This document shows positions 1-64,000 of a DNA stretch of 64,000 bases, piece by piece. Positions within the stretch are counted from its first letter, which is position 1. Every line of letters begins with the position of its first letter. Source of the stretch: a virus. Below the pieces are notes generated by a model, which worked only from the letters and a program-made list of their open reading frames with translations, made no database searches and had not been told where the DNA came from. The translations under genes were made by a program, and so were the position numbers. Location: positions 292,866 through 356,865 of the IMG/VR virus record IMGVR_UViG_3300027759_004177. The stretch is one strand, 5' to 3'.

Positions 1-10
1 CGGATCGGTA

Positions 11-3000
11 ATGCCAGCATTTGGCGACTTCCGCGACAACTACATACTGGAACTTGAAAAGCGTATCTACAACAACATCAAGGCAGACTATACCAAAAAT
101 ATTATCAATTTATATGATATTGTTCCTGGACGCTTTAGAACAACCGAGTACACACGAGATGAGTTCGTACAAATTCTATCTCGCAACTTTTTACAATGGT
201 CCGGTACAAACAATGTGGACTATACCACCAACAGTTGGTATGATGCCAACAATTCCTGGACCTGGAACTATGAAAAGTTTACAGACACAGTAGATGACAA
301 ACCCTTGCAAGGCAGTTGGAGAGCAATTTATAACTATTGGTATGATACCGATCAACCCAATAGAGCACCATGGGAAATGTTGGGATTTGGATTTGAACCT
401 GCATGGTGGGAGACTCGGTATGGTCCAGCACCGTATACTCGAGGTAACTTTACTCTTTGGGAAGATTTAGAAGCTGGTTATGTTTGGAACAACGGAGACC
501 CCTACACTGACACTCGTTTTGCCCGTCCGGGGCTGACTGACTTTATTCCTGTAGACAGCGCCGGAAATTTATTACCACCAACTGACATCAACATAGTCAA
601 ACAATATAACCTAACTGCCGGCGGCAACAATTATGTCATTGGACAAGAAGGTCCTGTAGAAACAGCGTGGATACGCAGCAGTGACTATCCGTTTGCCGTA
701 CAAATGGCCATAGCCATGGCCAAACCTGCCAGTTATTTTGGAACACAGTATGATACATCGAGATTCTATGTCAGCGAAATCACGGGTCAATTTAGTAGTG
801 CCACCAATGAAAAAATTAACCCTGCCGATTTAAAAATCAACGGAGACACACGCACTGGGGCTGTCCAACGCACCAGTGGATACATTAACTGGATTGCTGA
901 TGTTATTAAAAACGTTGGCATAGATCCAGTTGAAAAAATTTCCAGTTATTTAGAAAATTTAAGTGTTAAGCTAAATTACAAAGTTGGCGGATTCACTGAC
1001 AAAAATATTCTAACAGTCACAGCAGAACAAACTACCCCAGGTGCCAAACGTGCTGGAGTTATCATACCTGACAGCAATTATAATGTATATCTGAATAAAT
1101 CAATACCTGTGTCTGTAGTTACCTATAGTGCAGTAATAGTGCAACGTACCAATGTTGGATATAGCGTGGTCGGATACAATACCAATGATCCATTCTTTAC
1201 AATTTTGCCCAGTGTCGCTAATAACAAAGCAGAGACAATCACGGTGGGCGATGTCAGCGCCAAACTGTATCAAGACACCACAAATCGCACAATATCAGTG
1301 CCATATGGTACAACCTACAGTAACATACAACAATTAAGTGACTTCTTGATCAGTTATGAACGATATCTCGAAAGTGTTGGATTTGTATTTGATCAATTTG
1401 ACAAAGATTTGCAAGAAGTAAAAAACTTCAGGACCAGTGTCAAAGAATTTTTATACTGGAGTCAACAGGGCTGGGAAGTAGGTACCATACTGGTGCTAAA
1501 TCCAACAACAGATCGACTGCTATTAAAAACATCCGGCACAGTGGTAGACGAAATAACCAATACACTAAACTCAGGACGCATATTGGATCAAAATTTCTTG
1601 CCTATCAAGAGTGGAAATTTTAACATTGTAAGAACTGAAAATTTTGCATTTGGCAACCAATTTGGTATAACCACACTCAACGGAACAGGTATATGTTTTG
1701 CCAGTCTAAATCTGGTTCAATTTGAACATGTGTTGGTATTTGACAACGAAAGTGACTTTGGTGACATTATCTATGTGCCATCGCAAGGAGTAAGACAGTA
1801 TCGATTAAGTTTGTCAGGAGCCAAGACCGGAGCCTGGACCGGCGCATTAAGTGCCAGTGGATACATGTACAATACTACAAATGTCAGTGGATGGACTGCT
1901 GGCACAGACTATCAAGTAGGCGACATTGTTACTTTTAATAATAACTATTATACTGCACTTGATTCTATACCAGCAACTACAAAATTCAATGTGGCAGACT
2001 GGGCACAAATTCAAGAATCTGATTTAAAAACTGGACTATTACCAAGCCTTGGTCTGTTAGCACAACAGTCAGAAAACATTTATAACGTTGATCGACCACC
2101 AGACAACGAAACATTGCAGTTATTCAGTGCAGGCTTAATTGGATTCCGTCCAAGAGACTATTTAACTGATTTGGGCATTGGTACCGCAACACAAACAAAA
2201 TTCTACCAGGGTCTTATCAAAGAAAAAGGCACATTAAATTCTATCACTGCCTTGACCAAGGGTAACTTTGACAACGTATCAGGTAACATCGCAATTTTTG
2301 AAGAGTGGGGATTCAAAGTTGGCGACTACGGCGACTTAGATGGCAATCAGTTTAAAGAATTCGTGCTAGACCAATCAGTTTTCAACACCAACCCTGTGGC
2401 ATTTACTCTGGGTAACACATACTCTGCTGGCAACATAATTGTTAATTTGCAGGCCAATGCCAATTTGACCATATCAAACGTGTACAATTCTAGCAATTTG
2501 TCCAACACCAGTACCGCAATATACAGCAACAGAGATAAAAGTTTTTACATCAACGATTTGCCTACCGCAGGATATGTGCATGTTGATGATACAGATTTAA
2601 CAATTTTTAACATCAATGAATACAATCAAAATCCTGATGTGGGTATTGGTAGTAAAATTTGGACAGCCAAAGACACCGGCAATAATTGGAACGTATATCG
2701 TGTAACAGAAACCGACATTTCTGCCACAACACTGACCTATGTTTTAGATGATTATGCACAGTTATTGTTCACAGACAAACACTCATTCCAGGTTGGAGAT
2801 CTATTAGTATTAAAAGGATTCCAGGTCGCCTATTTTGATAACTCTATTTTAGAAAATTTCAGTACCAACTATGATAACATTTATAAAATAGTTGATGTTG
2901 TTAATCAATTAACAGTTACAGTACAACTAAAAGACATCGCCGCATTGTCCAACTTGATTGCGACCAGCCCAGTCGTCAGCGAAGCGGCAGTTTATAAATT

Positions 3001-6000
3001 AGTATCGTCTAAAGTGCCAACTGTGACAGCGATTGACGGTCTTTTACCATTGCACGGATGGATTGATAACGACAGGATCTGGGTTGACACAGCTACCACT
3101 GATGCAGGATGGGGAGTCTATACGTTCAATCAGGCCTGGCCCAACACAGCCTCGGGTAATTTGACAGCCAATACAGTGACAGCCAATGATAGATTTGGTA
3201 GCCAAGTGACTATCAGCACCACCGGCAAATATTTTTATTCTAGTAATCCTGCACAAAAACAAGTGCAAGTGTTTGCTAATGTTGCTGGCAACTATAGTGC
3301 TAACATTACAATCTCCAACTCCGAAGCAAAATTTGGAAGCGTGTTAGAATCTCAAGGTAACTTGCTAGCCGTGGCTGCTGCAGGTAATGTTTATGTGTAT
3401 AGACAAAACGACAGCACCACCGCCAACACCATGGCCATTCCGTGGGTACCCAACGCTTTCCCAACACTGGGAACAGCCTGGACAGCCAATACTGTAATTG
3501 CTATCAACACCCAAATTAGCAACGGATCAAACACCTATATAACAACAGGCAATGTGTATGGTGCCACGTTTGCCAATATTATATCAAATACACGGGCAGT
3601 AAGTTTTATTCCTGTTAATTCCATTATTTCTTATCAGAGTAATATCTATGTTACCACTGCCAACGTTTGTCCGGCCAACGTATTTTTACCAACCACAGCA
3701 GAAAAATTTGCTGCAATTACTTCTAATATTCAATTGATCAACGTCTTGGCTGGTAATGTTCAATTGTTGCAGACCATTACCACAGGCAACATGTCCGGTA
3801 ATATTTCTAGTGTGTCAATGAGTGCAGACATGAAACAGATATACATTGGCGGAAACGATCGTGTTGAAGCCTATACTACTACCAATGGCGCCTGGGCCAA
3901 CATCAAATATACCTGGGCCAATGCTGTTACAGGCGTTGGTGCGTTTGGCAATGTGGTCAAAACCAATACCAATGGTACTCGTTTATTAATTGGTGCGCCA
4001 AATGCCACAAACACATATGATCAAAATGGTAATGTGTATTATTACACAGTTAACCTAACAACCAATGCTATCGCATTGACACAGACACTGAGTAGCGAAT
4101 ATAAGAATCAAGGCGCACAGTTTGGATACCAAATTGGAACAGACAGCACGGCCGCTAATGTGTTTATTGGTGCTCCTGGGTCACTGGGCACTGATAAGTT
4201 CTATGGCGTAGTAGAACATTGGACACATGACGGAAATGTTTATGTTCGTGCTGGAAATGTGTCTCGACCAAGAGACCAATCGGGTGCATTTGGCACCACT
4301 GTCAGCGTCAGTTCAGATGCAAAATTTGTGGCGGTAGGTAGCCGTGGTAGCGCCAGCGAAGAAACAACTGTGTTTGACAATTCCGACACAGTGATCGACA
4401 ACAATTCTACAAAATTTATTGATTCTATTGTGGCCAGTGGTAGTGTTTACGTATTTGAGTCATTGATGAATCAGTCCAATATCGCTGATGTTGTGTATTC
4501 GTTTACACAAGAATTAGAAACCGGCAGATATGCACAATTGGAAAGTGGCGACAACTTTGGAGCTGCTGTTGCGGTTGCTCCGGGATTGTTATTGGCCAGT
4601 GCACCTGAATCAGATTTGGCATCGGGCGTAGTGTATACATTTAACAATTTAACAAATACACCGTCTTGGCAGTTGACAAGAAGTCAATTGCCTCAAGTTG
4701 ACATTGACAGCATTAACAGATCATTTATATACAACAAATCAAATAATAATTTAATTGCACCATTGGACATTGTTGATCCGGCCAAAGGTAAAATTTTAGG
4801 CGGTGTGGCCAGCGACATTGATTATCGATTGGATCATGATCCTGCCACGTACAATGCTGGCACACAAAACACATATCAAGATTACCATTGGGGGCCTGCA
4901 CAAGTTGGTCGCATATGGTGGAATCTTGACAACCTACGATATACAAATTACGAACAAGATTCTTTGATTTATAGATTAAATCACTGGGGCGATCGTTTTC
5001 CTGAAAGTAAAGTAGAAATTTACGAATGGATAGAAAGTTCTGTATTACCTAGCGAATTTGTTGCCGGCGGAGAATCTGGCGTACCCTTATACGCAGACGA
5101 CTCAGCTTACAGCACATATGGATACGTAGATCAGTCTGGTGCAGTACGTGTCAAGTATTACTTTTGGGTAGCTCTTAGAGATCAAGCCAACACTCGTGCT
5201 GGCAAACAAAACAGCGTTGTTGCTATTACCGCAGCAATTGAAAATCCACAAAATCAAAATATACCGTACGCTACAGTTTTGCGTAACGACACAATAGCTT
5301 TATATAATGTTAAAAATCTATTGGTAGGAAAAAACAGCGTCCTGCATCTAGGAAGTCAAAGCAATCAGGCTGGATTAATACACAGCGAATATGCACTGGT
5401 GCAAGAAAATAGTCCCAGTAGCCAACTACCACAGTCTATTATTAATAAAGCATTTGATAGTCTATGCGAAGAAGATATCGAAGGAAATCCTGTTCCTGAT
5501 CCTAGCTTACCGGCTAGCCAGCGTTATGGTATCAGCATACGTCCTAGACAGACCATGTTTGTTGATCTGTATGCTGCACTAGCAAACGTTACAACTTTGG
5601 TCAATACAAAATTATATTATTATCCGGTTACCCAGCGTAAAGTATTAACTTTACTCAACAGTGAAGAAGCCCCACCAAGCTCACGCACCGGACAATATGA
5701 TTTAACTGTTGATACCAAACTTGAATTGTCTTACATTACTACCAATGGCCTGGCCGTTGGATATAAAGTTTTGGTGCTCAATGATCCAACCTATCTCACC
5801 AAGTGGGCAATATACAATTGGTCGGGCACAGCCTGGGCAGTACCTGCTGCCGGTACACGTCCACTGGGAAATGGATTGTATGGCAACTGGGTGCAATCAT
5901 ACAAGACCAGTCTTTATTGGAATTACATTGATTGGTATTCGGCCGATTTTGATCCCACCACAACAATCAATATCACTGTGGCAGACAACTTAGAATTTGG

Positions 6001-9000
6001 AAAACTAACTCTACAAGCAGATACCTATATCAAGGTTCTCAATGCCGGCAATGACAAATTTGCTATCTACTACATTGATCAAAACTTAAATCGTGTTACT
6101 GTGGGATTAGAGTCTGGCACTATTCAATTACCTGCAGCTGAAGCATTTATTCCCGGAAAAGAGTTCCGTAAAATTTTACAAAGCCTACAAACTGAAATAT
6201 TCATTGACGACTTGGCCGCAGATTTTAATGAATTATTTTTTACTTTGATCAAGTATGCGTTAGTAGAACAAAAAAATCTTGATTGGGTATTTAAAACCAG
6301 TTTTATCAGTGCCACGCAATACATTCGTAAACTTGAACAATTTGCCAGCTACATCACCGATAACCAAGACTTTTATCAAAGTTACATCAACGAAGTTAAA
6401 CCATACCGCACAATCCTGCGTGAGTTCAACATCAACTATCAACGAGACGACGAATTTGGCGGCGACATAACTGACTTTGATTTAGCACCATATTGGGACA
6501 GCAACATCAATGTGTATCGTAGTCCCAGCGGCGAACAGAGTTATGACGCAGGATTATTAAACAACCGTGTTTATTACGACTGGAAAAACAATTATGCCTA
6601 TGGCGTAGTTGACATCGTGGTTGGCGCAGGCGGCACTGGGTATGTGACAGCTCCACAGATCATTATATCAGGCGGTGGAGGCACTGGTGCCAATGCTGTG
6701 GCACAAATAAACGGGCTTGGCGAACTGGCCAACGTCACCGTTGTCAATGCCGGCACCGGTTACACCAGCAGTCCCTCAGTTATTATCAACGGCACCGGTA
6801 CAGGTGCAGTGGCCACCGCTGTATTACGCAATGTGTTTGACGGCGACGATCAAGGACACAATGTGGTTCGCAGTATTAAAACCAGTATTAAATTTGATAG
6901 ATTGACCTATGATATCAAGCGACCCGCACAATGGGCAAACACCATTGCAGAATCAACTGGATTAACCAACACCAACGCAGCAGTTATGTGGGATGAAGTT
7001 ACAGCAGGTCAGGTGATAGCTGCAAATACCGTTATAAATCTTGGCGGTGACTTATACCAACTATCAACTGTGCCGCACACAGTCAGTGCCAACGTTGATT
7101 TCCCGCTGGCCAACGTATCGTCAATCAATGCTGGAATATTGCCAACAGCCAACGATCGTATTGTGGCCTACAACGGAAACATTGACCTAAGAGCCAGTGC
7201 TGAAGGAATGGATTACCCGGGTGTCATAGTTGATGGCAGCACATACTTTGCATATGATACCGTCACCGAATGGACAGCAAACACTGACGTTGCCACAGAC
7301 ACACAAATTTCATACAACGGAAATGTTTACATTGTGACAGGAAATGTGTATGCCGGATATTTCGCCAACATTGTAGCCAATGTCACACAGGTCAGTGGAG
7401 AAAAAATTGACGCCATAATCCAAAGTAGATTTGCTGACAATCTAGGTTTAGACTCTGGTAACATTTATGTGGATGGCGGCGAGTATGTTGATAGATTCAG
7501 CAGCCATGCTCCAGAAGAGCTAGTTCCTGGACACATGTTTGACAGCCTAAATCTAAAAGTATTTTCAAATACAGCACCTGCAACCAATGAATATGCATTT
7601 AGATTGTTTGACAACATGAGTGAAGATCACGCTTTTTATAGAATCAGTGATGCATACACAACCACGCTGTCTAGAGATTTGCTAATTGCCGATGACAAGA
7701 TATTTGTAACTGATGGTACACGTTTACCAAACCCCAATAGAGATGCAGGCATTCCCGGTGTGGTTTTTGTCAATGGTGAAAAAATTAGCTACTATAGAAA
7801 CTATGCTCAAGAAACAATAACCGCCTGGACAGCAAATGCCACGATCCCAACAGATACCTTAACATCATTCAACGGAAATGTTTATCTAACACTGGGTAAT
7901 GTGTACGCACCAAATACTCCTTGGACGGCAAACACAACCTTTGCTGCCAATAGTTATGTGTACTTCAGCGGTAACAGTTATCGGATTACCGGAAATGTTA
8001 ACGCACCATACTTTGCCAACATTAGTGCCAATACTGCATTGATATATAACAATGAAAATTCAGGATTTGCCACGATAAGTTCTAATGTTGCATTGATTGC
8101 CAATACCGCCAATGTACTAGGGCAGATACGTCGAGCCACCGACGGAACTGCACCCAACGGTCTAAACACTACACCGTGGACCACTAACATAGTACTACCT
8201 ACCGGTACATATATCACATACAATAGCAACACTTATGTGACCACTGGAAATGTTTACGGATTTAATATACCGTGGAGATCCAATATTGTGTTGGCTGCAA
8301 ACACCTATTTCTTTTATGGATCCAATGTGTATCAGGTGTCCAGTAATGTTGGCGCCAATGTATACGGTGTTAGTTTTGCCAACATCAGTGCAAATGCAAA
8401 TGTAAAATACACCGGACGCATAGACTCGGGGTATGCGAGTATAGAATCTAATGTTCGATTGTTGTACACAGGCACAAATAACATACGACATCTTGCTAAC
8501 ACTAGAGTAGTAGACGCCAGTGAACAACAGGTTATACCGGATATTGTGGTCAGTAATACCAATATAGTTGCAACTACAGCAGTTAATACAACATCCAATG
8601 TCTCATTGAGATTGCGACTAAACGGTAATATCACTGCCAACATTGGCGATTATATTTTAACAAATATTGCCAATTTACGCTTGTTAGAAACAGTGACAAC
8701 TGCATCAAACATAGCAGTATTGCCACACACAGGAAATATTTTTGCAGGTAATGCTAATGCAATTTCCGTCGTTAGCAGAATTACAGGAAATGCATCAGCT
8801 ACCACAGCCCGAGTGATGTATGCCAATGTGTTAGGACAAGTAAGCAGCGTTGGTAATGTGACTGTGTCAGCCAACACTTATGTAACACGTAGTAATATTT
8901 GGTACGGAAATGTTACAAATGCGTTCTATGGCAACACCCTTGCCAACAGCACTACTGCCCAAGGCACATTCTTGATGGCATCACCAGGATACATACCATG

Positions 9001-9001
9001 A
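11..9001 (+). CDS. Giant virion structural protein, 5' end possibly outside the window
   Basis: A 2996-residue protein, probably a tail- or baseplate-associated structural protein because it heads a run of fibre genes. The N-terminus is rich in Trp and Tyr (for example 'WWETRYGPAPYTRG' near residue 135). Residues about 626-670 resemble a CBM5/12-type carbohydrate-binding module ('GWTAGTDYQVGDIVTFNNNY'). Residues about 1055-1545 carry FG-GAP-like repeats ('FGYQIGT...VFIGAPGS'), suggesting an integrin-like beta-propeller. Residues 2200-2270 hold two glycine-rich 'GTGYxxxP' repeats. From about 2420 onward a 'WTAN...NGNVYxxTGNVY' module recurs at least five times. The reading frame is open to base 2 and the ATG at 11 has no clear ribosome binding site, so the true start may lie upstream. 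The stop overlaps the next ATG (ATGA). The structural role is inferred from context and composition. Confidence 0.75.
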   Translation: MPAFGDFRDNYILELEKRIYNNIKADYTKNIINLYDIVPGRFRTTEYTRDEFVQILSRNFLQWSGTNNVDYTTNSWYDANNSWTWNYEKFTDTVDDKPLQGSWRAIYNYWYDTDQPNRAPWEMLGFGFEPAWWETRYGPAPYTRGNFTLWEDLEAGYVWNNGDPYTDTRFARPGLTDFIPVDSAGNLLPPTDINIVKQYNLTAGGNNYVIGQEGPVETAWIRSSDYPFAVQMAIAMAKPASYFGTQYDTSRFYVSEITGQFSSATNEKINPADLKINGDTRTGAVQRTSGYINWIADVIKNVGIDPVEKISSYLENLSVKLNYKVGGFTDKNILTVTAEQTTPGAKRAGVIIPDSNYNVYLNKSIPVSVVTYSAVIVQRTNVGYSVVGYNTNDPFFTILPSVANNKAETITVGDVSAKLYQDTTNRTISVPYGTTYSNIQQLSDFLISYERYLESVGFVFDQFDKDLQEVKNFRTSVKEFLYWSQQGWEVGTILVLNPTTDRLLLKTSGTVVDEITNTLNSGRILDQNFLPIKSGNFNIVRTENFAFGNQFGITTLNGTGICFASLNLVQFEHVLVFDNESDFGDIIYVPSQGVRQYRLSLSGAKTGAWTGALSASGYMYNTTNVSGWTAGTDYQVGDIVTFNNNYYTALDSIPATTKFNVADWAQIQESDLKTGLLPSLGLLAQQSENIYNVDRPPDNETLQLFSAGLIGFRPRDYLTDLGIGTATQTKFYQGLIKEKGTLNSITALTKGNFDNVSGNIAIFEEWGFKVGDYGDLDGNQFKEFVLDQSVFNTNPVAFTLGNTYSAGNIIVNLQANANLTISNVYNSSNLSNTSTAIYSNRDKSFYINDLPTAGYVHVDDTDLTIFNINEYNQNPDVGIGSKIWTAKDTGNNWNVYRVTETDISATTLTYVLDDYAQLLFTDKHSFQVGDLLVLKGFQVAYFDNSILENFSTNYDNIYKIVDVVNQLTVTVQLKDIAALSNLIATSPVVSEAAVYKLVSSKVPTVTAIDGLLPLHGWIDNDRIWVDTATTDAGWGVYTFNQAWPNTASGNLTANTVTANDRFGSQVTISTTGKYFYSSNPAQKQVQVFANVAGNYSANITISNSEAKFGSVLESQGNLLAVAAAGNVYVYRQNDSTTANTMAIPWVPNAFPTLGTAWTANTVIAINTQISNGSNTYITTGNVYGATFANIISNTRAVSFIPVNSIISYQSNIYVTTANVCPANVFLPTTAEKFAAITSNIQLINVLAGNVQLLQTITTGNMSGNISSVSMSADMKQIYIGGNDRVEAYTTTNGAWANIKYTWANAVTGVGAFGNVVKTNTNGTRLLIGAPNATNTYDQNGNVYYYTVNLTTNAIALTQTLSSEYKNQGAQFGYQIGTDSTAANVFIGAPGSLGTDKFYGVVEHWTHDGNVYVRAGNVSRPRDQSGAFGTTVSVSSDAKFVAVGSRGSASEETTVFDNSDTVIDNNSTKFIDSIVASGSVYVFESLMNQSNIADVVYSFTQELETGRYAQLESGDNFGAAVAVAPGLLLASAPESDLASGVVYTFNNLTNTPSWQLTRSQLPQVDIDSINRSFIYNKSNNNLIAPLDIVDPAKGKILGGVASDIDYRLDHDPATYNAGTQNTYQDYHWGPAQVGRIWWNLDNLRYTNYEQDSLIYRLNHWGDRFPESKVEIYEWIESSVLPSEFVAGGESGVPLYADDSAYSTYGYVDQSGAVRVKYYFWVALRDQANTRAGKQNSVVAITAAIENPQNQNIPYATVLRNDTIALYNVKNLLVGKNSVLHLGSQSNQAGLIHSEYALVQENSPSSQLPQSIINKAFDSLCEEDIEGNPVPDPSLPASQRYGISIRPRQTMFVDLYAALANVTTLVNTKLYYYPVTQRKVLTLLNSEEAPPSSRTGQYDLTVDTKLELSYITTNGLAVGYKVLVLNDPTYLTKWAIYNWSGTAWAVPAAGTRPLGNGLYGNWVQSYKTSLYWNYIDWYSADFDPTTTINITVADNLEFGKLTLQADTYIKVLNAGNDKFAIYYIDQNLNRVTVGLESGTIQLPAAEAFIPGKEFRKILQSLQTEIFIDDLAADFNELFFTLIKYALVEQKNLDWVFKTSFISATQYIRKLEQFASYITDNQDFYQSYINEVKPYRTILREFNINYQRDDEFGGDITDFDLAPYWDSNINVYRSPSGEQSYDAGLLNNRVYYDWKNNYAYGVVDIVVGAGGTGYVTAPQIIISGGGGTGANAVAQINGLGELANVTVVNAGTGYTSSPSVIINGTGTGAVATAVLRNVFDGDDQGHNVVRSIKTSIKFDRLTYDIKRPAQWANTIAESTGLTNTNAAVMWDEVTAGQVIAANTVINLGGDLYQLSTVPHTVSANVDFPLANVSSINAGILPTANDRIVAYNGNIDLRASAEGMDYPGVIVDGSTYFAYDTVTEWTANTDVATDTQISYNGNVYIVTGNVYAGYFANIVANVTQVSGEKIDAIIQSRFADNLGLDSGNIYVDGGEYVDRFSSHAPEELVPGHMFDSLNLKVFSNTAPATNEYAFRLFDNMSEDHAFYRISDAYTTTLSRDLLIADDKIFVTDGTRLPNPNRDAGIPGVVFVNGEKISYYRNYAQETITAWTANATIPTDTLTSFNGNVYLTLGNVYAPNTPWTANTTFAANSYVYFSGNSYRITGNVNAPYFANISANTALIYNNENSGFATISSNVALIANTANVLGQIRRATDGTAPNGLNTTPWTTNIVLPTGTYITYNSNTYVTTGNVYGFNIPWRSNIVLAANTYFFYGSNVYQVSSNVGANVYGVSFANISANANVKYTGRIDSGYASIESNVRLLYTGTNNIRHLANTRVVDASEQQVIPDIVVSNTNIVATTAVNTTSNVSLRLRLNGNITANIGDYILTNIANLRLLETVTTASNIAVLPHTGNIFAGNANAISVVSRITGNASATTARVMYANVLGQVSSVGNVTVSANTYVTRSNIWYGNVTNAFYGNTLANSTTAQGTFLMASPGYIP

Positions 9002-9684
9002 TAAATACTGATAACAAACAAAATTTAGAGGAAACAGCAGTGGAAAATACACCAAAACAGCCCGACGATACGTCCGGAATTTATGTTCGTGGACATATCA
9101 AGATATTTGATCCGGAATCTGGCGAAGTCTACATTGACAAGTCCAACGCTATTCACTACGAAAACTTCAGTCGTGCATTGGCCAGTAGTGTTGCCAACAA
9201 AGGACAGAATTTTATCTATGAAATGGTGCTAGGTAATGGCGGAACAAGTGTTGACACCACCGGTATCATCACATATCTTCCTACAAATACTTTGGGACAA
9301 AGCTCAAACTTGTACAATCCCACATTTAGTAAAATAGTAGACAACACCGCGGTTGCAAATTTGGACCCAGTCAATAACAAAATGACTGTAGCACACATTC
9401 CTGGTACAATTTATACAGACATTCTAGTTACTTGTTTGCTAGACTACGGCGAGCCAAGTGGTCAAGCCCTGTTTGACAACAGTCAAAACTTAAACAGCGA
9501 ATATGTGTTTGATGAATTAGGCCTGCGTGGTCGCAGTATAGATGGAACCACTGGGTTAACTTCAACTGGGTTGTTACTGACACACGTGGTATTTCATCCT
9601 GTACAAAAATCGTTAAACAGATTAATTCAAATAGACTATACTGTGCGTATTCAAACCCTAACTAACCTTAGCTCGATAGGATAA
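8998..9684 (+). CDS. Small virion structural protein (hypothetical)
   Basis: About 228 residues if translation starts at ATG 8998, which overlaps the previous stop as ATGA and has AGGA eight bases upstream. An alternative GTG at 9040 has a better Shine-Dalgarno (GAGGAAA at 9028-9034) and lies after a late-promoter-like motif at 9000-9007, so late transcripts may use that start (214 residues). The body is Asn-, Thr- and Gly-rich, with motifs such as 'ISVRGHIKIFD'-like beta segments and no catalytic signature. Its position between the giant structural protein and the fibres suggests a tail or baseplate component. I do not recognise a named family. Confidence 0.7.
   Translation: MINTDNKQNLEETAVENTPKQPDDTSGIYVRGHIKIFDPESGEVYIDKSNAIHYENFSRALASSVANKGQNFIYEMVLGNGGTSVDTTGIITYLPTNTLGQSSNLYNPTFSKIVDNTAVANLDPVNNKMTVAHIPGTIYTDILVTCLLDYGEPSGQALFDNSQNLNSEYVFDELGLRGRSIDGTTGLTSTGLLLTHVVFHPVQKSLNRLIQIDYTVRIQTLTNLSSIG
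9000..9007 (+). promoter_or_regulatory. Late-type promoter motif GATAAATA
   Basis: GATAAATA differs by one base from the T4 late promoter consensus TATAAATA. It lies at the junction between the giant structural gene and the next gene, about 33 bases before a GTG with a strong Shine-Dalgarno. The octamer can occur by chance in AT-rich DNA. Confidence 0.4.
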
Positions 9685-9688
9685 TGCC

Positions 9689-11266
9689 ATGAGTTATATT
9701 GTTAACAAAACAGATGGATCAGTACTAACAACCTTACTGGATGGTACTACCAACACCGAAACTGGATTAACTCTAATTGGTCGCAACTACACCAGCTACG
9801 GCGAAATTCAAAATGAAAATTTCATCAGATTGTTGGAAAATTTTGCCAGTACTTTGCCACCTGGACAAAGCGTAGGCTTTGCCCCAATTGCTGGACAGCT
9901 TTGGTGGGACACCACAAATCAACGACTCCGTGTTTATAACGGATCAGAGTTTATTAACGTCAGCGAGCGAACAGTTGGAGCAACAGCACCTAGTGTAGTT
10001 AAAACAGGCGACCAATGGTGGGATACCGCAGACCAACAACTAAAACTTTATAACGGCACCGCATGGATTGTGATAAATCCTCCATACTCTGCCACACAAG
10101 GTAAGAGTGGATCCTTGGTTGAAACAGTATCAGATACCAGTCTAATTTCTCATACTGTGGTCAACACCTACACCAACAATCGTTTAATTGCTGTATCCAG
10201 CTACGATCCGTCATTCCAGACTGGTGCATACAGTCAATTTAGTTTTATCAATCCTGGCATTACCCTGGCATCCAATGTGATGATACATGGTAATGTGACA
10301 AACAGTTTACAACTGGGTGGAACCTATGCCAATGCATTTCCACGCACCACTGCAAGAACAAATTTTTTATCAGATCTTGGAGTTGCAGGCAACTTGGTAA
10401 TTGGCAATGCCAACGTTTCGTACAGTAGCAATGCATTTGTAGTGACCAATTCTGTACTTGGTGGCAACGTTGACATTTACGTCAACACCACACTAGGTAA
10501 TACTCGTGCAGTTAGAATTAATGGCACCACTGGCATGATCACTGTGTCTGCCAATCCAACCAACAATTTGGGTGTAGTGACCAAAACATACGCCGATGAT
10601 ATTCAATTGGCACTGAACACTAGCCTTGTGGCCAACATAGCCAATGTCAATGCCAGTGTTGCTCAGTTACGTAGCGACTCATTTACGGCATTGACCACCA
10701 ACGTCAGCATACTAACATCTGCTACCAATCAATTGCGTACAGATACCAATGCCAATGTTGCGGCCTTGGACACAGCATTCAAAGCCAATGTGTCCTCTAT
10801 AGATTCTAACTTGGCCAACAAGACCACACGTATCGCAAGTCTTGAAAGTGACATAGTTCTCAAGTCTACCATTGCCAGTCCTGCATTTACAGGTACACCA
10901 ACTGCTACAACACCAACAGCCAGTGATAACAGTACACGTATTGCAACCACAGCCTATGTGGATGCAGCCGATCTAATTGGTACCAACTATACCAATACCG
11001 TAGTCAATGCTCTAGCAATCACAACAGCAGCAAATTTAGCTGTTGGCTTATCCAGTAAATCTAATATTGTCAGTCCATCATTTTCTGGAAACGCAACATC
11101 AGAGACCCCGGTATCAACAGATAATAGTACAAAGATTGCAACCACAGCATTTGTTCGTGGTGCCATTACTGGCAATTTAACTCGTTGGCAAGGCAGTCGC
11201 TATACTGTAAGTACCAGCGGTCCCACTGGCGGAGATGATGGAGATTTTTGGTTCCAGATCGGCTAG
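9689..11266 (+). CDS. Tail fibre protein with shared N-terminal attachment domain
   Basis: 525 residues. The first 120 or so residues ('NKTDGSVLTTLLDGTT', 'YGEIQNENFIRLLENFA', 'AGQLWWDTTNQRLRVYNG') are shared with the fibres at 12658 and 14657 and probably form the virion-attachment or shaft-capping domain. The middle is a beta-rich shaft. Two copies of the tail-fibre motif 'DNSTRIATTAYV / DNSTKIATTAFV' lie in the C-terminal third, a pattern common in phage fibres. It ends in a short tip ('GGDDGDFWFQIG') without collar or S74 domains. It starts four bases after the previous stop and is followed after three bases by the glycine-rich adhesin gene, which may supply an extra tip. Confidence 0.85.
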   Translation: MSYIVNKTDGSVLTTLLDGTTNTETGLTLIGRNYTSYGEIQNENFIRLLENFASTLPPGQSVGFAPIAGQLWWDTTNQRLRVYNGSEFINVSERTVGATAPSVVKTGDQWWDTADQQLKLYNGTAWIVINPPYSATQGKSGSLVETVSDTSLISHTVVNTYTNNRLIAVSSYDPSFQTGAYSQFSFINPGITLASNVMIHGNVTNSLQLGGTYANAFPRTTARTNFLSDLGVAGNLVIGNANVSYSSNAFVVTNSVLGGNVDIYVNTTLGNTRAVRINGTTGMITVSANPTNNLGVVTKTYADDIQLALNTSLVANIANVNASVAQLRSDSFTALTTNVSILTSATNQLRTDTNANVAALDTAFKANVSSIDSNLANKTTRIASLESDIVLKSTIASPAFTGTPTATTPTASDNSTRIATTAYVDAADLIGTNYTNTVVNALAITTAANLAVGLSSKSNIVSPSFSGNATSETPVSTDNSTKIATTAFVRGAITGNLTRWQGSRYTVSTSGPTGGDDGDFWFQIG

Positions 11267-11269
11267 ACT

Positions 11270-12616
11270 ATGGCACGAGGAATCTTTCAAAAAATCAATG
11301 GTATATGGAAGCGGGTAATTGCTCCGTCGTATAAAGATAATGGCACGTGGAAATCCGTGCAAAAAGGATTTGTTAAACGAGACGGAGTTTGGCAACAGTT
11401 CTACCCCAGCGATGTCATTGCTGATATATTGGTAGTAGGTGGAGGCGGCGGTGGTGGAGTTGGTTATGGATATGAAGGCGGTGGTGGTGGCGGAGCCGGC
11501 GGAGTTGTATTCCAGGAAGATCAAACTTTATCGGTACTAAACGGCAACAACTACACAATTAAAGTTGGCACAGGTGGCGGCGCCAATGAATCAGGCACAT
11601 ACAGCCTATTTGGCACAGGTGGTATCACATTAACAAACACAGTAACTCCGGCTGTGTACGCAGGCACATACCCAGCGTACAATGGATTTTTAAACACATA
11701 CGGAGTCTGGACTCATCCAGGCATGGCTGGTGCTGCCGTTGGCACAGTATCAGCTACATACACCACACAGATACAAACAGGTCAAGATTACACTTTACGA
11801 GTCAGTGCCGACAATGCTATAGATGTTAGCATCGACGGCAACGCAGTTGGGTCAAATGGCGATTGGGGAACATATAACGATTATCGTGTAACATTAGCAT
11901 TTGGCGTTCATACTATAGTTTGTACAGCAACAAACTGGGGCGGCCCTGCCATGTTTGCTGCAGCACTATATGATCCACAGGAACGAGTGGTTTGGGATAC
12001 CAGAGCACCTATAAATTACCCTGTTGTTGTTGTAGAAAGCGGAATCACTGCATTGGGTGGCGGTAATGGCGGTTGGGGGACTTCCAATCAGACAGCAGGC
12101 TCGGGAGCCAGCGGTGGCGGCGGGTGCGGATTTGTGTATACACATGAAGGTGGCGCAGGATATCCAGGACAAGGATATGAAGGCGGTACAGGAATATGGC
12201 AAGGATTTGGCCAAGCTGGGGGTGGCGGTGGTGGTGGATTTGCTGGCGCCGGACAAGGTAGTAACGGATTTGCTGGCGGAGCAGGCGGACCCGGAATTAC
12301 TATATTGGGATTTAGTGTAGGCGGTGGCGGTGGTGGTGGCTATGGAAATCGAAGCCCATATGGTAGTGGTCCAGGCGGTCCGGGAGGCTCCGGCGGCGGA
12401 GGCGATGGAAACGGTGTAGATGCACAAGCCAATACTGGTGGCGGCGGTGGTGGTGGTCTGCACGGGGGTCAAACATCGGGTGGGCGTGGTGGCGATGGTA
12501 TTGTAGTGGTACAATATGCCGGTGCACCAGCATTTACAGGTGGTACAATTACCTATGATAACGGAATAACCACACATGTTTTCACTTCTAGCGGTTCGCT
12601 AACAGCATTAGGATAA
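11270..12616 (+). CDS. Glycine-rich tail adhesin with inserted lectin-like domain
   Basis: 448 residues. After a short N-terminal region of repeated 'NGIWKRV / NGTWKSV / DGVWQQF' units come polyglycine stretches (from about residue 58 and again from about 260-435), like the polyglycine-II receptor-binding loops of T-even gp38 adhesins. Between the glycine-rich arms, residues about 125-250 form a non-glycine-rich beta domain ('TQIQTGQDYTLRVSADNAID', 'VTLAFGVHTIVCTATNW'), reminiscent of PA14 or lectin jelly-roll modules. The gene lies three bases after a fibre gene, like the T2 gp37-gp38 arrangement. The receptor-binding role is inferred; the inserted domain is a fold guess from pattern only. 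Confidence 0.75.
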   Translation: MARGIFQKINGIWKRVIAPSYKDNGTWKSVQKGFVKRDGVWQQFYPSDVIADILVVGGGGGGGVGYGYEGGGGGGAGGVVFQEDQTLSVLNGNNYTIKVGTGGGANESGTYSLFGTGGITLTNTVTPAVYAGTYPAYNGFLNTYGVWTHPGMAGAAVGTVSATYTTQIQTGQDYTLRVSADNAIDVSIDGNAVGSNGDWGTYNDYRVTLAFGVHTIVCTATNWGGPAMFAAALYDPQERVVWDTRAPINYPVVVVESGITALGGGNGGWGTSNQTAGSGASGGGGCGFVYTHEGGAGYPGQGYEGGTGIWQGFGQAGGGGGGGFAGAGQGSNGFAGGAGGPGITILGFSVGGGGGGGYGNRSPYGSGPGGPGGSGGGGDGNGVDAQANTGGGGGGGLHGGQTSGGRGGDGIVVVQYAGAPAFTGGTITYDNGITTHVFTSSGSLTALG

Positions 12617-12623
12617 TATTGGC

Positions 12624-12631
12624 GATAAATA
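12624..12631 (+). promoter_or_regulatory. Late-type promoter motif GATAAATA
   Basis: GATAAATA in the 41-base gap between the adhesin gene and the collar-type fibre gene, 26 bases before the ATG at 12658. The intergenic position and spacing are as expected for a T4-type late promoter (TATAAATA). Confidence 0.55.
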
Positions 12632-12657
12632 AGTTAATATAATTAAGAAATTACAAT

Positions 12658-14628
12658 ATGCCATATCAAATTAACAAAACAGACGGAACGGTATTAACAA
12701 CAATTGCCGATGGAACTAGAGATACTACTACTAGTTTGAGTCTAGCTGGCCCAAATTTTGTTGGATATGGAGAATACTTGAATGAAAATCTAGTAGGTTT
12801 ACTAGAAAATTTTGCCAGTAACACAGCCCCAAGTTCGGTCAATTTGCAGGGACAGTTATGGTACGATAAGAATGCACAGATTCTAAAAGTTTTCACACCA
12901 CAAGGTTATGTGGCAGTTTCGGGAGTTACAAACTCAGGTAGCCAACCAGCCCTGGGCAAAAACGGTGATATCTGGTTTAACACATCCACTGAGCAAATGT
13001 ACGTGTACGACAACAGTGGAACAACACCAGGATTTAAAATTGTAGGTCCTGCATATACCAAACAGCAAGGTGTCAGCGGAGCAGTCCCCGTTACTGTAGA
13101 AGATGGTTCAATCAGTGGCACATATCATAATATTTTAAAACTACAGTATGGCAACGTAACCTATGCCACTGTCAGTGCAGATTCTGCATTCTTACCAACA
13201 CCGGCTATTCCAGGTTTTAGTTTTGTCAATCCTGGAATCACATTCAGTAGCAATGTAAATAATCCCACTGTCAATGCCAATGTTATAACCGGTGGCGCCA
13301 GTGGTTTGGTCATGGTAGATATCGTCAATCGTCAATTGCAAGGAACCTTACACGGCAACGTGGTAGCCACAACATTGAGTGGTACATTAACTGGCAATGT
13401 CATTGGTAATTTAACTGGTAATGTAGTGGCCACAACGCTACGCGGTAACCTAACTGGTAATGTTTCTGCAACAGTTACATATTCCGCAAACTTCAGTAGC
13501 GGCAATGCTGTAATCACTGGCGGATATGCACAAAATTTAACTAATGTGTCAGCCGCAATTGGTACCATAACAACATTATCTAGTACTACCGGTCAAGCAA
13601 CCAACTTTAGCTCAAGCAATGTTTTAGTCACCGGTGGTGCAGTTACAGGACTACTTAACTTTTCAACCTTGGTTGGACAAAGTACAAACTTTAGCAGTGG
13701 TAACATACGTGTGACTGGTGGTAGTGCTACAGGATTGCTTAATTTTTCAACTTCCTATGGTCAAAGCACAAACTTTAGCTCAAGCAACATTTTGGTCACC
13801 GGCGGTAGTGCTACAGGATTGACTAATTTCTCAGCCACAACAGGACAAGCAACTAATTTTAGTTCGGATAATATTTCGGTTACCGGTGGAAGCGCCACAG
13901 GACTAACCGCATACAGTGGCACAACTGGTCAAGCAACCAACTTTAGCTCAAGTAATATTTTGGTTAGTGGTGGCAATGTGTCGGGTGTCGCTGGCGTCAA
14001 TAACACATTTACGTTGGCTAACTTGGTTACTTCAGTGGCTACAACAAAAACTGCCAATGATAACACTACAGCAGTAGCCACAACAGCATTTGTACACGCA
14101 GTTTTACCCACTGGTATAATTGTGATGTGGAACAGCACAGCAGCCAGCATACCTGCAGGATGGCAGTTATGTAACGGTAGTAATGGAACTCCAGACCTGC
14201 GTGGACAATTTGTTGTGGGCGCCGGTGGCTCGTACACACCAGGCGACACAGGCGGCGCATCTTCAGTAACTTTAAGTGCCAATGCCATGCCAATACATAC
14301 ACACGAATTAACAGGATCGCTAACAACTGGATCAGCTGGTGGCCATACACATACAGTGAATGATCCTGGACATGCACACACTATAGACGGTCTTAATATT
14401 ACAAGTGGTGCAGGTGCTCAGTCGGGTTCAGGTTTTAACACAAGTGCAGCTACATTTAATACATCATCGGCCAGCACAAGCATTCAGATTAATGCTGCAT
14501 TAGATCACACACATTCATTAACTTTGAGTGGAAATACTCAAAGCACAGGCGGTACCGGCGGAACTACGCAACCGCACGAAAATCGTCCTCCGTACTACGC
14601 CCTATGTTACATCCAGAAAATGTACTAA
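12658..14628 (+). CDS. Tail fibre protein with phage tail-collar C-terminus
   Basis: 656 residues. The N-terminus matches the fibres at 9689 and 14657 ('NKTDGTVLTTIADGT', 'YGEYLNENLVGLLENFA'). Residues about 312-444 are a shaft of 28-residue repeats. The C-terminus from about residue 485 is a phage tail-collar domain: 'IIVMWNSTAASIPAGWQLCN', 'PDLRGQFVVGAG', then His-rich strands with HTH/HxH pairs and a terminal 'ENRPPYYALCYIQKMY'. Collar domains form trimeric tips of fibres such as T4 gp12, where histidines bind metal. Probable receptor-binding protein. It is preceded by a late-promoter-like motif. Confidence 0.85.
   Translation: MPYQINKTDGTVLTTIADGTRDTTTSLSLAGPNFVGYGEYLNENLVGLLENFASNTAPSSVNLQGQLWYDKNAQILKVFTPQGYVAVSGVTNSGSQPALGKNGDIWFNTSTEQMYVYDNSGTTPGFKIVGPAYTKQQGVSGAVPVTVEDGSISGTYHNILKLQYGNVTYATVSADSAFLPTPAIPGFSFVNPGITFSSNVNNPTVNANVITGGASGLVMVDIVNRQLQGTLHGNVVATTLSGTLTGNVIGNLTGNVVATTLRGNLTGNVSATVTYSANFSSGNAVITGGYAQNLTNVSAAIGTITTLSSTTGQATNFSSSNVLVTGGAVTGLLNFSTLVGQSTNFSSGNIRVTGGSATGLLNFSTSYGQSTNFSSSNILVTGGSATGLTNFSATTGQATNFSSDNISVTGGSATGLTAYSGTTGQATNFSSSNILVSGGNVSGVAGVNNTFTLANLVTSVATTKTANDNTTAVATTAFVHAVLPTGIIVMWNSTAASIPAGWQLCNGSNGTPDLRGQFVVGAGGSYTPGDTGGASSVTLSANAMPIHTHELTGSLTTGSAGGHTHTVNDPGHAHTIDGLNITSGAGAQSGSGFNTSAATFNTSSASTSIQINAALDHTHSLTLSGNTQSTGGTGGTTQPHENRPPYYALCYIQKMY
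13591..13990 (+). repeat. Tandem 84-bp repeats inside a tail fibre gene
   Basis: Units begin at 13591, 13675, 13759, 13843 and 13927, exactly 84 bases apart. Each encodes 28 residues beginning 'GQ(A/S)TNFSS' and containing 'VTGGSATGL'-type sequence; the fifth is partial. The DNA is highly similar between units. They form a repetitive shaft and could recombine to change fibre length. Confidence 0.85.
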
Positions 14629-14631
14629 ATA
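14624..14631 (+). promoter_or_regulatory. Weak late-promoter-like motif ACTAAATA
   Basis: ACTAAATA overlaps the stop codon of the collar fibre gene, 25 bases before the next ATG. It matches the late octamer at six of eight positions and occupies the same relative position as the better motif at 12624. Confidence 0.25.
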
Positions 14632-14656
14632 CTAAGATAATCAAAGCGAAAAAAAC

Positions 14657-16651
14657 ATGGCATACACAATTAATTTAACCAATGGTACAGAAATAGTCGC
14701 AGGCGGTCTTTCCGACGGCTCTGTAGATACCAGTGCCACCAGTTTAACTCTAATTGGTAAAAACTATGCTGGCTACGGCGAAATTCTAAACGAAAATCTA
14801 GTGCACCTACTGGAAAATTTTGCCAGTCCAAATTCGGGTGCCACTTCAGGCCCACCCAATCCTTTAGCCGGACAGCTTTGGTGGGACACAACCAATAACA
14901 TTTTACGTGTGTATTCGGGCACAAGCTGGAAAATTTCAACTGGTGCTACCAGTGCTCCATTTTCAAGCCCTCCGGGAGATTTAAGTGCTCTAGGCGGGGA
15001 CTTATGGTTTGATAGTACCAATCAACAGTTAAAAATATACTCTGGAGCCAATTGGGTAACAGTAGGTCCTGCTGCAACACCGGTCACAGGTGACACAGGT
15101 GCTTTCCCGAGTGTAATGACAGATACACTGGGCGGTAGCCATATTGTTACACAGATTAGAATTGCTGGTGTTCCTTATATGATCGTCAGCAAAGACACTT
15201 TTCCCAGTGCCCTAGCAGGATTCAGCACAGTTAGAGCTGGTATTAATTTTAGTACTATTGCCAGTCCAGTTATGGGCATCAACACACAAGATATCAATGC
15301 CACGGCCAGCACCTTGGTCCAACGCGACTCATCTGCAGGCATCACTGGTGCTGGAATTACAGGTACAATATTGACTGGTACCAACTACATTACTTCGCCA
15401 ACTGTTATTGCGACAACCTCATTCAATGGAAATATTGCCGGCAATGTTACCGCAGACCTAGTAGAAGCAAGCACTATTCGTGCGTCTGGTATCAGTGCTA
15501 CGGGAGGATACACAGGCACACTATTGACTGCCAGCCAACCAAACGTGACCGGACTTGGCACTCTTACTGCACTCAATGTTAATGGCAACGTGGCCATAAC
15601 TGCTGCAAGTGCCATACTCAACGGCAGTCCAATTGCTAGAATTGGCGATCCTGCCAACTTTAGTTCTATCAACAGCACACCAATTGGCAATGCTGTGCCC
15701 AGTACCGGAGCATTTACCACACTAACAGCATCGGCCCTGACCACAACAGCGGCATTGACATCCAATGGTACTATTATTGCCAGTACTGTACAGGCTGGAA
15801 CCATTGGTAATTCAGGCGCAGTACTGTTTGGCACATTGAACTCATCAAGTGCAAGCCAGCCTAACCTTACCACAGCATCAGCTTTGGTCAGCGTGGGCAA
15901 CGTTACTACTGGTACATGGAGTGCTACCACAGTACAACCACAATATGGTGGTACAGGCGTCAACAATGGCACAAGAACAATTACCCTGGGCGGTAGCCTA
16001 ACAACCACAGCCGCTTGGACACTTAATCAAAACGTTGAAATTAATTCTAGCCCAACCTTGCGTGGCACAAACTTTAACAGCATTCCAAATGGTGCTTTGA
16101 TCAACAGCGGTATTGTTATCAACGGAATCAGTGTAGCTCTAGGCGGTACCTATAGTCAAACTTTAGTATCGAGTGTTACAGGAACAGCCAATCAAGTTAT
16201 TACCAGTGCGGCATCAGGAAACATTACTCTAAGCACACCACAAGATATTGGAACAGCGAGTAGCGTACGATTTGGTAGTTTGGGCATTGGTACAGCAGCT
16301 TCAGGAACCACCGGTGAAATACGTGCCACCAATAACGTAGTTGCTTATTACTCAGACGATAGACTAAAAACTCGTTTGGGTCGAATTGAAAACGCCCTGG
16401 ACAAGATATGTAGTTTGGAAGGTTTCTACTATGAAGCCAATCAAACTGCACAAGATTTGGGTTACGCTGTTCAACGTGAAATGGGTATCAGTGCCCAAAG
16501 CACACAATTGGTAGCACCCGAAATTGTTAAACCGGCTCCGATCGACGACCGGTATTTGACCGTACAATACGAGCGTCTTGCTCCGTTGATCATTGAAGCC
16601 ATCAAAGAGTTACGTGTTGAAATTGATGCTTTGAAAGCAAAAATTAAATAA
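14657..16651 (+). CDS. Tail fibre protein with S74-type intramolecular chaperone
   Basis: 664 residues. The N-terminus is shared with the fibres at 9689 and 12658 ('YGEILNENLVHLLENFA', 'GQLWWDTTNNILRVYSG'). A long Thr/Ser/Gly-rich beta shaft follows. The C-terminal 110 or so residues are a peptidase S74 / endosialidase-type chaperone: 'YYSDDRLKTRLGRIENALDK' starts the domain, with the Ser of 'SDDR' as candidate autocleavage site, followed by 'GYAVQREM' and a C-terminal helix ('LIEAIKELRVEIDALKAKIK'). In this family the domain assists trimer folding and is then released. The mature fibre would end just before the Ser-Asp-Asp-Arg site. Confidence 0.88.
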   Translation: MAYTINLTNGTEIVAGGLSDGSVDTSATSLTLIGKNYAGYGEILNENLVHLLENFASPNSGATSGPPNPLAGQLWWDTTNNILRVYSGTSWKISTGATSAPFSSPPGDLSALGGDLWFDSTNQQLKIYSGANWVTVGPAATPVTGDTGAFPSVMTDTLGGSHIVTQIRIAGVPYMIVSKDTFPSALAGFSTVRAGINFSTIASPVMGINTQDINATASTLVQRDSSAGITGAGITGTILTGTNYITSPTVIATTSFNGNIAGNVTADLVEASTIRASGISATGGYTGTLLTASQPNVTGLGTLTALNVNGNVAITAASAILNGSPIARIGDPANFSSINSTPIGNAVPSTGAFTTLTASALTTTAALTSNGTIIASTVQAGTIGNSGAVLFGTLNSSSASQPNLTTASALVSVGNVTTGTWSATTVQPQYGGTGVNNGTRTITLGGSLTTTAAWTLNQNVEINSSPTLRGTNFNSIPNGALINSGIVINGISVALGGTYSQTLVSSVTGTANQVITSAASGNITLSTPQDIGTASSVRFGSLGIGTAASGTTGEIRATNNVVAYYSDDRLKTRLGRIENALDKICSLEGFYYEANQTAQDLGYAVQREMGISAQSTQLVAPEIVKPAPIDDRYLTVQYERLAPLIIEAIKELRVEIDALKAKIK

Positions 16652-16692
16652 AACACTACAAAAAGATAAGTAATATAAACAGGAAATAAACT

Positions 16693-17688
16693 ATGAGTTA
16701 TGCACAAGGTGATATAATTGATGCCTCAGACTATAATAATCTGATAGGAACGGACCCTAGCAGTACCACCAATCGTATCAACACCATATGGGCCACGGGT
16801 TCAGGAAGTGCCGGATATGGACAAACCGCTATAAGCCAGGTCAGCACTGGCGGTGTGGTCACAGCCACACAATGGGCCAGTTTAATTAACACCTTAAACA
16901 GTATCAGAACACACCAAACGGGCTCTGGGTCAGGTATTACCGCAGTTGTATCTGGTAACAAAATTGATTTTTTAAGTAACCTAACCACAGTGATTGCTGC
17001 TGGATACACTTCAAGATTGGCATTTGCCTCAAACTCTGCTGTAACTGCAGCCGTGGGCGGTACCCTAAGCACAGCATGGACAGTAACAGTTACCCCTCCC
17101 GGCTCAAATCCCCCCGCTGGCGGATCCAGCATAACCAGTGTGACTAGAGGATTTGGCACTAGATGTACTTTTGCCAGCGCCGATCAAGCACGTTACTTCT
17201 TCAATGCTGGTGGCCGTTTAAAATTAAATCTCAGTGCTACACAAAACTCTAGTACTACTGCTCGTACCAATGAAATTATTAGTTTGGTGGGTTTTGCTGG
17301 TGGCGTAGCCACATTTGGTGCCAACACCAATGGCGGTCGTACTGGCGCAGGTGCCACATTGGTCACCAATGATACCACCGACGGCTACTGGACCAGCACA
17401 TTCAATTCCAATAACACCATTATTGATATTACCAGCACCACAACCAACTACACATCAGACAAAATTTATGTTTATGTAAATCCCAATGGTAACCAAGGCA
17501 GCTACAACGGCAACGGCGCCAATGTAGATTTTTGGACTGTTATCCAAACCTTCTCTGGTGGCGACAACGGTACCTACAGTTTTGATGACTCATTTGGTGT
17601 CAACGTGATTCGAACCGTTGATATTAGCTGGCCAGAAACCACAAACCTAAGTAATACCTGGGGTGCGGTAACAGTTACTTCAATTTAA
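16693..17688 (+). CDS. Putative virion structural protein
   Basis: 331 residues, starting 'MSYAQGDIIDASDYNNLIGT', a start style seen in structural proteins of T4-like phages. The rest is beta-rich, Thr/Asn/Gly-rich, with 'PPGSNPPAGGSS' as a probable linker near residue 138 and a C-terminal region from about 155 that begins 'GFGTRCTFASADQARYFF'. No catalytic motif is seen. It is the last gene before a hairpin, so it closes the structural block. A weak late-like GATAAGTA lies at 16665-16672 and GGAAAT precedes the ATG. Its exact place in the virion is unknown. Confidence 0.7.
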   Translation: MSYAQGDIIDASDYNNLIGTDPSSTTNRINTIWATGSGSAGYGQTAISQVSTGGVVTATQWASLINTLNSIRTHQTGSGSGITAVVSGNKIDFLSNLTTVIAAGYTSRLAFASNSAVTAAVGGTLSTAWTVTVTPPGSNPPAGGSSITSVTRGFGTRCTFASADQARYFFNAGGRLKLNLSATQNSSTTARTNEIISLVGFAGGVATFGANTNGGRTGAGATLVTNDTTDGYWTSTFNSNNTIIDITSTTTNYTSDKIYVYVNPNGNQGSYNGNGANVDFWTVIQTFSGGDNGTYSFDDSFGVNVIRTVDISWPETTNLSNTWGAVTVTSI

Positions 17689-17706
17689 TTTTCCTAGTCA
17701 ACCCAG

Positions 17707-17735
17707 TTGACAAACCGGCATAGTTAGTGTAAACT
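17707..17735 (+). promoter_or_regulatory. Sigma70-like promoter for the glycosyltransferase/radical SAM operon
   Basis: TTGACA at 17707-17712, a 17-base spacer, and TAAACT at 17730-17735. The -35 is consensus and the -10 matches four of six. Predicted transcription would start about 25 bases before the ATG at 17767, giving the following operon a host-type promoter separate from the late structural block. It overlaps the hairpin at 17717-17752. Confidence 0.45.
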
Positions 17736-17752
17736 ATACTATGCCTTTATTC
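17717..17752 (+). terminator. Terminator-like hairpin after the structural block
   Basis: GGCATAGT pairs perfectly with ACTATGCC, and inside it TAGT pairs with ACTA around a GTAA loop with one bulged T. TTTATTCT follows. A second small inverted repeat (GTCAAC-CCA-GTTGAC) lies at 17697-17711. It fits a factor-independent terminator but the T tract is interrupted. Confidence 0.55.
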
Positions 17753-17766
17753 TATCCATTTTAACT

Positions 17767-18081
17767 ATGTCAGATATCAATCAACTTGTCGAGCAAGTGC
17801 GTCTTGCCACAGATTATCAAATCAACAAACAAATCTTACGTGAAAAGATCCTAACAGATCTGCATGTTGCCCATAACGGCGGGCTATTTTTTGTTACCAC
17901 AGAGTTGATCGGCTTTTTAACCACATGGCCAGATGATACAGTATACCTTGAAGATACTTATCACAATCCCATTGAAGTTGACCGAATTGAATTGTTGACT
18001 TTGTGTAGAGAACACTATCAAAAAGTAATGAACCGCTGGCATCAAGAACATGCAAAACTCAAACAGATCAGAAAAATCTAG
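17767..18081 (+). CDS. Conserved phage-type hypothetical protein
   Basis: 104 residues, mostly helical and charged ('QVRLATDYQINKQILREKI', then 'ELIGFLTTWPDDTVYLEDTY', then 'EHYQKVMNRWHQEHAKLKQI'). No known catalytic motif. It is the first gene of the long plus-strand operon and overlaps the next gene by 32 bases, so it is probably co-translated with the glycosyltransferase-like proteins. No clear Shine-Dalgarno precedes its ATG. I do not recognise a function. Confidence 0.7.
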   Translation: MSDINQLVEQVRLATDYQINKQILREKILTDLHVAHNGGLFFVTTELIGFLTTWPDDTVYLEDTYHNPIEVDRIELLTLCREHYQKVMNRWHQEHAKLKQIRKI

Positions 18082-18835
18082 AGGTATTGTTGCGTTTGCT
18101 ATCAACACAGCAACCACAGACTATGCCAGCATAGCCCAGCAAACTGTTGCCTTGGCTGCTCGGGTATTAGATTTACCTTATACCATTGTCACCGAAGATC
18201 ATATGGCCCGTATGAATTGGCACAACTATAGACATGATGTAGATCTTGGCCACGAAGTTGAATGGAAAAATTTTGGTCGCAATCTCTGCTATGAGTTGAG
18301 TCCATATGATGAAACCCTGGTCATTGATGTAGACTATGTGGTACAAGATGCTGGACTATTAAAAATATTTGATTTGCCGTGGGACTACTTGTTACAACGA
18401 TCAGCTAGAAGTTTAAATGATGAGTATGTGCCTGAGGTTATGGGTGCTCACAGTTTGCCTTATGTGTGGGCCACGGTGTTTGCATTTAGAAAAACTAGCC
18501 GTGCCAAAACATTTTTTGATTTGGTGCAGAGAATTGAAGCCAACTATCACTATTATAGAGAATTGTTTAATGCGGAAAGTAGGAGTTATAGAAACGATTA
18601 TGCATTTGCCATGGCCGATGTAATACTAAATGGATTTGCTGTTTCCGATGTCAGTATACCAGGACCCATGCTCAACATACTACAACCCGTTGAATCAATG
18701 ACCGTGCAAGGCAATCGAATAGTTATTAAAGACCGACAAACTGCTTATGTGGTGCCAAGGATGAACATGCATGTGATGGGCAAAGCATATCTACAAAGCG
18801 AAAACTTCAAAGAATTTATAAATGCCGCAACATAA
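18050..18835 (+). CDS. Putative glycosyltransferase (GT-A-like, DxD)
   Basis: 261 residues. The N-terminal half reads like a GT-A nucleotide-binding fold: a strand 'GIVAFAINT', later 'YTIVTEDH', and a DxD-type motif 'DETLVIDVDYVV' (D93, D95) that in GT-A enzymes coordinates the metal and nucleotide sugar. After it, 'WATVFAFRKTSRAKTFFDLV' resembles the region following the DxD in GT8-like enzymes. The next gene is a related protein beginning with the same 'VAFAINTxxTDY'-type strand, so the two are likely ancient duplicates. The sugar and acceptor cannot be told. The assignment rests on fold-like motifs only. Confidence 0.6.
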   Translation: MQNSNRSEKSRGIVAFAINTATTDYASIAQQTVALAARVLDLPYTIVTEDHMARMNWHNYRHDVDLGHEVEWKNFGRNLCYELSPYDETLVIDVDYVVQDAGLLKIFDLPWDYLLQRSARSLNDEYVPEVMGAHSLPYVWATVFAFRKTSRAKTFFDLVQRIEANYHYYRELFNAESRSYRNDYAFAMADVILNGFAVSDVSIPGPMLNILQPVESMTVQGNRIVIKDRQTAYVVPRMNMHVMGKAYLQSENFKEFINAAT

Positions 18836-19673
18836 AGAACAACAAGGATTTGTAACCTTTGCACAAAATACACAGGATACAGACTATCTTGACTTGGCCT
18901 ATGTACAAGCATTAAATATTAAAGCAACACAAAAGAATAATCGGTACGCAGTCATTGTTGATGCTGCTACCCGGGAGAAAGTAAATGAACGCCATCATCG
19001 TGTTTTTGATTATATCATTGATTTGCCCGTGGATCATAATGAGCCTACCAGTGCTAGGAAGTTTGCTAACGAATGGCAAGTGTTTCGTCTCACGCCATTT
19101 AAAGAAACTATCAAGTTAGAATCGGACTTGTTGTTTACACGCACGATTGATCATTGGTGGATAGCATTTAGATTAAAGAACGTTTGTCTAAGTACAGGCT
19201 GTAAAAATTATCAGGGAATTAACAGCACCATTCGAAAATATAGAGAACTGTTTGATGCAAACCATTTGCCTGATGTATATAATGGCCTGATGTATTTTAG
19301 ATTCAGTCAAGAAGCCAAACAATTCTTTGAAGCCGCACAGTATATACAAATGAATTGGTCTTATGTACGTACCGGACTTAAACAATGTATGGAAGATCGG
19401 CCCAGCACAGATGTATTGTATGCACTGGCCGCATCAATGGTTGGCCAAGAAACATGCACAATGCCCAGCATGGACTTCTTAAATTTCGTACACCTAAAAC
19501 CCGCAATCAATGGTGTGGAAGAAACTGTACCGGTAACTGATCAATTGGTTACAGAATTTGATCGTGGTATGATACGTATCAACAACGTAAATCAATTACA
19601 ACCCATACATTATTTTGAAAAAGATTTTGTAACAGCAGAAATGAAGGAGTGGTATGAGTCCAGAAATTGTTGA
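18822..19673 (+). CDS. Putative glycosyltransferase-like protein, paralogue of the preceding gene
   Basis: 283 residues. It starts 'GFVTFAQNTQDTDYLDLAYV', paralleling the previous protein ('GIVAFAINTATTDYASIAQQ'), and has 'KETIKLESDLLFT' where the neighbour has its DxD; here the motif is E100-S-D102, so metal coordination may differ. 'YNGLMYFRFSQEAKQFFEAA' matches the equivalent acceptor-side segment of the neighbour. It overlaps the upstream gene by 14 bases and the downstream gene by 20. Probably a sugar-transfer enzyme or a divergent partner in a heterodimer; function unproven. Confidence 0.55.
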   Translation: MPQHKEQQGFVTFAQNTQDTDYLDLAYVQALNIKATQKNNRYAVIVDAATREKVNERHHRVFDYIIDLPVDHNEPTSARKFANEWQVFRLTPFKETIKLESDLLFTRTIDHWWIAFRLKNVCLSTGCKNYQGINSTIRKYRELFDANHLPDVYNGLMYFRFSQEAKQFFEAAQYIQMNWSYVRTGLKQCMEDRPSTDVLYALAASMVGQETCTMPSMDFLNFVHLKPAINGVEETVPVTDQLVTEFDRGMIRINNVNQLQPIHYFEKDFVTAEMKEWYESRNC

Positions 19674-20022
19674 AGCATTGCGGTTAGTTGAAGAATACGA
19701 TCGTCAACGTCCCAAACTGACAACAGAGTTTAGGATATACCATGACGAAGAAGGTCGAGTCACCATGTATTGTGAAACTGCTCATCCCGACGATACCAAC
19801 TACATTGTGATAGACAATCCTGATATGTTTTTTAAAACCAATACTGGTAGGTTGCGTGTAATCGATGGAGAATTAAAGATTATCGACACACGACCAACAC
19901 GAACACATCTTGCAAAAAGCACTACAGGACAACCAGTAGTACGAGGCATGGCTGCACTGGCATTAACGCCCACAGAAGAATATCAAGACATAGAATATTA
20001 TGACAGAAAAACAATTAATTGA
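19654..20022 (+). CDS. Hypothetical protein
   Basis: 122 residues with an AAGGAG ribosome binding site just before the ATG. The N-terminus is helical ('EIVEALRLVEEYDRQRPKL') and the middle beta-rich ('EFRIYHDEEGRVTMYCETA', 'NYIVIDNPDMFF'), resembling a small beta-sandwich adaptor. No motifs of known enzymes. It sits between two glycosyltransferase-like genes with overlaps on both sides (20 and 23 bases), so it is expected to act with them. I do not recognise the family. Confidence 0.65.
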   Translation: MSPEIVEALRLVEEYDRQRPKLTTEFRIYHDEEGRVTMYCETAHPDDTNYIVIDNPDMFFKTNTGRLRVIDGELKIIDTRPTRTHLAKSTTGQPVVRGMAALALTPTEEYQDIEYYDRKTIN

Positions 20023-20899
20023 CGTTGCAGACTTAGACTGCATCTATCTAACATATGACGAACCAAACAAAGAAACAAACTGGATCCGGATACAAAACAT
20101 GGTCCCGTGGGCCAAAAGAGTAGACGGAGTTAAAGGCAGTGACGCAGCTCACAAAGCGGCTGCAGACGCTAGCGACACAGACCGTTTTATTCTTATTGAT
20201 GGTGACAACGTTCCAGATCCTGAATTTTTCAATTTACAACTGGCCCTTGACAAAACCAATGACTCTTGCGTTTTTCGTTGGAGGGCTCGCAATGCCGTTA
20301 ACGGACTGATGTATGGCAATGGTGGTATGAGTTCGTGGACTCGAGAGTTTAGCTATGCTATGCGTACACACGAAGCAACAGACGGCTCTGCAGAGAATGA
20401 TGTAGAGTTTTGTTTTTATCCCAACTACTGGGCTATGAATGATTGCTACTCAACCACGTATCCCAATGCAACACCTTATCAAGCATGGCGAGCCGGCTTC
20501 CGAGAAGGCGTTAAGATGGCCCTGGATCGTGGAGCAAAGATTTCCATGCAAGAATTTGAAAGTCGTGTTAATACTCGTAACTATGACAACTTATGCATCT
20601 GGCAAAGTGTGGGTAGCGATGCAGAGCACGGTTTTTGGGCCATATACGGTGCCAGACTTGGTACATATATGATGATGTTGGAGGGCTGGGATCATCGACA
20701 GGTACAGGACTTTGATGTGTTGGCAATGTTGTGGAGAAACTTTGAACAAGATGGCCCAGACCAATGTCGTAGCGTAGGAGATATCTTACGCACACGACTA
20801 GGCTTGCCTATTGTGGACATGGATCCTGAAGAAAGCCGATTCTTCAAACATCATTATAAATCAATGTTTAAAAATCAAGGTCCCATGGTCAGAGAATGA
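20000..20899 (+). CDS. Putative glycosyltransferase (GT-A-like, DGD motif)
   Basis: 299 residues. 'DRFILIDGDNVPDPEFF' gives a D67-G-D69 motif after a hydrophobic strand, as in GT-A glycosyltransferases. Downstream 'NAVNGLMYGNGGMSSW' and 'PYQAWRAGFREGVKMAL' are clearly shared with the C-terminal domain of the 610-residue protein at 39064 ('NPVNGLEYGHQG', 'WMTWRTAFREVVKL'), so the two are one family in this phage. This copy keeps the acidic DxD; the other does not. It overlaps the upstream gene by 23 bases and its stop overlaps the next start as ATGA. The donor sugar is unknown. Confidence 0.6.
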   Translation: MTEKQLIDVADLDCIYLTYDEPNKETNWIRIQNMVPWAKRVDGVKGSDAAHKAAADASDTDRFILIDGDNVPDPEFFNLQLALDKTNDSCVFRWRARNAVNGLMYGNGGMSSWTREFSYAMRTHEATDGSAENDVEFCFYPNYWAMNDCYSTTYPNATPYQAWRAGFREGVKMALDRGAKISMQEFESRVNTRNYDNLCIWQSVGSDAEHGFWAIYGARLGTYMMMLEGWDHRQVQDFDVLAMLWRNFEQDGPDQCRSVGDILRTRLGLPIVDMDPEESRFFKHHYKSMFKNQGPMVRE

Positions 20900-21615
20900 A
20901 TATCTTAGTCAATGGAACTTCTATCAGTCGCGGCGAAAATTCGTGGCCATATTTTTTACAATCGCAGATGAATTGTTCTTTGATTAATCTAGCTCAGGCT
21001 GGTAGTGGCAACACGTACATACATGAAGCAACAGTAGCAGAACTCAGCGAAAGATCCTACAACCTCGTGTTAATACAATGGACATACGCAGATCGTTTTG
21101 ATTTCAGAGTTAAAGATATCAGCAAGTTCGGCGACACAACATATACAACCAACTTTCAATCCCGGCAGAACGATTGGCCTAGCAAACAAATACATCCTGT
21201 AAATGATCAAGACTACGTACAACCGGATTGGATATTTGGATGTGGGTATCTAAACGAACGCCAGGATAACAGCCTTGGCAGGGTATTTAAACCTTTATAC
21301 CAGCACGTTGGAGCAAATGAACATGTATTTTCAACTTTAATAAAAATTATATCATTGCAAAGCACACTCAAGGCCTTGGGTATTCCTTACTTGTTTACAG
21401 AATACCGCCCAATGACTCGACTAAGTCGATTCGATCAGCTTTACAAATTAATTGATTGGAATAACTTTTATTCGGGCAAACATTTATTTACTATTGCCAA
21501 AGAACATGATGCACTGGATGATACTTTACACCCATCCACGGAATGTCAGCAACTATATGCCGTTGACTTACATAACGATTTAGTTAAACGGGGATATATC
21601 AATGCAAGATCTTAG
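20896..21615 (+). CDS. SGNH/GDSL hydrolase-like protein
   Basis: 239 residues. The SGNH blocks are visible: block I 'NGTSIS' (nucleophile Ser candidate near residue 8), block II Gly in 'AGSGNT', block III-like 'IQWTYADR', and block V 'DDTLHPS' near the C-terminus supplying Asp/His. Family members hydrolyse or transfer acyl groups, often on carbohydrates. It is the first of five SGNH-type proteins in this operon (others at 24456, 32934, 33801 and 34420), and shares the 'QWT' signature with the one at 34420. It is translationally coupled to the upstream glycosyltransferase through ATGA. Confidence 0.65.
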   Translation: MNILVNGTSISRGENSWPYFLQSQMNCSLINLAQAGSGNTYIHEATVAELSERSYNLVLIQWTYADRFDFRVKDISKFGDTTYTTNFQSRQNDWPSKQIHPVNDQDYVQPDWIFGCGYLNERQDNSLGRVFKPLYQHVGANEHVFSTLIKIISLQSTLKALGIPYLFTEYRPMTRLSRFDQLYKLIDWNNFYSGKHLFTIAKEHDALDDTLHPSTECQQLYAVDLHNDLVKRGYINARS

Positions 21616-22594
21616 CCCAAACAATCCAGCAGGTTGTCAAGATCGATTCATCTTTGATTTGAACGACAACAGAATCTGGAACATCAACGGGTTTATTAAA
21701 TTTTTAGTTGATAATCAAGGTCGAGTCATTGACATAGAGATACCCGAGGGTGTGGCGTTAGACAGCATAGGCATTTACGATTTGTTAGATTTGTTCTCAT
21801 TTAAATCGGTCACTATACGCAGTTTTAATCTAGTGCAACAATCACATCCTGTATACAAATTAAATTTTCATCCGTTGGCATTTAAATACTTTATTGTATC
21901 TCCTAATACAGATTACAGCCAATATCATGGTTGGTCTGGAAAATATATGTTTGGGGCATTTTATAATAGACCAACTTGGTCACGAATTGGCCTAGCCGCA
22001 TATTTACACACCAATCACAGTGACAAGACTCTGTTGAATTTCCGTTACGACCCTGACAATACAGACATTAGAAACACATTTGAACTAGACCAACTATTTC
22101 AAATTGACCCTAAATCCTTGGAATATTTTGGTCATCTAATACCTGCGTTGCCATTACGAGTGGAGCCCGTGGATGGGTACACCATCGGAGTCAGCACCAA
22201 AGAGCATACTGACCAACTTAGTGAATTTTATACTGACTTCTTAATTGACATTGTAAGCGAAACATTTGTACGTGGCAGATGTTTTTATCCTACAGAAAAA
22301 ACTGTTAGACCCATGCTGATGAAAAAGCCTTTTATACATATGGGACCCAAATGTTTTTTAATACATTTACGTCAAATGGGATTTCGAACGTTTGGTGATT
22401 TTTGGTCCGAGGACTATGATGGATACGGTATGGATCAGCGGTATAAGTATATACTCAAATTAATTGACACGCTGGCAGCCAAGTCCAAACAAGAACTACA
22501 AGACATGTATGCCCGTATGCAACCAATTTTAGAGCACAATTATCAATTGTTACTGACAAAACAATTTACACGAGAAATTACCTATGTTGAATAG
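21602..22594 (+). CDS. Putative glycosyltransferase, GT10/exostosin-like C-terminus (copy 1)
   Basis: 330 residues. The C-terminal 110 carry 'SETFVRGRCFYPTEKTVRPM', then 'KPFIHMGPKCFLIHLRQMGF', 'TFGDFWSEDYDGYG' and 'MQPILEHNYQLL'. The pattern 'TEK-x-x-R/K-P ... G-F-x-T-F' resembles the nucleotide-sugar-binding half of GT10 fucosyltransferase- or exostosin-like enzymes. The same block appears in the next gene and in the minus-strand gene at 37887, so the phage has three copies. The N-terminal half differs more between copies and probably binds the acceptor. Neighbouring overlaps are 14 and 11 bases. Specificity unknown. Confidence 0.55.
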   Translation: MQDLSPNNPAGCQDRFIFDLNDNRIWNINGFIKFLVDNQGRVIDIEIPEGVALDSIGIYDLLDLFSFKSVTIRSFNLVQQSHPVYKLNFHPLAFKYFIVSPNTDYSQYHGWSGKYMFGAFYNRPTWSRIGLAAYLHTNHSDKTLLNFRYDPDNTDIRNTFELDQLFQIDPKSLEYFGHLIPALPLRVEPVDGYTIGVSTKEHTDQLSEFYTDFLIDIVSETFVRGRCFYPTEKTVRPMLMKKPFIHMGPKCFLIHLRQMGFRTFGDFWSEDYDGYGMDQRYKYILKLIDTLAAKSKQELQDMYARMQPILEHNYQLLLTKQFTREITYVE

Positions 22595-23630
22595 CGAATA
22601 CCATGTTGGTATCAACGACAACAAGTTTTGGCGTAAAGACTTGTTAGTTATGCACCTGTACGATTGCTTAAACACCAACCAACAGCCAGCCCTGCGGGTA
22701 ACTCCAGAAGGTTCAAGCCTTGCAGGCTGTGGTTTATATAGGTACTTGGATGCGTTTTGCAAACATACTGGATACGATAAAAAGAACATCAGCATACGCA
22801 CAGGCAACATGATCGAACAACACCCTGAGTACACAATTATAAAAGATGCCACCGCTTGGTTCGAAGTTCCTATTATGCAACAATGGGCACAAAAAAATCC
22901 GATCAACACAGGCACTATGCCTAGATTACACTTTGGACACTTTGTTGGAAAAAGCAATTGGAATAGATTGTGGATTGGTGCTGTGTTGCACAGTAAATAC
23001 AATGATAAGTTATTTCAAACATATAACACCGGCATTGGTACACACTATCTTACTAAGAATGACGGCCTTTGTGATTTTGTGGGCTTAGAAGATCTGGTCA
23101 AAATGGAATGTGATCAAATTGATGTGGCTGTCGAATTTTTAAAGTCTTGTCCAAAGTTTATACCTGAGGACATAGAAGCAATTAAAAATATGTCAACTTA
23201 CATCAAACAAGACGATTACTACCCTATACAATTACCAGCCAATCTTAACATATTGAAATACTATAACAATATATTTGTGGACATTATCCATGAAACATTT
23301 GTTCGTGATGAAGTATGTTTTGCTACAGAAAAAACTTGGAGAACAATGTTAGCACGTAGGCCTTTTATTACCATGGGAGGCAGAAATCATTTGGCTAATT
23401 TAAAGCGTCTAGGATTCCGTACATTCAATGACATCTGGGATGAAGGTTACGACGAGTATGGTATGCAGTGGCGTGTTAAAGAAATACTAAAACTAATAGA
23501 TACTATCAGTTCTTGGTCAGTGGAAAAGATACAACAGGTCTTACAAGATATGCAACCTATACTAGAACACAACTATCAAACTTTTATGACACTAACACAT
23601 CAAAAAATACAGCGAACATTCAATGACTAA
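22584..23630 (+). CDS. Putative glycosyltransferase, GT10/exostosin-like C-terminus (copy 2)
   Basis: 348 residues, clearly related to the preceding protein: both have a similar opening ('NDNKFWRKDLLVMHLYDCL' here, 'NDNRIWNINGFIKFLVDN' there) and the C-terminal block 'HETFVRDEVCFATEKTWRTM', 'RPFITMGGRNHLANLKRLGF', 'DEGYDEYGMQWRVKEILKLI', 'MQPILEHNYQTF'. Adjacent position and shared architecture indicate tandem duplication followed by divergence. It is followed with an 8-base overlap by the first radical SAM gene. The glycosyltransferase role is inferred from the motif pattern. Confidence 0.55.
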   Translation: MLNSEYHVGINDNKFWRKDLLVMHLYDCLNTNQQPALRVTPEGSSLAGCGLYRYLDAFCKHTGYDKKNISIRTGNMIEQHPEYTIIKDATAWFEVPIMQQWAQKNPINTGTMPRLHFGHFVGKSNWNRLWIGAVLHSKYNDKLFQTYNTGIGTHYLTKNDGLCDFVGLEDLVKMECDQIDVAVEFLKSCPKFIPEDIEAIKNMSTYIKQDDYYPIQLPANLNILKYYNNIFVDIIHETFVRDEVCFATEKTWRTMLARRPFITMGGRNHLANLKRLGFRTFNDIWDEGYDEYGMQWRVKEILKLIDTISSWSVEKIQQVLQDMQPILEHNYQTFMTLTHQKIQRTFND

Positions 23631-24459
23631 ATTCCATTTACCTTTTGTAGAAATGATGGTTACACAATTTTGTAATCTAAGCTGTGTTGGCTGTAGTAAC
23701 TATGCTGACCTAAAACACACAGGTTATGTTCCTTGGGCAGATGGTCGGCGCGAAATAGAATCGTGGCTACCACGCATGACAATTGAAGACTTTGGTATCA
23801 TGGGTGGCGAGCCCCTGATCAATCCCGAACTTAAACAATGGATACGTGGCTTGCGTGAGTTATTACCCACAAGCCCCATACGCTTTAGCACCAATGGCGA
23901 ATTGCTAGATCGACATTTAGATGTGCTAGAAACAGCACACGAAGTGGGCAACTTTGTTTTTAAGATCACTGTACACCAACACAGCGAGCGTGTAGAACGT
24001 GTCATTGCTAAAATCTTCTCAATGTACAAGTGGGAACCTGTGTACGAATATGGCATCTATCGTTACAAAACCACAAACGGATTAAGATTTCAGGTCAATC
24101 GTCCGCTGACATTTATCAAGTATTATAAGAATGATTACGCCAACATGATGCCGTTCAATTCCAATCCTGTGGATAGTTTCAATATTTGTATGCAACAACG
24201 ATGTCCACTCATGTTCAATGGACGTATGTACAAGTGTAGTACACTAGGCGGATTGGAACAAACACTAGATCGTTTTAGTAACACCGACCCTGCATGGGAG
24301 CCATACAAAGGCAAATACATTACACCTACGAGCCCAGATGCAGATATTGCGGCGTTCTTAAACAATTATGGTCGTCCACATCAAGTGTGTACAATGTGTC
24401 CTACCGCCCAGGATGACGAAAGTGTTATTTTACATTATAATAACGTAATAACAAAATGA
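23623..24459 (+). CDS. Radical SAM protein with C-terminal cysteine cluster
   Basis: 278 residues. 'CNLSCVGC' (C17, C21, C24) is a canonical CxxxCxxC motif binding the [4Fe-4S] cluster that cleaves S-adenosylmethionine, and 'MGGEPL' near residue 60 is the SAM amino-group motif. C-terminal cysteines ('CMQQRCPLMF', 'MYKCSTLGG', 'CTMCP') look like a SPASM or twitch-type auxiliary cluster. It is shorter than, and not closely similar to, the five twitch-type proteins downstream. Family members modify peptides, sugars or cofactors. It overlaps the next SGNH gene as ATGA. Confidence 0.8.
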   Translation: MTKFHLPFVEMMVTQFCNLSCVGCSNYADLKHTGYVPWADGRREIESWLPRMTIEDFGIMGGEPLINPELKQWIRGLRELLPTSPIRFSTNGELLDRHLDVLETAHEVGNFVFKITVHQHSERVERVIAKIFSMYKWEPVYEYGIYRYKTTNGLRFQVNRPLTFIKYYKNDYANMMPFNSNPVDSFNICMQQRCPLMFNGRMYKCSTLGGLEQTLDRFSNTDPAWEPYKGKYITPTSPDADIAAFLNNYGRPHQVCTMCPTAQDDESVILHYNNVITK

Positions 24460-25337
24460 CAAGATTCTTTGCCTTCGGGTGCTCCTTTACTAACTCTAAA
24501 AATCCTACTTGGGCTGACATAGTGGCGCACGAGTACAACCATTACCAAAACTGGGGACAGGCTGGTGCAGGTAATAGTTTTATATTCTACAGTCTAATGG
24601 AATGTAACAAGCGTAATCAGATTACTCCGGACGATGTAGTAATGATCATGTGGAGCAGCATTGGTAGAGAAGATCGTTATGTTGGAGGAGAATGGTTGAC
24701 TCCTGGTAGTATATACAATCAACAAGATTATGATGAGAACTTTGTAAAGAAGTTTACAGATCCAACAGGATACTTGTTACGAGATGCAGCACACTTGGCT
24801 GGTGCTAAAGCCATATTAGATAATATTGGGTGTCGGTATTATTTTTTTAGTATTGTTCCGTTTAATGTTCCAGACGATAACGTTTTTAAAATCTTTAGCA
24901 TAGATAATAAAATATTAAATGTTTATGCTGAAGAATTTCGATCTGTGCGTCCCAGTGTATACGAAGTTGTCTTTGATCACGACTGGTACAGCCGGGCCGG
25001 CATTAAACAAGAAGACAAGCTCAAAGAAGAATACGAAATTAAACGTGGCGATGATTGGCCCACATGGGATAAGTTTATAATACAAGACTTCGGCGGTGTA
25101 CCCAAAGATATTAAAGATGAAATAAACAACCAACACGAGTTTACCAACAGATATTTGCGTAGGTATGACACACATCCAACTCCAGCAGAATATTTAGAAT
25201 ATATCACACGAGTAGCACCAGACATAGAAGTATCCTCTGCCACACAAGATTGGGTAGCAACAGTGACTGATAGATTAATCAAACACCAAGACTTAACCAA
25301 ACTTTGGAAACCTAATAGAAAGCCTGCGAGATTCTAA
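24456..25337 (+). CDS. SGNH/GDSL hydrolase-like protein
   Basis: 293 residues. Block I 'FAFGCSFTNSKNP' has the candidate nucleophile Ser in GCSF, block II is 'GQAGAGNSF', block III-like 'VMIMWSS', and block V 'DTHPTPAEYLEYI'. It is larger than the other SGNH members here owing to a charged insertion around residues 170-215. It lies between radical SAM genes, coupled by ATGA upstream and TAATG downstream, so it is presumably made in step with them. Possible acyl-transfer or deacylation step on the product of this cluster (inference). Confidence 0.65.
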   Translation: MTRFFAFGCSFTNSKNPTWADIVAHEYNHYQNWGQAGAGNSFIFYSLMECNKRNQITPDDVVMIMWSSIGREDRYVGGEWLTPGSIYNQQDYDENFVKKFTDPTGYLLRDAAHLAGAKAILDNIGCRYYFFSIVPFNVPDDNVFKIFSIDNKILNVYAEEFRSVRPSVYEVVFDHDWYSRAGIKQEDKLKEEYEIKRGDDWPTWDKFIIQDFGGVPKDIKDEINNQHEFTNRYLRRYDTHPTPAEYLEYITRVAPDIEVSSATQDWVATVTDRLIKHQDLTKLWKPNRKPARF

Positions 25338-26719
25338 TGACCAAATCAACATTTATGACAGCCGCAGAAAAGATGAAGGAACTATTGGGCCCGAGTCTTT
25401 GCCTGGCCAAATGGAAACAGGTTAGCCTGCATCTAGCTACTGGTATGACCAACAGTTGTTACCATCCACCCTTACATGAAATAGATCCTGCACCCTTAAA
25501 AGAAAATCCTGGTGCACTACACAACACAGTACACAAAAAAGATCAACGTGTGATCATGCTCAAGAACGAACGCCCTACGGAATGTAATTATTGCTGGACA
25601 CAAGAGGACATGGGCAATCTCAGTGATCGTCATTACAGATCAGGAGAACCCTGGGCCGCCGACGACTACAATGCAATTAAAGCCAGCACAGGTACGGAAG
25701 ATTGGATACCCAGTTATGTTGAAGTTAATTTTAATCACGTGTGTAATCTCAAGTGTAGCTATTGTAGTCCGCAGTTCTCTAGTACCTGGATGCAAGAAAC
25801 TGACTATTATGGTGCCTATCCCACAAGCACTCCGCATAACGATCCTGCTCACTTCGCTGGTCGTCGCAGGCCTATACCGGTCAGCTACGATAATCCATAT
25901 GTGGATGCATTCTGGGAATGGTGGCCTGAGCTGTATCCGCACCTGAAACATTTCCGTATGACCGGTGGCGAGCCGCTAATGGACAAGAATACTTATAAGG
26001 TATTTGATTATGTGTTGGCACTACCAAATCCAGAACTACACTTGGACGTGACCAGCAACTTTAGTGTTGACGATCGTTTATTTGACAAGTATCTGGGTTA
26101 TGTCAAACAGTTATGTAACACACAGATAGAACACTTTATGCAGTACGTGAGTTTGGATAGTGGTAAACCCAGGCATGCAGAATACATTAGACACGGATTA
26201 AATTTTGCCAGAATGACTGATAATGTAAATCGTTTCTTAACAGGCGTTCCCTACCGTAATAGTCTAACATTTATCATTACCATGAACAATCTAAGTGTGT
26301 TGGGCCTACAGCGACAACTGGAATGGATACTTGATCTCCGAAGCACACATAGTAAAACCTATCAACGTGTTTGGTTTGATACTCCCCTGCTACGTACACC
26401 CACTTGGCAAAGTGTACAAATACTGCCCGAAGTCTACGTTGGTGTGTTAGAACGTGTGGCCGACTGGATGGAACTACAGTTGGAAACAGCAGATAGACCA
26501 TTTCAGGGATTCAAAGACTACGAAGTACAGCGTATGCGCCGTGATATAGATTGGATGAAAGCAGGTCGCAATTTGGATCCAGAATATGTTAAACTGCAAC
26601 GTGCAGATTTTTATCGTTTCTTTAACGAGCACGACAAACGACGCAAAACTGACTTTTTAAAAACTTTTCCAGAAATGACAGAATTTTGGAACGAATGTAA
26701 GTACCATGCCCAGAATTAA
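25337..26719 (+). CDS. Twitch-type radical SAM protein 1
   Basis: 460 residues. An N-terminal Cys/His region ('CLAKWKQVSLHLATGMTNSC', then 'ECNYCWTQED') looks like an auxiliary cluster or metal-binding twitch domain placed before the catalytic domain. 'CNLKCSYC' (about C136-C143) is the radical SAM CxxxCxxC motif, followed by 'SPQFSSTWMQE', a signature shared by all five twitch-type copies here, and 'MTGGEPLM' near residue 210. It pairs most closely with the next gene (same N-terminal layout). Substrate unknown; a peptide, sugar or lipid-linked intermediate made by neighbouring enzymes is plausible. Confidence 0.82.
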   Translation: MTKSTFMTAAEKMKELLGPSLCLAKWKQVSLHLATGMTNSCYHPPLHEIDPAPLKENPGALHNTVHKKDQRVIMLKNERPTECNYCWTQEDMGNLSDRHYRSGEPWAADDYNAIKASTGTEDWIPSYVEVNFNHVCNLKCSYCSPQFSSTWMQETDYYGAYPTSTPHNDPAHFAGRRRPIPVSYDNPYVDAFWEWWPELYPHLKHFRMTGGEPLMDKNTYKVFDYVLALPNPELHLDVTSNFSVDDRLFDKYLGYVKQLCNTQIEHFMQYVSLDSGKPRHAEYIRHGLNFARMTDNVNRFLTGVPYRNSLTFIITMNNLSVLGLQRQLEWILDLRSTHSKTYQRVWFDTPLLRTPTWQSVQILPEVYVGVLERVADWMELQLETADRPFQGFKDYEVQRMRRDIDWMKAGRNLDPEYVKLQRADFYRFFNEHDKRRKTDFLKTFPEMTEFWNECKYHAQN

Positions 26720-28055
26720 CAACGAAACTGATTTAGAGTACAAACGCAGAGTGATTGACATCAAGTCAGACAGCTTCTGTGCGGCCAAGTGGTACAATGC
26801 CACCATATGGCTAGGCTCGGGGCAAACCACCAGTTGTCATCATCCCCTGCCGCATCAAGTCAGTGTAGCTGAAGTAGAAGCGAACCCCAAAGCCTTACAC
26901 AACACCCCAAAGAAAAAAGCCGAACGTGCTCAAATGCAACGAGGAGAACGTCCCAGCGGTTGCGAATACTGCTGGAAAATAGAAGACATCGGTCGCGACA
27001 ACATTAGCGATCGTGTTTACAAAACAGTCATATATGATGACAAGGATTTGGATTATGCTTTTCAAACTCCAGCAAATGAAGATGTGGATTTACAAACACT
27101 TGAAATTGCCTTTGACCGCACCTGCCAGTTCGCTTGCTCTTATTGCAACCCGGCGTTTAGTAGCACTTGGGTCAAGGACATTAGGAATAATGGTGCTTAT
27201 ACCAATCTTGTCAGCGATGGCCGCAATCACTTTACTCACGCTCATGACGGCAGTCAGCTATACCGGTTTGGAGAAACGAATCCGTATGTTGAAGCCTTCC
27301 ACAAATGGTGGGAAACAGACTTACATAGAACGTTGAAAGAGTTACGTATCACTGGGGGCGAGCCATTGATGAGTGCAGAAACTTGGAAGTTGATTGATTG
27401 GTTTAAAACTAACAAAGGCAAAAGTTTTACACGTCTTGCTATCAACAGTAACTTAGGCACTGAAGTAGACATTGATCGTTTACTTGCCGCCATTGATGGT
27501 GTAGAAGTTGACCTATATACCAGCAATGAATCAATAGGCTTGCAGGCCGAATACATTAGAGATGGTCTTGTGTTTGACGACTGGGCTAACAATGTAGAAC
27601 GTTTGCTAGATTCGGGTAAGTTTCGTGGCCTGCATGTCATGTGTACTATTAATGCATTGTGCTTGGATACACTAGACAGCTTTCTTGAAATGGTATATAA
27701 CTGGAAACTTGAGTACGGCACGGATGCCATTAACTTCTCGCTGAATATATTACGTTTTCCAAGTTTTCAAAGTCCTCTGGTATTGCCAGACAACATACGA
27801 ACACAATACAGAACACAATTAAGTGACTTCTATAAAACACACAAAGACACTGGGGTGCTACATGGTTTTGAGATTGATCAATTAAAACGCCTGATTGATT
27901 ATCTTGATGTTGTTATAACTCCACACACGGGTGCCATGGAACAATCTATCTTACAACACGATTTTAAAAACTTCTTCTCACAATACGATCAACGTCGTGG
28001 TAAGAATTTTGTAGAGACGTTTCCTAATTTAACAGAATGGTATAATACACTATGA
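26706..28055 (+). CDS. Twitch-type radical SAM protein 2
   Basis: 449 residues. The N-terminal region has 'FCAAKWYNATIWLGSGQTTS' followed by 'CHHPLPHQ' and 'GCEYCWKIED', matching the auxiliary site of the preceding copy. The catalytic motif is 'CQFACSYC' near residue 139, followed by 'NPAFSSTWVKD' and 'ITGGEPLM' near 217. The C-terminus 'RRGKNFVETFPNLTEWYN' matches the first copy's 'RRKTDFLKTFPEMTEFWN', confirming duplication. It overlaps the upstream gene by 14 bases and the downstream one as ATGA. Confidence 0.82.
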   Translation: MPRINNETDLEYKRRVIDIKSDSFCAAKWYNATIWLGSGQTTSCHHPLPHQVSVAEVEANPKALHNTPKKKAERAQMQRGERPSGCEYCWKIEDIGRDNISDRVYKTVIYDDKDLDYAFQTPANEDVDLQTLEIAFDRTCQFACSYCNPAFSSTWVKDIRNNGAYTNLVSDGRNHFTHAHDGSQLYRFGETNPYVEAFHKWWETDLHRTLKELRITGGEPLMSAETWKLIDWFKTNKGKSFTRLAINSNLGTEVDIDRLLAAIDGVEVDLYTSNESIGLQAEYIRDGLVFDDWANNVERLLDSGKFRGLHVMCTINALCLDTLDSFLEMVYNWKLEYGTDAINFSLNILRFPSFQSPLVLPDNIRTQYRTQLSDFYKTHKDTGVLHGFEIDQLKRLIDYLDVVITPHTGAMEQSILQHDFKNFFSQYDQRRGKNFVETFPNLTEWYNTL

Positions 28056-29383
28056 CCAAAGAATTTTATAACAAGGGTTATGACTATATGGCACGTAAAC
28101 CATATTTTATTGAACTCGAACAGTTGAATGACTCTCAGCAAGACTTATTAATAAAAAGCGAAACATTTTGCATGATGCCTTGGGTACACATGCATGCCTT
28201 CCCAGACGGTCGTGCATATCCTTGCTGTGTGGCAGACTATTGGCATCCTGTGGGGGACCTACGTAAAAGCACTATGGAACAAGTTTGGAATCAAGAACCT
28301 TATCGTAACTTGCGTAAGAATATGGTTAGCGAAACCAAGAGCAAAGAGTGTACCAAGTGCTACGAACAAGAACGCAATGGATTTTTTAGTATGCGTAACG
28401 ATGCCAATCGTAACTACGGACATCATATAGGAGAAGTAAATGAAACCAAAGAAGATGGAACCAATCCTAAGTTCAAAATACGTTATTGGGACGTTCGTTT
28501 TAGTAACCTTTGTAACTTCCGTTGTCGCAGCTGTGGGCCTATTTTTAGCAGTAATTGGTATCAAGATCACGTAAAAATGTACGGCAAGAAACCTGATGTG
28601 TTAGGCCGTGACATGGCTGTGATTGAATATACCACAGGCAACGAAGATGACATGATTGCACAAATGATGCCACACGTTCCACACCTGGAGCAGGTATACT
28701 TTGCCGGTGGCGAGCCCTTGATCATGAAAGAACATTATTACTTGCTTGAGAAGTTGATTGAAGCAGGTAAAACTGATGTGCGTATCCAATATAACACAAA
28801 CTTTAGTGAACTGGCATTTAAGGACAAGCACGTATTTGAATATTGGCGACATTTTAAAAATGTCAGTGTAGGTGCCAGTTTAGATGCCAGCGGAGCTAGA
28901 GCGGAGCTGATGCGTAAAGGAACAGATTGGACACAGGCAGTAGATAATCGTCGTCGCATGATAGCAGAAGTGCCACATGTGGATTTTTACATTAGTGCCA
29001 CAGTTAGTTCAATGAACGTGTTGCATGTATTAGACTTTCATAGAGAATGGACCGAGCTTGGATTGATCAAAGCCAAGGACTTTAATGTAAACATTTGCCA
29101 AAGCCCGGAATGGTATCGAGTAGATATCTTTCCAGAACAGTTTAAACAGGATGTTATTGTGCCCGCCTACGAGCAACACATTGAGTGGTTAACACCGCAA
29201 GACAATCTTAAACGTGCTACCAATGGATTTCGTAGCACTCTCAAATTCATGAACAGCACAGATCAAAGTCATTTGTGGCCACGCTTTGTTGAGGAGTGTG
29301 CCAAACTAGACGCTGTACGTCGAGAAGATTTTTGGGCAACATTCCCTGAATTAGCCAGCTTACGAGATTATGAACCTACCTAA
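28052..29383 (+). CDS. Twitch-type radical SAM protein 3
   Basis: 443 residues. The N-terminal auxiliary region is of a second type: 'FCMMPWVHMHAFPDGRAYPC' followed by 'C', then 'GDLRKSTMEQVWNQEPYRNL' and 'KECTKCYEQE', closely resembling a SPASM/twitch cluster-binding domain that is normally C-terminal in radical SAM maturases. The radical SAM motif 'CNFRCRSC' lies near residue 154, followed by 'GPIFSSNWYQD' and 'FAGGEPLI'. A swap of auxiliary domain to the N-terminus is typical of this phage group. The substrate is unknown. Confidence 0.82.
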   Translation: MTKEFYNKGYDYMARKPYFIELEQLNDSQQDLLIKSETFCMMPWVHMHAFPDGRAYPCCVADYWHPVGDLRKSTMEQVWNQEPYRNLRKNMVSETKSKECTKCYEQERNGFFSMRNDANRNYGHHIGEVNETKEDGTNPKFKIRYWDVRFSNLCNFRCRSCGPIFSSNWYQDHVKMYGKKPDVLGRDMAVIEYTTGNEDDMIAQMMPHVPHLEQVYFAGGEPLIMKEHYYLLEKLIEAGKTDVRIQYNTNFSELAFKDKHVFEYWRHFKNVSVGASLDASGARAELMRKGTDWTQAVDNRRRMIAEVPHVDFYISATVSSMNVLHVLDFHREWTELGLIKAKDFNVNICQSPEWYRVDIFPEQFKQDVIVPAYEQHIEWLTPQDNLKRATNGFRSTLKFMNSTDQSHLWPRFVEECAKLDAVRREDFWATFPELASLRDYEPT

Positions 29384-30587
29384 CACGATATGTATGTTGC
29401 CGTGGGTCAGCATTGAAGCTAGTCCAATGGGCACCACACGTCCTTGCTGTATGGCATATGATGAGATTACCGATGAGTCAGGCAAGAAGTACGACTTAAA
29501 CGAAACTAATCTTGAAGTGGCATACCACAGTGAGTATATGCAGGACTTACGACGTCAGTTTCGTTGTGGAGAAAAACCTGCAACCTGTAATCGTTGTTGG
29601 GAAGAAGAAGCCGCAGGTAGGGACAGTAAACGTATACACAGCCAAGTAAGATTAAAAGAATTATACAAACAAGTAGACTGGGCTAATGACGATCCTGATC
29701 AACTATGGTTTGTTGATTTAAAACTGGGTAACATCTGTAACTTAAAATGTCGTATATGTGGTTCTTGGTCCAGTAGTAAGTGGGCTGAAGAAGAACTTGC
29801 TTACATGCCCAAAGACTTTAACAAAAAAGAGCACATTGCCTACACTTGGCTACGGCAAGGTGCATGGCCACGCAAGACCACAACCTTCTGGGATAACATG
29901 CGTGACTTGTTGCCCAACATCCGGTACTTTGAATTTACCGGTGGCGAGCCCTGGATGATACAAGAACACTTTGATTTATTACAGTACGCAGTAGATCAAG
30001 GATACAGTAAAAATATTGATATACACTACAACACCAATGCTACACAACAACCTAGTACTCCACAAATTTTAATGTGGAAAGAGTTTGGCCGAGTTGACAT
30101 TGCCTTTAGTATTGACAACGTAGGCTCACGTTTTGAATATGAACGCTACGGAGCCAATTGGCTATTGGCAAACAAGATCATTGATGATGTGCATTTTACA
30201 CAGGCTGTCGACGCTCCTAATATTACCACACAGTTATGCTTTACTATCAACATACAAAACGTGTATTACCTAGACGAACTACTAGCCTGGGCGGATACAA
30301 AAAGATTTGGCGACGTCTATTTTAATATGATGCATAGCCCAGATCACATGAGCATACAAATGATGACTCCGGCAGCACAGGAGTTGGTACTAAACAAATT
30401 AAAAACAACATTTTGGAAAAATAACAAATATCAACAAGAAATTGATAGTGTAATTAAATTTATTGAACTTGGCACAGGCAGTGATGGCCGAGAGTTTTTG
30501 TTTAAGATGCAACGTACAGATGAACATCGCAAACAAAACTTTATGGATACACATGAAGAAATAGCACGGGCAATGGGTTATGAATAA
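29370..30587 (+). CDS. Twitch-type radical SAM protein 4
   Basis: 405 residues. It opens directly with the auxiliary region: 'NTICMLPWVSIEASPMGTTR' followed by 'PCC', and 'TCNRCWEEEAAG'. The radical SAM motif is 'CNLKCRIC' near residue 123, followed by 'GSWSSSKWAEE' and 'FTGGEPWM'. Compared with copy 3 it lacks the 35-residue N-terminal lead. The overlap with the previous gene is 14 bases and with the next 8. A role in the same pathway as its neighbours is inferred from co-localisation. Confidence 0.82.
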   Translation: MNLPNTICMLPWVSIEASPMGTTRPCCMAYDEITDESGKKYDLNETNLEVAYHSEYMQDLRRQFRCGEKPATCNRCWEEEAAGRDSKRIHSQVRLKELYKQVDWANDDPDQLWFVDLKLGNICNLKCRICGSWSSSKWAEEELAYMPKDFNKKEHIAYTWLRQGAWPRKTTTFWDNMRDLLPNIRYFEFTGGEPWMIQEHFDLLQYAVDQGYSKNIDIHYNTNATQQPSTPQILMWKEFGRVDIAFSIDNVGSRFEYERYGANWLLANKIIDDVHFTQAVDAPNITTQLCFTINIQNVYYLDELLAWADTKRFGDVYFNMMHSPDHMSIQMMTPAAQELVLNKLKTTFWKNNKYQQEIDSVIKFIELGTGSDGREFLFKMQRTDEHRKQNFMDTHEEIARAMGYE

Positions 30588-31887
30588 ACCGGCAACACTA
30601 TGCATGGCACCATGGACACACACTTATCTTAGTCCACAAACAGAACGACGCTTGTGCTGTGCCAGCCGTGAACCTGCACAAAACTTTGAACAGTATATAG
30701 ATACATCGGCCGGCACAGGACGATACATTCCCATCACATTAGATGAGCATTGGAACAGTGAACACATGCGTAGTGTGCGCCGTAGAATGATGGCTGGAGA
30801 AACCTTGCCCGAGTGTGAAGTGTGTAACAACAAACTATTAAACACAGACGTTTACCGTAGTTATTTTAATCAATTGTTTGGAGATAAGTACTTACAGGCC
30901 CGAGAGCATACTGATGCAACAGGCTACACGACAATGAAGCCAGTTTCGTGGGATTACAGGTTCAGCAATCTCTGTAATTTTAAATGCCGCATGTGCGGCG
31001 ACATGTTGTCGAGTGCTTGGGAGAGCGAGCAACGCCAACACGGAATGATCGACTTTACAAATCCAAAGAACAATTGGATGCGTCTTGAAGTCAAAGAGCA
31101 AATAGAACAGTTTCAAGACACCCAGATAGAGCAAGAGTTTGCAGATGCCGTGGAACAGCATCGAGTTGAGGAAGTCTACTGGGTTGGTGGTGAACCGTTG
31201 ATGTATGAGCAACACTGGCGCTATATGCAACGGATAATTGAATTGGGAGATGGACCAAATGTTTACGCTCGATACAACACTAATCTTAGTCGTATTAGTT
31301 ATAGAGGCGTTAATTTGTTTAGCGATATTTTATGCCGGTTACGTGACTGGCAAATCTGTGCAAGCATCGACGGCACGGGCAGAATTGGAGAGTATATTAG
31401 ATCAGGTCTTGATTTTGATCAGTGGCTTGCGAACATCCGCCAGGGACTTGCGTACCACCATCACCGCCGCCAGATCCGTCTGGACTTCACTCTTACTACA
31501 CCAGGACTCTTTGAAGTACAAGCGATACAAACGCTCGCCCAAGAACTCGGAGTAGATGTTTTAGCAAAGGTGGTGTTCTCGTTTAGTCCGGACATCATTA
31601 TGAGCCCGTTGGCACTACCTAAAGATGTACTGCATCCTTGGATAGACGAAATTGTGAATGGTACTCCTGGGGAACGTCCTCTTACCGGCCCGTTACGGGA
31701 CATACTGATTCAACTCAAAACAAGACCCACTTTTGCCGAACAATGGCCTGACTCGTATCAAGCAGGCCTACGCAAGGGCAAACAACGAATTCTACAGTTG
31801 GAAAAAATCAGAAACGACACATATACGTTTAGAGATATAATGTACTCGAGACCTGCGGCACTAGAATGGTATGACTCAATCAATTAA
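30580..31887 (+). CDS. Twitch-type radical SAM protein 5
   Basis: 435 residues. Auxiliary cysteines at the N-terminus ('LCMAPWTHTYLSPQTERRLC' followed by 'CASRE', and 'ECEVCNNK'), then 'CNFKCRMC' near residue 132, 'GDMLSSAWESE' and 'WVGGEPLM'. The C-terminal part is the most divergent of the five. It is the last radical SAM gene of the array and overlaps the unknown gene at 31871 by 17 bases. Cluster ligands and the GGE motif are intact, so an active enzyme is expected. Confidence 0.82.
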   Translation: MNKPATLCMAPWTHTYLSPQTERRLCCASREPAQNFEQYIDTSAGTGRYIPITLDEHWNSEHMRSVRRRMMAGETLPECEVCNNKLLNTDVYRSYFNQLFGDKYLQAREHTDATGYTTMKPVSWDYRFSNLCNFKCRMCGDMLSSAWESEQRQHGMIDFTNPKNNWMRLEVKEQIEQFQDTQIEQEFADAVEQHRVEEVYWVGGEPLMYEQHWRYMQRIIELGDGPNVYARYNTNLSRISYRGVNLFSDILCRLRDWQICASIDGTGRIGEYIRSGLDFDQWLANIRQGLAYHHHRRQIRLDFTLTTPGLFEVQAIQTLAQELGVDVLAKVVFSFSPDIIMSPLALPKDVLHPWIDEIVNGTPGERPLTGPLRDILIQLKTRPTFAEQWPDSYQAGLRKGKQRILQLEKIRNDTYTFRDIMYSRPAALEWYDSIN

Positions 31888-32956
31888 AGTAATCTTACGC
31901 AACCCTTTAAACTACACAGATCAAGTTGATTATACAATTACGGCTGCAGATAACCAATTGGCACGGGATTGGGTATCAGCATTAAAATTAGAACTATCGA
32001 GTGGTCGGCTATTAGAAAAGAATTTTTGTTTTATGGGTTTTCCCCGTACAGCCCGCACACTGGAATATCTTTGTGACGAACTCAATCAAGCAGTAGATAT
32101 CATTAATAGTTCTGGCATAGAATATCATATTCCTGAAGTGTTTTCCCCTGACACGGTACGTGGATTTGATTATGCAGATAATGGTGTCAATCATGCTGTA
32201 ATGAATCAACTACACAATCACTTTGAGCGATTGCAAGGAACTGTTTGGGGTTTAAGTGATTATTACCGACGTGCCAACTACGAAACAAAGTATGCTATCC
32301 GACAGTTAAACAACATCTGTCACGAGATGGAAAACCTAATACTAAGTCAGCGTAAAGAAGCCACAGCACCTTATTGGGTACGTCCAAGCCAAATTACTAC
32401 ATTTCTACAAGCCGAGCGTTATGACCTCAAAGGCGAACATCGCACAGGGTTTGCCATCAATGGATATGATCGTGTACTAGGCGGAGTATATATGCATTGG
32501 ACACAGATAGGCAAAACCTTGTTTGAAGTGTTCCGCGACGAAGGAGCACCAGAACTTACAGCAACAACGTGTGAGGCCATCACAGAGTTAAAATACTACT
32601 CAGGCGAATTTGATGTAGAGTGGGGTAACGATGTGACCTTACTAGGCGACAACAATCCTTGGCACACAAAGGAGCAGATAGAGTTTCGCAAGTGGCTAAT
32701 AGCCAACAATCGAGATCCTGCAGATCCTGCATTAAGTCTAGGATACTTGCCTGTAGGACAAGTAGAATTGACAAAGAGTTTTGGTACAGCAGATTATCAA
32801 CAGATATGGAACATACTTGGCAATCATTTGGACATATATCAAATAGAAGCAGGAGACGTATCCGCAACATTTGATTATTGCTGGACCGATGCCACGTACA
32901 AACAACAACAAATAGATCGGATGAGGCCGGGATATGACTATAGTAGCCGGGGGTGA
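31871..32956 (+). CDS. Uncharacterised protein following the radical SAM array
   Basis: 361 residues, no recognised domain. Visible features are a helical middle with 'NQLHNHFERLQGTVWGLSDY' and 'YAIRQLNNICHEMENLILSQ', a beta segment 'GFAINGYDRVLGGVYMHWTQ', and an acidic C-terminus. The cluster of histidines (HNHFE, CHEME, MHW) could bind a metal, resembling four-helix-bundle metal proteins, but this is only a guess. It sits at the boundary between the radical SAM genes and the SGNH trio with overlaps on both sides (17 and 23 bases), so it may be a substrate-binding partner. Confidence 0.65.
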   Translation: MTQSIKVILRNPLNYTDQVDYTITAADNQLARDWVSALKLELSSGRLLEKNFCFMGFPRTARTLEYLCDELNQAVDIINSSGIEYHIPEVFSPDTVRGFDYADNGVNHAVMNQLHNHFERLQGTVWGLSDYYRRANYETKYAIRQLNNICHEMENLILSQRKEATAPYWVRPSQITTFLQAERYDLKGEHRTGFAINGYDRVLGGVYMHWTQIGKTLFEVFRDEGAPELTATTCEAITELKYYSGEFDVEWGNDVTLLGDNNPWHTKEQIEFRKWLIANNRDPADPALSLGYLPVGQVELTKSFGTADYQQIWNILGNHLDIYQIEAGDVSATFDYCWTDATYKQQQIDRMRPGYDYSSRG

Positions 32957-33737
32957 TAGTTTTGTTTTTGGTCACGAATTAAAAGACTGCGGCAAGAACC
33001 CTAGTAAAAATACCTTTACGGCTTTATTGGGCGCCGACGTTTGTGTAGCTCGTGGCGGATACTCCAATAGTGCTATTGCTAGAACAGTGATGTCTGAATG
33101 CAGTCGACATCAAGACAATCTTGGCGTTATTGTTAGTTGGACTTTTTCTAGTAGGTTTGAATTTAGATTTGCCTACAGTACTGGACAAGTTAGCAGCCCC
33201 TGGTACAGCATCAATGCCTGGACCATAGAAGATAATTTTGAAAATATCAAAAGTGAGTTTGTTACAGAAAACGAAGCAATATTTAACAGCCAAGTAGAAA
33301 CTATAAAACGGGCACAGAGCACAGGGGTACAGGACTTTGCAAAAACATTTTATAAACATGTGGGCAGTACAGAGTACTGGGAAATATATACTACACTTAA
33401 AGAAATTGTATTATTACAAAATTATTTGAAGCTACGCAATATACCTTATATGTTTACCTGTGCTGATAACCAAATTGTAAAAAATTATACTGTAGACAAT
33501 GCAGACGTACATATTTCTGCATTATACAATCAAATTGATTTTGATCATTGGTTTTGGTTCCCGCCGGGCACCGGAGCAAATCAAACCGAAACCCCAAGAG
33601 GTTTTTATCAGTGGGCCGTGGAGAATAAATACCCAGTAGGCACCACACATCCGCTGGAACAAGCACACATAGACGCATCCACGTTGATGCAAGGAAAATT
33701 CAATGAATTGGTTACGAAACATTTACAATCGAATTAA
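32934..33737 (+). CDS. SGNH/GDSL hydrolase-like protein
   Basis: 267 residues. Block I 'GGDSFVFGHEL' carries the candidate Ser, block II 'RGGYSNSAIA', block III-like 'IVSWTFSSRFEF' and block V 'TTHPLEQAH' with the catalytic-type His. It is the first of three consecutive members (with 33801 and 34420) that share an HPLE(Q/L) block V. The long middle segment contains aromatic loops ('DHWFWFPPG'). Possible esterase, acyltransferase or sulfotransferase-like substrate handling; the exact reaction is not deducible. Confidence 0.65.
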   Translation: MTIVAGGDSFVFGHELKDCGKNPSKNTFTALLGADVCVARGGYSNSAIARTVMSECSRHQDNLGVIVSWTFSSRFEFRFAYSTGQVSSPWYSINAWTIEDNFENIKSEFVTENEAIFNSQVETIKRAQSTGVQDFAKTFYKHVGSTEYWEIYTTLKEIVLLQNYLKLRNIPYMFTCADNQIVKNYTVDNADVHISALYNQIDFDHWFWFPPGTGANQTETPRGFYQWAVENKYPVGTTHPLEQAHIDASTLMQGKFNELVTKHLQSN

Positions 33738-33804
33738 ACTAGAATTACGCTATCGCAAGAAGTTAAAAGAGCTTCGTAAACGAGATCCATTTATCTATAA
33801 ATGA
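33703..33804 (+). CDS. 33-residue basic peptide
   Basis: A short ORF that overlaps the end of the upstream SGNH gene and the start of the next (ATGA at 33801-33804). It has a good Shine-Dalgarno, AAGGAAAA at 33691-33698. The product is strongly basic: 'MNWLRNIYNRIKLELRYRKK' followed by 'LKELRKRDPFIYK'. It has an amphipathic N-terminal helix and a 'RDPFIYK' tail that I believe recurs in small proteins of related phages (from memory, not checked). It fills the only gap in this part of the operon. It might bind a membrane surface or nucleic acid. Confidence 0.6.
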   Translation: MNWLRNIYNRIKLELRYRKKLKELRKRDPFIYK

Positions 33805-34445
33805 TTTATTGTATCGGAGACAGTTTTACCTACGGGGAAGAACTTGCTGACCGTAATACAGCATGGCCGGCAATATTGGGTAAAAAATTAAATCAACCTG
33901 TGACCAATTGGGGCAAACCAGCAACTGGAAACCATCGCATGGTCAAGCGTACAATGGATGCTGTATTTGCGGGTGCTTCGTTGATTGTCGTTGGTTGGTC
34001 AGATCCAGCTAGACAAGAGTTTGCTGATGATATCAGTATTACTGACTTATGGGCAGGTAGGGATTATCGTAGAATGCAAACCTGTACTGATCATCGACGT
34101 GATTTAATCAAGTATATGACAGCGTATGACGTTCCGGGATATTACTACGCACAGTGGATACGACAAATCGTTTTAACACAGACTTTTTGTCGTGCAAATG
34201 CCGTTCCTTGTGTGATGTTTAGTGCGTGTAATGCTGAAAGTTGGAATATTGATTATATAAAAAAACAAAGTCAACACGAGCATTTAACGCGACACGTAGA
34301 TGTAGACACATACATTGGTTGGCCATATTCAGGATCAACGGAATGGACATATGGTACACCGCATGGCCCGGGCGGTCATCCTCTGGAACAGGGTCATGAG
34401 ATTATAGCAGAAAAAATTTATGAGCATATTAGCCGTCGGGTGTAG
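33801..34445 (+). CDS. SGNH/GDSL hydrolase-like protein
   Basis: 214 residues. Clear SGNH blocks: 'GDSFTYGEEL' (block I Ser), 'ATGNHRMV' (block II Gly), 'VGWSDPARQEF' (block III position) and 'GGHPLEQGHEIIAEKI' (block V His). The compact length and the order of blocks match the next gene closely (shared 'PGGHPLE...GH..IAEKI.EHI'), so they are recent tandem duplicates. Start is fixed by the ATGA overlap with the small basic peptide gene. Confidence 0.7.
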   Translation: MIYCIGDSFTYGEELADRNTAWPAILGKKLNQPVTNWGKPATGNHRMVKRTMDAVFAGASLIVVGWSDPARQEFADDISITDLWAGRDYRRMQTCTDHRRDLIKYMTAYDVPGYYYAQWIRQIVLTQTFCRANAVPCVMFSACNAESWNIDYIKKQSQHEHLTRHVDVDTYIGWPYSGSTEWTYGTPHGPGGHPLEQGHEIIAEKIYEHISRRV

Positions 34446-35070
34446 TTTTACAGCAGGTGCAGAATTACCCAATCCTGCAGAATCTGCTTGGCCCAACCTA
34501 ATAGGAAAATTAAATAATCGTCCAGTAAAAAATTTGGGACTTGGCGGCGCATCCAATGATCGTACATTTAGATTGGTTATAGAGGAAACTGCTCAACAAC
34601 GATTTGATTTGGTTGTTATACAGTGGACTGAACCTAGTCGTATGGAAATATGGAATGCCCGCCGCCGCAATACCATGGATGTAAATATAGGAAAGTTGCA
34701 TTCAAACATGTTTGAGATGTCTTGGCTCGATACTTACTATTGCAATCACTACGATGATTTCCACGCTCATCGTAAATGGGCCGCACAGATATTGTCCTTG
34801 CAAGGATATTTAAAATCAATCGATCAGCCCTATGTTATGGTCAGTTTAAATGGACTTGATCAAAGACTTTACACGGGTGCATGGAGTAGTGTAAAATACT
34901 TGTGGGACGGTGTTGACACCATGCATTACCCAGGTTGGCCGTTTGAGGGAATTTATATGTGGCAAGGTGATTGTCCTAGAGCTCCCGGCGGGCATCCATT
35001 GGAGCTGGGACACAAAAGAATAGCAGAAAAAATAAATGAGCATATTAGGAATCTCGGCTGGCTTCCATGA
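34420..35070 (+). CDS. SGNH/GDSL hydrolase-like protein
   Basis: 216 residues. 'VGCSFTAGAEL' (block I), 'GGASNDRTFR' (block II), 'VIQWTEPSRMEIW' (block III position) and 'APGGHPLELGHKRIAEKI' (block V). Paralogue of the gene immediately upstream, with which it overlaps by 26 bases. It overlaps the carbamoyltransferase gene by 35 bases, so SGNH activity and carbamoylation are probably made together. Confidence 0.7.
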   Translation: MSILAVGCSFTAGAELPNPAESAWPNLIGKLNNRPVKNLGLGGASNDRTFRLVIEETAQQRFDLVVIQWTEPSRMEIWNARRRNTMDVNIGKLHSNMFEMSWLDTYYCNHYDDFHAHRKWAAQILSLQGYLKSIDQPYVMVSLNGLDQRLYTGAWSSVKYLWDGVDTMHYPGWPFEGIYMWQGDCPRAPGGHPLELGHKRIAEKINEHIRNLGWLP

Positions 35071-36517
35071 CGCCGCCATTTCGTTAATTAACTCCGATGG
35101 AGAAATAGTATTTGCCGGGCATTCAGAACGCTACAGCAAACGTAAGAACGATCCAAATCTTTGTATTAGTCTATTAGAAGAGATATGCGATTACCCCATC
35201 GATACCATCGCATACTATGAACGACCTTGGAACAAACAATTACGTCAATTGTACAGTGGGCAAGGAATAGAGTGGAACAAACTTTTTGTTAAACAAATTG
35301 TTCGGGATCAATTGCATGGCTGGTTGGCGTATCCTCCTAAAAACATAAAAACTTATAATCATCATTTGAGTCACGCCGCAGCAGGATTTCAAACAAGTGT
35401 GTTTGACAAAGCCACAGTGGTTGTAATTGATGCTATTGGCGAATGGGATACCATTAGCATTTGGGGTGCTCATTACGTGGATGGTCAGGCCAAATATCAC
35501 AGACTGTGGGGACAGCGGTATCCGCATAGTATTGGACTGTTTTATTCAGCAATGACTCAGCGTGTGGGACTAAAACCCAACGAAGAAGAGTACATATTAA
35601 TGGGCATGAGTGCATATGGTAAAGATAATGTTGCTGACGTTATAAAAAATGCTGTAATTAACAATGAGTGGGATTTGACTTTTAAACAAAATTTACACAC
35701 TGGCGTTGACACGGAGTTTTTACGTGGAATCTCAGACATGGATATTGCCACATCTAGCCAGGCTTTTACAGAAAATCTGATATATAATGTTATGCGTCGA
35801 GCCAAAGACTTTGGCTGGAGCAGAAATTTGGTTTACATGGGCGGAGTTGCCCTAAATTGTTTAGCTAATCGTAATCTTGGTGATTATTTTGAAAAAATTT
35901 GGATCATGCCTAATCCTGGTGACGCTGGTAGCAGTCTTGGCGCCGCTGCCCTTGCCTACGGTAAAAGAATTGACTTCAACAACGCATACCTTGGTCACTG
36001 CATTAGCGGCGACTATCCCGTCAATGCCATCCTTGATTGTTTACTCCACGATAAAATCGTTGGAGTTGCTTCCGGCCGAGCCGAATTTGGACCTCGTGCC
36101 CTTGGGAACAGAAGTCTCCTCGCCGATCCGCGTGGATCAGATATAAAAGATCGTGTCAACCAAATCAAACGTCGTCAAAAGTTTAGGCCATTTGCGCCGG
36201 TTATCTTGGCTGAGCAAGCTGAGTTATTTTTTGATATGCCCCGTGGTTTCAGTGATAGTCCATATATGCAGTCAGTCGCCCATTGCCGGCATCCTGACAC
36301 TTACCCTGCTATTGTGCATCACGACGGCACTAGCCGAGTACAAACGGTTACAGATAATGGCTCAGGCATTAGAGAACTCCTAGAAAAATGGTATGTAATG
36401 ACCGGCTGTCCCATGTTGCTCAACACCAGTCTCAACATTAGAGGTGAACCCATGGTCAACGATCGTGCTGATGCAGATCGATTTGAACAACTATACGGAG
36501 TGCGTGTATGCTCGTAA
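35036..36517 (+). CDS. O-carbamoyltransferase, NodU/CmcH/TobZ family
   Basis: 493 residues. The N-terminal Kae1-like domain opens 'ILGISAGFHDAAISLI' and contains the metal-binding 'HHLSHAA' (H110, H113) and 'MGGVALNCLANRN'. The C-terminal YrdC-like domain carries 'GRAEFGPRALGNRSLLADPR' and 'NTSLNIRGEPMV', diagnostic of this family, which transfers a carbamoyl group from carbamoyl phosphate via carbamoyl-AMP to a hydroxyl of a sugar or antibiotic. It is somewhat short but shows all key motifs. Its place among glycosyltransferases and SGNH proteins suggests a carbamoylated sugar. Confidence 0.88.
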   Translation: MSILGISAGFHDAAISLINSDGEIVFAGHSERYSKRKNDPNLCISLLEEICDYPIDTIAYYERPWNKQLRQLYSGQGIEWNKLFVKQIVRDQLHGWLAYPPKNIKTYNHHLSHAAAGFQTSVFDKATVVVIDAIGEWDTISIWGAHYVDGQAKYHRLWGQRYPHSIGLFYSAMTQRVGLKPNEEEYILMGMSAYGKDNVADVIKNAVINNEWDLTFKQNLHTGVDTEFLRGISDMDIATSSQAFTENLIYNVMRRAKDFGWSRNLVYMGGVALNCLANRNLGDYFEKIWIMPNPGDAGSSLGAAALAYGKRIDFNNAYLGHCISGDYPVNAILDCLLHDKIVGVASGRAEFGPRALGNRSLLADPRGSDIKDRVNQIKRRQKFRPFAPVILAEQAELFFDMPRGFSDSPYMQSVAHCRHPDTYPAIVHHDGTSRVQTVTDNGSGIRELLEKWYVMTGCPMLLNTSLNIRGEPMVNDRADADRFEQLYGVRVCS

Positions 36518-37050
36518 GAATTACAGACAATTTTTATCAACTTACTGATGTGTTTAGTCCAACTCTTTATCAAAGACTGACATCTAGTTTTGATCAAGAT
36601 AGATCCGCCTGGAATCAAATTTCAGATGATAACACTGATGTAAAACGTCAACAGTTAAGTTTATCAGTCAATGAATATCTTGCACAACAGATACATGCAG
36701 AATTAAGAAAGTATGTTAGAATAGCAGAACCACGTGTTGGACCACTATATCAAAATGGTCCACAACTATGGTACGACGACAACGGCTATATTAATACTAT
36801 ACATGATGGTGATGTCAGCCCCAACCACTGTGTCAATGTACAAGTTTACCTCAGCAATGGTGCAGAAAACATGGGCACCTGTTGTTACGATGAAGGTGCT
36901 TGGCATAGTGTACCCTATCAAGCCAACTCAGGATACATGCTGATAGGTCCTACTCGTATACCGCATGGTATGCAACATCCAGTAACCAATCACAGAATGA
37001 GTTTATATCAGGGATTTAGAAACACCGAAGTACCGTCAGATATTTGGTAA
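36508..37050 (+). CDS. Putative 2-oxoglutarate/Fe(II)-type oxygenase
   Basis: 180 residues. The pattern 'YINTIHDGDVSPNHCVNVQV' (H99, D102, H107) followed about 45-50 residues later by 'HGMQHPVTNHRMSLYQGFR' resembles the double-stranded beta-helix of small phage 2OG-Fe(II) oxygenases (distal His and the Arg binding 2-oxoglutarate). The usual HxD spacing is not exact (HDGD), so activity is uncertain. It overlaps the carbamoyltransferase by 10 bases. It could hydroxylate a residue or sugar that is later carbamoylated (inference). Confidence 0.5.
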   Translation: MLVRITDNFYQLTDVFSPTLYQRLTSSFDQDRSAWNQISDDNTDVKRQQLSLSVNEYLAQQIHAELRKYVRIAEPRVGPLYQNGPQLWYDDNGYINTIHDGDVSPNHCVNVQVYLSNGAENMGTCCYDEGAWHSVPYQANSGYMLIGPTRIPHGMQHPVTNHRMSLYQGFRNTEVPSDIW

Positions 37051-37061
37051 AGGAAAACAAA

Positions 37062-37901
37062 ATGACACAACGTATTTTAATTATGGGCCTGCCGGGTGCA
37101 GGTAAAACAACCTTGGCTGGTGCTCTTAAAAAGTATTTGGAACAGTACGGAACAATGAGTATGTATTCTGCTGAACAACTTCCAGTAACCGGGTTTGATG
37201 CTAAGGTAACTTGGTTTAATGCTGACGATATTCGTCGTAAGTACAACGACTGGGATTTTAGCAATGAAGGACGCATCCGCCAAAGCCTACGTATGTTTCA
37301 GTTTAGTATAGAAGCCGGCGGAGAATATGTGATCTGCGACTTTGTTGCACCCTTGGTAGAAATGCGTAACAACTTCAAAGCTGATTGGACCATTTGGGTA
37401 GATACTATACGTGAAGGTCGTTATGCTGACACCAATGCGGCCTTTGTTGAGCCTGACGTGTATGACTTCCGTGTCACAGAACAAAACGCAGAAAAATGGG
37501 CTGAGTTTATTGGATCGCATATTATTGATAACCGCCGCAGGCCCACGTTTGATTGGCGGAAAGAAACTGTACAAATGTTAGGACGTTGGCAACCTTGGCA
37601 CGATGGACACCGTGCTTTGTTTGAGCGTCTAATACAACGCACAGGACAAGTAGTCATACAAATACGTGACGTACAAGGTTGGCAAGGATCAAATCCATTT
37701 GAAGTAGAAAAGGTTAAAGGCTTTATTCGTCGCGACCTAGATCCAATCTATCAAGGACAATATGAAATACAAGTGGTACCTAATATTGTACACATTGGTT
37801 GGGGTCGTGGAGTAGGATATACCAGTGGTGAAGAAACATTTGATGAAGCTGTCACAGACATCAGTGCCACAAAGATTCGTCGAGAACTAGGACTCAAGTG
37901 A
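37062..37901 (+). CDS. Bifunctional P-loop kinase / nucleotidyltransferase fusion
   Basis: 279 residues from the ATG at 37062, which has AAAGGAAAA just upstream; a TTG at 37044 is less likely. Residues 1-150 are an APS-kinase-like P-loop domain ('MGLPGAGKTTLAGALKKYL', then 'FNADDIRRKYNDWDFSNEGR', 'VICDFVAP'). From about residue 168 comes a nucleotidyltransferase domain: 'GRWQPWHDGHRALFERLI' with the (H)xGH motif and 'ISATKIRREL' near the end. Such a fusion could activate a phosphorylated compound with a nucleotide, as in sugar or cofactor activation. It is the last gene of the plus-strand operon and converges with the next gene, overlapping it by 15 bases. Confidence 0.75.
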   Translation: MTQRILIMGLPGAGKTTLAGALKKYLEQYGTMSMYSAEQLPVTGFDAKVTWFNADDIRRKYNDWDFSNEGRIRQSLRMFQFSIEAGGEYVICDFVAPLVEMRNNFKADWTIWVDTIREGRYADTNAAFVEPDVYDFRVTEQNAEKWAEFIGSHIIDNRRRPTFDWRKETVQMLGRWQPWHDGHRALFERLIQRTGQVVIQIRDVQGWQGSNPFEVEKVKGFIRRDLDPIYQGQYEIQVVPNIVHIGWGRGVGYTSGEETFDEAVTDISATKIRRELGLK

Positions 37902-39065
37902 GATAGGTATAGGCAAGCCAGTTCTGACATCTAGGCGATATGGGGGTATGCGTTGAAACGCACGATCTATCGCTGTAATAGACCGAATCAAATGATCCCA
38001 TTCACGCTTGATAAACGCCGGATCATTAAATAATTGATAGTTGTGTTCTAAGACGGGTTGCATGTCTAGCAACATGGTCATTTGTTGTTCTGTGCTTAAT
38101 TCGCTAACAGTTTTTATTACTTGAGCAATAGCTTCAATACGTATTACAGGATCTTCTATTGCATCGTAACTTTCATCCCAGTAGTCACCAAATGTACGAA
38201 AGCCATAACTACGCAAATACTCTAAGTTATGGGCACAACCAGCAAGTACAAATGGCATACGAAGTACAATAGGTTTAAATATCTTTTCTGTCAAGTGTGT
38301 TTTTGTTTGAAAGAAACAGGTTTCCGTTACCAAGAATACAAAACTTTTCATCAACTCAGTCATGGGACTTAACAACATACTTTGATTAGGAATGTTTTGT
38401 CCAGCAAAATCTATACGCAACTCTGGTATCTGTTTTATGTTGGCAATAGCTTGTTCGATGTATGCAGAGTCAAATTTATATTCGGGAACACCTCGGCGTA
38501 GGTTATCATCAAACGCACCATCGTCGGGGCAATGGTGACTGTAACTTACATATCCTGAGTCTAGTAAATTGTTTTTGTACAACTCATTGACTAACAAACT
38601 ACGATACATGCGACGATTACTGGTCAACCGATTGAATGATATATAAGATTTTTCTAAAGTACGTTCGTGTGGTAGTTGTAGACCAGGAAGCATTTGGTGT
38701 CCTCGGAACCAATCGTGTGCAGCAAAAATATGAAAGAAGTAATTGATATGCAGGAATGGAAATTCTTTACAGATGCGTTTGGCTTCGTCACTGTCACGTT
38801 CAGTGGATACTAGAATAAATGGTTTTTGCTCAAGACCGGTGATGGCTTCAAACACCGGACGATTGTAATCTAAATCCAACGGCTCTTGATCATAAAAGAT
38901 AAACAATGGCCCGCGAAATTTACCTGCATCTTCGTCATTGCGTCGAAATTCAAGATTTTCTGGTAGAGTTGATCCAAAAGGATGTAGGTAAACTACCCTG
39001 GGATCTGTTATAATAGTTTGTAGGTGTTGGAATATATTTTCGTAATGACTGGATAAGTTATACAT
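37887..39065 (-). CDS. Putative glycosyltransferase, GT10/exostosin-like C-terminus (copy 3)
   Basis: 392 residues. The C-terminal region 'THLTEKIFKPIVLRMPFVLA', 'HNLEYLRSYGFRTFGDYWDE' and 'MQPVLEHNYQLF' is the same module as in the genes at 21602 and 22584. The N-terminal half, with 'GPLFIFYDQEPLDLD' and 'FILVSTERDS', differs from both. Its 3' end overlaps the convergent kinase-nucleotidyltransferase gene by 15 bases and its ATG (39063-39065) overlaps the ATG of the plus-strand gene in CATG, so its upstream signals must lie inside that neighbour. No Shine-Dalgarno is visible. Confidence 0.55.
   Translation of the reverse strand: MYNLSSHYENIFQHLQTIITDPRVVYLHPFGSTLPENLEFRRNDEDAGKFRGPLFIFYDQEPLDLDYNRPVFEAITGLEQKPFILVSTERDSDEAKRICKEFPFLHINYFFHIFAAHDWFRGHQMLPGLQLPHERTLEKSYISFNRLTSNRRMYRSLLVNELYKNNLLDSGYVSYSHHCPDDGAFDDNLRRGVPEYKFDSAYIEQAIANIKQIPELRIDFAGQNIPNQSMLLSPMTELMKSFVFLVTETCFFQTKTHLTEKIFKPIVLRMPFVLAGCAHNLEYLRSYGFRTFGDYWDESYDAIEDPVIRIEAIAQVIKTVSELSTEQQMTMLLDMQPVLEHNYQLFNDPAFIKREWDHLIRSITAIDRAFQRIPPYRLDVRTGLPIPISLES
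39006..39014 (+). promoter_or_regulatory. Extended -10 promoter candidate inside the divergent gene
   Basis: TGTTATAAT is a full extended -10 (TGnTATAAT). It lies 50 bases before the plus-strand ATG at 39064, within the coding region of the minus-strand gene. No good -35 is seen, which extended -10 promoters do not require. Confidence 0.4.
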
Positions 39066-40896
39066 GTTTGATGTTTTTTACTTTGGCGATAAACCGGGCT
39101 TGTTTGCTTTTGAACAACCTGCGACTAGTCTCAAAGATGCCGCTGATAAATGTAAGACTACACACTACTGGTATATTTATGGGGGCAATGATTACACCGG
39201 CTTCGACTTTGAATACGTACCGGTACCTTGGGAAACCACGCACTTGCATGTATGGCCTAGCCAGCATCAACGCAATGGCGAAGTGTATCTAGCCAATCGA
39301 CGTACAGCACACAATCAAGAATGGCACTTCCATACAGAACAGAGTGTTGTCCGTAAGCCCGATCGCGGCATATGGCGTGTACCCGACAACATAGACGACA
39401 CAGACTTTGATTATTCATGGCATCCTGATCGTACCGAACCTGACTACGAATATCGATTTCCCACACAGTGGCAACGCGAAGGTGGTCCTGTGTATCCAGG
39501 CTCAGCCGGCGTCAAGTACATGACTGACCAACGCATACGTGCAGGCGCCACACAAATATTCTACATGGACTTTATGAATGGTGGTATAGCACGTCATCAA
39601 TTTGATTTATTAAAATTAGATCACCCTGATATCAAGCGAACACGGTATGTGGACAACCATCTCAACGTGTTCAAGCGTATTATGAACATGGCCACCACAG
39701 AATATGTATGGATCATCAGTAGCATCTGCGACTATACGCAATTTGATTTTACCTGGCACCCCAGCGAAGCACAGCGTGAAATGATCCACTGCTTTCCTTC
39801 GGGTAACCAACGTCGTGGCGACACATTCTATATACATGTCCCCAGTTTCACTCGGCAGATGTTTGAGTTAGAGCTGTTGGATTGGTTCAATGTTATCAAC
39901 TACTCAGATGATCAACAGGTAGAACGTTTTGGTATGCCGGTGCACCAATACTCAACCGACGATCTAGTAACCGAAATCAAAAACTACAAGTTCGAAACTC
40001 CTTATGTGATGTTCACTAACCAAAAGGACCTGGTGTTACATGATAGCCCTTGTTTATGGACCAAGAAAGACCGTACAGTGGTTCGTATTAGCACAGCAGG
40101 TGCTACTGCGATAGTGCCTCGAGATATCAAGGAGGATTTACGCACACAAATCTACGATTATCCTTACATTGAGGACACGAAACCCAGGTTAAACGACTAC
40201 TTAGGAGGCCGTGATTGTCTCGACATAGTCTATATCAGCAACGGTGAACCGGACGAAGAACGTTGGTATAATCATTTGTGCTATATGAGCAATACCCGAG
40301 CAAAATGGGTTAGAGGAGTTGATGGTAGAACAGCCGCTTATCAAGAAGCTGCACGTCAAAGTGCAACACCCTGGTTTTTTGCTGTGTTTGCCAAATTAGA
40401 AGTGTTGGGCAATCAGTTTCCTTGGGACTCCTGGTTACCAGACTACTTCCAAGAACCCAAACATTATATTTTTAATAGTCGTAATCCTGTAAACGGATTA
40501 GAGTATGGGCACCAAGGTGTCATTGCTTACAACAAGCGATTGGTGTTAGAGAATAACGCACCTGGCATAGACTTTACACTAAGCCAACCACACGAAAGTG
40601 TTCCTATCCTGTCAGGTACAGCACACTACAATCAAAGCCCATGGATGACTTGGCGTACCGCTTTCCGTGAAGTGGTCAAACTACGACACTTTATGGACAT
40701 AAAACCTACTGTGGAAACAGAACATAGACTCGCGACATGGTTGACTGTTGCTGAGGGAGATTTTGCTGAGTGGAGTATACGTGGAGCAGAAGATGCTGTA
40801 GCTTATTACGCAGAAGTTGCGGGAGACTATGAACAGTTAAAACTCAGCTTTGAATGGCTATGGTTGAGAGAACGATTTAATTCAAGTAAGCCGTAA
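39064..40896 (+). CDS. Repeat-containing protein with degenerate glycosyltransferase-like domain
   Basis: 610 residues. The first 260 or so hold three copies of a repeat with core '(D/E)FDFxWHP...FPSxxQRxG..Y' ('YTGFDFEYVP...WPSQHQRNGEVY', 'DTDFDYSWHPD...QWQREGGPVY', 'YTQFDFTWHPS...FPSGNQRRGDTF'). From about residue 385 the protein matches the GT-A-like protein at 20000 ('NPVNGLEYGHQG', 'MTWRTAFREVVKL'), but the DGD of that enzyme is replaced by 'FAVFAKLEV', so metal-dependent transfer may be lost. A carbohydrate-binding or scaffold role is possible. It is flanked by minus-strand genes on both sides. Confidence 0.65.
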   Translation: MFDVFYFGDKPGLFAFEQPATSLKDAADKCKTTHYWYIYGGNDYTGFDFEYVPVPWETTHLHVWPSQHQRNGEVYLANRRTAHNQEWHFHTEQSVVRKPDRGIWRVPDNIDDTDFDYSWHPDRTEPDYEYRFPTQWQREGGPVYPGSAGVKYMTDQRIRAGATQIFYMDFMNGGIARHQFDLLKLDHPDIKRTRYVDNHLNVFKRIMNMATTEYVWIISSICDYTQFDFTWHPSEAQREMIHCFPSGNQRRGDTFYIHVPSFTRQMFELELLDWFNVINYSDDQQVERFGMPVHQYSTDDLVTEIKNYKFETPYVMFTNQKDLVLHDSPCLWTKKDRTVVRISTAGATAIVPRDIKEDLRTQIYDYPYIEDTKPRLNDYLGGRDCLDIVYISNGEPDEERWYNHLCYMSNTRAKWVRGVDGRTAAYQEAARQSATPWFFAVFAKLEVLGNQFPWDSWLPDYFQEPKHYIFNSRNPVNGLEYGHQGVIAYNKRLVLENNAPGIDFTLSQPHESVPILSGTAHYNQSPWMTWRTAFREVVKLRHFMDIKPTVETEHRLATWLTVAEGDFAEWSIRGAEDAVAYYAEVAGDYEQLKLSFEWLWLRERFNSSKP

Positions 40897-41986
40897 TACT
40901 GTCAATTACAAGCTCTACTTCGGTGTCGGTCATTTCGGGATAGATAGGTAAACTCAATGCTTCTTTGCTGTGTGCTGTACTACCACGCATGATGTCTCTA
41001 GCATAATCCACATAATCCCAGCCCACTGGATGTTCAAATAAAGGTTGTTCGTAGTGTATTTTAGTTTCAATGCCTTTGCTGGCCAACATGCCTTGCATGG
41101 CACTACGTGATCCTGTACGAATAACAAACTTGTGCCAAGCATGTTCTACGTCTTGGTTGGGTAATAGCACATCCACCCAATCAGTTAAGTTTTCTATGTA
41201 CAAGTCAGCAATCTCTGCACGTCGTCGTTGCCAAGTATCAAAGTACTTTAATTTAACTAACATTTGAGCACAGTCTGAATCACTCATCTTGCTGTTGGTA
41301 CCAGCATGGTCGTGATTTAATACCTTGCCATTATCCCTAAGAGCCAGAGCAAATTGATAGATATCATAATCATCTGTGAGTATCATGCCGCCTGAACCAT
41401 AATTGTTTAGATTCTTTGTGGGATCAAAACTCAATACGCTTACATCGCCTAGTTTGCCTGACGGGATACCGTTGTAGGTGGCACCAAAACTTTGTGCGGC
41501 ATCTTCAATAATTTTGACATCTTCGTTAAAAAACTTGGTAACATTTAATAGTCTATTGTAGTCTAACACGTTGCCAAACATATTGACATACATGACAGTA
41601 TCTATGTGTCCGTCTAGGGCATAGTCAATTGTTTCTATATCCAACAAGGCATTATGGTCTACATCGCAGTACACAGGTTCATTGCCGGCCATTAACACTG
41701 AGTTAAGTGTGGCAACAAAACTAATGCCCGGGATCATGATCTTTTCTATGTCCTTGCTACGAGCAGTAGCCAATTGGGCAAACACCAGGGCTTGTGTTCC
41801 AGAGTTAACTGCCACAGCATATTGACGCATACATCGTTGAGCCATTTGTCGTTCAAACATCTGTGTATAGGGACCATCCAGTACTTGTCCCGTACGATAT
41901 GCACGGTCACTGGCATCAAGTATCTCGTCCCGGAGCAGTCGGTATTGGCGAGCTACGCCATTAAATGGTACGCTGTAGCCACTCAT
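40877..41986 (-). CDS. DegT/DnrJ/EryC1/StrS-type aminotransferase
   Basis: 369 residues. Family features include 'YAVAVNSGTQALVFAQLA' (cofactor phosphate-binding), 'PGISFVATLNSVLMAG', 'KIIEDAAQSFGATYNG' and 'LSFDPTKNLNNYGSGG', with K191 as the Schiff-base lysine for pyridoxal phosphate. These enzymes transaminate nucleotide-linked keto-sugars. It overlaps the convergent gene at 39064 by 20 bases and the upstream epimerase gene by 26, so epimerase and aminotransferase form a coupled pair that likely makes an amino sugar for the nearby glycosyltransferases. Confidence 0.88.
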   Translation of the reverse strand: MSGYSVPFNGVARQYRLLRDEILDASDRAYRTGQVLDGPYTQMFERQMAQRCMRQYAVAVNSGTQALVFAQLATARSKDIEKIMIPGISFVATLNSVLMAGNEPVYCDVDHNALLDIETIDYALDGHIDTVMYVNMFGNVLDYNRLLNVTKFFNEDVKIIEDAAQSFGATYNGIPSGKLGDVSVLSFDPTKNLNNYGSGGMILTDDYDIYQFALALRDNGKVLNHDHAGTNSKMSDSDCAQMLVKLKYFDTWQRRRAEIADLYIENLTDWVDVLLPNQDVEHAWHKFVIRTGSRSAMQGMLASKGIETKIHYEQPLFEHPVGWDYVDYARDIMRGSTAHSKEALSLPIYPEMTDTEVELVIDSITAYLN

Positions 41987-42908
41987 AATATTTTTGAAAA
42001 CCTTCTTCTATGTCCACACGTCCACGATAGCCAAAGTCTTGGCCGGCACGTATGGTGCTTAGTGTGCCACGACTGGGGAATCTTGGATTGGCATCGGCCA
42101 TTTTAATACGTCCGCCACCTGCAATCGCGACAGCCAGTTCTGCAGCTTCTAGTAGACTGCGGCCACAACTGCGTGTGATGTTATATGTACGTTTGGAACT
42201 GTTAAAACTAAGTGAGGCTTTGACAATACCATCAACGGCATCATCAACATAGGTAAAGTCTAAGTGTTCTTCTGCCCCGCATACCACAAGTTCTTGGTCT
42301 AGCATGGCACGGGTTAGGAACTTGCTGACCACGCGATCTTCAACATCTCGTGGTCCATACACCGCACTTGGACGTAACACGACATAATCAATTCCGGCCC
42401 GTTCACATAGATCACGTGTTAGGCTTTCACCGGCATACTTTAAAATACCATAGATACCTTTTGGATTACAACGCATATCTTCGTAGCCGTACAGCTCAAA
42501 GTCTCCGTAGACCATGCTAGAACTGATGTAAACAAATCTACGAACATCGAAGCGTTCGCTACAGCGTAATAAGTTAATCAATCCATTGGTCAATACTGTG
42601 GCGCCTTCTTCGGGATTTTCATCTACGGCTTTGGCCCTGGGAAATGCTGCACAATGTATCACAACATCAGGTCTACATTCATCAAACACATTTAGTAAGG
42701 CATTGTAGTTTTTAATGTCTACATGATGTATATCAGTCGTAGCAATACGTTCTAAACGTTCTTGATGTAGCTTGGACATTTCAGCATCAGGTACAATACC
42801 GTAGTTGGTAAAGTTATCTAGGATACAAACATTGTGTCCTTGTGCTTCAAGTTCAGCTACCACATTGTGCCCAATAAAACCTACACCACCGGTGACTAAT
42901 ATGTTCAT
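41961..42908 (-). CDS. NAD-dependent sugar epimerase/dehydratase
   Basis: 315 residues of the extended short-chain dehydrogenase type. 'TGGVGFIGHNV' is the Rossmann GxxGxxG motif, 'YISSSMVYG' gives the catalytic Ser region, and 'YGILKYAGE' the YxxxK pair; 'LRPSAVYGPRD' is typical of GalE/dTDP-glucose dehydratase relatives. The substrate is probably a nucleotide sugar. It overlaps thyA by 4 bases and the aminotransferase by 26. Whether it is an epimerase or a dehydratase cannot be told from sequence alone. Confidence 0.85.
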   Translation of the reverse strand: MNILVTGGVGFIGHNVVAELEAQGHNVCILDNFTNYGIVPDAEMSKLHQERLERIATTDIHHVDIKNYNALLNVFDECRPDVVIHCAAFPRAKAVDENPEEGATVLTNGLINLLRCSERFDVRRFVYISSSMVYGDFELYGYEDMRCNPKGIYGILKYAGESLTRDLCERAGIDYVVLRPSAVYGPRDVEDRVVSKFLTRAMLDQELVVCGAEEHLDFTYVDDAVDGIVKASLSFNSSKRTYNITRSCGRSLLEAAELAVAIAGGGRIKMADANPRFPSRGTLSTIRAGQDFGYRGRVDIEEGFQKYYEWLQRTI

Positions 42909-43816
42909 ACAGCCATCTCTGCTCGAATTGATGCATGGCTAGTGTAGCCTTCTAATGTGATATCTGACATGGTAAAATCAAAGATACTTTTAACATCGGG
43001 GTTGAGTAGAAGTTGTGGGGCAGGTAATGGTTCACGATCCAATTGTTCTCGAACCTGCTCTACATGATTCAAGTAGATGTGTGCATCTCCGAGAACATGA
43101 ACAAACTCCCCAACCGATAGGTCGCACACCTGAGCAATCAAGTGAGTTAAAAGAGAGTAGCTGGCAATGTTAAAAGGAACTCCTAGAAACATGTCACAAC
43201 TTCTTTGGTACATTTGGCAACTCAGTTTACGATCTCGACTTACATAAAACTGAGCAAACATGTGGCAAGGTGGTAGAGCCATTTGATCTAGTTCGCCAGG
43301 ATTCCACGCTGTTAATACATGTCTACGTCCATATGGATCTTGTTTAAGACTTTTAATTAGATCTTGTAATTGATCAACTTCTTTGATATGCAATAGGCCG
43401 CCACGATTAAAAATGTTACCAAAATCATCTTTAAATGTTTCGGCTTTGTGTTCTACAGGAGTGCGCCAACGGCGCCACTGTACTCCGTACACACGACCCA
43501 AGTCACCTTCAAATTTAGCCTTAGACTTCCAATAAGGAGCCAGAGCATTAGGAGTCCATATGGTTACTGTGCCATCGCTAGTACCATGTGTAATTTCTGC
43601 CAGTCTGCGTTCACTGCCTGAACCTTCAATCATCCATAGCAGTTCGCCTACACAGGCTCGCCAGGCAAGTTTTTTAGTAGTTACTGCCGGGAATGAAACA
43701 GATAAGTCATAGCGTTGTTGCAAACCAAACAGGCCGATAGTGCCCACGCCGGTTCGATCATCTCTTTGTTCGCCCTGCTCAAGAACTTGTCTAAGTGCGT
43801 CTAGGTATTGTTTCAT
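42905..43816 (-). CDS. thyA: Thymidylate synthase
   Basis: 303 residues, folate-dependent ThyA type. 'LPPCHMFAQFYV' contains the nucleophilic Cys184; 'DRTGVGTIGLFG' binds the dUMP phosphate with 'YQRSCDMFLGVPFNIASYSL', and 'LGDAHIYLNHVEQ' is also typical. It makes dTMP from dUMP and methylene-tetrahydrofolate, whose dihydrofolate product is recycled by DHFR two genes upstream. An SGNH gene lies between them. The stop and start overlaps on both sides (4 bases each) indicate an operon. Confidence 0.96.
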   Translation of the reverse strand: MKQYLDALRQVLEQGEQRDDRTGVGTIGLFGLQQRYDLSVSFPAVTTKKLAWRACVGELLWMIEGSGSERRLAEITHGTSDGTVTIWTPNALAPYWKSKAKFEGDLGRVYGVQWRRWRTPVEHKAETFKDDFGNIFNRGGLLHIKEVDQLQDLIKSLKQDPYGRRHVLTAWNPGELDQMALPPCHMFAQFYVSRDRKLSCQMYQRSCDMFLGVPFNIASYSLLTHLIAQVCDLSVGEFVHVLGDAHIYLNHVEQVREQLDREPLPAPQLLLNPDVKSIFDFTMSDITLEGYTSHASIRAEMAV

Positions 43817-44598
43817 AGGTGTAATAAGTCTGTTAGGTGTTTATACAGTATTGTATGACCTTCTCGGTTAGGATGCAAGCCATCTGGGTGAAAAATAAGT
43901 TCATCCATTATTCTAGTACTGTCGGATATTGAGTTGAATTCCTGCCGAACTTGATCAGCGAACTCTGGCGTATATGTGGATAAGTTGATGTAGTTGATAT
44001 CCCAAGTATACGTTATACCAAATTCAGGATTATCTGTTCCGGGGTGTTCTTGATATTGTCCTGCTAACAAGTATATCCAACTTACCACTGTGGGCAATAG
44101 GTTTGTGTATTTGTTGAGTATATTAGTGTTTACATTATAGGTGCCACCAACACAATGTATGTTGGCATTGTGCTTTTTGGCCACTGTATCAAGTTGACGG
44201 TATATAGAGTCTTGTTGTTGACGTACTAGATTAATTAACCCGGCAGCTGTTTTAATGGCTTCGGTAAACCCGGGCAAGTTACCGGCATCACTGTCACGTT
44301 TGAGATTTAATTCAGCAAGTTCTGGCATGATAAGATCTAGCAAAGGATCAGCCATTATAAAAAATACAACGTCTCCGTCTTGGTATCGGCTCGCTAATTT
44401 ACCATCTAGATATGTGATCACACGACTGTGGTAACTACGAGCTTGACTGGCATCTACTACTGTGTATCCTGCATCGGCAAAATACTGTTTTATGCCATCA
44501 TGTTGGACCACGGGATTACCAGGAGCCCATTCTCCACGAGCCCAGCTGGATCCTGATACAAATATTTTAGGTTGGTTTGCGTTTGAAGACCGACTCAT
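43813..44598 (-). CDS. SGNH/GDSL hydrolase-like protein
   Basis: 261 residues. Block I 'VSGSSWARGEW' and block V 'DGLHPNREGHTILY' are clear; a long helical insertion sits between. Block II is weak ('SQARSYHSRV'). Unlike the SGNH members of the plus-strand island, it lies between thyA and the DHFR gene, overlapping the latter by 32 bases. It may belong to the same carbohydrate pathway and have been placed here by rearrangement, or have a separate role. Confidence 0.6.
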   Translation of the reverse strand: MSRSSNANQPKIFVSGSSWARGEWAPGNPVVQHDGIKQYFADAGYTVVDASQARSYHSRVITYLDGKLASRYQDGDVVFFIMADPLLDLIMPELAELNLKRDSDAGNLPGFTEAIKTAAGLINLVRQQQDSIYRQLDTVAKKHNANIHCVGGTYNVNTNILNKYTNLLPTVVSWIYLLAGQYQEHPGTDNPEFGITYTWDINYINLSTYTPEFADQVRQEFNSISDSTRIMDELIFHPDGLHPNREGHTILYKHLTDLLHL

Positions 44599-45067
44599 AG
44601 ACCGTAAATGTTGATTGAAAATCTCGACTTACTTGAGCACGTACAGGATGGAATCCTGTCAAGAACTCTTTTACATATATTCTAGTGTCTGCACGATAAG
44701 TTCCTTTGACGTGTGTTAGGTATATCCTATCAAACAAAGGTTTAGCAGTTTCTAACAGGGCGGAACCACCAATCACAAATATTTTTTTAGTGGGATTTTC
44801 ACGCTCTAGATCCAGAAGTTTTTCTTGTACATCTCCGCTGAAAGGATTTGCATGTGTCACAGGTCTATGTGTGGCTACATACACAGTACGATTAGGTAAC
44901 GGCTTGGGCATCTTGGGATCGTCCCAGGTCTTGCGGCCCATGACAACCACATGCCCAGTGGTCAAGTTTTTAAAGTGTTGTAAATCTTCAGCGTTATGCG
45001 GCCAAGGTAACGTTCCGTTATGGCCCATACCGCCGTTGAAATCAACGGCAAATATAGCATTTATCAT
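44567..45067 (-). CDS. folA: Dihydrofolate reductase
   Basis: 166 residues, usual length for bacterial and phage DHFR. 'INAIFAVDFNGGMGHNGTLP' covers the substrate and NADPH-binding start, 'VVVMGRKTWDD' the nucleotide-binding helix, 'FVIGGSALLE' the second glycine motif and 'IYLTHVKGTYRADTRIY' the C-terminal core. It regenerates tetrahydrofolate consumed by ThyA. It overlaps the upstream unknown gene at 45064 by 4 bases. Confidence 0.94.
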   Translation of the reverse strand: MINAIFAVDFNGGMGHNGTLPWPHNAEDLQHFKNLTTGHVVVMGRKTWDDPKMPKPLPNRTVYVATHRPVTHANPFSGDVQEKLLDLERENPTKKIFVIGGSALLETAKPLFDRIYLTHVKGTYRADTRIYVKEFLTGFHPVRAQVSRDFQSTFTVYESVFKRKPT

Positions 45068-45411
45068 AAGTCTTTGAGTAAGTTGTCAGTGAAAGGCTGG
45101 ATTACTTTGGCCACGCTGTCTACACTTATATGAAAATCAACATCTTGTATGATATCATCCAAGGCTTCTAGTTTGGCATTGATAATTTTTTCCACTACAG
45201 CAGGATCGGCACCTTCGTCAATCATCTCAGCGACGTTGACATCTACACTGGTGCCATCTTTTAAATTAACAGTAATATAACGTAAGACACCAATGGGTAC
45301 TTGTTCTTTGGTTACTTCTTTTAAGAGCTTTTCCCATTGATCTTTACGGTTTAAGTTAAGCCGCTTGCTTCTTGGTCGTCGTGGCTTTTTTGGCTCTTGT
45401 TGGTTTGGCAT
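45064..45411 (-). CDS. Hypothetical protein
   Basis: 115 residues with a basic N-terminus ('KKPRRPRSKRLNLNRKD') and an acidic C-terminal half ('VAEMIDEGADPAVVEKIINA'). No known domain. The gene overlaps the upstream gene at 45356 by 56 bases and DHFR by 4 bases. No strong Shine-Dalgarno is seen. It may belong with the MoxR/VWA group upstream rather than with nucleotide metabolism. Function unknown. Confidence 0.65.
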   Translation of the reverse strand: MPNQQEPKKPRRPRSKRLNLNRKDQWEKLLKEVTKEQVPIGVLRYITVNLKDGTSVDVNVAEMIDEGADPAVVEKIINAKLEALDDIIQDVDFHISVDSVAKVIQPFTDNLLKDL

Positions 45412-46060
45412 TTTTCGCAGGTGTTAGTGATTGTGCTTCTTCAGTTAAACGCTTGGCTTCGGCTAATAGTTGCTCGGCTTGTTTTTGCATCTGAGCAGCC
45501 TGGCTTAGTCTTTGTGTGGCCAAATCATCATCGCTTAGTACACCCTTGAGATAGGCAGCGGCGCTATCGGTTGCTTCAACATCAAGATTGGTTCTGCTGA
45601 TACTGGAATTGTTTGGTGGCATACCAACTTCACGACCTTCTGTGGTACGACGTTTTTTAGTTTGCAATCCTGCATTGGCGTCAATGTCGGCCAACTTCTT
45701 GATGGCCTCTTCGCCTTTTTCCATTTCATCTAGGATACTGTTTAGTTCATCTAAACGTACACTGGATTTCATTGTGGGAGTTATCAACACTTGGCTGGTT
45801 GGAACCTTCTTGATAAAACCTTCTTTGTGTAATACTTCAAGAGCATTACGACCATCAGCCATGGTTGTACGGAACAACACGTCACTGAATTCTTTGGCGT
45901 TTTGACCAATTGGGCTTTCCAAGGCCTTCATGACTTCGTCATGAATCATGCGTGGAAGTGTTTCGCTGTATGTAAGCAAGGCCATATGATCCTCGTTTGG
46001 TACACGGCGCCATAGTAATACTATTCTTTTGTTGTTGTGTTTACCCACATGTTTAATCAT
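45356..46060 (-). CDS. Conserved hypothetical protein near the MoxR/VWA genes
   Basis: 234 residues with AAGGAAAA before the start. The first 100 residues are globular ('VLLWRRVPNEDHMALLTYSE', 'MIHDEVMKALESPIGQ', 'FSDVLFRTTMADGRNALEVL'); the rest is a charged, helical, probably coiled-coil tail ('QMQKQAEQLLAEAKRLTEEA') ending in a Lys/Thr/Ala-rich basic segment. The globular part looks like a conserved phage family from memory but without known function. Basic tail suggests nucleic-acid or acidic-surface binding. Confidence 0.7.
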   Translation of the reverse strand: MIKHVGKHNNKRIVLLWRRVPNEDHMALLTYSETLPRMIHDEVMKALESPIGQNAKEFSDVLFRTTMADGRNALEVLHKEGFIKKVPTSQVLITPTMKSSVRLDELNSILDEMEKGEEAIKKLADIDANAGLQTKKRRTTEGREVGMPPNNSSISRTNLDVEATDSAAAYLKGVLSDDDLATQRLSQAAQMQKQAEQLLAEAKRLTEEAQSLTPAKNAKPTRAKKATTTKKQAA

Positions 46061-46074
46061 TTTGAATTTTCCTT

Positions 46075-46332
46075 TTATTCAGCAGCTGGTGTGGCTACTG
46101 TTTCATCACTGGCTGGTGCAGAAGATGATGACATTGCGCCACTGGCTGTAAGGAAAGTGGTTATGCGATCAAATACTCCGCCAATCTGTGTGAATTCTTC
46201 GGCACGAAATGCGCCACGTGTACTGGCCAACTGAAGGGCCTGGGCACACAGCATCAAGTCCGATAATTGTAACTGAACTGCTGTTTCATCGGGCTGTGCT
46301 ACTTGTTCTTGTTGTATTGCTTGTTCTTGCAT
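46075..46332 (-). CDS. Small hypothetical protein
   Basis: 85 residues, with Gln-rich N-terminus ('QEQAIQQEQVAQPDE'), a helical core ('LSDLMLCAQALQLASTRGAF') and a Ser/Ala/Pro-rich tail. 'ACGGAG' lies just before the ATG. It lies 14 bases upstream of the gene at 45356 on the same strand. No family recognised. Confidence 0.6.
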   Translation of the reverse strand: MQEQAIQQEQVAQPDETAVQLQLSDLMLCAQALQLASTRGAFRAEEFTQIGGVFDRITTFLTASGAMSSSSAPASDETVATPAAE

Positions 46333-46389
46333 AGATATCTCCGTAAACTATGCATATATTTACGATCTATACAGCCACCGGAAAAATTT

Positions 46390-46680
46390 TTAGAACTCGA
46401 AATCGAAGGTGTTGATTTGATCTAGTACTAGGGCAAACATACTAGCTTCTACGGCTATTTCAAATGCGGCACAGCGATGGCTGTGTACATTGGCATCGGC
46501 ATCTTTGTAATACTGTTCACCATGGTAAAACCTACCTGAAAGATTGGTCCAGATCCAATCTGAAATGGTTTTTTCGGTGCATTTTAATTCAAAGGTAACC
46601 GGTGTAAAGTGCGGCGGGCAATGATCTAATTCTCTAAGTCCAAATACCGCCAGGGGATTGGCTTCGTTATACTTTAGCAC
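46390..46680 (-). CDS. Small hypothetical protein
   Basis: 96 residues, compact and mixed alpha/beta ('ELDHCPPHFTPVTFELKCTE', 'WIWTNLSGRFYHGEQYY', 'CAAFEIAVEASMFALVLDQI'). It is rich in aromatic residues, and two Cys and several His could bind metal. It overlaps the upstream gene by 14 bases. Function unknown. The 57-base gap downstream (46333-46389) holds only the ribosome binding site of the next gene and AT-rich sequence. Confidence 0.6.
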   Translation of the reverse strand: MLKYNEANPLAVFGLRELDHCPPHFTPVTFELKCTEKTISDWIWTNLSGRFYHGEQYYKDADANVHSHRCAAFEIAVEASMFALVLDQINTFDFEF

Positions 46681-46966
46681 TGGACCGGATGGAATCGATG
46701 GTTTCTTGGCTTAGTTCGCCTTCAACCAAGGTAAATTTGGTATCGCTTTGATCAGCTTCGGGTATTACCAATCTATCTGCAAGCAAGGCTTCAGCATCAC
46801 GCACAAAAGTTTCGGTTACTTGATACTGTTTGGTATACTGAGCAATTTCCATGGAGCGGCTAAGATCATCTAGACAGTTTTCTAGTTTGAGAATACGCAA
46901 CTGCAACTTTAGTGCCAATTCACGTGCGGCCTTGGGTTTTAAATCTTTGGGATTTACAAATTCCAT
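46667..46966 (-). CDS. Small helical hypothetical protein
   Basis: 99 residues. The first 60 are strongly helical and charged ('PKAARELALKLQLRILKLEN'), likely a coiled coil, followed by an acidic tail. Start overlaps the upstream stop as TAATG, showing translational coupling to the gene at 46966. No known family. Confidence 0.6.
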   Translation of the reverse strand: MEFVNPKDLKPKAARELALKLQLRILKLENCLDDLSRSMEIAQYTKQYQVTETFVRDAEALLADRLVIPEADQSDTKFTLVEGELSQETIDSIRSSAKV

Positions 46967-47148
46967 TATTCTACTCCAAAATGTTTTAAAATATTGTCAC
47001 TGCTCTGATAAGGTTCGGCGGTGTGTGCAATATCAGCACACTCCCGCACAATGGCCTGGGCAAACTCTTCAACCTTGAGTCGCCATATGGGGCTATGAGC
47101 AATGGTAAAGTGAGTGTCCTCGGCTATGCGTTGGATATTTTCGTTCAT
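46966..47148 (-). CDS. Small hypothetical protein downstream of the VWA gene
   Basis: 60 residues from the ATG at 47148, which overlaps the VWA-gene stop as ATGA; an upstream in-frame start inside the VWA gene is unlikely. Sequence such as 'FTIAHSPIWRLKVEEFAQAI' followed by 'VRECADIAH' suggests a short helical protein. Coupled to both neighbours (ATGA and TAATG). Function unknown, perhaps an accessory to the VWA protein. Confidence 0.6.
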   Translation of the reverse strand: MNENIQRIAEDTHFTIAHSPIWRLKVEEFAQAIVRECADIAHTAEPYQSSDNILKHFGVE

Positions 47149-48389
47149 TTCACAGCATCTTCGTAGTGGGCATACACACCAAACTCGGGCTGGGCTTCTT
47201 TGTTGCCTTTGATAATCCACACAGTATCGCAATACTGCTCGACCTGATCAGGGCTCCAACCAAAGAAACAAAAGTCAGTAAACATGATCAATTTCTTGGG
47301 TTCGATGTTGTTTTCTTCCAACCAAGTCCAAACACAATGCGGATCTGTACCACCGCCACCACCCGGTACAAAGCTCTCAATGTCAGCGATATTGTCCGAT
47401 GTGAATATTTCGTGATTGTGTACTTGGGTATCCCAACCCAACACATGGATACGATATTCGTCGTAACTTTCCATGATACCTTTGATTTCACTCAAGAAAA
47501 TCTTGAGATCTGGGTCAGTGATACTACCTGAAGTATCAATACCAATCACAACATCAATCTGGTTGCCGGGCAACATGCCGGGCATGACAGCATCCATATG
47601 CCACCCTCTGCGGCTGGGACGTTGCCAAGTAAAATCACTCTTGATAGAACTTTCAACCTGCTGATTGATCAACTCACGCCAGTTAATCACAGGTTCGGTT
47701 AGGTCCTTGATCATGCGTTTGACACCACCGGGCAAATTACCTGCACCCGAAGCATTGGCGGCATTTAGTACTGCATCTTTGATTTCGTCGCGAATAGCCT
47801 TCTTTTCTTCTTCGCTCAGGCGTGGACGACCGTTGCCTGGCTTGTCGCCATCTTCGCCTTCACCACCTTCTCCGTCCAAATGTTCGTCTAGTAGACGCTT
47901 CATCAATTCATCAATGTTGATTTTGTCGGCATTGGCATACAAGTCATCATACACTTCTTCGGCACTCATACCTTTGTACTTCGAGTCGTACAGGGCAACG
48001 GGAATCTTGTCGCCAATACGTTGTTCTACCAGGTCCCAGTTTACGCAATAGTCATCGGCAATGTTCCACAGTTTTGGATCTCTGTTGCCACGACGTCCCA
48101 TATGGTCATAAACCGCATGAAGCACTTCATGTCCGACCAAGAATTCCAATTGCTTTAGGGGAAGGTTATTGACAAACTCTGAATTATAGTAAAATTTACG
48201 GCCGTCTGTGGCGGCAGTAGGACACCATTCATCTGCGTTGATAAGTGTTAGGCGGGTAGCAAGGTTGCCAAAGAATGGAGCACGGAGCAAAAGACCAATA
48301 CGTGCGGTAACCAGTTTTTCGCGGGCACTTGCATCCGTCTTGGGATCTGTTACTGTTACCGCTTTACTTTTTTCTGCTAGTGTAGTCAT
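47145..48389 (-). CDS. VWA-domain metallopeptidase-like protein
   Basis: 414 residues from the ATG at 48389 (GGAGCG eight bases upstream). The N-terminal domain carries an HExxH-type zinc motif 'GHEVLHAVYDHMGRR' (residues 86-100), like the DUF2201 metallopeptidase-like domain. An acidic linker ('EGGEGEDGDKPG') leads to a C-terminal von Willebrand A domain with the MIDAS motif 'IGIDTSGSITD' near residue 280 and 'IMFTDFCFFG'. This architecture partners MoxR-type AAA ATPases, and such an ATPase lies two genes upstream. It has its own sigma70-like promoter at 48414. Probably part of a chaperone-like remodelling pair. Confidence 0.82.
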   Translation of the reverse strand: MTTLAEKSKAVTVTDPKTDASAREKLVTARIGLLLRAPFFGNLATRLTLINADEWCPTAATDGRKFYYNSEFVNNLPLKQLEFLVGHEVLHAVYDHMGRRGNRDPKLWNIADDYCVNWDLVEQRIGDKIPVALYDSKYKGMSAEEVYDDLYANADKINIDELMKRLLDEHLDGEGGEGEDGDKPGNGRPRLSEEEKKAIRDEIKDAVLNAANASGAGNLPGGVKRMIKDLTEPVINWRELINQQVESSIKSDFTWQRPSRRGWHMDAVMPGMLPGNQIDVVIGIDTSGSITDPDLKIFLSEIKGIMESYDEYRIHVLGWDTQVHNHEIFTSDNIADIESFVPGGGGGTDPHCVWTWLEENNIEPKKLIMFTDFCFFGWSPDQVEQYCDTVWIIKGNKEAQPEFGVYAHYEDAVK

Positions 48390-48413
48390 TCTGTTCGCTC
48401 CTGTATTATATAT

Positions 48414-48442
48414 ATTATACATTTAATTGATTTTTTGGTCAA
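48414..48442 (-). promoter_or_regulatory. Sigma70-like promoter for the VWA operon
   Basis: On the minus strand, TTGACC (48437-48442), a 17-base spacer and TATAAT (48414-48419). The -10 is consensus and the -35 matches five of six. It lies about 25 bases before the VWA start and overlaps the 3' end of the upstream gene. Confidence 0.65.
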
Positions 48443-48734
48443 CCTTTTGGTTAGCACGGTTTTTTCGTTGATTAAACACATCTTCCATGCCCTGTACACT
48501 AGAACCAGGCTTGATCACTTGTGGTGCTGTGGGCTGGCTGACTGCGACTGTGGCACGTGGTTCAGGTGCTGTGGGACGGCAAATATCATTGCCGCTGATG
48601 CTTCGGCTGATCTTGCAGTCTTGATCGCGAACAGCACTGATACCATGGTCTGCTAGACCTTTACCGGTGGTTTCTACCGAAGCCACACTAGCTAGACCGA
48701 CTATGAGCAAAGGACCTATGACCATTGTGGCCAC
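48423..48734 (-). CDS. Small exported or membrane-anchored hypothetical protein
   Basis: 103 residues. The first 20 residues ('MATMVIGPLLIVGLASVASV') form a hydrophobic segment, a signal peptide or membrane anchor. The following 'QDCKISRSISGNDIC' contains a spaced Cys pair of the kind seen in small exported proteobacterial proteins (from memory). The tail is Pro/Thr-rich then basic. It overlaps the upstream gene by 19 bases. A host-derived origin is possible but untested. Confidence 0.6.
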   Translation of the reverse strand: MATMVIGPLLIVGLASVASVETTGKGLADHGISAVRDQDCKISRSISGNDICRPTAPEPRATVAVSQPTAPQVIKPGSSVQGMEDVFNQRKNRANQKVDQKIN

Positions 48735-48913
48735 CTTAACATAAAATAAGTACGGTCTGCTGGGTCGGGGATATATAACATCATTTGTCCTAGTGCTATC
48801 TTATTGTGGCCTAACCAAGTACCAATGGATTCTTTGTTATCTAACCACCATTTACGATTCATGACTACACAAATCTCTGGAGTATCTAGATCTGGACAAA
48901 AGTCATAGTTCAT
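48716..48913 (-). CDS. Small hypothetical protein
   Basis: 65 residues ('MNYDFCPDLDTPEICVVMNR', 'WWLDNKESIGTWLGHN', 'MMLYIPDPADRTYFMLRWP'). It reads as a compact folded protein rich in Trp and Asp, so it is probably real although no Shine-Dalgarno precedes the ATG. It overlaps the exported protein gene and lies 55 bases downstream of the MoxR gene. Function unknown. Confidence 0.55.
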   Translation of the reverse strand: MNYDFCPDLDTPEICVVMNRKWWLDNKESIGTWLGHNKIALGQMMLYIPDPADRTYFMLRWPQWS

Positions 48914-48968
48914 AAGAATAAGGAGGACTTACAGCGTGTGCCTGCCCCCTGCCTGTGACAGCAACCTT

Positions 48969-50075
48969 TTACTTACCGCCTGCCGCGATAATGTACTTGC
49001 CGTACCGCTTGTGGAACTCATCAAAGTTCTTGAGCTTGCCTGGTACCAGGGGTAAGTTGTAAGTGGTCAACGCAACTCTAGCACCCATAACAACCAATTC
49101 AGTGGTAAAGTTATCCATCATAAAGCGGAAGAAGTTATCGGCCATACCGTGCCATTGGCTGATCTTTTCCTTGCCTAGTTTGGCATAAGCATCTTGCAAT
49201 TCATAGCACATGGACACAGTCAAGGAGTACATGGCACTGACTTCTTTGACATCTAAAGTCTTGACCTTACCTGCCAAGATTTCGCTTGGGTTAGGCATCT
49301 TGCTGGCAACCTTGCGGTGTGCCATAAACTTAACTGCCAAGCCATCACCGATAGTACCAGCAATCAAGTCCGACAATTCTGCATCTGTGGCATCTTCGTC
49401 ATGTAAGAATTCACTTACAAAGTGCCATGAACGTGGTGTTGCAAAGGCACGGCTGGCTGAGCGTGGGTTAAAATCCATCAAGTCTTGCTTGGCAAAACCA
49501 ATGTAACCTACCACGTCCTTGTGCTCACGATTCTGCACAGCCCACTCGTTCCATGAGTCGTAATCAGCACGTACTTCCAAATGTACGAAACGATTTGCCA
49601 GGGGCATTGGCATACGGAAACTAACACCTTTGTCGCTTTCACGATTACCCGCGGCCACAATTACCACATTCTTGGGCAGGTGATACTTGCCTAGTCTGCG
49701 ATTGAGAATCAACTGATAGGCCGCGGCCTGTACTGCCGGGGCCGCCACATTCATCTCGTCTAAGAACAAGGTCACAACAGGGTATTCTGCGGCCAACTCT
49801 GGTGTTGGTAAGTCCACTGGCTCGGCCCAGTCCATTTTGCCCAACTCTTTGTTATAAAACGGAATACCACGCAGATCTGTGGGCTCCATTTGGCCTAGAC
49901 GTAAGTCAATGGTATAACCGCCTAATTCTTGGGTAAGACCGGCTACCAATTCACTTTTACCTACTCCGGGAGGACCCCAAATAAAAACAGGGCGTTGGAC
50001 TTTGAATGCACGAAGCAAGCGGCTACGGCATTCATTGGGTGTTACTGTACGGCTTTCACTAATAGTTGTACTCAT
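48969..50075 (-). CDS. MoxR-type AAA+ ATPase
   Basis: 368 residues from the ATG at 50075 with AGGAG six bases upstream (a GTG one codon earlier is less well placed). Walker A 'IWGPPGVGKSELVAGL', Walker B 'VTLFLDEMN', sensor 1 'VIVAAGNRESD' and 'MPLANRFVHLEV' are present. MoxR-family ATPases act with VWA-domain proteins to remodel or insert cofactors into client complexes. The VWA/metallopeptidase gene lies two genes downstream. The client is unknown; a phage assembly or host protein is equally possible. Confidence 0.85.
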   Translation of the reverse strand: MSTTISESRTVTPNECRSRLLRAFKVQRPVFIWGPPGVGKSELVAGLTQELGGYTIDLRLGQMEPTDLRGIPFYNKELGKMDWAEPVDLPTPELAAEYPVVTLFLDEMNVAAPAVQAAAYQLILNRRLGKYHLPKNVVIVAAGNRESDKGVSFRMPMPLANRFVHLEVRADYDSWNEWAVQNREHKDVVGYIGFAKQDLMDFNPRSASRAFATPRSWHFVSEFLHDEDATDAELSDLIAGTIGDGLAVKFMAHRKVASKMPNPSEILAGKVKTLDVKEVSAMYSLTVSMCYELQDAYAKLGKEKISQWHGMADNFFRFMMDNFTTELVVMGARVALTTYNLPLVPGKLKNFDEFHKRYGKYIIAAGGK

Positions 50076-50119
50076 CACAGGCTCCTAAAAATTACTACAA
50101 AATTAACTACTATAGAACT

Positions 50120-50148
50120 ATTATACAATTAAATGATTTTACGGTCTA
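50120..50148 (-). promoter_or_regulatory. Sigma70-like promoter for the MoxR gene
   Basis: On the minus strand, TAGACC (50143-50148), a 17-base spacer and TATAAT (50120-50125). The -10 is consensus and the -35 matches four of six. It overlaps the last codons of the upstream gene and lies about 45 bases before the MoxR start. Confidence 0.55.
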
Positions 50149-50464
50149 CTAAATTTTCACGATCGCTGTAAATTTTATTACCACGATCACGAATTAAATC
50201 AGCCGAACCTTGCGGATCTGCGTCAAACATACCACGAATATCTTCGTCTGAAATACCTTCCGCCACATTCATGGTATAGATTTCATAATGTCTTTGGCTG
50301 TTGGCCCTAGCACGAAGCATCAAATGATTGACCATACTGCCCAACCGAACCGGTGGATCTTCATTCTTGAGTGTGGCCCAAGTGGCTTCTTTTTCATAGT
50401 CTGTGATATTGATCACAGCCTCAAGCCCCGTGCAGTCCCACGACACAAGAAACAGGTTGCTCAT
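50129..50464 (-). CDS. Conserved hypothetical protein
   Basis: 111 residues, starting 'MSNLFLVSWDCTGLEAVINI' with a mixed beta/alpha body ('HYEIYTMNVAEGISDEDIRG') and a charged C-terminus. No recognisable domain. The start overlaps the upstream gene's stop as ATGA. Position before the MoxR gene suggests the same expression unit. I recall similar openings in related phages but cannot check. Confidence 0.65.
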   Translation of the reverse strand: MSNLFLVSWDCTGLEAVINITDYEKEATWATLKNEDPPVRLGSMVNHLMLRARANSQRHYEIYTMNVAEGISDEDIRGMFDADPQGSADLIRDRGNKIYSDRENLVDRKII

Positions 50465-50649
50465 ACTTCGGCGATTTCCCAGGCCATGATACGGCGTTCC
50501 ATTTCGGCATCAAGTACATCACGAATAGCCCGTTCGCCTTCAGTCAATGTAGTCGAGCTCCAAAACGTATCTAGCAAGGATGATAATTCTTGAGCCGGCA
50601 TAGTCCGGGCCATTGCTTGGTATTCTTCTCGGGTACGATATTTCGACAT
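50461..50649 (-). CDS. Small helical hypothetical protein
   Basis: 62 residues ('RTREEYQAMARTMPAQELSS', 'ERAIRDVLDAEMERRIMAWE'), all-helical and charged. 'AGGAGATCG' precedes the ATG. It is translationally coupled to the gene at 50129. Function unknown. Confidence 0.6.
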   Translation of the reverse strand: MSKYRTREEYQAMARTMPAQELSSLLDTFWSSTTLTEGERAIRDVLDAEMERRIMAWEIAEV

Positions 50650-50661
50650 TTCGATCTCCTG

Positions 50662-50702
50662 TTTAAAAAGTACTGGTTTTTATTTTGAGTCAAAAACCAG
50701 TA
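50662..50702 (-). terminator. Factor-independent terminator
   Basis: TACTGGTTTTT (50671-50681) and AAAAACCAGTA (50692-50702) form a perfect 11-bp stem with a 10-base loop. On the minus strand the stem is followed by CTTTTT (50670-50665). It ends the transcript of the gene at 50768. The 65 bases between that gene and the hairpin (50703-50767) are GC-richer and can form short GGGG/CCCC stems. Confidence 0.75.
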
Positions 50703-50767
50703 AAAAGTGACTGCGTCGTTTCTGGGGTATCAAGGCTCCCCAAGGACCGCACGGCCCCATCACAGCC

Positions 50768-51049
50768 TTATCTGGAAAGATTCATTACACGACCTTGGAA
50801 CTCGTTGAAGCTGACTCTCCAAGGCACAAATATTTCATGACCCACACGACTGTCAGGACCGGATTGATTAGTATCGGTGTCGGCACCAAAATGATCACGG
50901 GTAACACGGATCTTGTAGGCCTGATAACCTTGCTCGGTATTGTGAGCATCAATCACTTGACCTTCGATAAAACAATCATCACGTCCCGCCATGGGTTTGA
51001 AATCATAGCTACGGATGATATCACCATCTACTATTGTTAGTCCAACCAT
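50768..51049 (-). CDS. Small beta-rich hypothetical protein
   Basis: 93 residues from the ATG at 51049 with AAGGAGC upstream; an earlier in-frame start at 51088 would precede the promoter -10 box and is rejected. Sequence is beta-rich ('GLTIVDGDIIRSYDF', 'KIRVTRDHFG', 'EIFVPWRVSFNEFQGRVMNL'). It is a monocistronic unit with its own promoter (51080) and terminator (50671). Function unknown. Confidence 0.65.
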   Translation of the reverse strand: MVGLTIVDGDIIRSYDFKPMAGRDDCFIEGQVIDAHNTEQGYQAYKIRVTRDHFGADTDTNQSGPDSRVGHEIFVPWRVSFNEFQGRVMNLSR

Positions 51050-51079
51050 TTTCTGCTCCTTATTAATCACTATACATAC

Positions 51080-51108
51080 ATTATACATTTTAATGAATTA
51101 TGGATCAA
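51080..51108 (-). promoter_or_regulatory. Sigma70-like promoter
   Basis: On the minus strand, TTGATC (51103-51108), a 17-base spacer and TATAAT (51080-51085), 31 bases before the ATG of the gene at 50768. The -10 is consensus; the -35 matches four of six. Confidence 0.65.
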
Positions 51109-51124
51109 CCAGAATTTTAAGTAC

Positions 51125-51150
51125 AAAAAACCCCCTAAAAACAGGGGGTT
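51125..51150 (-). terminator. Factor-independent terminator ending the ABC/GNAT operon
   Basis: AACCCCCT (51129-51136) pairs with AGGGGGTT (51143-51150) around a six-base loop. On the minus strand the stem is followed by TTTTTT running into the stem base. It lies 27 bases after the stop of the ABC ATPase-GNAT gene and closes that operon. Confidence 0.85.
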
Positions 51151-51176
51151 ATGGGTGTTGTTTTTAGGCAACAGAG

Positions 51177-52229
51177 TTACTTTTTACCTATATACTCGTG
51201 ACTGTAACAAACCCTATAAGCATCTCGAACAGTGGTTGTACCGCCGTAACCTGCCATTTTTCTAGCAGTACCATCCTTGTTCAAGTAACTACCTACCCTG
51301 GATTTTTTATTCATTGACGTAGGGCGCCATAGTTCGGATTTTTCACGATGCTCGCCGAAACTAGGGTGTGCTGTTTTACTAAAGTATCTTAGACCATGGC
51401 TAACATAGATTTCGGCAATGGCATCACTAAATCGTGTACCTATGCCCATGCCTTGAAACTCGGGTAAGATCACAGTACGATGGCCACGCCAGTAACTGTG
51501 AATATCTCTATTAGTTGAATGTATAGCAGCATGAAACCCAATGGGTTTATCACCTAAGAGTAAGACATAGTAATGAGCACTTTTACTAATAGCAGTATCT
51601 AAATAGTGATACTTACTGAAATATCTCCAATAGTCGACACTTGAGCTTTTGATGGTGAGTGCAAGTTTTGGTCTTGTCCCCAATCGAAGAAGTGACCTCC
51701 GATTTTCTAAGACACAGAGATCTGTGTCATAAACGTATTCAGGATCTAACCATTCTACTATGTCTCTATGGCAACTTGCAATATATAGTGGATCTGTTTT
51801 ACCCTGCCGATTGTAGAACTTGCGAATACTTAGGGCAAGACTTTTAGCAGTATCGCGATCAACAACTGACGTAAACTCGTCAACTGTGCCGAGTCCTTGA
51901 TCTAAACTAATGGCCATTTCAAAGCGATGATACTCGCCATTGCTTAAGGTATTGGGTGGTCGGAACCAAGTAGGAATACTACGCAGTCCGCAGGCAAGTA
52001 AGAGTTCTTCGCCACGTTCCGGAGTAGAGAAGTTTTCTATTGTAGTGCGAGCGTTATCTACTACAGGCTGACGTAGTTCACCTAGGCTACGCAGGATAGT
52101 GCTTTTACCACTACCGCTTGTGCCTACAATTAATACAATACCATCAGTTGGAAGCTCGGGGATAGTTACGCCGCTTTCCTTATAGTCTGTAATATCGTAC
52201 TTCTTTTTAATTTCTTCTAAGTAACTCAT
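51177..52229 (-). CDS. ABC-type ATPase fused to a GNAT acetyltransferase (COG2401-like)
   Basis: 350 residues from the ATG at 52229, which overlaps the previous stop as ATGA. The N-terminal half is an ABC ATPase: Walker A 'GTSGSGKST' (36-44), signature 'LSNGE' (95-99), Walker B-like 'GTVDEFTS' (114-121) and switch His154 ('ASCHRD'). The C-terminal half is a GNAT fold with acetyl-CoA motif 'PEFQGMGIGTRFSDA' (256-270). ABC-GNAT fusions are known as COG2401 but their biochemistry is poorly known; Mom, the phage Mu DNA-modifying enzyme, also has a GNAT-like fold. No transmembrane segment, so it is not a transporter. Last gene of a four-gene operon. Confidence 0.8.
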   Translation of the reverse strand: MSYLEEIKKKYDITDYKESGVTIPELPTDGIVLIVGTSGSGKSTILRSLGELRQPVVDNARTTIENFSTPERGEELLLACGLRSIPTWFRPPNTLSNGEYHRFEMAISLDQGLGTVDEFTSVVDRDTAKSLALSIRKFYNRQGKTDPLYIASCHRDIVEWLDPEYVYDTDLCVLENRRSLLRLGTRPKLALTIKSSSVDYWRYFSKYHYLDTAISKSAHYYVLLLGDKPIGFHAAIHSTNRDIHSYWRGHRTVILPEFQGMGIGTRFSDAIAEIYVSHGLRYFSKTAHPSFGEHREKSELWRPTSMNKKSRVGSYLNKDGTARKMAGYGGTTTVRDAYRVCYSHEYIGKK

Positions 52230-53017
52230 ATGCAAACCTTATAATTTCCTTGTTTAGACCAATCAGATATGCTAGTTACATTGGTGGGTATAGCAGTACT
52301 AGGCCAAACAAACAAGTAACCGTTACCGAGATCAAATCTCTTTAGAAAATTTATACTAGAACCTTCTCCGTATGGAGCTGAGGAGTATAATACTTTCCCG
52401 TCAGCATCTAACGCTTCATAACCGTTGTTAATAGGCACAGGATTTTTTTTAGTTTTTCTAGTCTGGTGAATTTTATAAGAACTTGCGTTGGGTGTTGCAA
52501 AATTTTGTTCTTCTAAGTAAATTGACTTGTGCCCTAAGTCCTCTCCGTAAATTAAAAGAATACTAGTTAGTACTGTACAATTGGCGGCCGTTATTGTCTT
52601 ATTGGCATAATCTCGATACTCCTGAATCGCCAACGGCATAAGAATTCCAGGATCTCCTTTCCATCCTTGCATGTCAATTGGTGAACGACGAGAAGGCAAC
52701 AATACAGAATTTGGTCTACGCACCCATAAAGAATCTTTGATAATTTCAAAGTATTGGCCACCGCTTTTGAGCATATGAGGTTTTGGTTTGGTATTGTAAA
52801 ACTTAATAGCATCGTTACTCTTAACATCAAATGCTCGATGATCGACCTTTACGTCAACAATGGTACCTGATCCGCCAACTCTTACTGCATTGGCATAAAA
52901 AGGTTTTAGGCCAAGAGCAATAACCTTTTCTGCTGTGGTGCTGTTAGGGACATTGATGCTCCAGGCCGTTTGAGCCCATGCAGCAATGTTAGTGGCAATT
53001 TGTTCTGTTAGTATCAT
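52226..53017 (-). CDS. Possible PD-(D/E)xK-type nuclease or unknown protein
   Basis: 263 residues. 'GGSGTIVDVKVDHRAFDVKS' (residues 48-67) resembles a restriction-endonuclease-like core, with D55 or D59 followed by D64-x-K66. The remainder, including 'TRKTKKNPVPINNGYEALDA', is unassigned. It is coupled by ATGA on both sides to the HNH-like and ABC-GNAT genes. The nuclease assignment is tentative; it could instead be a DNA-binding or substrate-recognition partner. Confidence 0.4.
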   Translation of the reverse strand: MILTEQIATNIAAWAQTAWSINVPNSTTAEKVIALGLKPFYANAVRVGGSGTIVDVKVDHRAFDVKSNDAIKFYNTKPKPHMLKSGGQYFEIIKDSLWVRRPNSVLLPSRRSPIDMQGWKGDPGILMPLAIQEYRDYANKTITAANCTVLTSILLIYGEDLGHKSIYLEEQNFATPNASSYKIHQTRKTKKNPVPINNGYEALDADGKVLYSSAPYGEGSSINFLKRFDLGNGYLFVWPSTAIPTNVTSISDWSKQGNYKVCI

Positions 53018-53571
53018 ATAATTAAATGTTTAAAGTAATTATAATGCTTTTCCAAGGTCCATGTCAATGGATCAATTGCCGTTCCATCGTGTGTTTGGTA
53101 AGTGGCAGAGAACACATTGGTATAGCGTTCAAATGGCAACCACATGTTGGGAGTTTTAGAGGCCCAACCTGCATCTTTGAGGGCCCGGTGTTTGGCACGA
53201 CTCAATCTTACTGTGGGCGGATTCAGAGCTTGCTCTACGGAGATACGGCCAGCCAACAGCAAGTCACGGATACGACTGGCTGGAATCAAATGTTCAAAGT
53301 CACAATCTTCGTCTGCACCAATTTCGTGATAGTGTGCTTTCATGCCATCACGTTGTTGGATACAGTATTCGTGATAACGACGTAGGTAGTAATCAATGTC
53401 ATTGCGGATTTCACGCAACAACTGTTGATCATTTACTACTTCACTATAATCAACTACCAAGCGATCCAAATTCTTTCGACAGTAAGCGGCCACGGTTCGA
53501 TAAGTATCTGCGGTGCGTGTGGTCTTACCGTAGTTGGGGGCAATAAAAGTGTCTAGGGATTCTTTTAACAT
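53014..53571 (-). CDS. HNH-like nuclease candidate
   Basis: 185 residues. 'CDFEHLIPASRIRDLLLAGR' (E93, H94), then 'ALNPPTVRLSRAKHRALKD' (N117, H128) follow the (D/E)H...N...H order of HNH/His-Me finger nucleases, but the zinc-binding cysteine pairs of many HNH enzymes are absent. Other helices ('RNDIDYYLRRYHEYC') surround the core. Start overlaps the ParB-like gene's stop as TAATG and its stop overlaps the next start as ATGA. A DNA-cleaving role in the operon is plausible, not proven. Confidence 0.5.
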   Translation of the reverse strand: MLKESLDTFIAPNYGKTTRTADTYRTVAAYCRKNLDRLVVDYSEVVNDQQLLREIRNDIDYYLRRYHEYCIQQRDGMKAHYHEIGADEDCDFEHLIPASRIRDLLLAGRISVEQALNPPTVRLSRAKHRALKDAGWASKTPNMWLPFERYTNVFSATYQTHDGTAIDPLTWTLEKHYNYFKHLII

Positions 53572-54617
53572 TATGACGCCTCTGGAAACAAGCCAGGAAC
53601 AAAATTACCAGCTTCAATGCCTACTTTACTACCTTCTCCGTGATATGGTAAGTTTAATGCACCACCATTATGAATATGCAATTCACGCATGAAGTTGGCC
53701 ATGGCCATCGGAGCAGTCCAACCTGCACCTGGGTGAGTATGGTCCCATTGCAGTTTAGCTTTGGCATGAATAGTGGCTGAATTTCTATGAGTTTTCTTCA
53801 AGCTGTCTAACAAGGTTTTCATCCAATCTGCAGGCAATTTGATGTTGGGATTGGTACCAGCTAGACGTTGTAGTTCATGTAAGCCGATATAAACACCTTG
53901 ATCAATTTCTTCTCCAATTGGGAAAGTTTCCTTGATTGCCGACAGGATATTGTGTAGCACTCGACCAGACTCATCCAACTCAATGCCCTTTTGTGCATAT
54001 TTAAAGTGACTGAAGAAGTAATCGTTGTCGCCACGCAGATTATCGCTGGCACGGCTACCTTTGTCTTGCAGGTCAATGCCTAACTTATCAAACTGATCCT
54101 GCATGGTTCTAGCGTGTACTACCTTAATATCACGGCTACCATTTTTGTAGCGTACAAGAGCATTGCGATGTAAGTCACCTGGGGTAAGACGTTTAACACC
54201 TGTGTCGTTTAACATTTCAAAAGCATAACTAGCAAAGTTCTTGTCATCTGTAACAACCACCGCACAAGGAATTTCTGTAAAACCTAAGATAGCGGCACTG
54301 ATAGTACGATGCTGGCCGTCGTAAGTATCAATACGATCTGTATCTATTAATTGGCAAGCCGACACAGGTGAACAGATGCGACTGTCCCATTTCTTCATGA
54401 TATTGATAATATGTTTGTGTAGCACATCACGTTGGACTTCGTAGTCGATCCAAAGATCGGCAATGGCGACCATGGTGCTTTTGGGGAACGAATGACCGAT
54501 TCTGGCCGCAACTCGCCAGGCAGTTAATTCTCTATCAGTTACGTTGTAATGAGCTTTGAGTTGACGTTCAACTTCTTGAGCCACGTCAGTGAGTTTGCGT
54601 GTGAGACGCTTTGACAT
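53571..54617 (-). CDS. ParB/sulfiredoxin-fold DGQHR-type protein
   Basis: 348 residues with AAGGAG before the ATG. The N-terminal domain contains 'ADLWIDYEVQRDVLHKHI' and 'IDTYDGQHRTISAAILGF' (DGQHR, residues 100-104), the signature of ParB-like and DndB-like domains, which bind or hydrolyse nucleotides in DNA-modification and partition systems. The C-terminal part is helical and unassigned. First gene of the operon with the ABC-GNAT fusion, behind a perfect consensus promoter. A role in DNA modification or restriction is inferred from family and neighbours. Confidence 0.75.
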   Translation of the reverse strand: MSKRLTRKLTDVAQEVERQLKAHYNVTDRELTAWRVAARIGHSFPKSTMVAIADLWIDYEVQRDVLHKHIINIMKKWDSRICSPVSACQLIDTDRIDTYDGQHRTISAAILGFTEIPCAVVVTDDKNFASYAFEMLNDTGVKRLTPGDLHRNALVRYKNGSRDIKVVHARTMQDQFDKLGIDLQDKGSRASDNLRGDNDYFFSHFKYAQKGIELDESGRVLHNILSAIKETFPIGEEIDQGVYIGLHELQRLAGTNPNIKLPADWMKTLLDSLKKTHRNSATIHAKAKLQWDHTHPGAGWTAPMAMANFMRELHIHNGGALNLPYHGEGSKVGIEAGNFVPGLFPEAS

Positions 54618-54683
54618 TGTAATTCTCCTTCGTTGCCCGACACAATGCGGGATTGGTTAATAAAACTGCTACTTCTAATTACT

Positions 54684-54712
54684 ATTATACGCTCTTTTTC
54701 TGCGGTTGTCAA
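54684..54712 (-). promoter_or_regulatory. Perfect consensus sigma70 promoter of the ParB-ABC/GNAT operon
   Basis: On the minus strand, TTGACA (54707-54712), a 17-base spacer and TATAAT (54684-54689): both hexamers are consensus at optimal spacing. About 65 bases separate it from the ATG at 54617. It should be recognised by host RNA polymerase from the start of infection. Confidence 0.85.
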
Positions 54713-54720
54713 CCATCTAA

Positions 54721-54736
54721 GTTAGTGATCACTAAC
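54721..54736. promoter_or_regulatory. 16-bp perfect palindrome next to the -35 box
   Basis: GTTAGTGATCACTAAC is perfectly self-complementary and lies eight bases upstream of the -35 of the ParB operon, over the stop codon of the upstream gene. It has no T tract, so it is more like an operator than a terminator. The binding protein is unknown. Confidence 0.45.
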
Positions 54737-55118
54737 CTTGTGATTCTATATTATCTAAATATGATGCTAAGTCATTGCCGTGTAAGGTCAGCATCATGGC
54801 TTCTTCCTCTTCAAACACTATAATTTTTTGACGTTTGAGCAGGTAGTACATGCTTTTAAACTGTCGTTCTAATTGCAACAGATGATGATTGGTCAGTTCT
54901 TCAGGCAAAGCAAATTCATAACTTTGTAGTTTGAGCACAGCCTTGACAAATTGTAGTCCTTGAAGACTCAACCTTAGGCTGGTGTCGTCTGTGGGATTCT
55001 TCCACCAACGCAGTTGTAGGTCGGTAGTTTGGCCAATTGGAAACTCAGCCTGTTCTACAAATATTTTTGTGAGTTGACGTTGAGTGTAACGCTTATGGGA
55101 AGATTTTGTCGCCGGCAC
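54732..55118 (-). CDS. Hypothetical protein
   Basis: About 128 residues if the GTG at 55118 is used (26-base overlap with the upstream gene); an ATG at 55193 would give 153 residues but a 101-base overlap. The sequence has a basic N-terminus ('KSSHKRYTQRQLTKIFVE'), a beta segment ('TTDLQLRWWKNP') and a helical C-terminus with an acidic run ('FEEEEAMMLTLHG'). No family recognised. Its stop lies within the palindrome at 54721. Confidence 0.55.
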   Translation of the reverse strand: MPATKSSHKRYTQRQLTKIFVEQAEFPIGQTTDLQLRWWKNPTDDTSLRLSLQGLQFVKAVLKLQSYEFALPEELTNHHLLQLERQFKSMYYLLKRQKIIVFEEEEAMMLTLHGNDLASYLDNIESQG

Positions 55119-55380
55119 GTAACAGTACCACACTGAACTTGTCAGTCTTAAACAAGGTGTTGAGTTTCTTGCAGAGATTAATTGCATGGCCACTGTTACT
55201 GAAACTTACTTTTTTGTACTTGGGGCCAGGGTAACTCACTAAAATATTGTGTGTCTTGAGATTGATAGGTTGATTGTCGTAGAACACCGCCCAGATACCT
55301 TCAGAGGCCAGCACTTGCTCGCTCTTGTAAGTGGTTTTGTTAACGTGGTCCAACAACACAGTTGGCTTGGGTCTAGACAT
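55093..55380 (-). CDS. Hypothetical protein
   Basis: 95 residues, mixed beta/alpha ('SEGIWAVFYDNQPINLKTHN', 'YKKVSFSNSGHAINLCKKLN'), ending 'VLLRAGDKIFP'. A late-promoter-like GATAAATA lies 26 bases upstream (55406) with AAGGATAA as ribosome binding site. Function unknown. Confidence 0.6.
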   Translation of the reverse strand: MSRPKPTVLLDHVNKTTYKSEQVLASEGIWAVFYDNQPINLKTHNILVSYPGPKYKKVSFSNSGHAINLCKKLNTLFKTDKFSVVLLRAGDKIFP

Positions 55381-55405
55381 TTTCAGTTATCCTTGATATA
55401 CTGTT

Positions 55406-55413
55406 TATTTATC
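55406..55413 (-). promoter_or_regulatory. Late-type promoter motif GATAAATA on the minus strand
   Basis: In the 49-base gap upstream of the gene at 55093, GATAAATA lies 25 bases before the ATG, the same spacing as at 12624 on the plus strand. If used, this gene and the next would be expressed late as well as early. Confidence 0.45.
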
Positions 55414-55416
55414 TCT

Positions 55417-55432
55417 TAATATACGTATATTA
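55417..55432. promoter_or_regulatory. 16-bp AT-rich palindrome
   Basis: TAATATACGTATATTA is perfectly self-complementary and overlaps the stop codon of the gene at 55430. It lies just upstream of the late-promoter-like motif and could be an operator or a chance AT-rich palindrome. Confidence 0.3.
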
Positions 55433-55648
55433 TTTAAAACCGCCACCGTCCATGCTGATATCAGTTTTGATGATGGAATTTTCAGTATTTTTACAGAATC
55501 CACTGATGGTGGCCAGCAACTCGTAAATTTCGGCATGCAAGTTGCGAGCTTCTTGAGCATTCAGTGTTAAGATTTTGCCATTGCTTTGATTCATGGCTCT
55601 AACACGATCGTTAAACATGCGTACATGGACAGATACGTTATTGTCCAT
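55430..55648 (-). CDS. Small conserved phage-type hypothetical protein
   Basis: 72 residues ('VSVHVRMFNDRVRAMNQSNG', 'LTLNAQEARNLHAEIYELLA', ending 'DISMDGGGFK'). Small helix-strand protein without a known domain; the start and the 'MDGGGFK' tail look like a conserved phage family from memory. It overlaps the upstream gene by 11 bases. Confidence 0.65.
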   Translation of the reverse strand: MDNNVSVHVRMFNDRVRAMNQSNGKILTLNAQEARNLHAEIYELLATISGFCKNTENSIIKTDISMDGGGFK

Positions 55649-56114
55649 TGGCTTCTCGCATGGCTTCTATCATGCGGTCTTGAGTTTTGAATGGACCTTG
55701 ATATTCGTAACGATTCAGTGTGATAAGTTTTGGACAGTAGGCACGAACCCAGGTTGAACTGAATTTAATAATGTAGTAGCCGGCACAGAAGAAACTTTTA
55801 CTTTTGCTACCTTTGGTGTAGATGGGCAAGTAACGTTGCACATCTAACACTTCGTTGTTGGGTTGTGTGTTGGTGGGAAATCCATACACATCATACACAT
55901 CTAGTTTTTCTTTCTTGGGTTTTTCAGCCTTGACAAATTCGATGTTGTATTTTTTACTGATCATCTTGATTGATGGAAACAGTTCTCTTTGCTCATCGTG
56001 TACATAAGCAAAGCCGCCTTCTTCAATGGCCTGGATGGTGGCAATCTTTTCTCCACCTTCTTCTACAATCCAAAATTTATTTTTTACAACAGGTTTAGCA
56101 ATAATATCACTCAT
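55638..56114 (-). CDS. Conserved hypothetical protein
   Basis: 158 residues. The first 70 residues look like a small beta domain ('KFWIVEEGGEKIATIQAIEE', 'FAYVHDEQRELFPSIKMISK'), followed by a Lys-rich linker and a second beta-rich domain ('YYIIKFSSTWVRAYCPKLIT') ending in a helix. 'AGGAGTCACC' precedes the start. Possibly a nucleic-acid-binding adaptor; function unknown. Confidence 0.65.
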   Translation of the reverse strand: MSDIIAKPVVKNKFWIVEEGGEKIATIQAIEEGGFAYVHDEQRELFPSIKMISKKYNIEFVKAEKPKKEKLDVYDVYGFPTNTQPNNEVLDVQRYLPIYTKGSKSKSFFCAGYYIIKFSSTWVRAYCPKLITLNRYEYQGPFKTQDRMIEAMREANGQ

Positions 56115-56123
56115 GGTGACTCC

Positions 56124-56483
56124 TTAAATAGCTTCTTGTAAGATCCATACCAACCAGATATAGAACGTGTAGTGAGCCAGCTGATCGGCTCCCAGTTGAA
56201 TCCAAAACTTTTGTGTGTTGGCATTTCGTGTGCCCCATTTGGCCTTGACGTAATCTATGTGATAATGTACAACACTATCTAAGAGACCGAACACCAAACC
56301 CACCGGTGCACTATTCACAAATACTGTCACTATGATGCCAGTAAACACGCCATGCATGACAGCATGTTCTATGCCTCCCATAAGACCATATGTGCCTTTT
56401 TGTTCGACCATGTATTCAAACTGCAATACGAAATCTGCAATCCAATGTTTGACAGCCATCACAAACAATAACAAAAAAATCAT
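56124..56483 (-). CDS. DUF3307 membrane protein
   Basis: 119 residues with at least three membrane segments. Conserved polar residues inside or next to the helices match DUF3307: 'KHWIADFVLQ', 'GGIEHAVMHGVF', 'LLDSVVHYHIDYVKAKWG' and 'QLGADQLAHYTFYIW'. DUF3307 proteins occur in bacteria and phages, function unknown. Start overlaps the small membrane protein gene upstream as ATGA, so both membrane proteins are co-translated in the inner membrane. Confidence 0.75.
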   Translation of the reverse strand: MIFLLLFVMAVKHWIADFVLQFEYMVEQKGTYGLMGGIEHAVMHGVFTGIIVTVFVNSAPVGLVFGLLDSVVHYHIDYVKAKWGTRNANTQKFWIQLGADQLAHYTFYIWLVWILQEAI

Positions 56484-56650
56484 CTTTTAATAAACCAATA
56501 ATTTATCGCAGCAACCAACCAACTGATCGAAGCGTCAACATACTCTCCGCGACCAATCTGAGCACAACCGGCCATGATCAAAAAACCAATAAGAAACCAA
56601 GTGATTTCGGTGTAGTTACGCAAATACCACTGTCTAAAATTTTCTAACAT
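56480..56650 (-). CDS. 56-residue membrane protein
   Basis: A short gene lying between the exonuclease stop (56652) and DUF3307. It begins 'MLENFRQWYLRNYTEITWFL', has one or two hydrophobic segments ('IGFLIMAGCAQIG', 'ASISWLVAAINYWF') and ends 'IKR'. 'GGAATA' precedes the ATG, and the stop overlaps the DUF3307 start as ATGA, which supports translation. Function unknown. Confidence 0.65.
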   Translation of the reverse strand: MLENFRQWYLRNYTEITWFLIGFLIMAGCAQIGRGEYVDASISWLVAAINYWFIKR

Positions 56651-56651
56651 A

Positions 56652-57647
56652 TTATTCCTTTTCTGGGTAACTTGCTTCTAAAAATCTAGTGTACTGTTCA
56701 GCGTATTCTGACATTTTTACTAGATCATATTTGCCGCAAAACTTTAAAAAATGGGCACCAATCATGGGGCGGTTAAGTGCCACGCTATTTCCATCTATGG
56801 TGCCACGGATTTTAACTTTGACGTCGTCGGGTTGTGCGGTTAGGTCAACTAGCACACGATTACGTTCATAGTCGTCCAGCACACGATGTTCCTGACCGTT
56901 GTGATCAGTCCAGCGTTGTAGCATTAGATTATTCCACGCAAAGCCTTTCGCTGTTTTATCGTTAAATGCCTCAATGAGTCCCACTTTATTTTTACTTCCC
57001 ACCTTACGCACCCCTGGGTATGCCGAGAAAATGTTATCTGTGGGGTCACCTCGCATACATTTTTCGAAAAGAATCCACTTAGGATCCGGAATTGTTTTTG
57101 GTTCCTTAGTTTTTTTATCTTTGACTGGGGCACCTTTCTTGTCGAAAATACCTTGAATAGTGTGGAGCTCATCTGCGATTCCGTTATATTGATTTACATT
57201 TTCTGCTAGTAGTTGATGAAAGTCTGTATCACTTGACACAATGGTATGATGATCACGTGGGTGGGCTTGTATCCAACCGGCAATCAAATCATCTGCTTCA
57301 AGTTCAGGGTGTTGTAATACTGTGCAGTTTGTTTTTGTGGCCAAGAAGTCTTTGAGAGTATCGAAGCTTTCCCAAAACAATGCATCTTCTTCAGCTTCTT
57401 TTTCTGTCAAGGCCGCACGAGCCACACTACGATTCTTTTTATAAGGCTCATAATAGTCTTTACGCCAACTACGACCTTCCAAGCAGAAAATAACGTGATC
57501 TGCCTTTTGATCTCTCCAGCTCTTATTAACACTATTTAGCGTTACCTGAATGGCGAAACCCAGCCTATCCCAAGTATCAGCTTGACGGTGTGCGGCATGC
57601 CTGGCACGGAAGAAAGTATTAGCGGTGTCAACAAGTAGATATCTCAT
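56652..57647 (-). CDS. FEN-type 5'-3' exonuclease, T4 RNase H-like
   Basis: 331 residues from the ATG at 57647 ('MRYLLVDTANTFFRARHAAH'). Acidic metal ligands of the FEN/5' nuclease family are visible: Asp7, 'HPELEADDLIAGW', 'IVSSDTDFHQLL' and 'CMRGDPTDNIFSAYPGVRKV', the last leading into the helix-hairpin-helix. The role is removal of RNA primers and flaps during phage DNA replication. An apparent longer ORF upstream reads through the promoter and is rejected. The start coincides with the predicted transcription start of the promoter at 57654, suggesting a leaderless mRNA. Confidence 0.88.
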   Translation of the reverse strand: MRYLLVDTANTFFRARHAAHRQADTWDRLGFAIQVTLNSVNKSWRDQKADHVIFCLEGRSWRKDYYEPYKKNRSVARAALTEKEAEEDALFWESFDTLKDFLATKTNCTVLQHPELEADDLIAGWIQAHPRDHHTIVSSDTDFHQLLAENVNQYNGIADELHTIQGIFDKKGAPVKDKKTKEPKTIPDPKWILFEKCMRGDPTDNIFSAYPGVRKVGSKNKVGLIEAFNDKTAKGFAWNNLMLQRWTDHNGQEHRVLDDYERNRVLVDLTAQPDDVKVKIRGTIDGNSVALNRPMIGAHFLKFCGKYDLVKMSEYAEQYTRFLEASYPEKE

Positions 57648-57653
57648 GTAGTT

Positions 57654-57682
57654 ATAATAGCATATAATGATTAAGTTGTCAA
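57654..57682 (-). promoter_or_regulatory. Sigma70 promoter abutting the exonuclease start codon
   Basis: On the minus strand, TTGACA (57677-57682), a 17-base spacer and TATTAT (57654-57659). The -35 is consensus and the -10 matches five of six. Only six bases separate the -10 from the ATG, so the mRNA would begin at or beside the start codon. It overlaps the end of the upstream SGNH gene. Confidence 0.65.
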
Positions 57683-58372
57683 TAGCGTTTGGACATAATT
57701 TTGGTATAGGAATTCGGCCCAGGCGGTATGGGCATCTGGACCAAAATGATATGATCCAGGACGAACCGTTTCGAATCCCCGTTGCTTTAACCAATTGTAG
57801 TAAGTATATTCTGGACTGTATGGATGTATATAACTGTTGCCCCATTCAAATTTTAAAGTTTTGGTAAATGGTTCAAATGTGTTAAAAAATATGTGTGGTA
57901 TTTTGTTCTGGTCAAGATATCTATGCAGTTGGTGTATTTTTTCGTGTGCGTTTCTAACAGCATGATCGTAGTTGATGTTTAAAATGTAACCGCGGTATTG
58001 ATCTTTGATTTCTGTAGGCCAATCTTCACCAATGCCACCGGCATTGACTTGCCAATACTGTTCAGTGCCTTCGTGCCACCACTCTTCTCGTTCCCATGTT
58101 GACCACCCAATGATGGCCAACTCGGGTTTTACAATGTCAAGGGCCTTGTAAGTGGTACGAATGATTCTGTCGTTGCTACTGGCTGACTCTGCATCACATT
58201 GTAGTATGGCACCCAGCATGTTGGCCAACTCACAGCCGTAGCTGACACGTAGATTATCTGGATGCGGTTCACGTGCCATGTTCCAATATAGGCTATCGTC
58301 TTGGGCAAACGAATAGGTGTTTACTGCTTCGGCACCAGCACTATGGCTGTCACCATTTACATACAAGATCAC
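57671..58372 (-). CDS. SGNH/GDSL hydrolase-like protein
   Basis: 233 residues. Block I 'VNGDSHSAGAEA', block II 'ESASSNDRII', block III-like 'IIGWSTWEREEWW' and block V 'YHFGPDAHTAWAEFL' are present, the last with Asp/His in 'GPDAH' instead of the more usual DxxH. It is the seventh SGNH-type protein in the window and lies outside the main island. Overlaps the upstream gene as ATGA. Substrate unknown. Confidence 0.65.
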   Translation of the reverse strand: MILYVNGDSHSAGAEAVNTYSFAQDDSLYWNMAREPHPDNLRVSYGCELANMLGAILQCDAESASSNDRIIRTTYKALDIVKPELAIIGWSTWEREEWWHEGTEQYWQVNAGGIGEDWPTEIKDQYRGYILNINYDHAVRNAHEKIHQLHRYLDQNKIPHIFFNTFEPFTKTLKFEWGNSYIHPYSPEYTYYNWLKQRGFETVRPGSYHFGPDAHTAWAEFLYQNYVQTLLTT

Positions 58373-58755
58373 GATACTTCAGTACGCCCGTCACCAATAT
58401 CTCTACGTTCAATGTTGCGTGGACGTGCATCTATTGGCTGATTGGCTTCCCATTGTTCAAAGTTTTCTGCCACTACATTTTTACACACATCAGCAAACCA
58501 ACGGTCTACCATGTCTGCATCTGTATCTGCAGGTTTGTGTTGATAACCAGCACGTACCAGATTGGCAATAAACTTGTCATTCCAATCTAGCTCAAATGCA
58601 CCGTTGCCAATGTTGTCTGGATCTAAATCTACACTAAGAATCGCCACATAAGGTTCGCCCTTTTCTGTGGCCAAGTCCTTGGCAGATTTTTTTCGAGTCT
58701 TGGGTGCTTCTGGTTTTGTTTCGGGTTTCTTTTTAAAGCGATCAAATATTCCCAT
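58369..58755 (-). CDS. Conserved phage hypothetical protein
   Basis: 128 residues. Lys-rich N-terminus ('FDRFKKKPETKPEAPKTRKK'), then 'VAILSVDLDPDNIGNGAFEL' and 'DWNDKFIANLVRAGYQHKP', ending in a helical acidic region. I recall this layout from T4-like cyanophage proteins, which would support the phage classification, but could not check. Possible structural or regulatory role; unknown. Confidence 0.65.
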   Translation of the reverse strand: MGIFDRFKKKPETKPEAPKTRKKSAKDLATEKGEPYVAILSVDLDPDNIGNGAFELDWNDKFIANLVRAGYQHKPADTDADMVDRWFADVCKNVVAENFEQWEANQPIDARPRNIERRDIGDGRTEVS

Positions 58756-59704
58756 TTTTATTCCTTATGTTCTTAATGTAAAAACTTGCTACAAAAAATA
58801 TTACAAATGATGCCAGTGTTATCACAGTTGGTGTCAGCATATTTAGATTTTTACTCATGAAGTAAAAATAGTTTACAGCATTCATGGCCAGTACTGTGTA
58901 CAACATGGTTTCTTTACGTACCCATCCCAACAGTATGTTACCAAATGGAGCAAAAAACAACACCACCGGGGCAGCCGCCAGCCACATCAAATAAACATCC
59001 GGGTGTACAGCATCCAAAAACAAACCACGATAGGCAATGCCAAACACAGTGATCACAGCCATGAGCACAATGCTGATGTCTGTGCTGATCTTTTCCTTCA
59101 TGCCGTAGTAGCAGGTCAACGCAATGTAAATCAACATGTCACTGCCTGTGCCGAACATGGCAGAGGCACAACCACCTATGAATGAAAATATTGTAAAAGT
59201 AACAAATTGGGAACCTTTGAGTTCGACATCATCCACGGTGCCACGACCACGGCTGATCAAGTAGGCCACAATAAAGGCCAAGGCCAGACTCACAAACAAC
59301 ATCTGTACGGTTTTGAAAGCAACAGCACCGGCCACAGTGGTCATAAGCACAAAACCAATCATGTTTACGGCCGCATAGAACGGTATGTGTCTAAATGTTC
59401 GTAGATCATGTCCTTTGCGTGTCAAGATCCATATGGCCGCTGATACCATGCCAATGCTTTGTATAGCCAGACTAAAATCACGTGCCGCAGGCGGAGTAAT
59501 GTTAAAGTATAAACTCAAAATTGGAAATGCCACAGCACCGCCGCCTTCTGGGGTAAAGCCAGCCACTGCTGACCCAAACACCATCATTAACGCATACAGC
59601 CAGTGTGTTTCGTACAAGGCAAAACCCGGTCCGGTCAAGATCAGGTATAACCAAGTGGTCAATACTGCCACTGCCCACACGGGCCAAATCATCATTTTAT
59701 TCAT
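58742..59704 (-). CDS. TauE/SafE (TSUP) family membrane permease
   Basis: 320 residues with about eight or nine hydrophobic segments in two halves. Family-like motifs include 'GSAVAGFTPEGGGAVAFPIL' near residue 45 and 'SFIGGCASAMFGTGSDMLIY' in the second half. TSUP proteins carry sulfite, sulfoacetate, organosulfur or other anions across the inner membrane. No signal of truncation. It overlaps the flanking genes by 14 and 4 bases, so it belongs to the phage operon. A phage could use it to alter host sulfur or anion flow. Substrate not deducible. Confidence 0.8.
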   Translation of the reverse strand: MNKMMIWPVWAVAVLTTWLYLILTGPGFALYETHWLYALMMVFGSAVAGFTPEGGGAVAFPILSLYFNITPPAARDFSLAIQSIGMVSAAIWILTRKGHDLRTFRHIPFYAAVNMIGFVLMTTVAGAVAFKTVQMLFVSLALAFIVAYLISRGRGTVDDVELKGSQFVTFTIFSFIGGCASAMFGTGSDMLIYIALTCYYGMKEKISTDISIVLMAVITVFGIAYRGLFLDAVHPDVYLMWLAAAPVVLFFAPFGNILLGWVRKETMLYTVLAMNAVNYFYFMSKNLNMLTPTVITLASFVIFFVASFYIKNIRNKNGNI

Positions 59705-60201
59705 TTTGCATCCTGTTCTGTTACTTCTACCCAGGTGTAATCACCCAACCACTTGACCTGGCAAATATATTCATAATCTGCAGGCGCACCTGTGGTCCAA
59801 TCATTTGGGCCCAAGTGGGTCAATCTAGTGCCTTGTTTGTTGTGTTCGTAAGCCAACCAATAGGTTTGGCCGTGATACACTTGGAACTCGTACTTGGCGG
59901 CATGTACCATGTCGGTAATATCTAATCGACGCTTGAGTTCTGCTGCTTGTTTTTGTAATACTGTTACCAATTCTGTAATACGGTTATATTCTTGTTGAGC
60001 ATACATACGGGCCACATTGACCATGATGTCTTTTTGCTTTTCAACAGGAATAAGATCAAACTTGGGTCCACCCGCTTCAGTGGGATACGTGCTTACGTTG
60101 CGATTAAAAAACGCAACTAAGGTATTGCCAACTGTGACGTCAAAACTCTCTCGTCCGTCGGTGACATTGGATTTTTTTTCAGTCACTGTTGTAGTTGCCA
60201 A
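59701..60201 (-). CDS. DUF2452-like protein
   Basis: 166 residues. The central helical segment ('AELKRRLDITDMVHAAKYEF'), followed by 'YHGQTYWLAYEHNKQGTRL' and 'LGPNDWTTGAPADYEYICQV' then 'WLGDYTWVEV', matches the pattern of DUF2452 proteins as I remember them. No catalytic function known. It overlaps the TSUP gene by 4 bases and the small gene upstream by 19. Confidence 0.6.
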   Translation of the reverse strand: MATTTVTEKKSNVTDGRESFDVTVGNTLVAFFNRNVSTYPTEAGGPKFDLIPVEKQKDIMVNVARMYAQQEYNRITELVTVLQKQAAELKRRLDITDMVHAAKYEFQVYHGQTYWLAYEHNKQGTRLTHLGPNDWTTGAPADYEYICQVKWLGDYTWVEVTEQDAK

Positions 60202-60407
60202 ATTAAGTGTTCCTGGGGAGCATGATATCTGTATTCAAACACAGGTTCACCGGGGCCGACCCAGACTGCTGTGCCACGATATGCATGTTGCAACCAGATT
60301 TGACGGTTAGTGAGTTCACATTGTTTCGGCCACCAGACAAATACGTAATCCCAGTCGGCTCGTGCATGAAACTGATCATAGTGGTCCATGCCCGGTATGG
60401 GAGCCAT
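60183..60407 (-). CDS. Small hypothetical protein
   Basis: 74 residues from the ATG at 60407, one base after the QueE stop; a longer in-frame ORF inside queE is rejected. Aromatic-rich sequence ('ARADWDYVFVWWPKQCELTN', 'IWLQHAYRGTAVWVGPGEPV') suggests a compact beta protein. Likely co-translated with QueE. Function unknown. Confidence 0.6.
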   Translation of the reverse strand: MAPIPGMDHYDQFHARADWDYVFVWWPKQCELTNRQIWLQHAYRGTAVWVGPGEPVFEYRYHAPQEHLIWQLQQ

Positions 60408-60408
60408 A

Positions 60409-61269
60409 TTATTTGCCCCAGCCGTTGCCCCAGAGATCCACATGCAAGCGTGGGCTGTAGTTGAATCCCAGTTTGCAACAGATGTTGGCAATGTTTAGTT
60501 TGTTTGATTCGTATGGATCAACTACACCGCCCTGTGGCATCAAGTATACCACGCCTTTGAAACCGTCATGTCTAAATGCATCCACAGCACGTATGGCTTC
60601 TGTAACGTGATCTTCAGTTTCAACCACAAACTTGAGATAAGTGTGTCCGTAAGTTTGATAGATATTGACAATCTTGGGTTTGATAGCATCATCCCACGAC
60701 TCGCCTGACGCACTTAGTTTGGCACTGACACTGAATGTGACTTCACGTCCGGCTTTGTCACTGGCCCAGTCAATCAAGTAATCGCGGAAGTCTTCGTGTA
60801 GTTCTTGAGTACCGTTGGTTTCAAATGTGATATTCTTCAAGTCTGCCATGCGGTGATGACTCAACAGTTCTGCATAAGCACGTTGCCAACCTAGCAAAGG
60901 TTCACCGCCTGTAATAACCAAGTGAACATCATTGCCATTGTTTTGCATCCACATGTTATTAGGTGTCAGCGCCAACATCTTTTCCACAAGTTCTTCTGTG
61001 GTCAGTGTGTGACTCAGGTGTTTGTAGGCTGGATGCCACGATGCATAACTGTCACATCCTGTTTCTACCAATGGAAGATCGTTGAATGTTTTGTACAGTT
61101 CTACCTTTTTGGCCACGTCATCTGCACCTGTTGATTTTTCGCCAGGCTTGCAACCAAAACCTGAACAGGTAAAGTTACATCCGTATGTTCTTAAGAATAC
61201 GCTAGGTACTCCAACAAAGCGACCTTCGCCTTGTAAGCTATAAAATATTTCGCTGACTTTAATCTTCAT
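60409..61269 (-). CDS. queE: 7-carboxy-7-deazaguanine synthase QueE (radical SAM)
   Basis: 286 residues. 'EIFYSLQGEGRFVGVPSVFL' is the classic QueE opening; 'LRTYGCNFTCSGFGC' carries the cluster cysteines, and 'VITGGEPLLGWQ' the SAM motif. The cysteine spacing is unusual: C31 and C35 are CxxxC, but the third candidate is C40 (after four residues) or C72 ('TGCDSYASWHP'), not the normal CxxC. QueE converts carboxytetrahydropterin, the QueD product, to 7-carboxy-7-deazaguanine, the precursor of preQ0, queuosine and deazaguanine DNA modifications. QueD lies two genes upstream. QueC is not in the window. Confidence 0.92.
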   Translation of the reverse strand: MKIKVSEIFYSLQGEGRFVGVPSVFLRTYGCNFTCSGFGCKPGEKSTGADDVAKKVELYKTFNDLPLVETGCDSYASWHPAYKHLSHTLTTEELVEKMLALTPNNMWMQNNGNDVHLVITGGEPLLGWQRAYAELLSHHRMADLKNITFETNGTQELHEDFRDYLIDWASDKAGREVTFSVSAKLSASGESWDDAIKPKIVNIYQTYGHTYLKFVVETEDHVTEAIRAVDAFRHDGFKGVVYLMPQGGVVDPYESNKLNIANICCKLGFNYSPRLHVDLWGNGWGK

Positions 61270-61534
61270 ATATTGTTGACCATTGTGTTAATTTTTGACT
61301 CTTTCTCACTTGTGCCGCATGTAATTCTGCTTCTGTAAAAATATTGTGTGCCTTGAGTAATTCTACTAACAATGTAACATCGCCTAGTTCTTGTACCAAA
61401 TGTTCACGCTGGGTACCACCATCCTTGTAGCTATTGTCAATACCAAAGCGGCGAATCTTGCTGATAGCAACAATAACTTCAGCACACTCCTCTTGCAGTA
61501 TGTCTAAGATTTCGTTAACCTTCGTAGATTGCAC
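61259..61534 (-). CDS. MazG-like nucleotide pyrophosphohydrolase
   Basis: About 91 residues from a GTG at 61534 with GGAG upstream (20-base overlap with queD); an earlier start at 61570 would overlap by 56. The metal-binding pattern 'LQEECAEVIVAISKIRRFG' followed by 'LVQELGDVTLLVELL' matches EExxE...ExxD of the all-alpha NTP pyrophosphatase (MazG) superfamily. Such phage enzymes hydrolyse nucleotides such as dCTP/dUTP or modified NTPs. Possible housekeeping role in the deaza-guanine/nucleotide pathway. Confidence 0.78.
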   Translation of the reverse strand: MQSTKVNEILDILQEECAEVIVAISKIRRFGIDNSYKDGGTQREHLVQELGDVTLLVELLKAHNIFTEAELHAAQVRKSQKLTQWSTIYED

Positions 61535-61964
61535 TATTGGCTCCGTGTTCGGCACACTCAACTCTAACACAATAACAACGATTATTAGTTTTTTCTCGAA
61601 TCAATTGATCTGCAAAATTAAAAGCGTGTTCAGCAAACTTTTCTGCACCTACTCCATCAAACATTCGGATCTCTACTAGGTCTAATGCTTGTAATTCTTC
61701 GAACTTGGCCAAGTGTGGATCTTGTCGATCCAGGGCCAACTTGTGATCAAAGTGATCTTCTAGCCAGGCTTTTAGTTCTTTAAGTCCTCCAAAGTCCACT
61801 GCCCAGTTCTTGTTGTCTAATTGGTCACAACCAAATGTAAATGTGAACGCTAGGCTGTAACCATGTAGCAGATGACAGTGACTGTGATCAGCATTGGGCT
61901 GTCTAAATACAGCACTCAATCCAATGTTGTGTCCGTAATGTTTTGTTGAGTAATACTTTGCCAT
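61515..61964 (-). CDS. queD: 6-carboxy-5,6,7,8-tetrahydropterin synthase QueD-like
   Basis: 149 residues, usual length for the family. 'SHCHLLHGYSLAFTFTF' contains the candidate catalytic Cys30 and His34; 'DFGGLKELKAWLEDHFDHKL' and 'ECAEHGANSAIY' (E139, H140) complete the tetrahydropterin synthase signature. The usual HGH is HGY and the N-terminal AAH-like zinc ligand is 'SAVF', so one zinc ligand may be replaced. It acts on the FolE product, dihydroneopterin triphosphate. It has its own sigma70-like promoter. Confidence 0.85.
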   Translation of the reverse strand: MAKYYSTKHYGHNIGLSAVFRQPNADHSHCHLLHGYSLAFTFTFGCDQLDNKNWAVDFGGLKELKAWLEDHFDHKLALDRQDPHLAKFEELQALDLVEIRMFDGVGAEKFAEHAFNFADQLIREKTNNRCYCVRVECAEHGANSAIYEG

Positions 61965-61981
61965 TGATTTCTCCTATGTTA

Positions 61982-62010
61982 ATTATAGCATAGGCGGCAG
62001 AATTTATCAA
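61982..62010 (-). promoter_or_regulatory. Sigma70-like promoter for queD
   Basis: On the minus strand, TTGATA (62005-62010), a 17-base spacer and TATAAT (61982-61987), 18 bases before the queD ATG with AGGAGA as the ribosome binding site between them. Confidence 0.7.
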
Positions 62011-62052
62011 GCGGGAATGACGCCAAGACCGCTGTTTTGGGGATATAACTAT

Positions 62053-62598
62053 TTATCTCCACCATTCTTCCCAAGGAAAAACACACCATATGGGTTCTTC
62101 CAGTTTGTTTATTGACATGCCTGTATAGTCTACATCTTTAAAGTCACTGGCCTCGTTGTTGATCAACACAGCAAAACGAACATTGTTGCCCCATACTGTC
62201 TTCCAACGCTCGTGGTCTGGCAAGCAACCGCTTGTCCAATCTTCGCGAATCCAATTTAGGGTAGCACCTGTGTCATTGATATCATCCACAACCAGAATGT
62301 TTTTGGCGTTGATACTGTAATCAAAGTCGGCTAACAACCGTTCTTCTTTGGGCACATATCCAAATGCTTCTTCGGCCATCCACAAGTTGCTTTCTGGTCC
62401 ATGATCACTGTCACGTAAACTTACTTTCAGCGTTTCCATTGGAACTTCTAAATAATGACTCAGCATGGCAGCTGGTACTAGGCCGCCACGAGTAAGTCCC
62501 ACAATGTAGTCAGGCTTCCATCCATCTGCATTCATGGCACGAATGATATCGTGTACCCAAGCTCGAACTGTTGAATCTTTGTAATATACTTTGTTCAT
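62053..62598 (-). CDS. Purine/pyrimidine phosphoribosyltransferase family protein
   Basis: 181 residues. 'KNILVVDDINDTGATLNWIR' is the PRPP-binding motif of the type I phosphoribosyltransferase fold; 'YIVGLTRGGLVPAAMLSHYL' is the first loop. Similar to hypoxanthine/xanthine enzymes and to HGPRT-like proteins. It may salvage bases or transfer phosphoribose onto a modified base such as deazaguanine (inference). It is the last of a tightly linked set beginning with folE. Confidence 0.8.
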   Translation of the reverse strand: MNKVYYKDSTVRAWVHDIIRAMNADGWKPDYIVGLTRGGLVPAAMLSHYLEVPMETLKVSLRDSDHGPESNLWMAEEAFGYVPKEERLLADFDYSINAKNILVVDDINDTGATLNWIREDWTSGCLPDHERWKTVWGNNVRFAVLINNEASDFKDVDYTGMSINKLEEPIWCVFPWEEWWR

Positions 62599-62599
62599 T

Positions 62600-62770
62600 T
62601 TATCTTCTCGTGTTAATTCTTATACATTCGGCTAATTCTCGATCTGAATGCGATTTTGTAATACAGTTTCTAGCACTGGCATCAGCCAGCGGATCGTGAG
62701 TTTGATAATATACTGCCATGGCAAGTATGATAGCAAGTAGAATTGCAATAACGATGTCGCTCAATTTCAT
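62600..62770 (-). CDS. 56-residue membrane-anchored protein
   Basis: A short gene between the coiled-coil membrane protein and the phosphoribosyltransferase. It starts 'MKLSDIVIAILLAIILAMAV' (one membrane helix), followed by a polar tail with two Cys ('ARNCITKSHSDRELAECIRI'), presumably outside or inside the membrane. 'AAGGAT' precedes the ATG; its stop is one base before the next ATG. Possible disulfide-bonded periplasmic tail. Function unknown; lysis or membrane role possible. Confidence 0.6.
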   Translation of the reverse strand: MKLSDIVIAILLAIILAMAVYYQTHDPLADASARNCITKSHSDRELAECIRINTRR

Positions 62771-62780
62771 TTGAATATCC

Positions 62781-63008
62781 TTATTTTTCTAAATTACGTA
62801 TACGCAAGCTAAGATCACGACCATCTGTGACCTGTCGATTTTCAAGTTGTGTTACCTTGCGTTGCAATCTAGAAATTCTAATGTGTGCATATACCAGCAC
62901 AGCAACCACAAGAGTAAATGTCAGTCCCCAACCGGCAACAATGCCGATCATCCAAGACCATAGGTCGGATATTTCTGTTACAACAGCCTGTAGACTTTGT
63001 GTAATCAT
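62781..63008 (-). CDS. Small membrane protein with coiled-coil tail
   Basis: 75 residues. One membrane helix ('WSWMIGIVAGWGLTFTLVVA', extending to 'VLVYAHI'), then a basic helix and coiled coil ('RLQRKVTQLENRQV', 'DGRDLSLRIRNLEK'). Its start overlaps the glycosylase stop as ATGA. The layout resembles small inner-membrane spanin- or holin-like proteins, but there is no specific evidence for lysis. Confidence 0.6.
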   Translation of the reverse strand: MITQSLQAVVTEISDLWSWMIGIVAGWGLTFTLVVAVLVYAHIRISRLQRKVTQLENRQVTDGRDLSLRIRNLEK

Positions 63009-63430
63009 GCAAATGCTTCCTCTTCTAAATAGCGTTTTAATTCTTTGTCCGTGGGTTCTACTGTGTAATTGTTCTTGAAGAAGATTTCGTAGCTGTCCGA
63101 ACCGTATTTTCCAATGCCATACAGTTTGTCAGCTTCATTGCCATCCCATTCCATGAAATCCAGACTCATCTGTGTGAGACGATCATAGCGACGATTTACC
63201 ATGCCCAGACTCCAGATCACATCACGCACCTCGTCCGGAGTGGCCTGCAGGAACGCATAAGGGGTTCTCCACTTGCTCCAAAATACAGGAGCCACAGTCT
63301 TTACGGGTTTACGGCCTGTTTGGTTCAACATTATGACCGCAACCATGTGTTGCCAGGCCGCATCGACACCCTCCAAGCCATCAGGCAACTGCTGTTGCAC
63401 CATGAGATCATCGCGGAGTGGCTGTATCAT
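63005..63430 (-). CDS. MBD4-like HhH-GPD DNA glycosylase
   Basis: 141 residues, a compact glycosylase domain only. 'VAVIMLNQTGRKPVKTVAPV' and 'DEVRDVIWSLGMVNRRYDRL' are the helical frame; 'KLYGIGKYGSDSYEIFF' (103-118) is the helix-hairpin-helix with Tyr instead of the EndoIII Lys; 'EPTDKELKRYL' carries the candidate catalytic Asp128. The HhH block strikingly resembles vertebrate MBD4 ('GIGKYGNDSYRIF...PEDHKLNKY', from memory), a thymine/uracil mismatch glycosylase. It is coupled by ATGA to folE on one side and to the membrane gene on the other. It lacks the iron-sulfur Cys set. Confidence 0.8.
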   Translation of the reverse strand: MIQPLRDDLMVQQQLPDGLEGVDAAWQHMVAVIMLNQTGRKPVKTVAPVFWSKWRTPYAFLQATPDEVRDVIWSLGMVNRRYDRLTQMSLDFMEWDGNEADKLYGIGKYGSDSYEIFFKNNYTVEPTDKELKRYLEEEAFA

Positions 63431-64000
63431 CTTGGTGCAAACTCTTGTTGCAGTTTGATATTGTCCATGAACTCTTTCTTGGTGCCAGGATCATCTTTGA
63501 ACGCACCTTTGAGCACCGTGGTCTGAGTCAAACTTGAATGTGCCATGATACCACGATTTTCACAGCAACCATGTGTGGCCTGTATGTACACACCAATATT
63601 TTCGCTGTCGGTGGCCCGTGCTATTTCTCTGGCAATGTCGTTGGCCAGTTCTTCTTGTAGAGTACCGCGACGAGCACACCACTGAGCAATCCTAGTGTAC
63701 TTAGATAAGCCAATAAGTTTGTTGGCAGCAATGATACCAATATAAGCCACCCCAGATACAGGCTGGTGATGATGACTGCACATACTACGCAATTCACTTC
63801 TAACAACCAACATTCCTTCATATCGATCCTCACTATCGTTGGGGAAAGCAGTGGCATCGGGTCTGGGTTCATATCTACCTGCCATGATTTCGTTGAAATA
63901 CATCTTGGCCAAGCGTCGTGCTGTGCCACGACTGTTGGGATCTGTCGCACGATCAATCAACAAGGTGTCCAACACCTGTTCAAATGCTTTGGTAGCCTCG
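63427..64000 (-). CDS. folE: GTP cyclohydrolase I FolE, 5' end cut by the window
   Basis: The reading frame is open to the window edge; the sequence upstream of the apparent GTG at 63975 ('EATKAFEQVLDTLL') continues the FolE N-terminus, so the true start lies beyond base 64000. Zinc ligands are visible: 'SMCSHHHQPVSGVAYIGI' (Cys and second His) and 'THGCCENRG' (Cys). Product is dihydroneopterin triphosphate, the shared precursor of folate and of 7-deazaguanines; QueD and QueE further along the strand point to the latter use. It is coupled to the glycosylase gene by ATGA. Confidence 0.93.
   Translation of the reverse strand, partial: EATKAFEQVLDTLLIDRATDPNSRGTARRLAKMYFNEIMAGRYEPRPDATAFPNDSEDRYEGMLVVRSELRSMCSHHHQPVSGVAYIGIIAANKLIGLSKYTRIAQWCARRGTLQEELANDIAREIARATDSENIGVYIQATHGCCENRGIMAHSSLTQTTVLKGAFKDDPGTKKEFMDNIKLQQEFAPR

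Follow-up and report, generated by a model that had tools for sequence, protein, structure and literature searches.

Conserved gene island of radical SAM enzymes and predicted glycosyltransferases next to a putative fibre gene in uncultured giant phages

The 64,000-nucleotide stretch of viral DNA analysed here, hereafter referred to as the window (positions 292,866 to 356,865 of the IMG/VR virus record IMGVR_UViG_3300027759_004177), carries a dense block of enzyme genes downstream of a putative fibre gene, and raises the question of what product a phage makes with such a set of enzymes and on which molecule it is placed. The block occupies positions 17767 to 37901 of the window and comprises 22 open reading frames on the plus strand (g1 to g22), with 20 of the 21 junctions overlapping by 1-35 nt and a 63-nt spacing between g17 and g18 as the sole exception. 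The preliminary description of about 22 overlapping plus-strand genes is thus borne out, as are its counts of six radical SAM (rSAM) proteins, five SGNH-like proteins, one O-carbamoyltransferase and one fusion of a P-loop kinase with a nucleotidyltransferase. The conserved module runs rightward beyond g22, as far as g26, which reaches position 42908.

Enzyme content of the island

Five successive core genes, g11 (25337-26719), g12 (26706-28055), g13 (28052-29383), g14 (29370-30587) and g15 (30580-31887), encode N-twitch rSAM proteins that match NCBIfam NF033640 with 288-398 bits (E-values 7e-91, 1e-87, 4e-119, 3e-98 and 1e-85, respectively), the curated cut-off of the family being a full-length score of 170 bits. 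They form five separate orthologous clades (support 0.999 for g11, 0.982 for g12, 0.932 for g14 and 0.911 for g15). The CxxxCxxC motif and the N-terminal auxiliary-cluster cysteines are intact, with seven positions 100% conserved in the 84-108 dereplicated orthologues of each family, and in g13 the residues C40, C58, C59, C100 and C103 as well as C154, C158 and C161 are invariant. The cut-off is exceeded by ten proteins in the whole record, inclusive of the five in the island, and by none in the 14 control genomes, while up to 16 N-twitch rSAMs were observed per contig. A second N-twitch cluster in the same genome carries a nucleotidyltransferase-mannose-6-phosphate isomerase fusion. The sixth rSAM of the island, g9 (23623-24459; Pfam E-value 1e-13), possesses C-terminal auxiliary-cluster cysteines.

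The NF033640 family has been named from its domain layout alone and we know of no substrate for any N-twitch rSAM. Among 105 neighbours of the bacterial N-twitch rSAM genes, only rSAM/SPASM and Glycos_transf_2 proteins recur, and that modestly, so the function is not given by the bacterial context. N-twitch contigs from bacterial MAGs (L075-L078, L101) resemble binned phage contigs. The papers retrieved contain no description of tandem sets of five or more N-twitch rSAMs in phages.

The core O-carbamoyltransferase of the TobZ/NodU type, g20 (35036-36517; Pfam E-value 3e-48), contains both the Carbam_trans_N and Carbam_trans_C domains and has the novobiocin carbamoyltransferase, GdmN and TobZ as PDB relatives. 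The HHxxH motif and further acidic and His positions are conserved in 80 orthologues; g20 is thus like TobZ, NodU and GdmN in family domains and residues, but sits inside an rSAM core. Among deposited phages, 140 have a carbamoyltransferase homologue. The core protein g22 (37062-37901, counted from an ATG that is probably its start instead of the TTG at 37044) joins an APS-kinase-like P-loop half to an NMNAT-like half with HxGH and ISxTxIR motifs, and is likely to be an activator of a phosphorylated sugar. Amongst the SGNH-like proteins, g18 (33801-34445; Pfam E-value 1.2e-7) scores over the cut-off for DUF6071 of the SGNH/GDSL hydrolase family, the DUF6071-like g6 (20896-21615; E-value 1.7e-5, with motifs) and g19 (34420-35070; E-value 8e-5) fall below it, and g10 (24456-25337; GCS ... 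DTHP) and g17 (32934-33737; GDS ... HP) are assigned by motif only. The accessory protein g21 (36508-37050), earlier put forward as a 2OG oxygenase, has its best Pfam match at an E-value of 0.07; that call is unsupported and the protein is treated here as uncharacterised. The core protein g16 (31871-32956) belongs to a phage-only fold family: a PDB fold search with its AF2 model (pLDDT 90.3) gave no match (best E-value 0.3), and the BFVD matches are phage proteins with E-values down to 1e-22, including one from Agrobacterium phage Atu_ph07. Nothing was found with the g16 profile in Atu_ph07, K566, P-SSM2 and C48C1. A partial, low-scoring resemblance of g16 to cyclophilin was judged not meaningful.

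The five proteins previously called glycosyltransferase-like (g2, g3, g5, g7 and g8) are retained as predicted glycosyltransferases, with no call significant by sequence: the assignment is backed by acidic positions and C-terminal His residues that are invariant and, for g5, by weak matches to GT-A folds, but significant Pfam matches are absent, also from scans of the g2 and g7/g8 orthologues, and PDB profile searches with g2, g5 and g7/g8 name no glycosyltransferase family. The predicted GT-A enzyme g2 (18050-18835) has invariant D93, D95, D183 and H241, the predicted GT-A-like core protein g3 (18822-19673) has conserved E100, D102 and H263, and the highly conserved core protein g5 (20000-20899), a predicted GT-A glycosyltransferase or nucleotidyltransferase, has conserved D67 and D69. 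The best PDB matches of the g5 AF2 model (pLDDT 78.9) are RmlT, GtrB, PcManGT and HddC, with E-values of 0.006-0.05 and low TM, and most of the structures matched are GT-A enzymes or sugar nucleotidyltransferases. The predicted GT-B-type protein g7 (21602-22594) carries the motif ETxxx..PTEKTxRP and aligns with its paralogue g8 (22584-23630); an ETxxx..TEK motif as in g7/g8 was recognised by eye in g23 (minus strand, 37887-39065), likewise a predicted GT-B-type glycosyltransferase. The large conserved protein g24 (plus strand, 39064-40896) has no family match; the g5 profile matches part of 610-950 aa open frames in other contigs, which suggests that g24 is g5-like and probably GT-A-like.

Conservation across viral loci and comparison with described systems

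The core recurs with its gene order unchanged in 214 of the 218 viral loci fetched, and the order is fixed with each of three independent seeds (g13, 58/58 loci; g5, 76/80; g16, 80/80), the genes absent from the fetched loci being mostly those where the contig or the locus ends. An island order kept in more than 200 viral loci is not due to chance, and homologues that are syntenic, instead of scattered singly, favour the single pathway originally suggested. The gene overlaps are likewise kept in the relatives. Over the 60 loci reaching far enough to the right, g23 is present in 40, g24 in 59, the DegT/DnrJ/EryC1 sugar aminotransferase g25 (minus strand, 40877-41986; Pfam E-value 2e-77) in 52 and the NAD-dependent sugar epimerase/dehydratase g26 (minus strand, 41961-42908; Pfam E-value 1e-45) in 44; this conserved linkage supports the earlier surmise that the neighbouring aminotransferase and epimerase belong with the island. 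The phages that carry it are uncultured giants and make up a large family. Homologues of g11, g5 and g16 were found in none of 50,697 deposited phage records, and the system has therefore escaped culture-based work.

Median identity is 70-76% for the core proteins g5, g11-g15 and g20 and 57% for the small conserved core protein g1 (17767-18081), as against about 40% for the fibre-like a6, g18 and g19; g9 reaches 90% and is present in few loci. The island genes are under purifying selection (dN/dS about 0.03-0.18 against the nearest relative, where dS is measurable). Variation among the loci is confined to pockets of SGNH, GT-B and extra rSAM genes, represented here by g6 (pocket V1) and g7 to g10; one variable pocket contains an AMP-binding enzyme. 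A membrane segment was detected in none of the island proteins, and membrane-like segments occur in almost none of the core orthologues and in 0 of the 321 pocket proteins, as compared to 136 of 653 proteins in bacterial control loci. The island thus lacks a flippase, polymerase, ligase or lipid-carrier transferase, an absence that would still allow the lipid carriers and flippases of the host to be used.

The nearest described systems are the jumbo-cyanophage polysaccharide-modification clusters, such as the 24-gene 'LPS' cluster of P-SSM2 and the jumbo and cyanophage clusters in section 3.4.10 of Iyer et al. 2021 (PMC7824862), which contain glycosyltransferases, epimerases, HIGH nucleotidyltransferases, carbamoyltransferases and 2OG enzymes. 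They share with the island a phage-borne, multi-gene organisation, glycosyltransferase paralogues (predicted in the island) and a carbamoyltransferase, and their NAD epimerase/dehydratase and HIGH nucleotidyltransferase have counterparts in g26 and g22. The island differs in its ordered, fixed core in more than 200 loci, its five orthologous N-twitch rSAMs and the lack of a membrane part; the word 'radical' is absent from the main text of PMC7824862, and the published accounts of these clusters mention no multi-rSAM core that is conserved and kept in order. The cultured Vibrio phage K566/K567 has five strong N-twitch rSAM matches, two of them over the cut-off. In the K566 island (VPK566_0302-0314) the N-twitch rSAM genes lie among unannotated genes, glycosyltransferase-like by N-terminal sequence; the rSAM products are about 23% identical to g13, the gene order differs, and no homologues of g11, g5 or g16 were found in K566. 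The K566 island has been described as a replacement of an anti-defence island, with glycosyltransferase and lipid A genes named and radical SAM unmentioned (ISME J 2025, PMC12028318).

Putative fibre gene and intergenic promoter

The gene upstream of the island, a6 (plus strand, 16693-17688), encodes a Ser/Thr/Asn/Gly-rich protein that has no PHROG match itself, while its neighbours a2, a4 and a5 match tail-fibre PHROGs. Based on its composition and these neighbours, a6 is a putative fibre protein and a candidate acceptor of the modification. It is frequently duplicated in tandem and lies upstream of g1 in 37 of the 37 loci holding both. The divergence of a6 tracks that of g2 beyond phylogeny (partial r 0.31, 0/500 permutations), and similarly that of the small variable protein g4 (19654-20022; partial r 0.30, 0/500 permutations); the values for the adjacent g1 (0.12) and for g3 (0.13) are lower, and in about 99% of half-samples the sign is kept. 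Recombination blocks could be partly behind this co-variation, though g1 and g3, lying in between, count against this.

An attachment of the product to the fibres, as the preliminary description had contemplated, is indirectly supported by the conserved upstream position of a6 and its co-variation with g2. The island is nevertheless probably transcribed separately from a6, because a conserved hairpin and an overlapping sigma70-type promoter (TTGACA-17-TAAACT at 17707-17735, plus strand) lie in the gap between them (17689-17766). At least 10 of 12 promoter positions match in 39 of 61 relatives against 3 shuffled, the hairpin has a mean z of -3.84, and the -10 element lies within the hairpin in 37 of the 39. 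Late co-transcription of the island with the fibres was rejected on account of these conserved elements. The sigma70-like promoter suggests expression by the host RNA polymerase, perhaps early, which would fit modification of the host equally well. No T4-type late promoter (TATAAATA) was found in the 64-kb window, so the timing is not inferable from promoters of that type.

Probable pathway and alternative readings

We tentatively favour, at somewhat less than an even chance, a single soluble (cytosolic) pathway for an amino-sugar glycoconjugate with radical tailoring, most likely carried on the tail fibre of the virion, and infer its substrates, reaction types and acceptor as follows. The g26 and g25 enzymes would convert an NDP-sugar into an amino sugar and g22 would phosphorylate and activate a further building block, while sugar transfer would fall to g2, g3, g5, g24 and the variable g7/g8/g23, with g2 fitted to the a6 fibre variant. 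The non-redundant g11-g15, along with accessory rSAMs such as g9, may then carry out successive radical reactions on the sugar or a glycosylated peptide, with epimerisation, dehydration, deoxygenation or C-C/C-S bond formation as candidates; g20 would add carbamoyl groups, and acyl groups would be attached or taken off by the SGNH enzymes. The core would provide a constant scaffold, with the SGNH, GT-B and extra rSAM pockets varying the outer decoration, much as surface-antigen loci do. The glycosyltransferase-like neighbours of the K566 rSAM genes and the mannose-6-phosphate isomerase fusion in the second N-twitch cluster speak for this reading. Glycosylating mycobacteriophages themselves encode the glycosyltransferases, and to our knowledge no rSAM, carbamoyl or SGNH tailoring is known in their virion glycosylation. 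A precedent for virion glycans is provided by these phages, on the account available through PMC10568470 (Freeman et al. 2023). The more specific proposal that a cascade of at least five distinct rSAMs matures a virion structural protein or its glycan, yielding a radical-modified, carbamoylated and diversified tail-fibre glycoconjugate, is doubtful; if true, such a conjugate would define host recognition or stability.

Remodelling of the host surface polysaccharide (LPS or capsule) by the same enzymes during infection, for instance excluding competing phages, is possible though unlikely. It is the role proposed for the nearest described clusters, those of the P-SSM2 type (PMC7824862, PMC2984593), but these clusters are sporadic and polymorphic among related phages (PMC7824862), whereas the island core is about 70% identical and fixed in order. 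The variable pockets do resemble antigenic diversification, and the K566 relative lies in an island that also encodes the lipid A acylation protein PagP; against this stands the absence of membrane-like proteins from the pockets and their near absence from the core. The island's own sigma70-type promoter would suit such a role, but its conserved upstream neighbour is the fibre-like gene a6, whose divergence follows that of g2.

A free secondary metabolite, or a RiPP-like ribosomal peptide that is radically modified and glycosylated, is an improbable product. Peptide maturation is where radical SAM enzymes bearing auxiliary clusters are most often found, but the only peptide-sized genes are g1 (104 aa) and g4 (122 aa), neither of which is rich in Cys, and the plus-strand gaps measure only 63 and 78 nt. 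The relatives of g20 include antibiotic enzymes, one pocket holds the AMP-binding enzyme and a jumbo-cyanophage cluster is predicted to produce a halogenated sugar/amino-acid metabolite (PMC7824862); the island, however, encodes no transporter or membrane protein and its position beside the fibre genes is conserved. Hypermodification of the phage DNA bases is very improbable, for although some phage DNA-modification systems combine kinases and glycosyltransferases with a radical SAM enzyme, classes that the island also contains (P-loop kinase, glycosyltransferases, rSAM), and thymidylate synthase and DHFR genes are close by, the record, which may be incomplete, has a single thymidylate-synthase-family gene, whose Asn in the LGVPFNIASY motif we take to be typical of a true thymidylate synthase, so that no dCMP/dUMP hydroxymethylase was found in it, and the block sits at fibre genes with no DNA-modification neighbours seen.

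Radical SAM enzymes catalyse reactions that rank among the most difficult in biology, and since five of them are kept as an ordered, strongly conserved core, the phage lineage must gain something important from them. A product on the fibres, if true, would add a new layer of host recognition, while a product on the host would represent an unusually elaborate surface-remodelling kit. The island offers a concrete gene context for deducing the function of the N-twitch rSAM family.

Gene content of the island

The window is the final 64 kb of an IMG/VR phage record of 356,865 bp, the terminase of which is ~53% identical to its counterparts in the jumbo phages PA5oct/MIJ3/Paride and the Atu_ph07/Phosso group. 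Genes upstream of the island match PHROGs for tail-fibre and baseplate; at 9689-16651, the fibre genes a2, a4 and a5 have a similar N-terminal domain and differing C-terminal parts, and a3 (28% glycine) in the same region is adhesin-like. The 22 genes of the island (g1-g22; + strand, 17767-37901), with 20 of 21 junctions overlapping, were recovered as in the preliminary description, together with its six radical SAM proteins, five SGNH-like proteins, carbamoyltransferase (g20) and kinase-nucleotidyltransferase fusion (g22). Five of the six radical SAM proteins (g11-g15) are N-terminal-twitch (N-twitch) proteins (NF033640).

The five glycosyltransferases proposed earlier (g2, g3, g5, g7 and g8) are plausible though weakly supported, none having a significant Pfam match; a Pfam scan of the g2, g7 and g8 orthologues likewise gave no significant match. 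The DxD/ExD acidic residues and a C-terminal His of g2 and g3 are kept in all or nearly all orthologues (the Lys of their C-terminal HxxxK being taken from the window sequences), and g7 and g8 have a TEK motif in common. For g5, the predicted structure (pLDDT 78.9) finds its matches mainly among GT-A glycosyltransferases and sugar nucleotidyltransferases, none better than E 0.006. The assignment of g21 as a 2OG oxygenase was unsupported (E 0.07). The g16 model is confident (pLDDT 90.3); no similar solved structure was found, and g16 relatives were found in phages only.

Conservation and extent of the module

Using g13 as the seed, 73 viral loci were obtained, 58 of which carry on one strand the core order g1-g2-g3-g5-[V1]-g11-g12-g13-g14-[V2]-g15-g16-[SGNH]-g20-[V3]-g22, where V1-V3 are variable pockets. 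With g5 and g16 as independent seeds against seeding bias, the order was consistent in 76/80 and 80/80 loci, respectively, the locus counts overlapping between seeds since the three sets share some contigs. Core genes that are absent mostly coincide with the end of the contig or of the fetched flank. The collection holds at least 134 stretches with g5 relatives and at least 149 with g16 relatives. By this gene order, homologues are syntenic and not scattered singly, the pattern that would have spoken against a single pathway. Median identity to the window is 70-76% for g5, g11-g15 and g20, and ~40% for g18, g19 and the putative fibre protein a6 encoded upstream of g1. Among 60 g16-seeded loci reaching far enough to the right, g24 is kept in 59, the sugar-aminotransferase g25 in 52 and the epimerase/dehydratase g26 in 44, which extends the conserved module to ~42.9 kb of the window. 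An additional SGNH-like gene (GSS...HP; 43813-44598, - strand) lies between the thymidylate synthase and DHFR genes and was found in none of the 60 far-reaching relatives checked.

One relative (L005:5573-6661) carries an AMP-binding (adenylating) enzyme in pocket V1, which would fit amino or carboxylic acid activation. Five GTDB MAG contigs (L075-L078 and L101), from bins assigned to Pelagibacter, Betaproteobacteria, Verrucomicrobia, Rickettsiales and Rhodobacteraceae, have the phage-type order a6-g1-g2/g3-g5-g11 and are probably phage contigs misplaced in bacterial genome bins.

The N-twitch radical SAM proteins

In a tree of 181 radical SAM proteins, g11-g15 each form their own clade (support 0.91-1.0), the only other members being diverged relatives from phage-like MAG contigs in those of g13 and g14 and one bacterial protein in that of g14. 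The cluster-ligand cysteines are invariant in 84-108 dereplicated orthologues per family, and dN/dS against the closest usable relative is 0.03-0.18, with dS saturated for some genes. Separate clades, invariant cysteines and low dN/dS mark g11-g15 as non-redundant enzymes kept by selection.

The record holds 12 clear N-twitch matches, 10 of them above the cut-off (170 bits), as against none above it in 14 control genomes. Its second cluster (G000:C1, L314; ~202-217 kb of the record, - strand) encodes four N-twitch proteins, an SGNH-like protein, proteins resembling g7/g8 and a fusion of a nucleotidyltransferase with a mannose-6-phosphate isomerase domain; one methyltransferase-like and one RecA-family protein are encoded between its radical SAM genes. 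Ten more viral contigs (200-519 kb) have 1-16 N-twitch proteins each, with eight inside ~15 kb of a 518-kb contig. A different recurring island in viral contigs L054-L073 has several, together with g8-like and SGNH-like proteins, L073 adding a 718-aa B12-binding radical SAM protein, another radical SAM protein and a cytidylyltransferase-like protein. Seven N-twitch-like genes also lie close together in an 83.9-kb contig (L081), of phage, prophage or bacterial origin, binned to a MAG of the predatory Bacteriovoracaceae.

Among 50,697 deposited phage records, g5, g11 and g16 had zero matches, and g13 matched only an 8-kb contig from a marine single cell, in which SGNH-like, carbamoyltransferase and N-twitch genes adjoin as in the island, and, at 23%, the cultured Vibrio phages K566/K567. 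K566 has five strong N-twitch matches, four of them amid genes judged by eye to be glycosyltransferase-like by N-terminal sequence. Phage glycan clusters are already known; as far as the papers found show, the ordered five-radical-SAM core is undescribed.

Transcription and probable acceptor of the product

The 78-nt gap between a6 and g1 (17689-17766) contains a terminator-like hairpin overlapping a sigma70-type promoter. The hairpin is much stabler than shuffles (mean z -3.84; below -2 in 51 of 61 non-redundant gaps) and persists among relatives while its arm sequences change. Promoter matches of at least 10/12 occur in 39 of the 61 gaps vs 3 shuffled, the -10 hexamer lying within the hairpin in 37 of the 39; within the window, no other gap leading into a + strand gene has such a promoter. 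The gap would thus act as a compact combined terminator and promoter separating the a6 operon from that of the island. The island is accordingly a transcription unit of its own rather than a mere extension of the fibre operon, and is probably transcribed by the host RNA polymerase. Late expression with the fibre genes was dropped on these grounds. Four relatives (L005, L006, L016 and L020) carry two diverged tandem copies of fibre-like a6 upstream of g1.

That the island product is a glycoconjugate is suggested by the sugar-nucleotide enzymes, predicted glycosyltransferases and carbamoyl/SGNH tailoring enzymes, and by a core that stays constant while the pockets vary. Remodelling of the host surface by the island enzymes is a serious rival for its destination, favoured by the dedicated promoter and by such an interpretation of related clusters (PMC7824862, PMC2984593, PMC12028318). 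Membrane-like 19-residue segments are absent from all island proteins of the window and from 321 variable-pocket proteins, and occur in 3 of ~1,000 dereplicated core orthologues vs 136/653 proteins of bacterial control loci, so that the pathway has no flippase, polymerase, ligase or lipid-carrier transferase of its own. In pairwise divergences across 73 dereplicated loci, with the g5/g11/g12 signal removed, a6 tracks g2 and g4 (partial r 0.31 and 0.30; 0/500 permutations). Its correlation is lower with g1 (0.12), the gene separating a6 from g2, and with g3 (0.13), the gene separating g2 from g4. This difference has the same sign in ~99% of half-samples, which are not independent. As physical linkage alone would favour g1, this modest effect is read as functional matching of the predicted glycosyltransferase g2 to the fibre. 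The absence of membrane parts, the position of a6 upstream and the fibre/g2 co-variation together suggest that the glycoconjugate is built on a soluble acceptor, most likely a fibre.

Follow-up and report, generated by a model that had tools for sequence, protein, structure and literature searches.

The window analysed here, a single stretch of 64 kb, forms the last part of a 356,865-base virus record; judged by its size, the record is a jumbo-phage fragment, carrying tail and baseplate genes, and belongs to a giant lake virus of bacteria. Within the window, four genes on the minus strand, which we call g1 to g4, form an operon at 51129–54712 in the order g1-g2-g3-g4. They are joined by overlaps of 1–4 bp, with TAATG at the g1/g2 junction and ATGA at both the g2/g3 and g3/g4 junctions. 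The operon and its surroundings comprise the following features.

54732–55085, minus strand: UP, a conserved upstream border gene of 117 aa, beyond the operon
54684–54712, minus strand: operon promoter of the sigma-70 type, a perfect TTGACA-17-TATAAT match kept in relatives
53571–54617, minus strand: g1, ParB-like, 348 aa, with VQRD ... YDGQHR motifs
53014–53571, minus strand: g2, candidate HNH-like (His-Me finger) nuclease, 185 aa, with invariant residues
52226–53017, minus strand: g3, rare accessory gene and possible PD-(D/E)xK nuclease, 263 aa, with D55 ... D64-x-K66
51177–52229, minus strand: g4, ABC ATPase–GNAT acyltransferase fusion, 350 aa, the constant element, assigned by profile and motifs
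51129–51150, minus strand: intrinsic terminator at the operon end, with a 9-bp stem and a T tract
50768–51061, minus strand: DOWN, a conserved downstream border gene, beyond the operon
52230–54740, no strand: exchangeable segment, replaced in the close relative L036

The initial annotation had described an overlapping four-gene operon bounded by a perfect promoter and a terminator, and all four reading frames, the three junctions and both transcription signals were confirmed. The length of g4 is counted from an ATG, 6 bases downstream of an in-frame TTG. Searching both strands of the 64-kb window revealed two perfect promoters, against 0.07 expected per 64 kb under a first-order Markov model. 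The one ahead of g1 is retained in 42 of 45 relatives, allowing up to two mismatches, even though its spacer has diverged. The second (TTGACA-18-TATAAT, 53038–53067) lies within the 3′-terminal part of g2, shortly before g3, and does not figure in the initial annotation. It is probably a by-product of the coding sequence, because it is present in only 15 of 134 relatives; an internal promoter for g3-g4 was thus ruled out as a conserved feature. The suggestion that the operon is portable and transcriptionally independent of its neighbours is supported.

Several other genes in the window deserve mention. A QueE-like radical SAM gene (60409–61269; PHROG E = 1e-53) occurs in a 357-kb record in which QueC was not found, and may reflect another use of deazaguanine chemistry. 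A thymidylate synthase-family gene (E = 2e-106) lies at 42908–43813, and the interval 47145–50078 holds, on the same strand, an ATPase gene (48969–50078, phrog_1297) and a nearby gene matching phrog_1314, a profile named HNH endonuclease (E = 4e-109).

The g4 product joins an ABC ATPase to a GNAT domain. Its match to the PHROG profile phrog_11143 (E = 1.5e-79) spans residues 3–349 and therefore both domains, in agreement with the original ABC–GNAT call, and the acyltransferase part also matches Pfam Acetyltransf_1 (E = 1e-5). Among 23 diverse family members, the Walker A, signature, Walker B, D-loop and H-switch motifs of the ATPase and the Q-x-x-G-x-G-type acyl-CoA loop of the GNAT domain are invariant or nearly so, as seen in the alignment at LSxGE, DEFTSxVDR, H154 and QGxGxG. 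In phages of Streptococcus, Lactococcus (P335), Oenococcus and Enterococcus, the family is divided between two neighbouring ORFs, supporting the view that ABC and GNAT make up one functional unit. At one locus, in a Porphyromonas phage (L218), the ABC–GNAT gene overlaps one whose annotation is formyltransferase, which may hint at the acyl donor. The prediction that phage ABC–GNAT proteins are DNA base acyltransferases reportedly goes back to Iyer et al. in 2013. The g4 protein shares 38% identity over 93% with QAX98348.1 (match H1), which is cited as a predicted DNA base acyl-modifier by Iyer et al. 2021 (PMC7824862, in the portion of that source available). Both the family and its predicted DNA acylation are thus already published there, and DNA is the predicted substrate of g4.

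The ParB-like character of g1, proposed initially, was borne out by a PHROG ParB-like match (E = 2e-5) and by profile comparison, which found g1 homologous to c78 (98%) and c226 (97%), two ParB-like families that occupy its place beside g4. The best match among solved structures was SbnI, a weak one (E = 0.1), and Pfam returned no match for g1, DUF262 included. We predict that g1 provides the NTP switch or DNA recognition part of a nuclease pair.

The HNH-like reading of g2 stood at the level of motif and predicted secondary structure but was not confirmed by fold. F92, P97, P119 and T120 are invariant; across 37 sequences E93, H94 and N117 are invariant as well and position 128 is always H, D or N, an acidic residue having apparently been swapped between positions 91 and 128. 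With a strand predicted at 90–94, another at 120–124 and a helix at 125–133, g2 conforms to the His-Me finger pattern of an acidic-His pair on a strand, a loop Asn and a metal-ligand position in the next helix. The best HNH-type match in Pfam was HNH_4, under the cut-off (E = 0.099), and DUF1524 was not found; sequence comparison with solved structures gave nothing meaningful, and no database match for g2 was convincing. Foldseek comparison of a good model (pLDDT 94.5) with PDB and BFVD gave nothing significant, so that the assignment remains at motif level: g2 fits a His-Me (HNH) nuclease and is a candidate for one. Neither g1 nor g2 had a match in the named phages of our collection.

In g3, D55 ... 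D64-x-K66 forms a D-(8)-DxK pattern that is invariant in four sequences (g3 and three relatives). The proposed PD-(D/E)xK nuclease keeps this conserved pattern in its favour but gained no structural backing, and the call derives from the pattern by itself, since the g3 model is poor (pLDDT 63) and its fold search gave no match. We regard g3 as a rare accessory gene, possibly encoding such a nuclease.

Comparison of loci indicated that the four genes do not travel as a set. The full order g1-g2-g3-g4 was found in the window alone among the loci compared; two loci (L011 and L012) have g2-g3-g4 without g1, another (L093) has g1-g2-g3 followed by an SPPY methylase, and a fourth (L079) retains g1-g2 and lacks g3-g4. 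The single four-gene system put forward in the initial annotation, with the families co-occurring in the same order elsewhere, was accordingly abandoned: g1-g2 occur mostly without g4, and g3 is rare. In the close relative L036, which shares 96% and 91% identity with the window in its two flanks, a nuclease-like and methylase-like pair stands in place of g1-g2-g3, and the boundaries of the swap fall just past the UP gene and exactly at the g4 start codon.

The same replacement is seen more widely. Of 45 non-redundant relatives, 38 have restriction-modification-like genes (ParB-like, HNH-like, nuclease-like, methylase or helicase) among the three genes that precede g4. Because the cassette labels were seeded from genes beside g4, this figure characterises the neighbourhood and does not measure enrichment over a genome-wide background. 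This is in keeping with the earlier theme of DNA modification and cleavage. At least ten unrelated kinds of cassette precede g4. They include ParB plus HNH; a PD-(D/E)xK-like nuclease with either an N4 methylase (Pfam 6e-39) or a D12 methylase (Pfam 5e-29); a nuclease-like protein with an SPPY methylase; a ResIII helicase (Pfam 2e-11) with an Eco57I methylase; and a 1160-aa protein with an Eco57I methylase (2e-14). The nuclease labels reflect D/ExK-type motifs as read, Pfam having given no match. These cassettes precede g4 in more than one genomic neighbourhood and not in the UP–DOWN interval alone, and three loci (L024, L042 and L047) have g4 with no recognisable nuclease cassette beside it.

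Identity between g4 sequences was 0.785 within and 0.796 between cassette types, and 1668 of 2000 shuffles reached the observed difference. The g4 sequence does not track cassette type, which suggests that g4 acts in the same way whichever cassette it adjoins; a shared DNA substrate would predict this. Several g4-adjacent cassettes carry their own methylase, so that g4 would not be needed for self-protection in them; the idea that g4 simply substitutes for a methylase is weakened, as many g4 cassettes already have one, although within g1-g2 loci g4 and a methylase are never found together.

Two further observations concern genes directly upstream of g4. At seven loci (L001, L010, L014, L022, L036, L044 and L058) these encode short proteins resembling methylases (c109, and the C-terminal part of c227), in which the SAM-binding half, or something like it, is present and the catalytic NPPY/F motif is absent; they are possibly DNA- or cofactor-binding partners of g4. 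At another (L053:563-1567) the gene encodes a UvdE-type UV endonuclease (Pfam 1e-39).

Beyond these relatives, we collected 80 bacterial and archaeal genome loci with g4-like genes, many of them prophages, judging by terminase- and portal-like neighbours. In 40 of 62 genome cases the g4-like gene is immediately preceded by a distinct ParB-like gene of about 190 aa, often with the two overlapping by 22 bases. A common family for g1 and this prophage partner was unsupported (profile-comparison probability 5%). Across these genome contigs (L220–L299), the approximately 190-aa protein has a conserved C-terminal tail and terminase-like genes often follow; the loci include prophages of planctomycetes, Endozoicomonas and others, some with an ASCH-like gene nearby. 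Among 76 distant phage loci, only a single instance of the modelled ParB-like types was found upstream of g4, and the commonest g4 neighbours were replication genes (polymerase, primase and helicase). The prophage and distant-phage neighbourhoods together indicate that g4 is independent of g1-g2 and steadily associated with DNA-handling genes.

Guided by these observations, we tentatively propose, with a confidence somewhat short of an even call, that the operon is a phage-borne restriction-modification-like locus in which an exchangeable DNA-cutting half is combined with a constant, ATP-dependent DNA-acylating enzyme. The exchangeable half would be the cassette of ParB-like g1 and HNH-like g2, here extended by the accessory g3. 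In this cassette g1 would most likely sense or bind DNA through a ParB-type nucleotide switch and g2 would cut it. The g4 protein would most likely clamp on DNA in an ATP-dependent manner and then acylate a base. Phage DNA acylated in this way would be spared by the neighbouring nuclease, and unmodified DNA of the host or of rival phages would be attacked. Counting against this reading are the g1-g2 pairs that have no g4, the g4-adjacent cassettes that bring a methylase of their own, the g4 genes with no recognisable cassette and the negative fold searches for g2 and g3. The wider form of this proposal, in which one ATP-dependent DNA-acylating ABC–GNAT enzyme serves many unrelated, exchangeable nuclease cassettes, so that the weapon changes and the shield stays, we consider doubtful.

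The main competitor is that g1-g2 is a self-sufficient pair of the Type IV (GmrSD-like) kind acting against modified foreign DNA, with g4 as a hot-spot neighbour and the two halves uncoupled; g4 itself would then possibly be a DNA modifier or an anti-restriction enzyme. We judge this possible, on the unlikely side. Among 72 non-redundant g2 loci on viral contigs, a ParB-like gene lies upstream of g2 in 64. Among the three genes after g2, g4 is present in 21 of the 72 loci (15 of them with ParB-like upstream); 10 more have a methylase but no g4, and the other 41 have neither. Of the 64 g1-g2 pairs, 39 have neither g4 nor a methylase in the next three genes, from which it follows that the nuclease pair does not need g4, and this frequency keeps the Type IV-like alternative strong. 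The combination of a ParB-type domain with an HNH nuclease is also the architecture of GmrSD (PMC12839542), and g4 is found in distant phages with no nuclease and in prophages beside another kind of ParB-like gene. Against uncoupled halves, however, g4 trails restriction-modification-like cassettes in more than one neighbourhood, translational coupling joins the window genes in a single operon that has a single terminator, and neither g1 to DUF262 nor g2 to DUF1524 shows a sequence match. In favour of the restriction-modification-like reading, a methylase follows g1-g2 in 10 loci, never jointly with g4, which follows in 15 (P = 0.054).

Two other accounts of g4 seem improbable to a similar degree. 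In the first, g4 works as a guard like PrrC, RloC or PARIS: its ABC ATPase senses interference with the cassette, and translation is then poisoned through its GNAT domain. A constant ABC ATPase does adjoin many different restriction-modification-like cassettes, and ABC ATPases guard restriction systems elsewhere (PrrC and PARIS). GNAT toxins that acetylate aminoacyl-tRNA provide a precedent for the effector (PMC9177977). Yet most distant phages have a standalone g4, often near replication genes, and prophages pair it with a ParB-like gene; covariation of g4 with cassette type, which a sensor in contact with cassette proteins might show, is not observed; no antitoxin gene was seen; and the effector would be a GNAT, whereas those of PrrC, RloC and PARIS are an anticodon nuclease or Toprim. 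In the second, g4 helps in host takeover by acetylating a protein, not DNA, much as the phiKMV-like phage protein Rac acts on RNA polymerase. Protein-acting phage GNATs are indeed known (PMC7552054 and PMC7824862, in the parts of these sources available), but the fusion to a complete ABC ATPase and the linkage to restriction-modification-like and replication genes argue against this account.

Least probable, by a little, is that g1-g2 is a mobile or homing-type element hitch-hiking beside g4, as the pair is found in many different neighbourhoods and small HNH- and GIY-YIG-like genes are often inserted between its members, but the pair has retained tight coupling and a strong promoter of its own, a ParB-like partner is not something that homing genes require, and the homing-like family c22 is a separate small gene, HNH by Pfam. 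The insertions themselves, genes of 120–190 aa present in many relatives (for example L018, L020, L122, L143 and L195), belong to at least five unrelated families, several of them HNH- or GIY-YIG-like, and mark the g1/g2 junction as a hot spot for homing-type endonucleases.

The proposed restriction-modification-like locus can be compared with several known systems. The g1-g2 cassette resembles Type IV GmrSD in having a ParB-type domain with a DGQ(H/Q)R-like motif and an HNH nuclease, but g1 and g2 are separate genes, match neither Pfam DUF262 nor DUF1524 and often lie beside a modification-type enzyme. The slot that it fills recalls Type II and Type III/ISP-like restriction-modification, since relatives place nuclease-like proteins with N4, D12 or Eco57I methylases or ResIII helicases there; in contrast, the window cassette has no methylase and its sole modification candidate is the acyltransferase. 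A cognate methylase of the Type II sort was found neither in the operon nor, as N6_N4 or D12 methylase, in the 357-kb record. Mom of phage Mu is likewise a member of the GNAT superfamily with a proposed role in phage DNA protection, but it has no ABC domain, and profile comparison of the g4 family with a single Mom sequence detected no kinship (hhalign probability 0.05). A mechanistic analogue is offered by the tRNA cytidine acetyltransferases TmcA and NAT10, which join an ATPase to a GNAT domain and acetylate a nucleobase with ATP and acetyl-CoA; they differ from g4 in their helicase-type ATPase and RNA substrate. Compared with the published phage ABC–GNAT predicted DNA base acyltransferases (phrog_11143; PMC7824862), g4 belongs to the same family and has the same fused domains, but an exchangeable ParB-like/HNH-like cassette stands in front of it, a coupling absent from the available part of that source. 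The MetaGPA study contained nothing bearing on the locus. Within the available portions of the literature, a constant ABC–GNAT gene with freely exchanged restriction-modification-like cassettes, together with its coupling to a ParB-HNH pair, appears to be new.

If the wider proposal of a universal modifier were true, the locus would show restriction built in plug-in fashion around acylated DNA bases, and its ParB-HNH nuclease pair would be a new one. The near-identical g4 genes beside interchangeable nucleases form a natural set for a direct test. Should the restriction-modification-like reading be right, the long-predicted ABC–GNAT family would gain a concrete biological role, and phages would run restriction systems of their own in which a common self-mark is combined with cutters that can be replaced. 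The same reading would suggest an ATP-using chemistry for acylating DNA and would make ParB-HNH pairs a place to look for new DNA-cutting enzymes.
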